64,000 nt of DNA, taken from positions 4,278,001 through 4,342,000 of the forward strand of contig NEEC01000004.1 of assembly GCA_002189035.1 (NCBI GenBank). Reading direction: 5' to 3'. The notes under the pieces were generated by a model. That model worked only from the letters and a program-made list of their open reading frames with translations, was not told where the DNA came from and made no database searches. This stretch comes from Utricularia gibba (taxonomy: Eukaryota > Streptophyta > Magnoliopsida > Lamiales > Lentibulariaceae). The stretch's first letter is position 1. Every line of letters begins with the position of its first letter. Positions 1 to 64,000 of this stretch are shown here, piece after piece. Both the position numbers and the translations under genes were made by a program.

Positions 1-3000
1 AGTTCACAATTAGAAATATTAATTCACATACATTATTGATGTAGCAACCATAAGTTTCATATCATGTCACATTGTCTAGGCATACCATCCCATGCCATGG
101 CTCCAATTTGCAATGATTCACACCCATTGTGTAAAATATCACCCATTTCTAATGATCAACTCCTTATAGTTTCATGTTTTCACTGCCTTTTGTCTTTGTC
201 TTTTCAGAATTTCAATTATTGTCACTTTACTCTAGATTAAACATACTTAACTTTAGAGTTCATACCAAAGACCATTTACAGTACTCAGGAAAAGGTATCG
301 TATAACATTTGTATGATCATTCTACTCAATCTCATATTCCACTTCATGTGTAACTGATATCAAATTCATCTAAGTCCCTTCCGCACTTCCTGAGGCAGGG
401 CATCGTACTAATTCAGATCATACCCGTATTTCTTCCATCACATCTGCTCATGAAAACCCTAGAATTTTCTCCTTTCCAAGGCCCCAAAACAGCATAAGTA
501 TCAAATGCTATTTAAGATGTAGTGTTTGGCAAGTGGGTTAGGAGTCGAGTGTTTGGTAAGAAATTTTATTTCATATAATTTAAATTTTAATCTTTTATAA
601 GAATTTATCGAAAACGATAAAATAGAAAATTCTTGTTTTAAATCTCATTAACAATTTAAAACACAATTGAATATAATACCATTAAATAATCTATGTATCA
701 AACATATTTTAATTTAAATTTTTAAAAATTACTTTTATCCTATATCAAATAACAAAAAATCAAATTAACTAATAATGCTATCTCAAGGGATTTGATCCTC
801 GCATTTAGGGTTTATTTTTTTTCTTATACATTTGCATTTTGTTACCATAAAATAAATATCTTATAAATACAAGGGAGTTTAATGATCTTATATACAAAAG
901 ATTGGAGATAATCCCTTTATTGGTTTATATCATATAGTCAGATTTGGTTCTTATAGCCACCATATACATAACTGTCTTGTTTCTTACATATTTGTATGCG
1001 TACAGTTTTGAAAAAAATAACAATAATAAGTGGGAAGATGGTCGTGGATTGGTAGGGTTAGGGCCACCCGGTCGTCATTAAATGCGACGTAGTTCAAATT
1101 TTGTCTTTACAGTTAATGCGGAGTTGCATAATGCAGCAGGTCTACCTAGTTGAGTCGCAGCAATGGAGTTGGACAATTATTGACCTCCTCCATTAATCAA
1201 TCATTTAATTCAAATTCATTTACCTTTTTCCCTTGTTTCCTCCTACACATTTCAAGAATCCAATCCCCGCCTCCTTTCTTCGTCCGGACAACAAGAAAAC
1301 CTGTAAAAACCAGATAACCCTGGTCTGATCTTGGAGTGGGATTCGAGCTGACAGTTCGTGTTTCATGCAGAAATGAGATGCAGATGCAGGGGTTGACTCG
1401 GGCTCTTGCTTGCACTATTCCTTCATGGTGTAGGTGATGCATATTTTTTCCTGAAGTAGACCACACCTGTCGATAGTGGTGTAATGCATGTAGCCCTGAA
1501 GATAGGCTAGGAGGGCTAAACATTGAAACTAGGGGTCCAAGGGAAAATACCGGGTGCAGGCACTACATGGGTTATGTTCATTTTTTTTTTATCTTAGTGT
1601 ATGAAATATAGATGTAAAGTAATCAGATGTGTGAATGACTCTATGAATGCTTTGGACATGTTAGAAGTAGTGGGCTGTCTCACATTCGAAGTAACAAATA
1701 AAGAACCATAGCATACGTGATCGATTCAAATTTATGCTTCCGAGCACACGTATAAAAGAATTGGAGTCTATTTGGTGCAATTCCAATTTTAATAAAAGTA
1801 TTTCTAGAAATGATTTTCGAACAAAATATATGTTACTTCTTTTTCGGATATAGCTTCAATTTTTTTAAAAGATGAGATATCTATATTTCATTAAAAATTA
1901 AAGCATTTCTAAAATCACTTCTTTAGAACTGTTTTTTTGGAATTATACCACACAGAGTTTCGCGTCCACAGTTATAGGAGCTCTTCTTAGTGTTAATGGC
2001 AGGTTTGGACCGAGGAGGAGTATGTATGTGACAAATGATTGTGTTGGCGACTTGAGTGGTGAGCTTAAAGGAGGCCCAAAAACAAACCCACCACCATACC
2101 CGACCTGATAATTTATTGGGCCCGAGAGCAGCCCATACAGAAGCCCAATATCGATGTGGTGCGTCAGAAAATTGATGTATAATTCTGGGACACGCGTCCA
2201 ATCCGCGTCGGCCCCTGGGTGTCGCCGGACACCTAGGTGACGCGCGTCGCCTTCACAAGTAGCCCACTGTAAATAATGCATGGGCCCGATCCATCCAGTT
2301 GGGCCGAGAAAGTAACATTGTAGGATGTTGGACACTTAGTTTCGGGCATAAAATTTCTAGAAGATCGTGTGCTGTCCCCGTGATCATCCGACAGGCCTCC
2401 ACGCCATCCTTTGCAATGAATGCTTATATAAAAAAGTATTTTATTTAAATATTAATTTTTTGGTTGGCGATGACGGATTCGCAACTCACCATCATCACCC
2501 TTTTTTATTAATAATTCTTTTTTTACTTTCAAGAATTATTTAAAATGTTTATATTTCTCTGTCCACCAGGTAGAAGGGTGTGAAATAGAAAATCATCTCT
2601 GGAGGCGATTTTAATAATATGAAAACTTCTTCTCAAATTAATAACTATTTATAGATTTTTTTTATCTTTTTAAAAATATATATCACTTGTGTTTTTTTAA
2701 AATGGTAGGTGATGAGGTGGTGAAACGAGTATAAGACACCGGTGGAACCGTTTGCTATGGTTGCAAATAGGGGTGACTATTGGGGCTAGTCCAATGGAAT
2801 CGATATCACAATAAATGTGTAGTGGGTATGATTTAATCAACAACTTCTATTTAATTTATAAGTAAAAGTTATTGTATAAGTAAATATAAAATAAGTAGAA
2901 ATAGTTTATTTGAAATTAAACAAATTACTTATTGAATAATTCATATTTTATCAATTTATGTGATAAGTAGGTGAAATAATTAAAATTGAAAAAATTTAAG

Positions 3001-5525
3001 AATAAATGGAATTCAAAGTATAAGTTAAGTTTTAGAATAATTAGAATTATTTTATAAAATACATTCTTTTATTTTTACTTTAAGTCATAAATTACAAAAT
3101 AAGTCACTAGAGCCTAAATGTATAAATTGACAACCGAAATCCAACTTAGATTAACTGAATTAACAGATTAAAAACCAAATTAACCAATTTCAAGAGAGAT
3201 TGTTTAATCAGAGATGATTATTTGGGTTAACTGAATTGATAATTGAAATGGAATTAAAAACGAAAATACATAAAATTTATCCAACTCGAAAAAAAATGGA
3301 TTACCGATTTAATAACCAACTATAAACGAACCTAATTTTGCTCAACCTACTTGCAAAACGCTTGTCATTCTGGTTCGGAATCAGCCCTGGTTAGGGGTTT
3401 GGTAACCACCAAAAAACACTCTCGCAACCTTTGGAAAATAAAATCAATTTTACAAGAATAAATTTAAATTTAACGGAATATAATTGATTTTCAAAAGTTG
3501 AATAGCACTCCGGCTGCGCATCGATGGTCCCGGTTGGGCGTCGCACATGCCCATTTTTTATTCATTCCATTACTCGAACATTATAAATTATTATGAACAA
3601 TTACTTAATTAGTAAACCAGCCGAATTGTTCGTTGGGTCATGTCCACCTCCCCTCACACCAACATTTATTGAGTAGGACATTTTATGCGGTAAACCCTAA
3701 CACAATACACAAATTTCTATCATTTCTCAATACTAGATACATAATAAACATTACTATAAGGTAGTAGTGTTTGGTAGGCATCTTTTCCTATCCACAAATG
3801 TTGTGGTGTGAATTTTCCTGATACAAATGTAATGTCACGAGCCTTATTACAATATACCACATTGATTACGGATGAGTAATAGAATATGCTTAAATAGAAG
3901 AATCCTTCTAATTTTATAATAATTAGATATTCGAAACAAACAATATCATATTAAATAAGAATGAATAGTTACAACAATAATTTAAATATATTATTAATCT
4001 AATCATCCTGTGGTGTCAATTCTCATTCGGATTCTGCACGTTCATTGAAAAAAAAAACATTGAAACGGATGGTATCCGAAATGGGTCCTTGGATTCTGCA
4101 GATGTGAGCATTATTGGTGTATTTTGGTTGAGGGGAGTTAGGGTTTGCATAGAGGTGGACTAAGGTGCATTATGGAGACTTATTGAAGAGGATTCTATGG
4201 TTAATGTTGTGGGGAATATGAGTAGTCCAATCCCCATGTACTGGTCCACGTAGCGTGGCAAAGATTTCCATGCGAAGTGCATTAATTCTCTTAAGTGCGC
4301 CCCCCGCCCACTCAGTTAGCTCAGATCCAATCTTCGCTACATGATCATGATGTCTCACTGCTGCTCTTTTTTGAATACAACGTACCCCATACTTTATGTT
4401 AAAAACAATCCCTAACTCGTGAAAATCAATGTCTAAACATGTGTTAGGGTACGTACGCGGTCTGTGTGTTAGTACTTGGGATAGTAAAATATGGTATGGT
4501 GAATTCGTAGTATAAGGTAATGTTTGGAAAACATCAAAATCAATTATATAAAAAATTCCAAACGTATATTAAATTCTATTCTATAATAGTTAATTTTTGA
4601 GATTTGTGAGTAGTAAAATATATGAAATTTTGAAAATACCATTCATATAAATAATCATGTTTATTAAAAAAGTTTTTTTTAACAAATGATGAAAAAATTA
4701 ATTGTTTATGTGTAATAGAAGACAATTCAATAGGTATAATTTAAATTGATTTTAAATGCTTGGGGTCCAAATAATTGAAGAAATTCAATGAATAGAATTT
4801 GTGTTTTTATTTTTTTAATTTTTGACAATAAAAAGAGATATACAATTTTTTAAAATGTAGAAGATAAATGATACATATCTTTTATAATTATTTAAAGCTC
4901 TAAATATATAATCTGAGCATCGTATCAAATTAAAGCACTAAATATGGTGACACCTCTTGTTAGTAGTCATTGATAGCTCATATATTGTATATTCTCTTGT
5001 TTAAAATTTTACATTTATTTGATTCCAAATAATTGATAATGTGATGTATGACATAACCTTTATAGTCCTTTTAATTTTTGGTAACTTGATTAGTGTTTTT
5101 AATGTTGTATCTTATCAAACAAGACCTTATAAACATTATATATTTTAAATGTTGTGATCAAATATGGTGTTAAGTATGACAATAATCCTACTAGTTGAAC
5201 AATACATAAAAAATTAATTTTTATAATCTAAATTTAAATAAATTAAATATTTTTTTATTTCAATCCTGCCAACTAATGTTAACGTAGTATAGCATCGAAG
5301 CATTTTGAAATTAATGTGAATATTAAAAAGAAAATGTTGGGCGGTTTGAATGGAGAGCATCAAGCGTCATTTATTGAAGGAAGGTGGGCCTGGGGCCGGG
5401 TCTTCGCTACAACATAGAATCTATTACAAATTCTAGGACCATCACCATGCCCACTTCCTACATAACGCTACTCCGAACTCTGCCTGCTTGTCCGAATTTC
5501 TCCGAATCCGATCCCGGAGGAGACG
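1..5525. other. AT-rich intergenic region upstream of the BODYGUARD-like gene
   Basis: No coding region could be supported here. The short open frames on both strands (for example around 1197-1523 and 1943-2335) show no family similarity, no splice-linked partners and no coding character. Most of the stretch is AT-rich with A/T homopolymers, which is typical plant intergenic DNA. A GC-richer island lies around 2040-2330 and holds two adjacent short palindromes at 2218-2233 and 2236-2251. A second, less AT-rich patch lies around 4140-4360. The last few hundred bases must include the promoter and 5' leader of the gene starting at 5526, but I could not fix a TATA box. Confidence 0.6.
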
Positions 5526-7464
5526 ATGGAGCTGTTTTTCACGGCTGGGGTGTTGAAGCTCTCCCACAAAGTCGGAGGACTGTTAAATGGATTCATCAGC
5601 ATCATCGTCTTCTCCTTGTTGGATCTCCTGGATTTCCTTCTTGGGTTCGCTTATAAGGCACTCGACTTGCTGATTGAAACAGAGTGGAAGACGAAGGACG
5701 CCTCCGGTGTTCCGATACTGGGGTCGGAAAGCGTCGTACGAGTTACATGTTCGAAGCGGCAGCTGGAAGAAATCTCCGACACTCTCTACACTCGTCCCAC
5801 ATTGCTGTCCAAGCTCACCATTTCCAGCCCGGAGAACGTCACCCACAGCAACCACAAGTTGACTCTGTGCTTCCGTTCACTCCCTTCTCCACGCTGGTCG
5901 GATTGCCACTGCAGAACATGCACGTCCTGGACGTGTTCGATGAAAGAAACCCTCTACGTGAAAGCCCTGACCAGTAAAGGTTGTTGTTAACCCATGGCGT
6001 AAACCTTACATCATTTTGTTATGATAATGTTTGTTTTTTAATTTTTGGAGTAGAAGCACAAGAAGATGTGTTGTTCATTCACGGATTCATATCGTCGTCG
6101 GCGCTATGGATGGAGACGGTGTTCCCGGTGTTCTCGCAAAAGGCGAGATCCAAGTACAGAATGCTGGCCTTCGATCTCCTGGGGTTCGGCCGGAGTCCGA
6201 AGCCGGCGGACTCAATGTACACGCTGAGTGAGCACCTGGATATGATTCACTCCTCGGTGTTAAGACCGTACAATGTCAAATCTTTTCACATCGTGGCGCA
6301 TTCAATGGGTTGCCTTCTAGCACTCGCGCTTGCAGCTGCGGACCCAGCCTCTATCAAGTCTTTAACCTTAATCTCTCCCGTAAGTAAACCCATGGGAAAA
6401 TGGTTTTTGGGTGGAGTTACAAAGTGAAAAGGGCTGATATTTCTTGGTAGACTGAGACATTTTGTTTAATCCCTTTTCGGTTGCCCACATGGTACGGCAT
6501 TGCTCTTTAATGTGACGTTTTTTAGTTGGAGTTCAGGCGACCCCCTTTTTCAGTTCATTGATTGAACTCGACATGGGATGAGCTTTTCCTTTGAAAACTC
6601 TAGGAACTGCTGATCAAATTTGTCTTACAAACGATTCGATTATTGCAATTCGATCCTTCTTTCAGCCATGCCATCTGTCGGAGAGCGAGGAGGACGCCAT
6701 GAGGCGGCTGGCTCCCCGGCGAGTCTGGCCGCTGCTCTCCTTCGGCGTATCGTTGGCTTGCTGGTACGAGCACATCAGCAGGACGGTTTGCTTGGTGGTT
6801 TGCAAGAATCATCGCATATGGGAATTTATTCTCAAGGTGGTCACCGCCAACAGGTTGGTACTCAACCCTTTAAAGCAATTTATGTGATACTCTTCCATTG
6901 TTGTTACCTTTACGTCCCACTAGCCCACTTGTAGGAGCACTTAAGTGCACCATTCCACACAAATCTTGTTAGAAATACACAGGTTTGTAATAAAGTAATA
7001 CACTTGTGTGCATCTTGTGATGCACACATTCTACCAACTTTGGGTTATCATACTATTCGATACCGAATTCCAAATACCGAATACCGAATGCTAAAAATGC
7101 GTTTTGACATGGAATTTTGATGTGGGTGAGCAGGTTGAGGATAGGGCTGATAGAGGCCTTCTTCCTGCATACCCACAATGCAGCTTGGCATACACTACAC
7201 AATGTGATCTGCGGGACAAGTAGGAAGATGGAAGGCTACTTGGAGAAAGTGAGGAGCCAAAGCAATTTTCCCATCACAATAATTCATGGTGAGAGGGATG
7301 TTTTAGTTCCAATGGAGTGTTGCTACAACATCCAATCTAGAGTACCCCGATCGAAGCTTATGGTATTGCGAAAACGAGACCATCTATCGGTGATCGTCGG
7401 CCGCCGCCACGCCCTCGCCGGAGAGTTGGAAGAGATTTGGAGCTCTGCAAGTCATAGTGAATGA
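5526..7464 (+). CDS. BDG: BODYGUARD-like alpha/beta-hydrolase (cuticle formation)
   Basis: Four exons with matching phases: 5526-5973 (or 5979), 6054-6379, 6666-6853 and 7134-7464, giving about 430 residues. Arabidopsis BDG1, as recalled, is about 470. The N-terminus has a hydrophobic segment (about residues 22-45). The BODYGUARD hallmark PRWSDCHC..CTSW follows before residue 140. The hydrolase core shows FIHGF (oxyanion region, about 157-161), the nucleophile elbow AHSMG (Ser about 233), GERD (Asp about 376) and RDH (His about 404), so the triad is complete. A second family block, WYEHISRTV.LVVCKNH, lies in exon 3. BODYGUARD proteins are extracellular, epidermis-expressed and needed for cutin and cuticle structure; their substrate is unsettled. 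The end of exon 1 is uncertain because two GT donors six bases apart keep the same phase. The start is the first Met that gives the family N-terminus. Confidence 0.9.
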
Positions 7465-7810
7465 GCATGCTGCATTTGGTGGAGACATGTCTAATACATA
7501 AGTATGGAAGCACATAAGGGAAGAAGAAGAAGTAAATAAACCCCTTCGAAAAATACGCATGAAGTCATTTGTATTCTTCTTCCAACGGTCACATTGTATG
7601 TGGGCCTTATAATTTGGACCGATATTGGAGGCCCACCTTGAGGGCCCAAATTGACATCGGTCTGTTTCAATTTGGGCCGCAAGGACATTGATTGTGAACT
7701 GTTAAAGTAAATTACATTAATTTTTAGTTATTTAGTTTACTGTTACGGCGTCGTTTCGGAAGATTGAAGCTGGAGAAGCAAATCAATTCTCCAGTGTCGC
7801 CGTGGGAAGG
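7465..7810. other. Spacer between BDG-like and ABCF genes
   Basis: This 346-base gap must hold the 3' untranslated region of the BODYGUARD-like gene and the promoter and leader of the ABCF gene. No further coding sequence was seen. The two genes are head-to-tail on the plus strand. Confidence 0.5.
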
Positions 7811-10800
7811 ATGGCGGCGGTCGCAAGTCGGGTGGTGCACGAGGTTTTAGGACGGCGGTTAGATGAAGTGGATGATCCAATCGTGGATTATCTCATCAAT
7901 GTCCTCGCTGATGAGGATTTCGATTTCGGCGACGAAGGTGAAGGTATCTTCACGGCACTTGGAGAGCTCATGGTTGAGGCTGAATGCGTATCCGACTACT
8001 CCGAGTGCCGCTCGGTATGAAGTGATCGACTTTGTTGCCCAGTTCTATTTTGGTTGATTCCTTACACATTTCAGTATGGGTAAAATGACGTGTTATATGA
8101 AATTAGGTGGTAATCTCACAATCAGTATGCTCAATTTTTGTGTCTCTATATGAAGAATTTATCTGCTTTTTGTTAAAGTTGGAAAAAGTTTCTACTTTTC
8201 TGCGCTAAGAAATTTATTTCCAGTATGCTCAACAGGTTCTACCTTCTTCTTTGTGGTTCAAGGCGTTATCTGGCTGGGATGGATTAAAATGATGCAATTT
8301 ATGATCAAACAATTTTTCCTTGTGTATAATGGCCTTGTTTCTAGGTGCCATAGCATTTTATGAGATACTTGAAATCCGCAATCGAACTACCTTATGAAAT
8401 AAATTTCTTGGCAGTTTGTGTCCATCAGTGTTAAAATGACTATTATTTCCTGTGAATCGCTTTTTCCCGTTTAGTTGTAATGTTCCTTGTAAATTTAAGG
8501 TATGTAGCAAGCTTGCTGAGAAATTCGGAAAGCATGGACTTACGAAAACCCAACCGGCTGTGAGGAGTCTTTCAGTGCCATTGAGGATGTTCGATGGAAT
8601 GGATGATGGAGTGCCAGCTCCAAAGAAGAAGGTAGAACCTGTTGATGGCCCTCTCCTCACTGAGCGTGATAAAATGAAACTTGATAGAAGAAAGAGGAAA
8701 GAAGACCGCCAAAGAGAGGTGAGTTTATGGCACCCCTTTCTTCAAAAGCAGAGTAATTTTTTCTCATGTGGATGTTTGGTGCAATTATTTTGCACCTAAG
8801 ATTTTTTATATTTTTTTGGCTTCCAGATTATTGATCATTTTTATCTAGAATCGGTTGGTAAACATAGAAGCACCTAAGAGATTGTAGTGGAAACGCTGTA
8901 AGCGATTTTCAGATGTTTTCTGCATTTTATGGTACTATATACCTCAACAGGTGCAATACCAAACGCATTTAAAGGAAATGGAAGCTGTCAAAGCAGGGAT
9001 GCCTGCAGCAGTTGTAAGCCATGACAATAGTGACGGACCAGCTGTGAGAGATATCCACATGGAGAACTTTAGTGTTTCTGTTGGAGGGCGCGACCTTATT
9101 GTGGATGGCTGCGTGACACTGTCTTATGGAAGGCATTATGGTTAGTTTGACTTGAATCCTCAAATGATACCTGCCTCTGTTAATATAATTAATGTTTTTT
9201 TTTTTTTCAATTTTTCCAGTATGTGTGGGTCTTGGGTAGTATATTTCTTCTGGGCATAGGCAAATTGCCCAGCAGAAAAATTTACAACATAAGTACTTTT
9301 TTAGAAGGTAAATAAATGGAAGAGGCAATCACAACAACCTGGCCATGAAAAATTAGACTCAGATTTCCAAATGCATAGATTGCCTTCTGACTGTGCTTTT
9401 TACGTGTTATAGGGCTTGTTGGCAGGAATGGTACTGGTAAAACAACCTTTCTTCGGTACATGGCCTTGCATGCCATTGAGGGAATTCCCAAAAATTGTCA
9501 AATTTTGCACGTGGAGCAAGAAGTGGTTGGGGATGATACATCAGCACTGCAATGTGTGCTGAATGCTGATTTGGAAAGAAAGAATCTTTTAGAGGAAGAG
9601 TCTCGTTTACTTGCATTACAGGTATGGTTTCAAGGCAATTTCTTGCTTCTTTGCAACATATGTAATGATTGGTGTTATTGCTCAGAAAGATTTGGATCCA
9701 ATTACTGAGAATGGGAAGAGCAATGGAGAGGCTGATGGAATTGACAAAGCTTCCGTCGGCCAGAGGCTTGAAGAAATATATAAGAGACTTGAGTTTATTG
9801 ATGCTTACTCTGCTGAGGCTCGGGCGGCTTCCATTCTTGCAGTTAGTTTTGAACTTTATTTAACCAAATTTTATGGATGAATGATTTCTCATACTGATTC
9901 ATTTTGGGATTTTTTCCTGGATAGACATGTGACTCTAGGCTAATGGATGGAAGCATAATTGCACACATAGGCCTTCATTTGCGTTTTTTTTTTTGATATG
10001 ATGAATTTCCATTAATTTTGTGGCTTGAATCTTGATTGATGTAACTGTACTTTAATTTGACTGACTTTGTAACTGTGGTTATTTCTAACTTTTTTTGTGG
10101 TCGATTGGCTTTGTAACTGTGTTTTGCTATTAAATTTTGTGGGTTCGGTTTACTTTGTAACTTGATTTGCTATTAACTTTTTTTTTGTTTCATTCACTTT
10201 GTAACCGTGTATTACCAGTAATTAATATATTTGTCATATAATTGAGTGCTTTAATGGTCTAATTTCGTATGTTGGTTTCATTACTAAGATCATTTTGTTT
10301 TGAAATAGTATTTTATATTACAAGCACGAACTTGTAACCTAAGTTGATTTTTATTGTTCTGTCCTGGATTGTGATTTTTCAAATTTGTACAGGGTCTCAG
10401 TTTTTCACAAGAGATGCAAAAGAAGCCGACAAAAGCATTCTCTGGAGGTTGGAGGATGAGAATAGCACTTGCTCGAGCTTTATTTATAGAGCCCGACCTC
10501 TTACTTCTTGATGAACCTACAGTATGTTTTCCTGTTTCTGATACCGTTTCTGCTTCTTTTATGGATTCATACTCTCACGTTTTCATATTTTTGACAGAAT
10601 CATCTTGATCTGCATGCTGTCTTGTGGCTGGAATCTTACCTGGTGAAATGGCCAAAGACACTTATTGTTGTTTCACATGCTAGAGAGTTCTTGAACACTG
10701 TAAATTTTCATCTGATTCCTTTTACGTGTTCATGTTGTATTGTCCAACACCAACACTTTCTGGAGAACGCTTTTCTGAATGTTAAATCATATTAACCTTT

Positions 10801-13132
10801 GAGCATGTGCCGCAGGTGGTAACAGATATCATTCATCTTCAAGGTCAGCAATTGAATACTTTCAGGGGTAATTATGATGTATTTGAGAGGACGCGGGAAG
10901 AGCAAATAAAAAATAAACAGAAGGCAGTTGAAGCTAATGAACGGGCAAGAGCCCACATGCAGGTAACCCATTTTTAAGGGCAAGATTCAAATTTTTTTGG
11001 ATGTATAGTATCTTATTTTCCTAAAAATCTGTGTTGTAGTCATTCATTGACAAGTTCCGCTACAATGCAAAGCGTGCATCCCTGGTTCAGTCAAGAATAA
11101 AGGTAGCTTTCTTATCTCTAATCATCTTTCTAGTTTCCAGTAACTTGTGTTTTGTTGACTATTGCCATTTTTTCCCATCATCCAGGCACTGGATCGTTTG
11201 GGTGTTGTTGATGATATCATCAACGATCCTGAGTATGTTTCTTCTATAGGTTTAGTGGATTTCGAATGAATAGTACATGTGAATTTTCTTTTATCTTTTT
11301 TTTTTTTTTACTTGCAGCTATAAATTCGAATTCCCATCCCCCGATGATAGGCCAGGCCCACCAATCATAAGCTTCAGGTCTCATGAGCATCTTCTGCTGT
11401 TTTAGATAGATTGCGTGGCATCATGATCTGTATTCTTTCCTCACACTAAACCTATCCTCCAATCCTTTTGTAGTGATGCGTCTTTTGGATATCCTGGTGG
11501 ACCTCTTTTGTTTAAGAATCTGAACTTCGGAATTGATCTTGATAGCCGAATAGCAAGTAAGACTGTTTATCCTCCTCCTTGTTTTTATACCCAGCATGTT
11601 ATTTGGGAACTTCTATTTATTTTACATATTTTACAGAAATTGTGAAACATTTTGCACTCTTCTCCAAAGAATGTGATGTTGTTGATGTTATGTTTGAAGA
11701 TTTTACAAACAGTGAAATATTGTTGGTTTGCATCTGTCCTGCAGTGGTTGGACCAAATGGCATCGGAAAGTCAACAATACTTAAACTTATTTCTGGGGAG
11801 CTTCAACCAAGCTCTGGCACTGTCTTCCGCTCAGCAAAGGTAACCATGGTACTTTTGATGGCTTTTTTAGCAATAGTGTTTCTTCTCTGTTGCTTTAATC
11901 TTAGATCCAGTAGGTGAATAAATGCCTTGTATAATTTTTTCTGCCTATTCTTCTAGTTCTATATCAAAAACTGACTTGTCATATTTAAAAAGTTGAATAT
12001 AAGGCGTTTATTCTCCAATATCCTGAACTTTTGCTGTCAAATTACCACATCCCGTGACATAAAATTTGATGTCTCTCTTATCCTTTACTTTCAGGTCCGC
12101 ATCGCCGTATTTAGCCAGCATCATGTCGATGGACTCGACCTCTCTTCAAACCCACTACTATATATGATGCGGTGTTTCCCGGTAAACTCTTTAGATGGCA
12201 TGCAAACTTTCACGCCATTTAGTTGTATACTTAACATAATGATGATTTATGCTGTTGAAATCTCCTAGACGCGTTTCTTCTTTTTGATCCTCTCTTATAT
12301 TGCCATCTATTGTTTAGTGTTAACATGTTATATTCTATATACAGGGAGTGCCAGAACAGAAGCTAAGAGGGCATTTAGGTTCTTTTGGAATAACCGGGAA
12401 TCTTGCTCTGCAGCCAATGTACACTTTATCTGGTATCATCCGTGCACATGAGTTGATTCTCATTAGCTGATAATCAATTTCCTGACCTTTCAAGCGGCTT
12501 TTCAGGTGGTCAGAAAAGCAGAGTTGCCTTTGCGAAGATAACATTCAAGAAGCCTCACATACTATTGCTCGATGAACCTTCCAATCATCTTGTACGTAGT
12601 CCATTGCCCTACTCTTTCTATTCTTCACTGATTAAGGAGTTCTCCTCAGTTCCACCCCCGGCTCCCTATTCTCGACCATCTCCACCTCACTTCAAGCCAA
12701 TGCTGATCATATTCTTAATGAACAGTTGTGACTAGTTTAGAATTCTCATTTACAATAGTGATTACCCATTTTTGAACAGCCGGGTTATGTTGTTTACTTA
12801 AAGAAGAATGCTTTTCTCTTTTCGTAGCAATATCACTGATACTTTGATTCACAACATATAGGACCTCGATGCAGTTGAAGCTCTGATCCAAGGCCTTGTC
12901 CTATTCGGAGGAGGTGTTTTGATGGTAAATTCAACTTCCTGCCGAAGCTGCCTGTAATTGGATACCATACTCCTATCCTTTTATCAGCTGACGTGCTGTA
13001 CTGAAACAGGTGAGCCATGACGAGCATTTGATATCTGGCAGCGTCGAACAACTGTGGGCCGTCTCAGAAGGCAAGGTGACACCTTTTGGTGGAACTTTCC
13101 AAGATTACAAGAAGCTTCTGCAGTCATCTTGA
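7811..13132 (+). CDS. ABCF3: ABC transporter F family member 3 (GCN20/GCN3-type, soluble)
   Basis: Eighteen coding exons join in frame: 7811-8014, 8500-8718, 8951-9140, 9413-9621, 9686-9841, 10393-10521, 10598-10699, 10816-10962, 11040-11102, 11186-11232, 11318-11377, 11474-11556, 11745-11839, 12095-12181, 12345-12432, 12506-12591, 12862-12924 and 13010-13132. They give 716 residues, the length known for plant ABCF3. There are no membrane segments. Two nucleotide-binding domains are present: GRNGTGKT (about 208-215) with FSGGWRMR (about 342-349) and LLLLDEPT, then GPNGIGKST (about 539-547) with LSGGQKSR and [10 protein letters not shown]. The N-terminal extension ([15 protein letters not shown]) matches the GCN20-like eukaryotic clade. 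By family, such proteins act with GCN2/GCN1 in translation control and stress or immune responses and do not transport substrates. The start is the Met giving the conserved N-terminus; no earlier in-frame Met was seen. The gene looks intact. Confidence 0.95.
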
Positions 13133-13562
13133 GGATAGCCTGGCTTCCATGGTTGGTTCCCATTGTGGTGAGTTTTGACTTCCTTATGATGAAAAATGAT
13201 ATGCAGTGTATCCTACACCTACATCAGAATACAGCCATTTCAGTGCTTTCTATTTGAGGTGCCGGACTGTTGATTTGTAACTGGCAAATGCTCATGAACG
13301 TTAGAACCGGGTTAAACACCCGGTTTTTTTTTTTGTTTGATAATGAAATTCAAACTATGTAATGATTATTACATGTCTTAAAATTAAAAATATCGCGTGT
13401 TTTATGTTCATGTTTTTCAATCTGAAGTTAGTACAAGCAAATTGATTTTGTACAAACACGGCAACAAGGTCTCGAGTTTGGTCAAAGAGTTGTGTGCGAA
13501 CAAACCATCGTGGATAAGCACAGCTAGCGATTTTGCGTCAAAAAATAAGGAGTTGATCAGAA
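13133..13562. other. Spacer between ABCF3 and YSL genes
   Basis: This stretch must contain the ABCF3 3' untranslated region and the YSL promoter and leader. It includes short T-rich tracts near 13323-13336 and no supportable coding sequence. The open frame that ends just before 13585 is out of frame with the YSL start and is not conserved. Confidence 0.5.
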
Positions 13563-16060
13563 ATGGGTCTCATCCCAATAATTGAGATGAACAGAGCTTC
13601 TACTGCAAACGCCATGGACAGAGAAAGAGAAGAGCATGCTAAGAAGGATGAAGAAGAGCACCCAACTGAGAACGAAGCCACAAGCATTCAGCCATGGAAG
13701 AGCCAGATAACTCTGCGTGGAGTAGTAATCAGTGTGCTCCTGGGTTCCCTTTTCAGTATCATCGCAATGAAGCTTGTTCTCACTACGGGGATTTCTCCTA
13801 ATCTCAATGTTGCAGCTGCTTTTCTTGCATTTCTTCTTGTTAAAATATGGACAATGTTTCTTCAGACAACAGGGATTTCTTCTTCTCCTTTCACTAAACA
13901 GGAAAACACCATGATTCAGACATGTGTGGTTGCTTGTTATGGGATTTCTTCTGCAGGTTTCCCGCACTTTTGGGGCTTTTTTTGTAGCATCTTTGTCAGC
14001 TGGGGTGCGGTTTTTGAAGGTTATTGTTGAAATTTCAGGGGGATTTGGGTCTTATTTACTTGGGATGAATAGGAGAACGTTTGAGCAATCTGGTGGGTTA
14101 TCAGTACAAGGAAATAGTCTGAGTAGCATTAAGGAACCGGGAATTGGATGGAACATGAGTTTCCTATTTCTTGTCTCCTTCATTGGGCTCTTTGTGCTGA
14201 TTCCTCTCCAGAAAGTAATTCGCTTTTTCGGTTTCACTACAGCGTAAGTTATTTGACAAGAAAGATTCAATTTTGATGTATGTTGGTGGCAGATTCTGAT
14301 CATAGATCACAAGTTGCCTTTCCCAACAGGCACAGCTACTGGATTACTCATCAACGGATTACATGGGAAAGGAGATAAAATGGCGAAGTACCCATTCTTT
14401 GTGCTCATTTACCATCTTTCTGCCTACATAATTATCCTGTTTAGGAAGCAATTCTTCGCTTGTTTGCAGGAAGCAAGTCAGGGGTTCATCAAGTCCTGTT
14501 CTTTGAGCTTCCTATGGGGCTTTTTCCAGTGGTTTTACTCAGCAAACGAAGATTGTGGATTTTCACGGTTCCCAACTTTTGGGCTGCAAGCAAGGAAACA
14601 AACGTAGAAAAAACAAAAAGTTTCCCACATTTCCTATTCCATGGATACAGATCATGACGACTAAAAGCATGTTTCCTTTTCCTTTTCAGATTCTACTTTG
14701 ATTTTAGCTTGACATATGTTGGAACTGGAATGATTTGCTCTCATTCAGTGAACTTGTCATTGCTTCTTGGAGCTGTGCTTTCATACGGCATGCTGTGGCC
14801 GTTGATCGCCCTTCGTAAGGGAGACTGGTTTCCAGGTGACATCCCTGAAAGCAGCATGAAGAGTCTCAACGGTTACAAGGTCTTGGTTAGCATTTGTTTA
14901 TGTGGATGATCAATCGCTTGGCTCCTGACCTTCACCTTGATGACAGATTTTCATCTCAATTTCCCTCCTCCTGGGTGACGGCCTCTACAATTTCATCAAG
15001 ATATCCGGTTTTACAGCCATCAAAATCTGTACAAGGATACATGGAAGAAAGAGTGGTAAGCGATTGAATGCCGGAAAAGATCAAACAGGATGTAATCTTG
15101 GTTGCTTTTCAATGCAGCAAGCAATAGAAGGGCTTACACTGATGTCAAAGACAAGGTGTTCGCTACAGACAGCATCCCCCTCTGGGTAGGAGTTGTTGGA
15201 TACATGACTTTAGCGGTGGTGTCGATCATCGCTGTTCCTTCCATTTTCCCAGAACTGAAATGGTACTTCGTCGTGATGGCCTACACTCTTGCCCCATCTC
15301 TTGCCTTCTGCAACGCCTATGGAGCTGGACTGATGGACATAAACTTAGCCTACAACTATGGAAAAGTTGGTCTTTTCATAGTTGCAGCTCTTTCCGGTAA
15401 AGAACATGGAGTCATAGCAGCAATGGCAGCCTGCGGTCTCTTCAAATCCATCATCAATGTCTCCTGCATCCTAATGCAAGACTTCAGAACAGGGCACCTC
15501 ACGCTAACCTCCACCAAAACAATGTTCCTGAGCCAAGCCATAGGGACAGCCCTGGGGTGCATAGTGACACCACTCAGCTTCGCCCTATTCTACAGAGCAT
15601 TCGACATTGGGAACCCGAATGGCGAATTCAAAGCCCCATTTGCCCTGATTTACCGAAACCTAGCCATTGTTGGTGTCCAAGGATTCTCAACTTTGCCCCA
15701 ACATTGCTTACATCTCTGCTGTGGGTTCTTCGGACTCGCCATCGTTGTCAACCTTGTGAAAGACCTACTGCCCCAGAGGTTTGCGAAATGGGTGCCATTA
15801 CCCGCAGCCATGGCGGTGCCGTTCATCGTCGGAGGGTACTTCGCCATTGACATGTGCGTGGGAAGCCTTGCCAAGTTCGTCTGGGAGAAAGTCGATTTCG
15901 TGGAGGCCGAGAGTGTGGTTCCTGCAGTTGCATCAGGATTCATCTGTGGAGAAGGGATCTGGACGCTTCCTGCCTCCGTTCTGGCCTTGTCCAGAGTTAC
16001 TCCCCCATGTGCATCAAGTTCTTGCCTGCGCCACCCAAGGTGAATGCAGGTGGGCATTAG
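13563..16060 (+). CDS. YSL: Yellow stripe-like (YSL) metal-nicotianamine transporter, OPT family, with two single-base frame breaks
   Basis: Seven exons: 13563-13956, 14039-14214, 14293-14387, 14470-14603, 14690-14879, 14947-15055 and 15118-16060. Allowing for two missing bases the product is about 680 residues, the usual YSL length. YSL hallmarks occur in order: PW..Q.TLRG near the N-terminus, MKLVLTTGISPNLNVAAA, PFTKQENTMIQTCVVACYG, GTATGLLING, PTFGLQA, GMICSHSVNLSLLLGA, WYFVVMAYTLAPSLAFCNAYGAGL (split here only by reading), FAIDMCVGS and GFICGEGIWTLP. Many hydrophobic segments fit a 12-14 helix plasma or internal membrane carrier. YSLs move Fe, Zn, Cu or Mn chelated to nicotianamine. One G is missing in the run 14481-14484 and one C in the run 16002-16006. 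Uncorrected, the frame ends at 16043; corrected, the stop is 16058-16060. I cannot assign a YSL number. Confidence 0.9.
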
Positions 16061-16969
16061 GATGGATCTTGGCAATTCGGGTCGGGCTCCATATGAAACA
16101 AGAACTGGTGTACATACATTGGAAAACCCTTTTCCAAGATTGATAGTATGGTTAAGTATAGTATAATATATGTTTAATTATATATATATGTTTTATATAT
16201 TTAATTGTATATAATGTTTTATATTATTGAATAGAAGATATGGATATAATTAGCTATTCTCTCTATTTAAGTATATTATTTATATATTCAAAAATTAAAT
16301 ATGTAAGTGATATAATTATATAAGTTGTCATATATATGTTAATTAATAAAAAAAATATTATATTTATAAAGTTGTGTGTAAATTTTATATACTACACTAT
16401 CAAATATTATTTAAATTTCATCAAAATTTTAAATTATTCTAAAACAAAATAATTTTGATAAAAAAAATATTTTATATTTGTAAATATAATGATTAGTTAT
16501 TTAAAAAGTTTGATTATTTTTAAAATGTTTAATTTTTTTAAAATATAAATAATTTATATTCGGTAATAAAATGTATTTGTACAATGATTCAAAAAAGATA
16601 GTTTGAAATATAAAAGATAAATCGTTGGTTCATATTATGGGATCCAACCAAGTAGCCGTATATGAGCTGTCTGTCAGCGATTGGCTGTCTGTCTTAATGA
16701 TAATAGCAACAAGGATTCACATGGAGGAGGAATTTACCACTTCACCCTTTTTACTCTTGGTTAAAAACATGTGGAGCTAAAAGGTAATAATAAATTCAAG
16801 CGGCAAAAAAAAAAAAAACCAAAAGTGTTTTCAAAAATTTATTCAGCTCATGGGTAAATCATTTTGGCTAATGCAACAAGATGGATTAAAATAAAAAAAA
16901 AATCTCAAACCAACCAACCCCACGTGGCCGGCATCCATGGCGGGTAGCTAAAAGAATCCACGGTTGAGA
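16061..16969. other. Intergenic spacer between convergent YSL and GH17 genes
   Basis: This stretch is very AT-rich at 16140-16660 and becomes more mixed from about 16620. The YSL and GH17 genes converge here, so both 3' untranslated regions lie inside. No coding sequence, repeat family or RNA gene was recognised. Confidence 0.5.
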
Positions 16970-18488
16970 TCAATTCAGGACAATGAGTGGGACCACCAGA
17001 CAAAGGATTGCCAGCAGCGCTCCATACGCAACTCTCTCCTGCACCCGCGATAGAGATAGAATAAAAATGGAATTAATAATTGGTGGCAAGCACTAAAAAT
17101 AGAATTAATCCACCGACAGAGACCTCTTTACCGTGAGGGTGCCCTTAAAAACAGGGGGCCCTACGCCTACAGAGTTACCGCTAGGGGAATAGAGTGGTAA
17201 AAATCGGATTTATTTACCGTGTTACTGGAGAGAGTTCAGGGGACTTACAGCGTCATCCGCATTGATGGACAGGTACCCGTTCGGCGGCTCCACCTTCGGC
17301 GCCGGCATGTACGGCGGCGATACACCGGAGCTTGGCTTCCCTGCACTTCCGAGCCCTGTCAAGTTGAACCCCAAATCGTAGACCGGAGTGCCGTTGGGAT
17401 TGAAGAGGCCGAAGTTGCGCTCCGACGTTGGGCCAGGCTTCTGATTCTCGTTGAAGAGAGCGAACACGTAGATGTTCAATTCGGCGTTGGGTCTCATCGG
17501 AGTTCCCTTGTTTTCCCGGATCAGCCGGAGCAAATTGCAGTTGTAGATTCTGGCGTTTTGGGGGGTCGCGCCGGCCTCATCGGCGTCGCCTTTGGACGGC
17601 CACCCTGTTTCGGAGATCTGTAGATTCACGTTCTTGTACCCGAGTTTGTCCATTGCGTGGTAAACGGCGTCGATTTGAGCTTCGAACATGTTGCTGTAAT
17701 GGAGCCCGGTGCCGGAGTCGAGAACGCCGGAGCCCTCAAATAGCACGAAGTCGAGGGGTATTTGTTGCGGCTTTGCTTTGTAAGCGAAGTAGGGGTAAGC
17801 GTTGATGAGAAACGGGGATCCCACCTTGTGGTGGAAATCGAGGATGCAGGCGATTCTCTGGTTCAGATCTCGGCGAAAGATCCCAGCAGATGGCGGCGAG
17901 GAAACTTCTAGAATGCCCATATTGTGGGCGGTGGTTACCGTGACTTGTTTGTCGAGGTTCAGTGACACGAGGGCGGTGTGAATGTTTTCCATGGCGGGGA
18001 GGAGGGCGGCGGAGAGGGCGGAGTCGTTGGCAGTGAGGACCTCGTTGCCGACTGCCACGCTGGTGATTTTTGTCGCCGGTAAGTAGCATTGAACTTTGTC
18101 CTTGACCCATTCCTGGGCTTTCGCCGGATCCCGCATTTCAAGAAGGTACTCGTTGCCGAGGCCGACGATGAACTCGACGCCGGAGTTGGCGAAGGCTCTG
18201 AGAACTCGTGGGTCGGCGTCGTAGAGCTTGAGACGGGTGCCTCCAATGGACTTCACCAGAGGCACAACGGCGGCGGGATCGGGGAGGTTGTTCGCTATTT
18301 GGCCGTAGTTGATGCCGAAAATCGCGGCGCCGGCATTGTAGACAGCTGCATTTGTTTTGGCAATCACACAAATCAGAAAGAGCTACAAAGTAAAAAAAAA
18401 CAAACCTAGCTCACTTTAATTGACAAACAGTACCTGAAAGAAGAAAGAGAAGCACCATGCGGCGGCGGTGGGCGCCGGAGTAAGCCAT
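16970..18488 (-). CDS. GPI-anchored glucan endo-1,3-beta-glucosidase (GH17)
   Basis: Three exons on the minus strand: 18488-18434, 18345-17249 and 17038-16970, giving 406 residues. Exon 1 carries most of a signal peptide (a basic start, then MVLLFLLS). Exon 2 carries the GH17 domain with GINYGQ near the N-terminus, the general-acid motif VAVGNEV (Glu about 120), the nucleophile motif ISETGWPSKG (Glu about 264) and the C-terminal RNFGLFNPNGTPVYDL. A strong GTAAGT donor follows codon GCT. Reading through it would give an artefactual stop at 17222. The small last exon adds ERVAYGALLAILCLVVPLIV, a hydrophobic tail typical of a GPI-anchor signal, and has no X8/CBM43 domain. The enzyme hydrolyses beta-1,3-glucan (callose) at the cell surface; plasmodesmal or wall roles are known for anchored members. 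No defect was seen. Confidence 0.88.
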
Positions 18489-18880
18489 TGGTGAAGGAGG
18501 AGGAAGAGGAGGATGCCGATAACGCAAATAATAATATCTATTCCCTTTCTGCGTTGCCTGAAGTCAGTGTCGTATTCACTTCCTTGTGGGCCCATATTAT
18601 TCCAATTAATTTGTTTTTTTTACCAACCAATTGCATGCCTATTGATTTCTATTTTATTATATTATTAATTTTAAAAACCCTCTCGTTTTCTAGCCGTTGT
18701 CTGTTACTTTTATACATATTTTATGGTGTGATTGAATTCAGAATCTAAAAAAAAAATTATTTTATAAAATCTCATTCGTAATTGTCCGACCGGATCCCAG
18801 ATAGGCCGGGCCCGGTCGGATCTCTTCGGATCCCAACCGGTCCAACACCAGGGACATTGCATGGAGGTGGGCGACTGACA
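18489..18880. other. Spacer between GH17 and ABIL genes
   Basis: Both flanking genes are on the minus strand. This 392-base gap therefore holds the GH17 promoter and leader and the ABIL 3' untranslated region. A GC-rich patch with short inverted pieces lies at 18785-18860. No coding sequence is supported. Confidence 0.45.
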
Positions 18881-20356
18881 TTAGGGAGTTGGTTTGTTGT
18901 GAACACGAAGCATGGTTTTGAAAAGATGCATGCTTTTCTTGGTGTAACTCGTCTCCTCCACCATCTCAGACTTTCTCGCTTCTCTTCTTCTCGGCGCGGA
19001 TATTGATCGCCGCCGCTCCGATGGGAACGCCTCCTGCAAGTTGTGACGACAGGCGCTTTTCGTGAGTGCGATTTCTCATACTGATCGGTGTATTGGCGGT
19101 GTTTAAATTGTGTACGACTCACCTTCGCTGGGGGTTTGTCAGATGGGTTTGGAGATGTCGATCTCTTGCCTCCAGAACCTGATCGCTGGGTGGAGAACCG
19201 GAATGGGGAGATTGAGCGTTTTCCTGATTCCCAAATCGACCGTGTTTCAGTACATATCTAGCGGAGAAATCAGAAAAAGTAAATGGATTTGAATTTTTCA
19301 CCAGATGCTTTGTTCGGTGTACAATTAGCTGAGGTGAATGCGAAGCGGGGAAGATTCGGAGACGATTGCCCTCCTGGCTTCTCTTCTCTGTGTACAATTT
19401 AGTGACTCGAATGAGATTTTCGATATTCATTGAATTTGGGGGAAATCGATATTACCTGGGCGGTCGTTTTTCAGGCTTTTTCCGTATCAACTGAAATGCC
19501 TCAGAAGACGAGTTGCTTCCAGACCAAGAAGTGCATTGCCTCAGAGAAATGAGAATGGTGTTAGGAAAGTAAGTCATTTCACCGTTTTTGATTTGCTGCA
19601 GTTCTTTTGAGAGTGTATCTGTCACTTGGGACAGTGATGGTGAGCTGGGGAGAAAATCTGTTGGATTTGCAGAGCAAATTCAAAATTTAGGAAATCTATA
19701 ACATCCCTTACAACCTGAAACGAAGCTTCACCTGAATTTTCTGCTGTATGTGTATACTGCTTGTGATGGCTCTTGGTGTCTGATATTAGCTTGAACAGCG
19801 ACACGCCACGAAAACTGGTGAATTCTTGGCATGCTGCCAATCTCTGTTGCAGTCATTATTCATAATTCAGAATGAGATAAAAAAATGATGCTTTTTGTGA
19901 AGAAAAATGAAGTGATTTGGCTACTTGTTGAAGACAAGAGAAGCGAGTTGATGTAGCTGAGAATCCACCAGCTGTTTCATCGAGGAATAGATTGAGCTTA
20001 TCAGCTGCACAACCCAAGTGATCCACAGTAGTCACAACGGCTTTTGCAAGGTAATCTTTTGAAGAGTCCACCACCCTTTCACATAAACAGATCAATCCAG
20101 AATTCATTTGGGCACAGAGAAGGCCATGAAAAATCTCTACACTTACTGCTTCTTTTCCTCAGCTTGTTCATAGGATGCCTCCAAATACTCTGCTGCTGCG
20201 TACAATTGTGCCTTGAGACCTCTCAGATCCTGCGAAAAAGGGATATGACCGATAAACTGATACGTGACAGAAGTTGGATGAAGATTGACGTACTTTTAAT
20301 CCAAATGCAAACTGGGAGCTGATGTGCGATGAGGAACGCGAATTCTCTGCTATCAT
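18881..20356 (-). CDS. ABIL: ABI-like (ABIL) subunit of the SCAR/WAVE complex
   Basis: Eight short exons on the minus strand join in phase: 20356-20294, 20229-20147, 20075-19925, 19843-19712 (or 19715), 19595-19456, 19387-19302, 19223-19123 and 19033-18881, giving about 302 residues. Known ABIL proteins are about 300-320. The N-terminal half carries the family block: FAFGLKDLRGLKAQLYAAAEYLE (read in two parts), then VDSSKDYLAKAVVTTVDHLG and SCLQQRLAACQEF. The C-terminal half is Ser/Pro/basic, with GKRSISPFRFSTQRSGS and FPSERRRSISAP, both matching ABIL2/ABIL3-like tails. ABIL proteins link WAVE subunits to ARP2/3-dependent actin nucleation in cell shape and tip growth. Exons 4-5 are the least conserved part: the usual YILP motif is not obvious, and the exon 4 donor and exon 5 acceptor are chosen by phase. 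No single open frame exceeds an exon, so the gene is easily missed. Confidence 0.85.
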
Positions 20357-23179
20357 TTTGAAACAAGGAGTGGGTTCGTGTTCGCGACACAGAATCAGAA
20401 GCGGGTTGATTTTTAAGCCAAAGCAGGACCCGTGACTAACAGGAAACGAAGGTGGCCAAGAGGGAGTTCCGGTGCTTTTGCTGGCGTGATACAGACCAAT
20501 CAAGCGACAAACAAGGTACACTCCTTACACTAGCTTTTCCCTTTCATGGAGATTGCTTCAGAAGAATGCAGATTTTGGTCATAGAGATTTCAACTTTTCG
20601 AAGTTGGATACAAGGAAGGGAACAAAAGAGAGGACCAGTGATAGAAATGAGACTGTTGTGCACGTGAATTATGGAAATGGGGAATCAGAAAATAATTGAC
20701 ACTCCTCTTATTGGTGGTCATGCCATGGGGCTGGGGCTCAACACAGCCCCCCTTTTTTTCTTCCTGTACTTAAATACACGAGGCTTCTATAGTATCCTTC
20801 TCTTTGTGTTCCCATGAAAAAGGTAGGCGTACTTTTCATTGCAAAGTGTGTATTTTCCATGCTTCAGGACAAATGCTTACTCCGAGAAAAAGTTGAAACG
20901 TTGTGTTCTTGTCTGAGATCAGGATACGAGGGAGGAGCGAGCCCCAGAAGTTTGTTCTGCCTATGAAAGTGTCGGGGGCCTCCCTCCATTCGAGGTACAT
21001 GTCCAAACGTTAAATCTCTGTTGAATTAATGAGACTCCTGATGCCTCCTCCTCAGTTAATAAGCTGTTTCCTTTCAATAATACAAATAATGATATGATAA
21101 TGGGTGCAAACATGACAAGAGATGCGGTACGGTCATCAATACTGAAGAATAATGGCTGCATTTAGTTCCCTTTCAGGATCCCCGTTTCACAGAAATGCAG
21201 CCAGCCAGCAACTAAATACATTCACCAACACAGAAATCAATTCCCAAGGCCCCAAGACAGTTACCAGCTGCACCCACAGACTGAAGCCACTTTCTCGATT
21301 TAATCTCTATGCCTTATATTTGGTTGGTTACCTTCTTGTGGAGCCTATGGTGGCTCTCTGATGAGGCTCATCCCAATGAAAGAAAGGGGTCACCTTGCTT
21401 ACATCTTCTTCTTGTTGCTGGCCCAAGTCTCCTGCATCCCCAGCTGTATGCTATGCCTATCTGAATCGCAGCAGACACTACAAGACGGAAGCTACAGGAA
21501 ACAATAACATTAAATAGTAGTTTGTTGTATAGATAGAGATTACACTTATCAGGGCAATAACCCAAGCAAATAATCTTATAGGACAAATTGCATCTTCTAT
21601 ACATCTCAGACCTGCGACTGCTTTCAAATTTCTTCACTGGTGCTGATGACAACATCGAACCTAATCGTTCTTTTTTTTTTTTTTTGTTTGTGACAGATCT
21701 CATAAGCTGTCACAACAGTACTGGGTTACCACTACGCCTGGTTTAGATCCACACATCTGCTGACGAACTTAGCAATGGGCAGACTCATGTGTGGACAGAA
21801 GGAATGCAGATGGAGAGGTAATTAGTGTTTTGCATGTGTCAGTGTTTTTTATCGGCATTTTACCAAATTTTGCCTGCAGATGGATGGGATGACATGATTG
21901 TAAAGCTCCCACTTCATTAGTGTGTCCGGCGAAGCGCCATCCCCCTGGTTCCACACTCATCATCATTCACTCACCACTCGCCGGTGCTGGGTTTTGAGTG
22001 CAGGTGTCGTCTCTTCGACAGGAAAGTATCCCCTTCCAATTCCCATGTCCCTATCTTACCCTGCAATGCAACCACCCACTTGCTTATCACCACAAGAAAA
22101 TCTCAATGTGGGTGCTGGGAATGGTTGCCAAAAGGTATATAGACAAATTTAATCTATTGATATACCTTATTGAAAAATAATTTTCGAAAAATACTTGCAA
22201 ATAAATATAAAACGAGGTTTTACAATATTTTAAAAACCTGATTTACTTTTAATTTTTTTAGTTTTTTTAAAACAAAATTGATTCTAAACTAAAAAAATTG
22301 AAACTATTTAAATTTATGATTTAAATTATATAGAATAAAATTAATTTTAATATTATAAACTGTTTTGTGATATACTATAAAATTATGTTATAAAATATAA
22401 TAGATAATATATATTGTAAAATTGAACATATTAAATTATTATATAAATTTAATATTATATTATGAATATTTTTAAATTAAATAAAAATTGAATAATATAA
22501 TATTTTTAATTATTTATTTAATCAATAATTTTAAAATTAATCATAATCTCAATTTATAATTTTAATACATAACCATTAAATTTAGACACATTACACTTAT
22601 TGAGTTATATACACACAATAATCCCATTATTTAAACATAAATTTCATTAAACCTTCTAAATTTTTACCAACACAATTCCAAAAAATATTTACTCTTCGTC
22701 GGCCGAAAAGCTGCGCAATTCACGTCCGTACATCCAAGACATTTGACTTATTTTGTGAATATATTTATGGGAAAATTATATATATGCTTTCATCATTACT
22801 CTCTATGTGTATTATTATTATTATTATAAAATTAATAATCATTATTTTAATGTTTCATAAATTTGATTCTCATCATAAAATTTTAATTCACATTCAACAA
22901 GAACTAAACAGAAACTTTTGGCGTCAAAGTTTCTTATGTTTATTATTAATTAGGATTTACCACCTAAAAAAATATTCATAAAAAATGCATTTATATGGAT
23001 ATATGAAGGAAACTTTTATTAATGGATAAATTAGTAATATTTATGATAAAATAAGGCATATATATAAATTAAAAAATATTATTATTTGGATGGTATTAAT
23101 GAAATTGGGTAAATGGAAATATAAATGGGGGGTAAATACTAATGGAATAGGTTCGTTTTTAATGCAATAAAGAGAAGAA
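20357..23179. other. Divergent intergenic region between ABIL and XTH genes
   Basis: This region separates the minus-strand ABIL start from the plus-strand XTH start, so it contains both promoters. From 20357 to about 22140 the base composition is mixed, as in a leader or promoter, with no coding exon I could tie to a family. From about 22140 to 23160 it is extremely AT-rich. The short open frames inside (for example 21368-21703 on the minus strand) contain low-complexity Lys runs from a T tract and are not convincing. Confidence 0.5.
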
Positions 23180-24450
23180 ATGAATCATACGCTAGCATCA
23201 ACACAAGTCTTCATCGTCGTCGTCATCGGTCTCTGGATTTCACGCGCTTCCGCCGCCGCGGGTGCCGCGTTCAACGTCACCGCCGCGCGGTTCACGGAAT
23301 CGTATTCTCCCCTTTTCAGCAAATTCAACATTCACCCCTCTCCCGACGACAAAGCCGTCCATCTCCATCTTAACCGTTTCTCAGGTTGATATGCCCGTAC
23401 ATCTTTCTGCGCTTTCGATACGCACATGCAACTGCCGATTCTGTGCATTACAGAGAAAACGGGTATTGCAGGTTCTGGGATCATATCGTCGGACTACTAC
23501 AGCCATGGCTTCTTCAGCGCGGCGGTTAAGATGCCGCCTCTCCATACCGCCGGCATCGTCGTCGCTTTCTATGTACGTTTCGATTAGATACGTGATCTGT
23601 TTTCCGATGAATAGGCGAAAAATAGAAGATTTTTGCAGACGTCGAATGTTGACACCTTTGAGAAGAATCACGACGAATTGGACATTGAGTTTCTGGGGAA
23701 TGTGAAAGGGAAGCCATGGCGGTTTCAGACGAATGCTTATGGGAACGGCAGCGTTTCGCGTGGCCGGGAAGAGCGGTATCGTCTCTGGTTTGATCCAGCG
23801 GCTGATTCCCATCGGTACAGCATTCTTTGGACGCCTGAAAACATCATGTAAGAGGCGTTTCTCGTGCACGATCTAAGAAGCCGCGTATCCTGATCACGAA
23901 TGAATCGATCTCCCTCGATTGCTTTTGCAGATTCTACGTGGATACTGTTCCGATAAGGGAGATCCGCCGCTGCGCCGCCATGAGGGGCGACTACCCATCG
24001 AAGCCGATGTCCGTTTACGCCACGATCTGGGACGCGTCCTCGTGGGCCACAAACGGCGGTCGTGAAAAGGTCGATTATCGGTACGAGCCGTTCGTGGCGG
24101 AGTTCACCGATCTGGTGCTCGACGGCTGCGTTGTTGACCCCTCCGATCAAGTCCCATCATCAGATTGCGCCGACGCGACTGCAGATCTCATGGAGAAGGA
24201 GTACGCCGCCGTGTCGGCCATGGGCCGGCGATCGATGAAGTGGTTCAGGGAGAAATATATGTACTACTCTTACTGTTATGATGTCGTGAGATACCCCGTG
24301 GCGCCTCCAGAATGCGTCGTTGTGGAGTCGGAGAAGGAGATGTTCAGAACCACAGGGAGGCTGAGAGAGAGGATGAAATTCGGTCCACACCACCGGCGTA
24401 GTCGAGGGTCCGCCCGGCGACGTCGGAGAGGGGTTACCGCAGCCGTTTGA
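23180..24450 (+). CDS. XTH: Xyloglucan endotransglucosylase/hydrolase (XTH27/28 type, GH16)
   Basis: Four exons: 23180-23384, 23472-23572, 23639-23847 and 23931-24450, giving 344 residues. Related Arabidopsis XTH27/28, as recalled, are about 330. An N-terminal signal peptide (hydrophobic up to about residue 30, SRASA) precedes the GH16 jelly-roll. The catalytic motif HDELDIEFLGN gives nucleophile Glu about 115 and acid/base Glu about 119. Xyloglucan-side motifs (KPWRFQTNAYGNG, GREERYRLWFDP, YSILWTP) follow. The XTH C-terminal domain is present (MYYSYCYDVVRYP, PPECV). A long Arg-rich tail (RRSRGSARRRRRG) is typical of the XTH27/28 group. The enzyme cuts and rejoins, or hydrolyses, xyloglucan in the wall during growth. 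It converges on the CSLD gene, with 204 bases between the stops. The start is the Met of the signal peptide. No defect was seen. Confidence 0.93.
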
Positions 24451-24654
24451 TGCACTGACCCAGTAAAAACGAAACTGTAACTCCCTATTTTACTTTTTAA
24501 ATTCAAATTTTAAAAAACAAAATATAGCTATAAAAAAAAAAATCACTGGTTCCCAACGGTGACAAAAGAAACGGACTTCACCGTCATTTTCTGCTATCAA
24601 ATCTCAACAAACAAATGGCATTCCAACCAAATGTACAGTGAAGGGATACGAAGA

Positions 24655-27600
24655 TCAGGGGAACTGGAAGGAGCCCCGATCTGAGTGTTGCCTGCCGGAG
24701 GGGAAATCGAGACCCAGAGGAGCGAAATGGTGATGGCGATGAGACCAGACCAGACGAAGACGATGGTCGGAGTTCTTCCCCGCCGCCCCATCAGCCCCTT
24801 GGCGAAGGGGTACAGATGAGCCAGCACCCAGAAGCTGAAGAACACACCGCCGAGGAGGCGACTCCACTGCGGAATCGTGCTGTATATCGTCCTGCTCACG
24901 CCCACCGCAATGGCGATCAGGTTTGTTATCATGATGGTTATAGGGGGGATCATCAGGGATGACCATTTTATGATGTAGAGATCAGCGAAGTCTTCGTCTG
25001 CTTCGTCGCCGGCGGATTTGGATGTTAGGGTGAATGAGATCTCGATCCCGGCGATCACCTTCAGAAGGCCCTGGATGACGGCGGCGAGGTGGGCGCTGGT
25101 GCCTCCGATCAGCCAGAACTGCTCATTTCTCCACCACTCCTCCAAGCTGATGCCTGACCACTTGATCTCAAGCATGGCGAGTACGCAGAGAGTCATCGTA
25201 ATGACCAGAAGATAGACCAGGAAGCTAATATTCAGTGACTGCACGATGAACTGCCCAGAGAAAAGGGAAAGCGCCGGCAGGAAGCAGTAGACGATCAGGA
25301 AGATGGAGGTGAAGGGGTAGATCCCCACGTTGAGGTAAGCGATTCTCTGCAAGACCTTCATCCTTGAACTGGCTAACAATGCATTGTTCCTCGAGAAGAA
25401 TATCTCAACAGAGCCAGTCGCCCAACGGAGCACCTGGTGCAGCCTGTCGGTCAGGTTGATGGGTGCAGTGCCGCGGAAAGCATCCCTTTTGGTGACACAA
25501 TATATCGACTTCCAGCCGCGGTTGTGCATTCTGTAACCTGTCACCACATCCTCAGTCACCGATCCATAAATCCATCCCACTCTGTTGCCCCATTCCGTTT
25601 TCTCCTCATACCAGCACGAGATCACACTGATTGCCTCAGCAACAGTTGATGCGTCTAGCAGTTCCCTTGGGATGGTCAGTGCACCTGGTGCCCGTCCATT
25701 TTTAATGGAGGGGTGATCTGCCAGCGGCCTTCCCTGGAACTCAGCTACTGGAATGGAGTCAATAAGGAAGCTTGAGTTGCCAAACCTCTTGGAGAATATG
25801 GAAGGGTTCATTTCGTCATCTTCTGAATCTCTAAGAGCACGGTGCTCCTCTGGCGCAGAAGAAATTGATGCACTTTTCTTTTGACGAGGCAAGCAGCACC
25901 CACACCAGCCTGAGTGTTCTTTAGTTCGTGGAGGGTCAAAGCCATACAGAGCTGTCCTTCGAAAGAGACATCCTGTGCCAACATAAACTGGACCTTGAAG
26001 GCCATCCAAAGCCCTCATGTTCACATCAAAGAAGACAGTGTTATGATTTGCATATCTATCAGATGGATCGATACCCTCAAACCTCTGAGGGAACTGGACA
26101 TAACAAATCCGATCTCCACCGCGATCCATCATGAAGCACATACCTTCCCGTATTGCCTGTGAGTTGTATATGTAGTGATCACAGTCGAGGTTTAGTATAA
26201 ATGGGCCATTAGACATGATCGCCGATGCTCGAACCAATGCATTCATAGCCCCTGCTTTTTTGTTGTGGTCATATCCTGGCCGCTTTTCGCGGGAAACATA
26301 GACAAGCAGTGGAAGGCGAATGTCCACCTCACTGAAATCCAGCGAACTGCTCTCAGAGGTTCCATAAAGGGGTTCGTCACTGGGGGGTTTCAGCATCACC
26401 TGCAGATCAAACAGCCATTAGTGACGGCATATTATCTTATACGCATACGTAACAGAAAGAAAAAGATACCTGAATGATCCCAGCATGATCACCCTTCGCG
26501 TGTTCAGGAGATGAAACAGTCCATGTCCCCGGCCAATGTGTTCCATCAGCCATCCATGTTGCGCGGGAAACCTTCACTGCTTCATACTGCTCATCTTCTG
26601 AATGTTGTCTCTGATGCTTCATTGCCTTGATTTCTTCACGAGCATTATATGCATCAGAACGGCGCCTAATAGAATCAGGCAGACCATTGATTCTGACCTT
26701 GAATTCATCATACTCACGCTTGACTCTTCTTCGATCCTTGACAAAATCAGGGCGCACCTTATTCTTGAGGGGATCCCTTTTCAGACCAAAGTAACTTTCT
26801 GGATTTCTAGGTTCAATATCGTGTTTACGGCAAAATGGGACCCACAAGTTAGCAAAGCTTGCAGCTTCAGCCATTGCTTCAAATGTAAGAAGGGAACCCC
26901 CATCATCAGAAACATAGCAAGAAAGCTTTTCAGCAGGGTAATCAGCAGCAAGAATAGAAAGAATTGTGTTTGCGGTAACAAGAGGTGGTTCTTTTTCAGG
27001 ATCGGCAGTGGACACAAACATATCGACCCCAGGAAGATCAGACTTTCCAGTTGGATTTGCAGGGGAAGGGGCCTCAAACTTGTCTTTCAAAACACCAAGA
27101 TCAGCGGCTCGATTAACAGGGCACAATTTAGGGAGCTGATCAAGTAGCCATGAGAAAGCAAACCAAATCTCGCAAATAACTGACATCAACCAGAGCCATC
27201 GTGCATCCTGATTAGGGTGCCTGATCCTCCATGCCAGAAATAGACCAAGAACAACCATTCGGACAAAGATTAAGAGCCTGGTGGAATTAGTAGAAGAAAA
27301 AGTCAAATTTTGAAGCATGGTGCTCAGAACCAAATATCAAAATCGTGAGCATAGTCTCGCGCCATTTCTAGTCTATCAACAGGGTTCTTCAGTTTCACTA
27401 AAGCAGCAAAATAATAAAAAAAAATGAAATTGTATATGCACAATCAAGCACTTCAAATTCTTGATCTCACAAGATCCTGCTGCATAATGTTTCAAATTTT
27501 CCCATTTTGCATAATTAATAAAAACTTGATGCAACCAAACCATGAGAACCAAAATGATAATACACCACCAAAAGAAAACTACCTGTATGGGCTGATTATT

Positions 27601-28478
27601 GCAGCAGGCACCTTGAGTTTGCGAGTCAGTGGTCTCCATGGCTTGCTGAGTAGTTCTGAAGGACCGGAACCCTCATCAATTTTGTCATTAGTGGACCCTT
27701 CGCCATCCCTAGGCCAGATTGCATTGCCATAGCCATAAGTACCCTGTGTCTCAAAAAGCCATTTGTTATGATCAAAATCCACGCCAGTTTGGCTTCTTGA
27801 GAGGCCTGATTGACTCCTCATTATTTGGGACCTATTTGCAGATTTCATCAATGATAGCCTTCTCTCCATCTTGGACATACTACCGGTCGGTGGCAATGGT
27901 AATGCCTGGACGGATTCCACTGGATTTGGCAATAAGTCTGTATTCTGGTATGGTTCCTTACAACCAGGACATATTCCGTCACCTGTCTTAGCAGAATCAA
28001 TGAAACAATCACGACATATTTTGAAACCACAGTCACATGGAAGAATATCTTGACCCCTCTCATCACTCATCACTTTTCCATCACACCCTGGTACAGCACA
28101 TGAGGATCCTTTAGCACCAGCCATCTGGGGATGATTAGCCTCAGAATCAATCACCTTATCCATCAAGTGTGCACGAGTAACACTATTGAAGCCACCTGTG
28201 AAGAGCGAACTAGAAACATATTGCTCTTCAACCCTCTGTGCAATCAGAGAAGGTTCTATCCTCAACGACATTGAAGCATCCATGGGCTGATTATCTGGCG
28301 TTGGTGGTATATGAACCGTATACTCTGCGAAGTCAGCACCATTCATCTCACTATCAAGGCTATCTCTGGACAGGTTGACATACCGACCAGAAGACGTCCT
28401 CCTCTTGAAGGTAACTGAAGGGTTATCCAAACCTCTTCCGCTTTGTGAATCAGAAAGCCTGGAAGATCTTCCAGCCAT
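24655..28478 (-). CDS. CSLD: Cellulose synthase-like protein D (CSLD), with one C-terminal frame break
   Basis: Three exons on the minus strand: 28478-27583, 27277-26470 and 26399-24655. They give about 1149 residues if one missing G is allowed; CSLD proteins are about 1130-1180. The N-terminus ([14 protein letters not shown]) matches the clade. A Cys-rich RING-like zinc region lies at about residues 127-173. GT2 motifs are present: VSDDGG (about 422-427), LDCDHY (Asp about 640 and 642), TED (about 850-852) and QVLRW (about 890-894). Two membrane helices precede the catalytic loop and about six follow. CSLD enzymes make beta-1,4-glucan/mannan-type wall polymer in tip-growing and dividing cells. 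The conserved end QIGGSF.FP requires five Gs where the minus strand has four (plus 24674-24677). Without it the frame runs on to 24597 with an unrelated tail. An acceptor-like site near 28527 suggests a leader intron. Confidence 0.93.
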
Positions 28479-31400
28479 TTGCACGAAAATTTGAAATGAA
28501 AATCTATATTTTATGCCTCAAAGAACCTGAAAATCATAACAAATTAAATCAGGCATTCGTTATTTGTTTCAACTACGAAAACATAACATCGAAAATTACT
28601 AGCACTTTCTACCACACCAAAAAATCTCTACAAATCTCCACTCCTCATGGTAAAGAAATCATCCTTGAATCACATGGAAACCCATTTTTCTTCAACAGAC
28701 CCATAGATTCCGCCCCATGAACCACAAGCAGATGAACATGAAAAATACCAATCATCTGCAGAAATCCGGAATTTGACTTTCCGACTAATGGAATGTTTTA
28801 TAGAACTTCAACTCCAGGCAATAAAAGAGTGTGAATATTTCAAACCGTACACGCTCTTTATATGTTGCCACCGGGAAAATAGACTCAGTAAGAAGCCACA
28901 TCACGCAGGGAAACGACCAAAACAAAGACGAGTGAAGAACTGGCAACAGCCACCAATTTCTTTTTTAATAAAAAAAAAAAACAAGAATGTGAGCCCCATA
29001 CGAAAGCAGCGCTAGAATAAAAAAAAACTCTATAGCGCAACGACTCGGTCCTATACAATTACTCAGTCAAGAGGTTCACAGAAACATTCCAAAACAGAAT
29101 CGCAGTTGCAGAGCAGCTTCGAAAACTTACTCAGCCGAAGTCACAGGCAGCGTTGTAAGCAGATCGAATCGGCTGTCAGAAAAAAAAAACGAGAATCGGA
29201 AATGCGTTAAAGTACAGAGGTCGATACTCCGTCAACACGCGGCGGCAGTGGGAACACAGAGCCAGGAACCGATTCGGATGTCTAGTTTACCTTGAGAGAG
29301 AACTGGAGATCGCAGCCGCGGAGAATGAGCTGGAATTGAAAAGGAATGGGGTTTTGCAGAAAACAACGGCAGCGGCGGATGTGTGCTCGAATTGAAACAT
29401 TTTGACGTTTCCTTTTTTTTTTTCTTTTTCCGTTTAGAAAAGGAAAAAAGGGAATGGCGTGAAATCTATTATTATTTGATGAGATATTTTGAACCCATTT
29501 TCTGACCGTTGGCGGTGGGTGGGGTTGGAGCTTAAAACCCTAGCCTGAACAGATTTGAATGTATAATAATATATTATATAATTGAATTGTTTAATAAATG
29601 AGTTTAATCAACAATAAAAATTTGAGATATCAAATGGATAAAATAAAATAAAATGCAGAAAATAGGTTGATAGGAATTATTCTCATGAAAAAATAAATAA
29701 TTCTTGAAGAAATTCTAAATTAAACCTTCTAACCAAACACATTATTTTACAAATTATTTGTATAAAAAAAATCAGGGTGATTTAAAAATCCGTGGGAAAA
29801 TATTTATATTATATTTTTTTATCTGGAAGTTAATATAAATGAACCTAAATTGAGAGATGGGGAAAAGTAAGAGTTGGCAATAAATACTTCCCGTGGGAAC
29901 AGCAAAATGGCGTGTGGAACTGTGGATGGGTTGGAGGCTGCTCTTTGAACTTTGTGGGAGAAAGAGAAAACGACGGCGTTTTGATCAACAACCACGCCAG
30001 CTGGTGAATTCTGTTTTGCCAGCAAGCACGACTTTCGTTGAACAAATAGCATCTAACCTCGGCATCCATCCAGGCGCCGATGCATCAATAAATAAATAAA
30101 AATGAAGATTAATAAAAAGAATATGAGAAAACCGTCGGACTGCAGGAAAAGGCAAGGCTGTTGGTTTCTTTGTGCTCCATGATGCAAGCGGGTCGCAAAT
30201 TTCATGAGGTATATTTAGCCACTGTATTTTAATTATGATAAAAATAAACATGGTATAAGGCTTGATAATCAATTTTCTAAATGATCTCAAACTTATGATA
30301 CTCTATTATATCAAGTTTTTTTTTGTATGATAAAATTTTTTAAAATAATATATATCAATAGAAACGATACCTTCAAATATTATAAAAGTAAAAAATTAGT
30401 AAAATGATAGATGATGAAAGTTTCGTGGAAATAATAAAAATGGTTCGAACAATCATTTATTTAAATATGCATGCATTACTCTTCATTTATTCTGTATCAA
30501 TTGAAATAGTTATAATTGAAATATATCGATTGGTTTTATAGAAACTTCATGAGAATATTCATTCCTAAAAACTTTATTCTATGGGTAAAACACCCTCGTT
30601 GCAAAGAAAATTTGTCATTAACACCTCCAATCCTATGGGTAGAATTGAAGTATTTTCTGAATAAGAATTTAATTTTACCCACTATCTTTTAATATATTCG
30701 TAATCGAAAAATACATGTTCCAAGATAGAGGTTCTGCACAAATACCGTAATCATAATAAGTAAAATAATGTCTATATCTATAAGCTTCCCGCATATTATT
30801 CATATTTCTTCTTAATCAATAGCCAAATACATATTATTTTCATCGACTAATTTGATCTTTCTCGATTTTCTAACTCTATAATAATTATATTAATATATTT
30901 AATAATTTTTTTAATATTAATTACATTTACTTGTTGTCAAACTTAATATAAAATTATTCCTCCCATAGATAATGTTGATTTGTGTTTACTAACTCTATAA
31001 TAATACCAAAATTTTATATAATACGTATTTATTTAATGATTAATAAGTTAAATGTATTATTAATTAAAATATAAAACCACTAAAATAATCGAATTGAAGT
31101 TTCCTCCCAAAATGCTCATGATTCATGACTTCCTCAAGGACAAATTGGCCCACCAATTAGTATTTATTAGTCAACGAGAAGACACATTTAATAGACCGAA
31201 ACACCCTCTTTTGGAAGGAAATCAAAACTGTATTGCTTGAGCAACACGTATATTGTGAGGGCGAGAATAGTCAAAACACATATGAATTAAAACACAACTG
31301 ACGTGGACGCGGCATTTTCCGCTAGCAAGTTGAACTTCTGCCCTTTTCGTTTTCCCATTTTTTTTTCCGCAAATTTCCTCTGGTTTGGATGATTGGTTGT

Positions 31401-32286
31401 CTAGGTTTTTCTTTTTGATTTACTTTCGTTTAGGGAATCAGGTCTTCTTGAGGCATGAACGATGAAATTAATCCGACGACTCCTCTTTTTTGTATAGATC
31501 TATGAGTCTTTCGTTTATCGAAGTTAGGTTTTTAGGTTTGCAATAATTGCTGCTGGAATTTGCACGGAACTGCGCTTCTGTCGATCTAAGGTTGTTCATC
31601 GATTGTTTTGCTTAAGTTTTTTGTTGATGATTTATGTTTGAATCGATCGCGAAACTGTGGATCGCAGGGAATTCGATAATTCGATAATTTATGACATCAA
31701 ATTCGTTTTTTTTTAAATAATAACAAAATCTTGAAAGCTCAGAAAGTCAGATCTTTTGGATTTCCCTTATTTTTATTTGATTCTGGAAGCTATACGGCGT
31801 AAGTTATTTTCATGTTTTTCTTGGGGCACGTTTCTTCTCTTTTTATATGTTTTGGTTGACTTTCTGAAGCTTAAGGATTTCAGTGTTGATTAGAACACTA
31901 ATTTGTGCATGCTATTTTCCGTGCTTTATAAACTTATGCGCTAAAACACCCCAAAGACGTTGAAAACTGGTTAATATACGCAGCGTGTGCCCCTTGTTCG
32001 CCTTAAGTGTATTCCTATCGTTATCTTTATTTCCATATGTGCAGACATATTTAAGCTTATCGATTTGCGTTTTCTTCCTCAAACTGATGCAGCTGCAACC
32101 GCTAGAGTAGTTCAACTTGCATAGCCAGGGAGTCTGTCTTCTTGAGCAGCTATCCTTGTGTTCTGGCTTTCTTCTCAGTAGCAGTGGCTACTGGATGTTT
32201 CCAGTAGTATAATAAATTGTAAAGAAATTTTGTCTTTTGAAATTTTGCTGTGATTTGGCGGATATTAATTGATCTGGTTGGTCAAA
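28479..32286. other. Divergent intergenic region between CSLD and SRO genes
   Basis: Both genes are transcribed away from this 3.8 kb region. Positions 28479 to about 29400 are of mixed composition and probably contain the CSLD leader, a leader intron and the core promoter. About 29550-31100 is strongly AT-rich with no gene. From about 31300 the mixed T-rich sequence probably holds the SRO promoter and a long leader with introns. No coding sequence was supportable. The small minus-strand frames at 29819-30290 lack any family match. Confidence 0.5.
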
Positions 32287-35200
32287 ATGAACAGAAAATT
32301 AGAACAGGTATTGGATACTGAACGCCTTGTGCTTGATCTCAAAAGGACGCATTCTGATCATGGCTCCATCTGTTCCTCTGGAAAAGTTAGTTTTCCTTTG
32401 GATTTATCTTGTGTTTTATCCTGCTCTAAGCTCCCGAAGAGGAGGAGATTGGATGCATCTGGTCGATGTGATTTTCAATCAGGAAGACGGTTGCTTAAAT
32501 GTTATTCTGATTTCAAGAGAACTGGAAATTTACAGCGCCTCCTTTACTATCAGAATGATGAATGGATTGATTTCTCTGAATCTGTCGTTGAACTTGTTAA
32601 TAAGGACCTTATTAAGAATACATCCGTTGAAGTGCAAGTCAGTGGTAGTAGGATTTTGCTAGATTTCTTACAGAAGATGCAGTGGGACTTGGATACTGGT
32701 TCGTGTAAGTCTATTGCGTGGATTGATGTTTCTGGAAAGTGTTTTTTCCCTGAAGAAATTTTTAATGATTCTGACGGTCATGTATTTGAACCTAAGCATG
32801 TGGAAGATTGTGATCTGATAGAAGCCGAGCCTCAGGGATACAGTGATGTGAAGTTGAATTTGGAGATTGAAGTACGTGCATTTGATTATGAAGGTAGTGG
32901 AGATTGTGATGGCGAAAGCATTGATTGTGGTGCCAAAGGCTCACCTGTACAAAATGATCACCATTTACTAAATGGGAAATTGGAAGAAAATTTGAACCTT
33001 GAGGTCACCAGTGTAAATCGATCAGCAGACTTCAGTGCTGTGAGGGATATATTTTTTAAAGCTATAAAGCCCGATACAGCAGAAATTGTTGCCATCCGTG
33101 AATGCAAAAGTTTAATATTGGATTCCCATTTTGAGCTTTTTGAGAAACAGTTGGAAATCACTAAAAAGTATCGTGGCGATGGGAATGTGAGATATGCTTG
33201 GTTTCCTTGCCCAGATGGTACTGTTCAATCCATACTCAACTTTGGTATAGGTCACTACAATCTCCACAAGGATAATCGTTTCAATGGTGCTGGGCTTTGT
33301 CTTATCCCTGCCAATGGAACTCAGTTTAGGTATGCTACTACACTTTTTTTTTTTTTGCTTGTGCTTTGGTATGATCCACCAGGTAGGTATGTATGGTGGT
33401 CTTGGAAACTATGGTCATACCTGAGGCCACAGAGTGCTGTATAATGAGAAGGATTTGATACATATTGGCCCCAACTGGTCTGCAATAACAGAGTTTGCTG
33501 AATCTGCCGAAGAGGACTTATTAATTTTGTTTATTGGCACGCACCAAATTGCACCTTAGCCATAGAAAATTGCCATAAGGAATTGCATTAATCGCTGATT
33601 CATTACTTTAAGGATTTATACGAAACATGGGGAAGATTCACTAAATAAAGCTATTTTTATGCCCCTTATGCTCGAGTGTTGAGATCCTTTCCTGTTTGTA
33701 TTGTAACCATATGTAAATAATTCGTGCATTGTACTGTGATTCTTTCCTTCTGTTGAGTGTGCTCTGAGTTGAAAAGCATTTTAGCCGCGCCACCCTCCCC
33801 CCCCCCCCCTTCCCCCCTGATTTTACCTTGTTTTTTGCAGTATCAGTGATATTGATGCCGAAGAAAATGGGTCACGCCATGTAGTGCTTTGCCGTGTTAT
33901 AATGGGAAATATGGAGGTTGTTCATTGTGGGTCAGAGCAGTCCCATCCCAGTAGTGACAACTTCGATAGTGGAGTTGATGACCCTCAGGCTCCAAGTTGC
34001 TATATTCTGTGGACCATGAATATGAATGCTCGTATCTATCCAGAATGTGTTGTTAGTTTCAAAATCACCTTACAAACTGAAGGATACGGTATAGTAATGC
34101 ATTTCTTCTTTCCAGTTTTCAGTGGGCTTCTTCTGTATTCTTTGATGGATGGTTTTGTCATTTACCGCATTCCTGCTTCTAATTTTTACGGCCCACTGAT
34201 GTTTGTTTACGTTTTTCTTGGTGAAGTTTTACTAATTTTCTTCTAAATTTGGATTTCTGGTTCATTCCTGATCCCCATTGCAGTGTGTGAATCTAGCAAT
34301 GTGCCTGGAGTTGGTGCTTCTACTTCCATTCCTAGCAATAAGAGGCTACCTGCCAATGTAATGTCCTACATCTCTGGTGATAAATTTTATTTTTCTTCAA
34401 TCATATTGTTTTTCTCGCTAAAAAGATGCATACTTCTTGGGATTATAAACCCATTAAGGATTTTCTTGGTTGAGTTGCCTAATTATTTCTATTGCAAAAA
34501 AGTGGATTCTGTATTTTTTGCACAGGATGTATATAGATTTTTTTACTAGCTTTTTGTTGTCTTTCGTTAATCTTCTGAAGGTTAAGATTTTTTGGTCATG
34601 TGGAAAGGAGCCTTAAATGGCTACCATAATTTTTTTACCTGAAACTTACATTGAGCTGTTGGAGACTGAATGAACTTTGGCAGGCATAATGCTTTATTTT
34701 CTTCAAATTCCTTCTATCACCGCCTTAGTAGTATATTTTACTGCATCATATCTACACTATGTAGATGCCATATGGGATATTGGTTTGAGCTAGTTTCGGT
34801 GCCTGTGTTGATGGTCTTTCTTTTGTTGATATGTTCTTAAATCGGGTGGGGTATCTAATCTCGTCTCTTTATCCATTTTTCTCTTATTGCTCTCTCGCCT
34901 CATCTCTGCCACTTGGCTTCATCTGGCTCAGAAGCTGAACATCAGCATCATGTCGCAGAAACATAGAGCATAGTAGCGGTCGTTTGAACACCCTGTGATT
35001 CAGATGTGGATATACACAGGATAATCATTGCTCAGTTTTTAATATTTTTTTCATTATTCTAAATGTAACACTGGATGGGAACTTATTAGATTGCATTAGC
35101 GTGAAAGTAGTATGGAAGAACCATGTTATTGGAACCGTAATTGTGTCACAGGCTAGCATCAACATCCATAGAAGGCAGAGCTTTTATGAGCTCGTGTTGT

Positions 35201-35700
35201 TTGACAATGATATGTGATTTGCTTTTTTCTTGAAGCTTATATAGGTTTTCATTTGCTTCCGCCGCTCATGTTGCATCTCATTCACAACATATAGGTAAGT
35301 ATTCCAAAGAGCCCCTGGATGCCATTTCCCGTGCTCTTCACCTGCATTTCAAGTAGGATCTCCCCTCAGAAGATGGAGATTGTCAGACTGTACTATGACT
35401 TGTTCAAGGTACACGTGCTCTCGCTTTTATATTCGCTGTATCTCGCCCAAGCACCAACTCTGCGGTGTTTCTTATCTCGTACTCGGCAGACTAAGATGAT
35501 CCCCGGGATTCCTTCATCGCAAAGTTGAGGGTGATTGTTGGGGATGCTGTGTTGAAATCAGCAATCACAAGCCTAAGGCGCGAGGTTAGCACCTTCATAC
35601 CCAGCATTCATATATTTTTTACTTCTACAGTTGTAACGTTTCCTTTCTTGTTTTTCCATAGATCCCTGAGGCATCGACCTCCGTTGTCGAGACGTCTTAA
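32287..35700 (+). CDS. SRO1: RCD1/SRO-type protein (WWE, PARP-like and RST domains), with one frame break
   Basis: Six exons: 32287-33329, 33841-34088, 34284-34357, 35295-35408, 35490-35584 and 35662-35700. They give about 537 residues if one missing base in exon 5 is allowed. A basic nuclear signal PKRRRLD lies near 50-56. A WWE domain (KRTGNLQRLLYYQNDEWIDF to AWIDVSGKCFFPE) is at about 70-160. A PARP-like fold follows (QLEITKKYRGDGNVRYAWFP, HVVLCRVIMGNMEVV, NYILW-like YILWTMNMNARIYPECVVSF) at about 260-440. The C-terminal RST domain (PKSPWMPFPVLFTCIS, FIAKLRVIVGDAVLKSAI) binds transcription factors. The full domain set points to RCD1/SRO1 rather than the short SRO2-5 forms. By family it is an inactive PARP acting as a stress and hormone transcription hub. 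A C or G is missing in CCCCGGG at 35501-35507; otherwise the frame stops at 35525-35527 inside the RST domain. Confidence 0.9.
33797..33809 (+). repeat. Poly-C tract in SRO intron 1
   Basis: A run of thirteen C bases, followed after TT by six more C, sits about 30 bases upstream of the intron 1 acceptor. It could serve as a polypyrimidine tract, and its true length is doubtful given the G/C-run problems elsewhere in this window. Confidence 0.9.
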
Positions 35701-37199
35701 CTCAAGTTTTCATATGGAACCTGGTGGACTAAGTCAGCAGACTGCAGTGATGTATGGCACTCGGTACTACTACTGCACCAGTTGCGTCATGTTGTGTTTC
35801 TCTTGTCGAGTAAGTTCGTTCATCACTCTGCGTCTGATATGGAGATTGTCGTATGTGTTGGTGTCAAGTGAACTCCCGAGTAAACTAGGCATGGTTGATG
35901 GTATTATGATATGAAAGTGGTTACTTCCTAGTTGTGCATGCCATGCATCTTCTGATACAACACCTGAGCGCACCATTAGTTTGTTGGCATAGCAAACAGG
36001 CTCCTGGCTTGCGTCTCCCTTAAAGCGCATCCATGTGACAAAGGATCCTCTGTAATCCGAGGCGACGATCGTGCAGCTGAAATGAATTGAGTTAACTATG
36101 CAATGTTGCTTTTAGGTAACTTGGCTATGAATGCAAATCGGCAGGTGCAGTGGTGAATGAGCTGCGGCCGTGGCTTCATTCCACTCCAAATCCCTCCGGT
36201 CCCCATACCCATTATTTTGGCAGCTTTTGGTTGCCTTTAATGCAAGCTTTGGGCGACAGCCATTCACCACCTCATTTGTGCTGCTCGGGCCACGGCTGTA
36301 TTTAGAGTAATTTAACATTTTTTTCATAAAAAATGATTACTTTTGTTTCAAAAAATTCAAAAATTCAGGAATACTTAATTTTCTAAAACTGTAGACTCTT
36401 ATATTTTATTTTTTTCTTTCATTTTTTTGATAAAGTAAGCCAAATACGACCCAAATATCTGATCAGTGAAAGAGTAATAATCACCTCACTACATGATTGG
36501 TAAAAAAGATTTAACTGATAGGCCATTTAGAAATCTGACTATGAAACCAGATTTGTAAATGACCCATTGATTGAGAGGTTTATGGGCAGGATAGTTTCTT
36601 TGAAGATCTCTGGCACAGCAGTTAATCTCATGCACTGAGGTAAGGCTTTGATATCATAGAACTGGATTATGAAAACCAATGCATGTGATATGAAAGGAAT
36701 GAGGACATTTCACTTCAACTATTATTCATGTAGTCATCAGGCACCAATGGCTAGAGACTACAAAAAGAATCAACTACCGAGGGGGTGGGGAGGCAAGCAG
36801 CATCTATGACATTAGTGAGCCGCCGCACAATTGCGGCGTGCTTACAAAAACAAATGAACTGTTAGATGAACTACATGTACACCCCAAAAGGAACTATACC
36901 AGGAATCTACTAACCCTATTTGCATCTGGAACAGGAGAGATTTGATTCTCCAGCGGCCAGCCTGAGAACCATAAGAATGTGATCAGCATGCAGATCGCCC
37001 CCAGATTGAGGGACTTGCAAAAATAATGTATGTTCAACCGCTTTAAATCTAAAGTAATTTCAATTCTCTTTCCTGTGAAGGATGCTCTAACCATAACTTC
37101 CCCTGTTGTTAGACTCAAGCAAATGTTGTTAGCAAGGTCAGGCTGACGGAAGATGCTCCAGCAGCAGATATGTCAAGTGCTGATTCATGGCAGTATGTA
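35701..37199. other. Spacer between convergent SRO and JMJ genes
   Basis: This 1.5 kb gap contains the 3' untranslated regions of two converging genes. The GC-richer part at 36110-36310 includes short inverted words (36150-36159 with 36261-36270, and 36167-36174 with 36289-36296). The order of the arms does not form one hairpin. No protein or RNA gene was recognised. Confidence 0.45.
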
Positions 37200-41796
<4,597 letters not shown>

Positions 41797-44700
41797 TATC
41801 ACCAGAATGCTTGAGATCCAAACAGCACACAACCAACATTCAGTGGGGAAACATCCGGAAAAAATGAAGGAGCAAAGCGAAAAAAACACATTGCCTTAAA
41901 TCCATACCATGTCATGCAGCAAAACTCCTCTGATCCCCCTCCGACTTCTCCCCCACTTTTCACAAAACTCGACGCCAATTCTCCCAAACCCTGTTCAAAC
42001 CGACATAAACGAAACCCGTGGCCTCTAAAAAGCGGTGAAACACTAAGGCAGGTTCCACATTATCACAAACGGCCGGGTCAAACTCAGAGATCAGAAACGC
42101 GTCCACCGCCCACCGCGTCACACAGACCTATGAAAGAAGTCACCGAGATGTGAAGCCCAGAAGAAACCGGCGGATTCAGCAGACGCGAACTCTGGCCGGC
42201 GGGAAAGGAAAGCGCGCTCCCGCGGTGGCGCGTCGCGTGAAGACTGTAGAGAGAGAGAGAGAAAGGAGGAGGAAAGAGAAAGTAGTGTAGAGAGAGAAAA
42301 TAAAGGAAGGATCAGTGATGCATCTAACAAGGCAACAACTGGAAAAAAAAGGGAAATAGAGAGAGGCCTACTCTAAATATAAATAAGAAATTTATATTTA
42401 ATTAAACAATTAATGATATTTTAAAATGCTATTTCATTTCTCTCAATTACTTCATGGAAGGTATTAAAAGCGGCAAGTGCTGGTGGTTGTTAAGTTCGTT
42501 CAACCACAGCAAACGTGCTTTTCCGATTCTACCCCCAGGGACAAAACCGGGATTTTCGGCGACGTTACCGAAGAAAGCGGTTGTTATTCGTAGGTCAGAG
42601 TAGGGAGGGTTGGGATCCGGCGCGGGGAGGAGCAGGGTAAGGGTTGCGTGGATCCGCGTACACGGTAATGTAATGGGGGTTTGACCCGGTTCTGACATGA
42701 GCCGTCAATTCGGGGCAATAATGTACACGTGTCGCCCCCGCGCCATTACTGCTGCCCACGGAATTGACTCCCGTGGGCTACCGCAGCAAATTCCCGGTCT
42801 CCGGTTTCTAATATTCCGAATTAACCATTTATTCAAATCAAATTTATTATTAAATCCAAAATACTTTCCACTTATATCAATAACAATTCTAATTTTTTAA
42901 AACTAATTAAAAATTATTAATCCTCAGATGTCTTTAATAGTGAATAATTACCATCTAAAACAATAATGTGAGCTATATATACTCAACTTTACATTATAAA
43001 ATTTGAATGGTACGTTATTTAATTTTTAAAGCATTTAATGAAATAATACATATTACGAAACAACAATATATATATTACTGATGCGTCACACTAAAAAAAT
43101 ATATATTATTGTTTCATATTATATATAAATTATAGGGAATTAAATATATATTTTGTATTGGTCCGGTTTTCTTTTTCTGGTACAGTCGTCTAATTTTGAG
43201 TATTGTTAAAAAAGTAAGTATATATATTTATCCTTCTATGGTTGACATTCGATCCTGAACCGGAAACCTGCACCCGGACACATGCCATGCAACGAAATGA
43301 CAGAGTCAACTATAATAATAATCCACGTCTACTTTTTCGGAAAGTAAATATGAATAAATATTTAAAAAAGAAAAGAAAAGAATTAAAGTCGCACGGATTA
43401 TTTTACTCTCTTTTTTAATTATTTTGGTGCAGACAAAATCATAGAGAAAAAAGTACAAAAATTCATGTATAGGTACGGCGGTCGTTAATTTTTGGATTAT
43501 ATTACAAATCTTGCCATACTTCAACTGTTATTAATTAAAAAAATTTGACTTAGTGTGTGATATAAACTAGAATAATGACCATTTTGTAAATGACCCATAC
43601 TTTTTGGCGGAAGAATATTATTCTATAATTTGACCTATTTTAATACAATTAATCATCTATAATCACAACAATTGATTTGGAAATTATTAATTATAGGCGA
43701 TTAAATTGAAGTTTTTTTTGAAAATTTTAAATTGTAATTTAAAAATAAGAATTAATTCAGTTTAATATAATTGATATTTATTTGATTTTAATATATATAT
43801 TATTTCATCTCTTCCATTACTATATTTGCTTTGCTGTTTCCAACCAATGTAGATGAATATAATTAGAAAGGGATGTAAGGTTTTAAAAAGCATTTTCTAA
43901 TTTTAGATGTATTCAAATTAATTATTTATATTGTGAAATTATTTAATTTCCGCAACTAAACAAGTTGTGTTTCCTTGTGGGTGAACGCGAGACAGAGAGG
44001 GGGAAGGATGGAGGAAGGATTCAAGAGGGGGGCTTTCTATGGACCAGAGAGAAAGCAGCAACACGAATTTGGGAGTTAGTCACATCAGGAGCCGCCTTCA
44101 GCACAGGCGCGCATCTACGTTGAACTTGGGAGGAAAGGGATGGTCGGGGAAGACGCGTTCTGGGATTGATTCCAAGGAAGCAATCAAAAAAGGCAGCGAG
44201 TTTCCACACCAATCCCATTCAAACTTTCCTAGTCTCATTCATTCATTACGGCTTTTCTTGACAATGGAATCATGCACTTTTAACGACATTCAAACACATC
44301 CCACACCCTCGAAATAGTCAAAAAGCGCGATCCTTATAATATATAATAGTGACTTCGAAAAATGAAATTGACATAATCAATTAAATAAGAAATTATAAAT
44401 CATAATTAATCGATTAAATTTAATATTTTCTATTATAATTCATGTTTATTGTATACTTTAATTTCACGTGTACTTGCTTGATCCATCATATTCTAAATTT
44501 CAATAATGATAATGAAAAGCAAGGTTCTGCCCAGAAAATATTTCATCACCATGTTACTGTAATAAGCTGGAGTCCAGATATTTGTCAACCACAGCATGCG
44601 TGAACATTGTAGTTGTTAACTGACTTCTGTTTCTTTTTCTTCTTATCAGGTATCTGAAGAAGCGCAACCCTGTCTACAGAAACTGAGGTTGAAATCAAAT

Positions 44701-45095
44701 GGAAACTGTTTCTGGTTGGATTGTATAGCATACCTTGATGAAGATGGCTTCTGGAATGGCAGAGTGTATTCTTCCCTAGATACATCTATGTGCCTCTTGG
44801 TTGTGTGCAAAAGTAAAGAGAACTGACTTTATTTCTAGACTATCAAGAATATGCACCGATTCCATGATCTCTGCAGATTACAATCTGATCAAGTTTATAG
44901 TCTATCTGGCGCATCAGGAAAACACATGACATGCAAATTCTGGCACCACTGAAAGTATTACAAGTTAGCTGAAATTGAGATGGATCATGAAAGTCAGCAA
45001 AACTCACGCAGGAAATCATCTCTACTTGTTTACAAGAACATCCGGATGCCTAAATCAGCTGTATTAGCAGTGAAGAAAAGGGGATGCACCATTTT
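41797..45095. other. Intergenic region with CT-rich leader of the JMJ gene
   Basis: About 41797-42350 is probably the leader and core promoter of the minus-strand JMJ gene. The GA-rich tract at about 42248-42300 reads as a CT-rich leader in the gene's sense. From 42360 to 44500 the DNA is mostly AT-rich with no gene. A plus-strand frame without a start Met is open at about 44591-44826, after a CAG, and looks exon-like, but I cannot assign it. It may equally be the 3' untranslated region of the small minus-strand gene at 45096. Confidence 0.45.
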
Positions 45096-45608
45096 TCATG
45101 CCTTCTTCCTCTTAGATTTGAGCATCACATAGCCAATAAACACAGAAATGAAGCACATGAGAGTGACACCCGCACACACGGTCAAAAAAATGGCTGAAAC
45201 AATAAACGAATCATTTAAATGCTTCATCTCCAGGTACGATGGCACAAATTCAAATGAAAACGATGCACCAGGATGATAACCCAGAAGCTGTAATAACTGA
45301 AAATCGACAAGCTGATAAAGGATTGAAAAAGTCCCATGGAAATTCTGCAGATTGTGTTATGATGAAAAAAGAAGCATCATTACGTGGATTCACAAATCCA
45401 GACGTGAAGTTGAAGACACCGATGAAATGATCAAAATTGGAACACAAAATTGGAACACCGACTGCAATTTCAAACACAAATCATAGAATCAGGACCAGAG
45501 ACAAGATATATGCGTACCGATTGTACTGCGGAGGAAGAGCAGAATCCAGAAAAGCCCATGAACCCTTTCTAGGGAATCGCTGAAAGCTACAATTCCAAAT
45601 CGACCCAT
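45096..45608 (-). CDS. Possible small membrane protein, function unknown
   Basis: This is a tentative three-exon model on the minus strand: 45608-45518, 45461-45394 and 45287-45096, giving 116 residues. Phases agree (1, then 0) and all borders are GT-AG. It begins MGRFGIVAFSDSLERVHG followed by a hydrophobic stretch. A loop follows (FDHFIGVFNFTSG, GYHPGASFSFEFVPSYLEM), then a clear membrane helix of about 25 residues (FIVSAIFLTVCAGVTLMCFISVF, in parts), and a short basic tail KSKRKKA. I do not recognise the family. Support comes from the phases, the hydrophobic helix and the basic tail right before the stop. Against it, the first intron would be only 56 bases, short for a plant, and an alternative donor after CCAC breaks the frame. 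Its 5' end faces the syntaxin pseudogene across 245 bases. Confidence 0.35.
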
Positions 45609-45853
45609 TTTGACCCACGAGGTTTAGTAAATTAGAATACGAACGCTTCTTCTGCCGTCCTGATGATTCCTTTGCACCGACCGATTCCTTCTGGTTGCGA
45701 AATCTCGAGGATTCTGAAGCAAACATTGTTATCGGCGCCTCCTCCGTCTTCGTGATTCTCCAGTATCTCGAATTTTTCACCGGGACTCCACATGGAAGAA
45801 GGATTGTATGGATGCCATCGTTGAGGATTGAACATCAGAAAAGGTGTTGAAAG

Positions 45854-47510
45854 ATGAGTTTACAAGATCTATAAGCGGTACGTCGAGCTTCTGGGATCCA
45901 AAAGGGGTATACAAATGAGAAACAGGCTCTGGCATCCGGAATCTATCCAGATCAATACATCGGTTTCCACATTTCAGCGCTTGGTTAACAAAAAGCTATT
46001 TGTTTGCAAACTTCACTGGTGGGATTGTGGGTAAAAATCTCCATGAAGGGGCCATCAAGTATGAATCTCATTCCTGTTAGGAAATTGGCTCTCTTTGCCT
46101 GTGTAGAGAGTACTTTAGTGATGCATTGGATTTGGCTGTCTTTGCCTGTGAGGTTTTATCCATTTAAGCACTTTGGTGATGCATTGGAAGTGTTACGTTA
46201 TCCTTTCAGTTCATGGGTTTGTGTAGATTCACCTCAGCCATAAAACTCTGCTGGATATTGGACAGTTGTTGAAGGATACATCATCTAGGCTGAAAAAAGC
46301 AAGTGAAGCAGATCACAAGACTGAAGTTAGTGTAAGCCTGGTTCTACATTGACGGGATTCTATGGCATTTTTCTCCTAAACAATGACCATATCATGATGA
46401 TCTATCGAGGGGTATGGCCATTGTGAGTATTCATAGGCCAATTTTGTGCAAGGTATGTTGCTTACATGCCATATTGTATCATCTTCTGTTGTGTGCACCA
46501 CCAACCTTGCTATCCCTTGTAGCAATTTCATCCACTATACAGGCGAGCTAGAAAATAGCAGATGCTTAGTTGGCAAGGGACTTTCAAATTTCAAGCTGTT
46601 CTGAAGTAGTTTCAGAGGGCTTAGAGGCTTGCAGCTGAAAGGGAAATGCCGTACCGTATATTTCTGTTCCTCAAGCAGTACTTCCTTCCAGGTGATACAG
46701 TGGTGGTTGGTGTAATTTATGAGGTTCAAAGTTTGCTTCAATGTCCATGCCAGTGGTCCCAAAGCATGCACTTTTGTTGAAAGACTACTTTTGGTACTTG
46801 CATTTTGGGATGCCTATCTTCTGCAGCTGCATTTCTGGAGAAATAGATGTTTCAGCAGATAAGGCATTAGATGAGCCAGCACTTCTTGTCGAATCCAGAA
46901 GGTACATGAACAGATAACACATATTCCACTGCGACCACCATGTGCTTCTCTATCAAGGGCTTTACTATTTTTAATCATGGAGACGGACTGCTCCTTCCAT
47001 GTTTTCCTTCTTCCTACCTCTGGAAACTGAGGATATGATGTTTTCTTGCACAACGTATACATCCCATGTCAGAAATTACATTCTGAGTTTTTCATTTCCA
47101 TACATTTTTTCATCACTTATTTTCTACTTCTTTTCTCATGCCTGATCCTTGGTATGAGTTGCCATATACTGATGGTGTCTCACCATGTTGCTGCTGATGG
47201 ACAATGATATCGCTTTCAAGAAGGCCATTGCAGAAAAAAGAGAGCTCAGTGCTGATGATACACAAAATACAGAAACAAATTGGTGAATTGAGCTATATTT
47301 TCAAGGACCTTGCAGTGCTGATCCATGACAACGAAACATGGTTAGTAAAACCACTGTGCATCACTTTCATATCCCGTTATTGAAGATACTCAGCATTTCA
47401 ATATAACAAGTTCTCACAGAGGATGTCGGTTCCAATGCTGAAGGAGCTCATCCCGCAACTGCTCTGGGGAAATCTCAGCTCGCATGGCTGCAAAGTCTCA
47501 GACTTGTTCA
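45854..47510 (+). pseudogene. Decayed SYP2-type syntaxin (Qa-SNARE) pseudogene
   Basis: Pieces of a SYP21/22-like syntaxin occur in the right order on the plus strand. From 45854: MSLQDL then an in-frame stop, and further on ALASGI followed, after a one-base shift, by QINTSVSTFQRLVN (about 45934-45990). About 46241-46330: KTLLDIGQLLKDTSSRLKKA and SEADHKTEVS. About 46552-46660: KIADA, stop, LARDFQ, then shifted pieces ending AAEREM. About 46845-46902: DKALDEPALLVESRR. About 47185-47345: LLLMDNDIAF, then shifted IQKQIGEL and IFKDLAVLIHD. About 47423-47490: DVGSNAEGAHPATALGKSQL. Pieces end at GT or start after AG, so introns were kept: this is a decayed duplicate, not a retrocopy. The C-terminal membrane anchor is not found. 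Intact relatives act in vacuolar and pre-vacuolar fusion; this copy cannot encode one. Confidence 0.85.
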
Positions 47511-47718
47511 AGATTTCAAAGAAGACAAGCACAGAGCACTTAGTAAATAATGGTTGCTTTGCTCTTGATCGGCCGGCCCTCCAAGGAATAAATGGCTGGA
47601 CCCGGCCCGGCCCGGCCGGGCTGGGACCAAGGAAATAATGGTAGGTCAAGGCGCTGGAAATAAATGCGGTTACCTCTTCAGCCCGCGGCGGGTGGCTCGA
47701 AATAAAGTCGACCGGAAA

Positions 47719-49451
47719 ATGTCGTCAGAGGACAGCGATGTTCCTGATTTAGTATGCGAACTTGATAGTGTACAAGGCATTGTTGATGCTCTTACCTTAA
47801 TCCGTTGGAAGCGCCAACAGGTAATGATTTTATTATTCCTCTGGTTCCTGGTTTTCGTTACCTTCAAGCACTGTTGATGAACGGAAATGAAGGAGTGATA
47901 GGATGCTGTGGTTGAAATATCTGAGCATGGCATTGTGGTGATTGTCGAGGATGCGGGATGTATTCAGGCCAAGGTTTATTTGCAGCGTGAGGTTGTCAGT
48001 TTTTACCTCTTTCAGTGATCGCTATTCCTAGATATTTGTGAACTCCTATTTGGTGCTGATCATTTGGAAGGATGCTTATTTTGGTAGCTGTTCATCAAGT
48101 ACATTTATCGAGCACATGGACGGCCCCGTTTTGGAATAAGCTTGGCGATGCTTGTTGATAGTCTCAACATATTCTCAGCTCCAGGCCACTCCCCCATCTT
48201 GGAGATCCTTTTTCCAGGGCCGGATATGCAACTTCTATTGCGGTTCATTCTCCTTTTTGCTACCTCTTTTGTTTTTGTTTTAGAGTGTCCATTGTAGTAT
48301 TTGCTTTTCATGTGTGATGAAGCTAGTTGGGTTGCTCAAGATGTGATGGTGGCTAGGGAGATGAGCACATGTGTGGTGTTTCTGAGGTCACAATTTTGCA
48401 GTGGAACACTGTCATCTTGGTTTTGGTTGCAAAAGAGTTGTATATTGCTAACTACATTTTCCACTTCGGTTGGTAAAATTTTGTATATCTCACAGAAAAA
48501 AAACAAGGCTCTGTAATGTGAACGAGAAGATATATTGCCACAATGAGTCATTAGTTCTTTCAATGTTTAGTCTTGCGTCTTTCTTTATACTAGAGTAAAT
48601 GCCTTTCGTTTTCTTTTCCTTGTTTGCTAGATCAGTTGATTCTCCAGGCACCTGTATTTACGCAGAAATCCGAACAAGGATTCCAGAGACCATTTTGTGG
48701 GACTACAACTTTGAGCCTGCTGGAACTACTCCTTTGAGTTTTACAGTCAAAGTACTCGTAGATTGTTACTCATTAACACATCATATTTCATATCGTCTGA
48801 TTTGGGAAGTATTGTTCTATGGATGTCATTCATTACCCCATCATCAGCTTCGTTTTTTAATGAACAGTCCGCAGCTCTGAAGGAAGCAATTGACGATCTT
48901 GAATGGCCTGGATCTAGTGTGAGTATAAAGTTGCAGCCGGCACCCCCATGTGTGATATTAAGAGGGGATGGCCATGGAGACTTGCAGGTGAGCTTGGGAA
49001 AACCTCATTACTAATTCCTATTCTGCTTAGAAGAATCTCAAAAGCAATTGCCGTGCAGGTAGAATTCAGTTACTACGCAAATATGGATCTTCTGATTGCC
49101 TTCAGTTGTGATCATTCCGTTTCTCATAGGTAAGTTACCCTTGCATCCCTCCCATCCCTGAGGAATGATGACTCTTTTCAAAGAAAGTGAGGTGGAGTTC
49201 TTTTTCTGTGCTAAAATAGGTACAAGTACAAATTCCTCAGTGCCACGACCTCAAACATCCCAAGCAATGTCCTGAAGGATAACCGAGGGAGCAAAGTGAA
49301 CATAGGCAGAGACGGCATGCTCAAAGTTCAGCATCTTGTATCAGTTGCCAAGCCCTCTGTTTCTCATTCCTATGTGGATACTCCCGGTTATCAACAGCCG
49401 AGCCGCATTGCTTATGTCGAGTTCTTTCTCAAGCCAGAGGTAGAAGATTAG
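47719..49451 (+). CDS. RAD1: RAD1 cell-cycle checkpoint protein (9-1-1 clamp subunit)
   Basis: Seven exons: 47719-47820, 47902-47991, 48088-48242, 48631-48751, 48868-48987, 49059-49129 and 49220-49451. They give 296 residues, the family's usual length. Diagnostic blocks are DLVCELDSVQGIVDALT, IRWKRQQDAVVEISEHGIV, RPRFGISLAMLVDSLNIFS, YAEIRTRIPETILWDYNFE, SAALKEAIDDLEWPGSSVS, YYANMDLLIAFSCD and KVQHLVSVAK. The protein forms the PCNA-like ring with RAD9 and HUS1 that is loaded at damaged DNA by RAD17 and activates ATR signalling. The chosen Met gives the family N-terminus. The frame is open upstream to 47638 but that stretch is not conserved, and it contains a GC-rich repeat-like patch near 47600. 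The gene converges on the ABCB gene, with 213 bases between the stops. No defect was seen. Confidence 0.94.
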
Positions 49452-49664
49452 TATAAAAATGAGAGCTTTTGATGTATTTGACAGAGAATGTGATCAATGA
49501 AAGCAACAGATTATGGAAGGTAGCTCCCTCAACTCATCATAATCGAACTCCATATCCTCCCTTTGTTAAAAGTCCCAAGAAAGAAGCAAACCGTTTGCTG
49601 CACATGTATGATCTTGTAGTATGCTTCATACACATTCAGATGAATACCTTGAAGTCGTACCCTG

Positions 49665-52600
49665 TCACTGCTGCTGTTGCTGCTGTCTTTGCAAATTGAT
49701 CAGCTTGTAGTAAGCACCATCTTTGTTTTCTATAAGGCTGAAGTGCGTCCCCTTCTCAATGATCTTCCCATCTTGCAATACAGATATCTGATCTGCATTT
49801 TGTATCGTGGAAAGTCTATGAGCCACCATCACCGTCGTACGGTTTTTCATTAACCTGTCCAGAGCCTGTTGTACAATGCGCTCTGATTCCACATCCAGTG
49901 CACTGGTAGCTTCATCCAGTAGCAAAATGGAAGGGTTCTTCAAGATGGCACGCGCAATGGCTACCCTCTGCTTCTGGCCGCCGGAGAGCTGGACGCCCCG
50001 CTCCCCAACTTTGGTCGAGTATCCATCCGGCAGGCCACTGATGAAGCTGTGTGCATTCGCAAGCTTCGCTGCTTCGATTACTTCAGCCTCAGTGGATCCT
50101 TCTTTCCCATAGAGAATGTTTTCGTAAATGGAAGTAGCAAAGAGAGCCGGCTCCTGAAGCACTAAGCCAATGTGCTTTCTCAGAGATTTGAGCTTCAGTT
50201 TCTTGATATCCTTCCCTGCAGTACAGTACAGAAACAGCAGGTTACCACTACTAGCAGTTCTTGAGTAAAAACCTGGATCAAGTTTTGTTCCTACCATCGA
50301 TCATTACTCTTCCTTTAGTTGGATCGTAAAACCGGAGTATGAGGGCGATGACGGAGCTCTTTCCAGAGCCACTTTGGCCTACCAGAGCCATACTTCTTCC
50401 GGCATCCACTCGGAGGTTGAAGTCCTTGAAGATCAGAACGTTTGGCCGGGAAGGGTACGTAAACTCGACATCTTTGAGCTCAATCCTGCCTTCCACTCTG
50501 GAAATCTCCTCTCCAACATCACTAGAGATCTCAGGCCTTCGGTCCATCACTTCAAATACAGAGGCAACCATTTTTTGGCCTTTGAAGAGATCTGGAACCA
50601 TGGCCAGTGTCTCTCCCATGGATAAAGCCGTAACGATCAATACCATAAAGGGTTTCATCACCGTTTTGAAGTTTGCGAGATCCTTCTCCATCAAAGTAGC
50701 GCCATACCATAATGCAAGGCCATATGAGGAGAAGACGAAGAACTGAGAGACTCCATAGAATATTCCTGCACCTTGGCCGCGCCTCAGTGAGCTCCTTGAT
50801 GGTTCAATGAGCTCACGTGCGTACAGGTCAAGAATCTTTTCCTCTGCACAGAATGCACTAACTGTCCGGATATTACTGACAGCCTCTCCAGCAAGCATAT
50901 TGGCTTTCAGGTACGCTTTGTTTAAGTCCAGTCCATAACCTCGCATGAAAAGTTTCTGAAACAACAGAATATGTCAGTTTGGTTTTGACCATAGACGTCT
51001 GAGTAGTTATTTATGTCTGTGTACCTCACTGATATGGCCGCTAATCATGAGTGGAAAAGTAGCCATGACGACGAGCGTAAGCCTCCAGTTCAAGATGAAT
51101 GCAATGATGAAGGAAGTCACAACCAAACCTACATTCTGGAGAAGGACGCTGGACCTATCAACCACCAAGTTGCGCAACATGGTTGCATCAGTTTCTAGCT
51201 GCGCTGCCAGTACAGTACTCGCATTGTCCGCATCATCAAAAAATCCTATCTCATTTCTCAGCATAGCTGTTTTTGCAGTTGACACCATGATTAGGATTTG
51301 TAAAATAACAATAGCAATATCAACAGCAGCAATATTGTATAGGAAATACTGTTTACTTACCCTTGAACATTCTTTCCCTTACGCGCAGGGTGAGCCTTTC
51401 TCCTATGATGCCAAAGCATAGATGAGCAATGACATGAACAATGATTGTCGTCAGAGCCCCCCACAGAAAAGGAGTGAAACTCTCCTGACTTCACGCTTTG
51501 TGGTGTCCCAGTCCATGTAGTAAGACACAAGAGCCTGTGTCACACCAAATGCGAACAGAGGCATCAGCGAGCCAGCAATAAAAACGCCAATTGTTCCGAA
51601 AACCCCGTAAAACCAGTCAGGCCTCAACATGGAATACATCCTTTTGACTGAAACTTTCACAGGTTTATACATCTCAGGTCCGTCACCGCCAAACTTGCTG
51701 AAAGATTTCTCTGATCGGAAGCTTGCCCCAAGGCTTTTAGTGGTGCGAGATAATTCTCTGGAGTATGCAAAGCTGCCATCACGTGAGTACCTCGTGCTGA
51801 AATTGCAAAAAGTATAGTCTGAATGTTGTTTGCATCATCTTTCATGATTCATTTGTCATGTAAGATGTATGAATAATGATTAATGTGCGCATTGCAAAGT
51901 AAATACCTTTGCCGGCTCATTGCAGGACCATGGGATGAAGCCATACGATTTAGAGAAGCTGAAGTGCAAGCTGAAGCTTCTTGTAGCTGAACTAGTGCGG
52001 CATATGTGCTGTTTGCTCTTGAGATCAGCTCTTCATGGCTACCTGTTTCCACTATTGCACCATTTTGCACCACGGCAATCACATCTGCATTTCTGATGGT
52101 TGAGAGCCGATGAGCCACAACAATGGTTGTTCGCCCAACCATCACCCGGTCAAGAGCCTCCTGCACACTCTTCTCTGATTCAGCATCAAGTGCACTCGTA
52201 GCTTCATCCAGCAACAAAATGGAAGGATTTTTCACTATCGCACGTGATATTGCTATTCTTTGCTTCTGCCCACCAGAGAGTTGTATTCCTCTCTCCCCAA
52301 CCTGAGTTCCAAATCAATCCAATGTTTCTTAAAGTTGAGCATTGAACAGTAATCGGAAAGTATCAACTTTTCAGGATATAAGTCCAACGTGAAAAAAAAA
52401 AAACTATCTTGAAAAGACTTGGTAAGCCATTAACAAGTGGTGGCCTAAAGCGAAGTACCTGAGTCTCAAATCTCTGAGGGAGGTTGCCAATGAAGTTGAT
52501 TGCCTCTGACAGCTTTGCAGCTCTAGTAATCTCTTCCATGGTGGCATTTTCTTTCCCATAGAGAATATTCTCTCTTATGGTAGTGGCAAACAGGGCAGGC

Positions 52601-55284
52601 TCTTGATTCACCAAGCCTATCTGCTGTCTGAGCCATTTGAGATCAAGCTCCCGGATATCAGTTCCATCAAGTAAAATCTGCCCTGCTAGCGGCTCATAGA
52701 AGCGTTCTATCAGTGATATCACTGTACTTTTCCCCGAACCACTACCTCCGACGAGCGCTACAATCTTCCCCGCAGGAATTTCCAGGGAGAGTCGGTTAAA
52801 TATCAAGACGTCGGGACGAGATGGATATCTGAAAACTACATTCTTGAACCTGATTTGCCCATCAACTTGACTCAATTTCCTACCATTCCCAGAGCTAGTT
52901 TTACTCACTGTGCTCCTCTCAATCATCTCAAAGATGGGAAAAGCAGCCGCCTTCGCTTTAAGAAACGCCGTGACATCTGGCGCTGCTTGCCCCAGTGACC
53001 TTTAAAACAACATAACCCGTCAGATACACTGAGTTCGCTGTAACTAAACCAAGGAAGATGAAAACTCACAGGCCAGAGATCACCACATTGAGCATAGTGG
53101 TGAAGGAGTCTCCACCATTGGCGATTCTCTTGTGAACGACGATGCTTGTAAACCAAACGAGCAATGCCCACGACAGAAACAGAACGCAGTGCAATGTCCC
53201 TAGCCCAAGCCCCTTCGCCAAACCTGCTCTCCTCCCATACTTGTACGTCGTTTCCAGAGACGACGAGTACAGCTTAACTGCCTTCTCTTCACCAGAGAAC
53301 GCTTGCACTGTCCGTACATTTCCAATAACCTGAAACAACAACAACAACAACAAAAAATCACAAACATCCAACCAACAAACCGGAATCAACTGTCCATTAG
53401 GGCAAGTCAAAACTAACCTCCTCGGCGATTTCGCCCGCTTTAAGATAAGACTTGCGAACTCTGGATATCAATCCCGTGGTCACATAAGCGTAAACTCCGC
53501 CAGCAAGGACGATCAACGGCAAGATAGAGAAAGTGACCAAGCTGATCTGCCATACTCTGATGAATCCAATCCCAAATCCAATCACGAATCGGCTCACATA
53601 ATGCAGAAAATTTCCCGCCTGATCATCCAATTGAAATAATAATAATTATAATAATCAAAATAATAATTAATATATTTGGCACCCACATATCTAATAATAT
53701 ATCATTTAAAACGGAAAAACATTATGTGAAAAAAATGACTTTACTATATGTAATTATAAAAACTTGATCGTGATCATTTTTCTAAATTATCTTTTTGTCA
53801 TCCCATTTTCAAAAATTATCAATTTGTACCCTTCTCTTTTCATAATATCCAATATTATTACACACTAATCAATAATACGATGAATAATTTCTAATTATTA
53901 TTATTCTTATATTTCTTACACAATATAAAAACAGACATGAAATCATTTCCAATATTAACCATTGTGAAAAATAAGTACACAAATTGTAAGCTTTGGAAAC
54001 AAAATTACTGCAGTTAAAAAGTCCTTAATCTATTTAGAAAAATTGATCATATTAAAAATAAATAAATTAGTAAAATGGCATATTTCCCAAGAGGAGGTGG
54101 CGATGAATTCCACAAATGAAATCTACTCAGAGGGCCCACCGATTAAATGCATTTACTTGCGACACGTGCCTCCCTTTTGCAGATGCCCCCCTCCAATTAA
54201 ACATTAAATGCACTTTTTTTAATTTTTATTTATTTGCATTTACTGAGTCATCTCCCCATCCCCCTTTCCCAAAAGGGTTTGGAAAGAAAACAATAATATA
54301 TGATCATTATATTATAAACAGCAAAAAATACCCCCAGTTAATAATTAATTCTACAGCTCAGCTTGTAACCACCCTCCATTCCTCTTTTTTCGCCCTTTGT
54401 CATTTAATTTTGTGTGTGTGTGTGTGTGTGGGTGTGGGTGTGTGTATTTGTTTGGTGCACAGCACATACTGACTGACCTTCTCGGAGATGGCGTCCTGTA
54501 CGAGAATGATGTCGTTGGTGATGGCGGCGATGACTTCTCCGGTGGAGGCCTCCGTGTCGAAGGTGCTGATGTCTTGGCGCAGCATGCTCCGTACGTAGGC
54601 GATTCTCATCTTGGCGGCTTGCCGTTCGCCGGTGTGCATCCAGCAAGCCACCTCTGTTGTTCGGTTCACGGTAGATTTTAGGTTTTTTACAGTAAAAAAG
54701 AAGTGGTAACTGGGTTCTTCTTACCTATCCATGAGGAGAAGAGGATCGCGATGCTCAGGTACAAAAAATCCAGCGAAAACTGGGGACACAGGTGAGAGGA
54801 AAATGCATCAGAAAACAGTAGAAAAAACGGAATGCAGACGCAAGGAGGATAGGATGATCTGATCCACCCCCACCCCCACCCCTAACAGTGCATCACAAGT
54901 AGAAAAAACGGAATGCAGACGGAAGGAGGATGATCTGATCCACCCCCACCCCCACCCCCACCCCTAATACTGCATCAGAAGTGGGAAAAATGGAATGCGG
55001 ACGCAAGAATCAAATAATGCATTGGGCGGCCAGCTTACCTCGGCGACTTGGTGAGAAGCGCTGTGGGGGTTGCGGAAGGCGAGGCCGATGACATTGATGA
55101 TCTTGCCGAAGTAGACGAAGAAGACCGGAACCGAGGCGCCGTGGACGCAGGCGCCGAACGATCCCGCGAGCATGAGGAGGCAGTCATACCCGTCCGCAAA
55201 GGAGAAAAGCTTCATCATCCCCACGGTCCTGGGCTTCCCCTGCTTCTCCTCCACATCGGAGTTGGTCGAGCATTCCGTACTCAT
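49665..55284 (-). CDS. ABCB2: ABC transporter B family member, ABCB2/ABCB10-like (MDR/PGP), with one frame break
   Basis: Eleven exons on the minus strand: 55284-55039, 54779-54725, 54653-54478, 53618-53418, 53329-53070, 52999-52459, 52301-51907, 51796-51361, 51266-51025, 50955-50295 and 50215-49665. They give about 1254 residues with one missing base allowed; Arabidopsis ABCB2 is about 1270. This is a full transporter (TMD-NBD-TMD-NBD). NBD1 has GGSGSGKST (about 397-405) and [11 protein letters not shown]2 has GQSGSGKSS (about 1044-1052), LSGGQKQR and [12 protein letters not shown]. The start ([15 protein letters not shown]) and the Gln-rich end match ABCB2/10. In exon 8, TGT plus a run of six G (plus strand 51457-51462) must have seven G to continue into [21 protein letters not shown]; as given, a stop follows at once. 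Members export auxin or other amphiphiles across the plasma membrane; the substrate here is unknown. Intron 3 is about 860 bases. Confidence 0.92.
54411..54445 (+). repeat. (GT)n-like microsatellite in ABCB intron 3
   Basis: An alternating TG tract interrupted by GGG steps lies just downstream (in gene sense) of the ABCB exon 3 donor. It reads as CA repeats in the transcript and can create spurious ORFs of repeated His-Thr. Confidence 0.9.
54804..55007 (-). repeat. Minisatellite of about 82-85 bp in ABCB intron 1
   Basis: A unit beginning TGCATCA, followed by AGAAAAAACGGAATGCAGACG-like sequence and a block of CCACCCC repeats, occurs about two and a half times, starting at 54804, 54889 and 54971. 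The copies differ by small substitutions and by the number of CACCCC steps. The whole array is intronic. Confidence 0.85.
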
Positions 55285-55333
55285 CCCGAAGAAGAAGAAG
55301 AAGATCAAGGGGGTCGAGAATCCTCCCAGTAAC

Positions 55334-55362
55334 AGAAGAAGAAGAAGAAGAAGAAGAAGAAG
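55334..55362 (+). repeat. (GAA)n microsatellite in the ABCB 5' leader
   Basis: About nine to ten AGA/GAA units lie 50 bases upstream of the ABCB start codon. They read as a CTT-rich leader in the gene's sense, a common feature of plant 5' leaders. A shorter GAA run lies right at 55288-55303. Confidence 0.85.
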
Positions 55363-58094
55363 GAACAGGAGAGAGGGGTGTTGGGCGTTAATGAATATGT
55401 AGCGTGTGCATGATGCCGGGCGAGGGTGTGGACCGGCCCCCTTCCGGAGAGGTGAAGTGCGGTGCGGTGAATGAATGAAATAATAATGGAGCTCCCTTTC
55501 CTTTCCTTTCCTTTCCTTTCTCCTTCTTTTCCTCTTTTTCTTTTTTCTCTTGTGTGTGATTAGGTTTCCTGGAATTGTTGGTAGCGAGTTACTTCCACAC
55601 TCTTCTTACGGGTGCGCGCGCATTCATGACTTCACCTACTGCGCCCCCATCGTCGTTGGAACTCATTTTTATCGTTAGATTTTTTGGATTTTTTTTATCC
55701 AATTGTTTTTTTAAAAAATGTAAAATATCCATATATACTTAAAACTAGGAATTCAATATGTAAATGATCTCATCTTATATTATTTTTTCAAATAACCTCA
55801 ATGATTAGCATTCAATTTACTTGAAATGTTTGTTATTTATTCAATTCCAAATAGTTTAAAGTACAACACACGATATGATCTCTACAATTCTTTTAATATT
55901 TTTTTATGCAAGGTCAAATACCCATTTAAAGTATCCCATATAGATTATGTGTGAGAGATATGATGTACTTAAATATAAATACTTTGCTAATTTTAGATGA
56001 GATTGTTTACTTGAAAGATGAAAATGTAAATCCATGAAGATTGAATAGTTAAAGCGAATAACATCATGTAAAATAATGATGGATCATGTAAAATATTATG
56101 AGATTTTATCATATTTAAAGAATGTGTTTAATCAATTATTCTCTGTAATTATTGATTTAAATTAAACCCTTTTATAATTAGTTGGATCAGGTTAAATACT
56201 TTTTAATTATATATTAGAATGTTTGAAAAAAATAAAATTTATACTTTATTTATGTTGAGCTGATTTATTTATGAATTTAAATTGAATTGAATTCACGTTT
56301 TTAAAACACCACTTTTTATCAGTAAAATACACTGACTAAAATAGATCTCCTCTAAATTACTTTGTTTCCTAAGATTTAATTAAAACCCATATACATGTAT
56401 CTTTATTAAAATTAGAAAATAAATTATATATATATATTAAATATAAATTAAAAAATACTTTTATCTGAATGCCCAAAAATGACTACATGTGGATGGATAT
56501 TCGCCACCTGGCCTCCTCTCTTCGTTTGTTTTCATGGTGATGGAATCTCAAATATTCCGCGACTTTCTAACACATCACTCATGTGGCTTTTACTCCATAG
56601 TTAAAGACGTGGTGGACCCTTTTACCCTTTTTTACCATGCTTGGAATCCTAATGGGAGTATGATTTACAAATCTAACCATCTTGTAATATTTATGTAATA
56701 AAATTGGTTAATTTCAATATAATTTCTTTTTTTTTTTCGACCGCAGATGGAAAATGGTCGGAGAAAATAAAGATTAATTTTACCAAATTATGAAACAATG
56801 AAGATCAAATATACCCGACTTTTAAATATTTGAGAGGTATTTAAATATTGTGGATAAAAATGATTAAAATAAAAAATGATGACTAAATATATATATAATA
56901 CGTTAAAATTTGAAAATTAAATATATGAATAGGAACTAATTATACAATTTTAATTAAACATTAGGAACTACTCATGTCAGTTTTATTAAATAGTGGAGAT
57001 GTTTGTGATCGAGTGCCCAAATTAAATTTTATATTTGATTAAAAAACACGATTTCAGAAAAAATGACCATGGGAATATTTCTTTTTAGATTAGTGGTTTG
57101 TGGGATGGGAGGGGGTAATAAATAAATAAATCAAATAATATTTTCCTTTAGTTGTTATGAATTTATAAAACTCAAATATGCCCTATTTAATTGGGTTGCA
57201 GGATAATAAATATTAATGGATGGGAATGTCTCACATGAATAAATAAATGCATAAATGCAAAAGAATTATTTTGCTTGATTTTATTCATAAAATGAGAAGG
57301 AGATCCATCATGAATTCCATTGATGGGAAATGAAGCAACTGCTTGATTTATTTAATTCAATTATCTTCTCTCATTTTCTTTTTGATGGCAGGGTTTATTT
57401 AATTCTCATTTTTATATTATTTTTATGAATTTGAGCAGGTGTGTATTAAAAATCAAGTCTCTTTAATCAATATATGTCTTATTTGTGTATAATTATTTCA
57501 ATTATGCTTTTTAAAACCTTTTTCCACATTATTTTTCTTAATTAAATATTTTTTCTATTTGATTAAAAAATATATATAATATAATATTATTTTAAATACA
57601 TATTTCTAAAATATGTGTACCAATAATGCTCTTAATTTTAATTATATTTATCTATCCATAAATAATATATATATTATTAATTAAATTATCTTGCCTAATA
57701 TTCCTCCTATTATCACTCTATTTGATAGCATTCTTTTACTAACAATATATTTTCAATAAAATTTATTTATTTATAGATTTTACACTTACATATTTAAAAG
57801 AATATTATTTTTAATAGATATATTTGGAATAAATAATTTATAATAATTAATAATAAATGAAAAATTTACTATTAATTCTCACTAAATTGTCTTGCTTAAA
57901 AAATGAGGTGAATTTTAAAATAATTAATTCAAAGTATTTTATAATTATCTTGTAAAACAATAGTGTATGCATTCAAAAACATATTTATTAAACATGCATT
58001 ATAATCCAAACATCTAAATACTTAAAGGATATTTGATATTATAGTATAAAAGATTTATACTTAAAATTACACATAAACTACTATTTAATTAATT

Positions 58095-58096
<2 letters not shown>

Positions 58097-58127
<31 letters not shown>
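58097..58127 (+). repeat. (TA)n microsatellite
   Basis: A perfect alternating AT tract of about 30 bases inside AT-rich intergenic DNA. Confidence 0.9.
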
Positions 58128-58129
<2 letters not shown>

Positions 58130-59095
58130 ATGTAGTTATAACATTCACATAATCAGATTTCTATTTTATGCATAGAGGACGTTAATTATATCCATACTAC
58201 TCATATAATTAGATTTTTATTTTCGAATATTAAACGTTACATACAATTTAATATATACATGCTAAATTACCTTATAATTAAACATATTAATATTTTAATA
58301 TCAGCGCAGAGGCGACGCGTTGTATAAGAGAGATATGGAGGTGGGCACAGAATTAGCAGCCATTTCCCGAACCGGAATTTAGAGGTCGCACCCCTACCGC
58401 CTACCACTACGCCCGCTTATTAATCCGGTAGTTGAGATGATGATACACGAGACACACAGCACAGAGGCGCAGTTTTTTTGCCCTTTTTTTTTCCCCCATC
58501 TCTCAATAATTAGTTTAAATGTATTTAAAGGAAACGGGTGGGCTTATGGTGGTGGCTGGTTGAGTAAACTGCTAGTGTGCCCCTAACCCATGTGGCACGC
58601 CGTGAAGATCATTCACTCCTCTCCCTGTATAATGCAACCGTACTTATAGGCATTGGACCGGGTTTTTATTCCCCTTTCTCCCCTTCCTGTCAGCACACAA
58701 TTAACACACAGATACATGATTTTGTTCCCTCCCCCATACTTTTGACTCCTCTGGGATCCCCTACATGCACCTTATACAGATCTGCATTTTTCTAGTATTT
58801 TGAATGAATGATACGGATGGATGCACCATAAACAGAATGAATGATGGCATGCCATTCTCATCTCACACCATTTTCTTGAAATGCAAAGGTACTATACCAG
58901 GGTGAATAATTGATTATGGGAGAAAGATGTGACCAAGAATATGAATGTGTTGACCCCGAACACAGGTAGCAGGGTTTCCATGACTCAAACAAAGCAAGAG
59001 AAGGAAGACAACCCCAACCTTCATCAAAGGAGTGCTACTTTCACATATAAGAGTTTACATGGGCTGTGGCCCAGAGAAGATGTAGTTACTTGGTA

Positions 59096-61843
59096 TCACA
59101 GAATCCTGTCCTGGAGATCGGTTAGCAGGGAGGAGGCCAGTGAGCTTAACTTCCTACCAGTTTCTCCTGCAATGTTCTTCAGAGAGGAGATGTCTTGTTG
59201 AGCCTGAAACAAGAAAAGGATTGGATGCATGAGTAGAAAGTCGGTTTTGAGTAATAAAAGGGGAAGTGGTTAATCGATACCTGGAACGAGAGTTTGTTTA
59301 TGAGCTCACTGGCTGCCAGATCAACAGAGGAACTTGATCCATTGCCAAAGAGATCAGCACTGGAGATTGAGGATGAACCCTAATGCAGCATAAAGAAACA
59401 AATGAACCAGCAACATGATGAAAAGAAGCTTTCTTCCTAGTGCTAAAATAACAGCAGAGCATGGAACTGTGTTGCAGACGTGACACTAATAATAAGGAAA
59501 TCCTCCAAGATTCAAGAACCAATGTCACGGAAGGTTACTCAATGCAACCACTGCTACAATCCAAAAAAATCTTTCAGCAGAGAAATAACAAAACAAAATA
59601 AGAATAGAATTGAGACACATGACCTACAGAGAACTTTTGCAATGTGACTGACGCATCCACATTGCCGTCCTTGTTTTGATCACCAAAGAATTGGGCGGAT
59701 GAAATAGATTTTGCATTTGAGAACTTCTTTCTTGCTTCATCTGTTTCTTCTACCTAAAGAAGACAAGCATGACATTAGATATATTACATAAACTCACACC
59801 ATCGAGCGAAATTGTTCTTATGTATGGTCAATGGTGGCAGAATTCTGGCTGGGATTAAATACACGAGAACAACAACCTCATAATCTATTCTCACTAGGGT
59901 TGGTTGCAAGAATATCATGTTACTAGCATGGTTTTCCAAACACGTCATTAGTGGTTAAGAATAATGACGCAGCTCATCTTACGAAACTAACAGCATTAAG
60001 AGCAATATTTCAGACCAATCTTAGGTTTGTAAACTAGATCTTTCCCTTACTTGTACTTTTGTTGAGTTCGAGCTGGTCTTCTTTGGGAAGCCACTGTCCA
60101 TTCCATATTCACTAAAAAAATTTGAAGACTTTGGAGCAGACACGTGGCTAGCAACATAGACTCCCCCAGGACCAATCTCAGTTGGTTGAACACCGTCTGT
60201 GTACTCAAATCGTGTTGGGAAAGATTTCACAGGAACGGAGGCAATGTTAGCTGAGGTGTTTGCTGAAGGTACTTGTACAGGCGGTTCCTCAGGTGCTTGG
60301 TCATAAAGGCTTTCATTTGGCTGCAATGAGAACAAAAAATAAAATAAAATAAAATAAAATAAAATAAAAATAAAAGTTCTTGTAAGAACATACCTTAGAC
60401 ACGGATAGCAACTTCATAAGCAATAATAATTATCTTATTTTGTGCCAATCTAAAACATATTCTTGCACCCCTCCTTATGAAATGACATACACAAATGAGC
60501 ATGGATGCCCAGAATATCCTTTTCTAAAGCCATGAAGAACAAGGCTAACAATTACCTTGGCGGTCAGTTTTCTAGCCCCAAGACCACCAGTTTTCCCTGT
60601 CTTCCTCGTACCAAGAGATTTCTTCACAGAAATTGCAGCAACACTTTGAGGGGCTTTTGTAGAAGCTGAAACATCAGAAGTCCCATTTTTCACAAGGCTT
60701 TCCTTTGAAAGACCATCAGAGGAATCAACTTTCGGATCTGCGTTAACATTGGCATCAGAGAACCCATTTGAAAAATGTGTTGCCTGTGGAGCAACAGGAG
60801 ATGATGGTAAACCAGCCTCTTCGGCATTGCTCTTAGAAACTTCTTTTACAAGCAGATGCCTGTATAACTGAGCAGCCCTAGAGGTATATTTAGCCTCAAT
60901 CTTGCCTCCATCAGTCCATCCATGTTGTTTGAAGAACACTTGAGCACGATTATTTCCACCAAAGCACATTGTCTTCAACTGCTCAGGGGTCCAAGAGTCC
61001 ATGCCCGTTGACCTACAACAGCATAATTACTCTATTCATTCCCCAGAAAACATTCTCTTAACCGTCATGGATGAGGGTCGTAGGATTGTGTTGATCCAAT
61101 ATAACTTGAAATAAAATTAACATGCCTATCAGTTGACTGCCGAAAAAAAATGATATAATCACGACTATTACAATTCCCTAAAAATGTATTTTTTTAACAA
61201 ACAGGTGATGCGCCCAATTAGCATTTTTTTTAGTTCGAGTTGACTTCGGCAATTAGCAGTTAGCCGTTATGAGTCATGATGCATAGACGTGTCAGGATTC
61301 ATTCAACCAATATAAGTGTCGATTTCGAAAGATGAAGATACGAATATGGCTTCTACAATATAGCATCCCTCCACCACGCATCCACACGGATCTCAAACAG
61401 GAAGGATTTTCTATTGATGTACGGACAGAAATACTCACATTAAACATAAGAAAACGAAACGCTGAACATCACAGCACGCAAATCAAGCTTTAAAAAGTCA
61501 ATGAAACACAACAAAAATAAAAACTGAAGGAATTAGACACCTGATAAAGCTGACGTGAACGCCGAGGCTCCGATGAATCCCAGAACAATCGATACAAAGA
61601 AAGATCCCGTAGGTCACAGAAGCCCAATTCGGGTTTTTGGCGTTGCAATCGAAGCACATCTACAACAAGACATCATACCATTTCATGAAAAAAAAAACGC
61701 AACATAAAACCCAGATCTGAATCAGATCCCGTTATTAGGCGAAGCATTACATCCGCGCGGAAGAAAAAAATCACCTTATTCTCCGCCTTGGATTTGAGCT
61801 TGCGGAAAACCGCGTCCCTGTCGGTGTAGTTCTCGGTAGCCAT
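59096..61843 (-). CDS. AGD8: ADP-ribosylation factor GTPase-activating protein, AGD8/9/10 (ArfGAP2/3) type
   Basis: Seven exons on the minus strand: 61843-61775, 61659-61541, 61012-60556, 60320-60051, 59753-59628, 59379-59281 and 59203-59096. They give 415 residues, almost the length of Arabidopsis AGD8. The N-terminal ArfGAP zinc finger is complete, with CFDC at 25-28 and CIDC at 45-48 (C-x2-C-x16-C-x2-C). The arginine finger lies in GIHRSLGVH (Arg about 53), then [17 protein letters not shown] linker holds [13 protein letters not shown]-terminal repeats typical of ArfGAP2/3 follow (SKSISSAQ-like [50 protein letters not shown]). The protein stimulates GTP hydrolysis on ARF1 at the Golgi and takes part in COPI coat recycling. 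No defect was seen. Confidence 0.94.
60332..60370 (+). repeat. (AAAAT)n microsatellite in ARF-GAP intron 3
   Basis: About seven AAAAT units lie just upstream (in gene sense) of the exon 4 acceptor. On the transcript strand they read as ATTTT, so they may act as a T-rich acceptor tract. Confidence 0.9.
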
Positions 61844-63413
61844 AACCCGATTGCTTGATCGATGACAAAAGAAACTACGAATACAAGGAGGTTCCACACA
61901 CCAACGAGATCAAGACTCCGAGGCAATTGCTCCAGAGATAGAGAGAGAGCAAGCGGCGCTCCCCCCTCGCAAAGAAATCACAAAGCCGGCGAGTTGGATG
62001 AATTCCTCCAACCGAATTTAAAATCCCCAAATCAATTTCCCGTGCAAGTTTAATTGCTCCATGTATTTTCCTTTTTTTTTTTTTTAAAAAAAGAACCCTC
62101 TTATTCCGAATTCCCAAATGTACGAACAAAAAAATATTTCATCCCACGAAGCCATAAATGGTGTTAGTTATAACAACATCTATGCGTTTTATAATTGAAT
62201 TTTGAGAAAATAATTGTCAAATTTAAAAAATAAAACCAAATAAAAATGTCAAAAAATAAGAATCTTAAACCTGTTTTGGGATGATGAAGCGATGAGATTA
62301 GATTAGAAGATGATAATATAACTGTTACAATTTTCTTGTAATATAAATATAAGATAAAAGAAGTGTAAATAAGAGGTGGTTTGACAACATTAATATATTT
62401 AAATATATTATAATTGAATATATATACATTCAGTTGTATATAATATTTTATATTTGAAAATAAAAATCTAAGTATATAAGTGATATATATAATTAGTTCT
62501 TTTCTCCATTTATTTACATTACTCATTTGTTTAAAAAATTAGTATATGAATAATATAATTATATGAAACTATTATATATATGTTAGTTAATCAAATAGCA
62601 TTTATTGATAAATTTGAATATAAATCTTATATATTGTATTATCAAACATCCTCCAAGTGTTCTTCAATACAAATTTTTTTCTTTTCAAATTCATATCAAA
62701 GCTCAAGCTTAAACTTATATTCAAATTCTTACTCTTTGTTTACTTTGCTAATTACCATATTAGAATGAAAACTTTCTAACAAAACTAGAATATTCTAATT
62801 TCAATGGTTTTTACCATAGTTTTTTTATCAATAAATAAATATATATATAACAATAAAATAATTAGAAATAATTAACTTTAATACATATGTGATTATGAAA
62901 TAATGACATAATTCCATTAATCATACATTTTAAATTCTCTTTATGAGTTTTCTTGATAAATGAGGTTTTTTTAATTTAATATTATATTAAATATTTTCTA
63001 AATTACTCATTAATTTCCTGAAACAATGATGAAGATTAGAGAGTGGTTTAGAAATGATTTACTATTAATGGAGAAGAGGGCTACTATATTTATTATTATT
63101 TTTATTATTACTATTATTGATGATAATAATAGCAATTCTCCAGTGTAGTTGGAACACTTTTTACCTTCATTTCGGCTCGTTTTACCCAAAACCACTTACC
63201 TCCAACAGAGAAATAAAGGAAGCTAGGGTTTTCAAGGAACTCTCTCACCGGAATTTGAAATCCCTTTGGTTGGCGACAACGAAACTACTGACTGATTTCG
63301 AGGAGGCAAGACTTTTTCCCGTCTCCTTTGGTGTGTGATGTTGCGGAGTGCAGTTGACTGACGTTCTGTTTGCAGGAGGATCTGAGTTGTAGGACGAGAG
63401 GAGAGGAAGAAGG
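61844..63413. other. Divergent promoter region between ARF-GAP and PDS5-like genes
   Basis: Both genes are transcribed away from here. 61844-62050 is probably the ARF-GAP leader. 62130-63130 is AT-rich with no gene. 63150-63413 is mixed in composition and is probably the leader of the plus-strand gene. Confidence 0.5.
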
Positions 63414-63518
63414 ATGCAGCGGGGTTCTATTAGAAACCTGGAAGACCGCCTTGCCGCGTATGGGAAGTCGCTTCTCGATCCGCCCACTTCGCGAGATGAA
63501 CTTCTGAAGCTTCTTGAT
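63414..63518 (+). CDS. PDS5: PDS5-like sister chromatid cohesion factor, first coding exon only
   Basis: Thirty-five codons from ATG to a GTAAGT donor (phase 0). The peptide contains LEDRLAAYGKSLLDPPTSRDELLKLLD, read in two overlapping parts. It resembles the start of plant PDS5 homologs, which carry a similar LL.PPSS.DELL.LLD motif before HEAT repeats. PDS5 binds cohesin and controls its loading and release. No second exon could be found before the window ends at 64000, so the first intron exceeds 480 bases and the gene is cut by the edge. The identification rests on this short motif alone. Confidence 0.6.
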
Positions 63519-64000
63519 GTAAGTTCACCCCAAAGGCGAGATCTTTTTGACAATCGCTTACGGATTGATGTGGCTGAGGAAATTCAAGTCGTTGTTCTTG
63601 CGGTTGCGTGATTTATGTAGGATTAGGGTTTAGGGTTGCGTGATTTATGTAGGATTAACCGAGGAATTTTATCTTAAGGGCTCGTGAAATTAATGCAGGA
63701 GACCTTTGGCTGTGTGTTTCTCCTTGGCTAGATGTATTTTTAGATACTATGTAGAGTTTCTGTGTACAGGGTGACGTACACGGATTCAAAATTAGGTTCT
63801 GTAGAGTAATACATGGTCATCATCAAATATCCGCGGCGTATCTTATAGGAAATATCATGTTTTGTTCGCATCTTTGCCTTGAAGTTTTTTGCATGGTAAA
63901 GTATTGTTTGAGAATCGTGAATGTGATAATCCTTCTTTACTGTAAGACCCGTTTTTTATAGCGAGGTTTTTTTGATTTCACATTACGTAGGATGATTGAG
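63519..64000 (+). other. First intron of the PDS5-like gene (truncated by window)
   Basis: The sequence after the GTAAGT donor is T-rich. It includes a tandem GGGTTTAGGGTTG-like patch with repeated TGCGTGATTTATGTAGGATTA at 63605-63657. No acceptor followed by a PDS5-like exon was recognised. Confidence 0.45.

Follow-up and report, generated by a model that had tools for sequence, protein, structure and literature searches.

At G/C homopolymers, the consensus of PacBio reads "tends to miss a G or C"; the false frameshifts that result were corrected there by Sanger and Illumina sequencing (PMC4849082). For Plasmodium falciparum 3D7, an HGAP/Quiver assembly had approximately 25,000 indel discrepancies before Illumina correction (PMC5964635). 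The PacBio genome of Utricularia gibba was assembled with HGAP and has a contig N50 of 3.4 Mb; a review prints 581 contigs and a genome size of 82 Mb (PMC5793159). The assembly analyzed here comprises 100.1 Mb in 516 contigs, and the region under study, referred to below as the window, is the 64,000-base stretch at bases 4278001-4342000 of contig C413, with a G+C content of about 40%.

The original prediction, made from the letters of the window, was that single-base losses at G/C runs break four otherwise conserved genes at five places: two in a YSL gene, and one each in the CSLD, SRO, and ABCB genes. All five breaks are present where they had been placed. We regard it as very probable that they are errors of the assembly and do not belong to the plant, the consensus having lost one base at G/C homopolymers, and the plant's own four genes are most likely intact.

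Breaks in the window

The main features of the window are summarized in Table 1. In a three-frame reading, the frame of the conserved protein shifts exactly at each of the five runs. All five events are losses, none is a gain, and every site is a G/C run of at least four bases. In sampled coding sequence of the window, G/C runs of this length account for 3.6% of bases and A/T runs of this length for another 3.6%; breaks placed at random would hardly all fall at G/C runs, as these five do. Further, peptides spanning the breaks align through them with relatives from the same genome, namely five YSL loci at both YSL sites, CSLD-like loci, and two ABCB loci. Paralogs were also aligned to the window with a purpose-written protein-to-DNA aligner that allows for both splicing and frameshifts.

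Table 1. Genes and break sites in the window
Feature	Positions	Strand	Description	Basis
ABCF3-like gene	7700..13132	+	Control; 18 exons, no break	Spliced alignment
YSL gene	13557..16058	+	Iron-phytosiderophore-type oligopeptide transporter; two breaks	Match to 7wsr Iron-phytosiderophore transporter, E 4.5e-111
YSL site 1	14481..14484	+	GGGG just 3' of third intron; net loss of 1 base	Three-frame reading, all five paralog queries; flanking introns phase 2 in all paralogs
YSL site 2	16002..16006	+	CCCCC about 18 codons before gene end; net loss of 1 base	Three-frame reading, paralogs
GH17 main exon	17225..18382	-	Control; no break	Pfam match
XTH gene	23183..24450	+	Control (HDELDIEFLG); no break on reading	GH16 matches at 23.65-24.08 kb
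CSLD gene	24660..28517	-	CSLD-type cellulose synthase-like; one break at very end	Cellulose_synt model 148-714/722 directly upstream of break
CSLD site	24674..24677	-	CCCC (GGGG on gene strand), six residues before conserved stop; net loss of 1 base	Three-frame reading, paralogs
SRO gene	32269..35578	+	WWE domain and split RST domain; one break	Domain matches
SRO site	35501..35507	+	CCCCGGG at start of second RST exon; net loss of 1 base	Three-frame reading, RST paralogs
ABCB gene	49668..55605	-	Transporter, closest solved relatives ABCB1/ABCB19; one break	Protein matches
ABCB site	51457..51462	-	CCCCCC (GGGGGG on gene strand) at start of second transmembrane half; net loss of 1 base	Three-frame reading, paralogs

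In the frameshift- and intron-aware alignment of the YSL gene, a one-base loss was reported at both of its sites by each of the five paralog queries. Five introns occupy the same positions and have the same phases (1, 0, 2, 2, 0) in all six genes, that is, the window gene and its five paralogs, which bears out the earlier argument from exon phases that an extra base is required around site 1. Read backwards from this site, the downstream frame has no stop across the preceding intron, and an automatic annotation that kept this intron as coding sequence could mask the error. The window gene also carries a 62-base intron at positions 15056-15117 that is absent at that position in the five paralogs examined. 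Additional events near 15060-15130, seen with some of the paralogs, arise where the aligner skips this intron and were not counted as breaks.

The break in the CSLD gene was not reported by the frameshift aligner, because just six residues and a stop codon lie beyond it, too little to offset the frameshift penalty. The reading of this site rests on the FQFP ending and the stop, which reappear in another frame beyond the break. An apparent second frameshift in the same gene, near position 26460, is an ordinary 70-base intron and disappeared once the intron residues were removed from the query.

When the WWE exon of the SRO gene was used as a protein query, no paralog was found in the genome; a search with the RST family gave usable ones. 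With these RST-domain paralogs as queries, the alignment needs an intron of phase 0 together with the loss of one base at the run, but it takes the loss only under a reduced frameshift penalty. The SRO loss is therefore supported by the aligner, not independently discovered by it. The ABCB paralogs of the genome are only about 31-36% identical to the window gene around the site; their alignment crosses the break but gives its position poorly, and the main evidence here is the three-frame reading. Solved plant ABCB structures match the gene up to the break, where the phmmer alignments end.

The genes predicted to be free of such breaks include three that served as controls. The ABCF3-like gene aligns uninterrupted over 713 residues; its query, by itself only a lead, is validated for this purpose by 81% identity from end to end. 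The GH17 exon is one open frame spanning the Pfam model, and the XTH gene reads through on inspection, with consistent phases. Also unbroken on reading is a gene missing from the original list, an alpha/beta-hydrolase gene that is BODYGUARD-like by eye and lies on the forward strand at about 5.4-7.7 kb (5466-7700).

Breaks elsewhere in the genome

Outside the window, we scanned 47 genes with 66 kb of coding sequence from four families, GRAS, HSP70, YSL, and CSLD. The GRAS and HSP70 families have long uninterrupted exons; in searches with them, many genes appeared as neighboring matches lying in different frames, and such split genes were included together with intact relatives. The sample is deliberately enriched for split-looking genes, and its per-kilobase break rate is not an unbiased estimate. 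A break was counted when there was good support on both sides of it, and the expected numbers are from intervals of equal length placed randomly in the same genes.

In total, 26 well-placed breaks were found in 20 of the 47 genes, and 24 of the 26 are net one-base losses. G/C runs of at least three bases are touched by 18 of these losses (5.4 expected), runs of at least four by 12 (1.3 expected), and runs of at least five by six (0.3 expected), whereas A/T runs of at least four bases are touched by one loss against 2.2 expected. None of the 447 A/T runs of this length in the scanned genes was assigned a break. The proportion of G/C runs with a break is 0.6% for runs of three, 3.2% for runs of four, 7.7% for runs of five, and 37% for runs of six or more (three of eight runs). 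The preference for G/C runs is incomplete: the aligner placed five of the 26 breaks at A/T pairs or triplets.

The broken genes are spread over at least 12 different large contigs, and the phenomenon is thus assembly-wide. Some of the broken genes, in both the HSP70 and the GRAS family, share 82-95% identity with a paralog that is intact. Of the roughly 45 GRAS loci counted in the family search, about 13 are broken, which is a fairer figure than that from the enriched sample. One GRAS gene (L025), 89% identical to an intact paralog (L052), has lost single bases at two places separated by six codons, and one of these places is off any homopolymer.

Regions assembled twice

Some stretches of the genome are present on two contigs. 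Contigs C241 and C304 share 10 kb without a single substitution; they differ there by five one-base indels, of which four are in G/C runs of 3-5 bases. Given the zero substitutions, these indels are best read as errors of the consensus and not as alleles. Two other pairs have structural differences and G/C-run indels in addition to substitutions, five in about 10 kb for C248/C413 and 12 in about 10 kb for C316/C412, and are probably haplotypes. The C248/C413 pair was considered as a replicate by itself and set aside as ambiguous owing to its substitutions, C241/C304 being cleaner. Around one locus (L020 in C248, L021 in C413), about 5.5 kb are found only in C413, with few substitutions nearby, consistent with a haplotype insertion or deletion. 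The sizes of contigs C1, C2, C505, and C507 (8,500,000, 6,192,500, 3,452,500, and 642,500 bases) are exact multiples of 2,500, which suggests cuts at fixed positions.

Wherever such an indel falls in a recognizable gene, the longer run keeps the frame. For instance, an AP2/ERF-type gene is open in C241, which has the longer run, and broken in C304; a GRAS gene is open in C412, again with the longer run, and broken in C316. An ABCC-type transporter gene is open in C248 (GGG, position 7323) and broken in C413, the contig of the window (GG, approximately 425.65 kb). Finally, an HSP70-family gene has a break at GGGGG (gene strand) that is common to C304 (about position 820) and C241 (about position 810); it fits a systematic error, and a real mutation would fit too.

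Origin of the breaks

Taken with the duplicate contigs and the genome-wide pattern, the window supports the earlier reading that G/C homopolymers are systematically under-called; the preference is strong but not exclusive, given the breaks at A/T pairs and triplets. In the mechanism we propose, the long-read consensus would under-count G/C homopolymers by one base, and the chance of a loss would climb steeply with the length of the run. The underlying data would be PacBio RS II reads assembled with HGAP/Quiver without short-read correction. The case for the G/C-run artefact as a class is strong; that each individual site of the window is an error is only probable.

The breaks could instead be real germline mutations, leaving pseudogenes or altered protein ends, in a lineage with a mutational bias to one-base losses at G/C runs. 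Substitution rates in Lentibulariaceae are among the highest in angiosperms (PMC5749785), two of the five window breaks affect last residues only, where a loss could be tolerated, and the HSP70 break is common to two contigs. We nevertheless consider this very unlikely. Protein conservation is undisturbed on either side of the breaks, including the ending and stop of CSLD. The decay expected of a pseudogene beyond its break was looked for along the YSL and CSLD genes, and around the site in ABCB and SRO, and was not seen; in YSL and CSLD, there is no disruption besides the losses at G/C runs, and the conserved sequence resumes immediately. Moreover, on the germline reading, the roughly 13 broken GRAS genes would all have died recently, as would several HSP70 genes that are highly conserved, and indels in the complete absence of substitutions, as in the 10-kb duplicate pair, are the reverse of natural divergence. 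It is similarly hard to credit that the plant truly has an unusual recent bias to one-base deletions at G/C runs, so that the individual sequenced has frameshifts in many of its conserved genes, which might be somatic, confined to one haplotype, or bypassed at transcription or translation; we give this an extremely low probability.

Alternatively, the assembly might have taken a haplotype with real deletions, the other haplotype being intact. True haplotypes do exist in it, as the substitutions and structural differences of C248/C413 and C316/C412 indicate, but indels occur in G/C runs as short as 2-4 bases at a rate comparable to that of substitutions, and C241/C304 differ by indels without any substitution. 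For YSL site 1, no alternative contig was found among those of the assembly. Allelic breaks are thus an exceedingly improbable explanation. There is next to no likelihood that no base is missing and that the breaks reflect alternative splicing, or shifts of frame that the plant tolerates or that translation corrects. At YSL site 1, retention of the open upstream intron or use of an acceptor eight bases downstream would each restore the frame; both alternatives remove or displace the KQV residues kept in all five paralogs, where the intron has the same position and phase. The breaks at YSL site 2 and in CSLD and ABCB lie inside exons and leave no room for an intron.

Under-counting of G/C runs by the consensus therefore remains the preferred explanation, and it has practical consequences. 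It had been expected that automatic annotation would call the four genes truncated or pseudogenes. This applies to ABCB, SRO, and YSL site 1, where the break is internal, but not to CSLD and YSL site 2, where it is within the last codons and annotation would give a wrong tail, not a lost gene. If the assembly is used as is, a false frameshift may be present in about one in four to one in three long conserved genes (at least 13 of about 45 in the GRAS family), and counts of pseudogenes, gene losses, and lineage-specific protein ends would be inflated in this small plant genome. Short-read polishing is the routine remedy.

Comparison with known systems

The phenomenon probably corresponds to the documented loss of G/C homopolymer bases by the PacBio consensus, and it carries no biological novelty. 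As in the actinobacterial PacBio assemblies (PMC4849082), one G or C is missing from a homopolymer, the frames of good genes are shifted, and the effect is one of the consensus. The actinobacterial cases come from high-G+C bacteria and were confirmed by Sanger and Illumina sequencing, whereas the present one concerns a plant nuclear genome studied at the level of its assembly.

By analogy, the window would also resemble uncorrected HGAP/Quiver assemblies, such as those of P. falciparum (PMC5964635) and of Xanthomonas with its G9 runs (PMC4853030), in that the residual errors are mainly indels, occur at homopolymers, and create false frameshifts; the software lineage appears to be the same. The errors in P. 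falciparum, an A/T-rich genome, are mostly in long homopolymers and TA repeats (>14 bp), whereas here they are in short G/C runs of 3-6 bases in coding DNA. Finally, the gene-fragmenting errors of nanopore assemblies (Kastor, PMC12007338; Homopolish, PMC8011154) are similar in that homopolymer deletions inflate pseudogene counts and can be detected via homologs, although the platform and the base-calling cause differ from those considered here.
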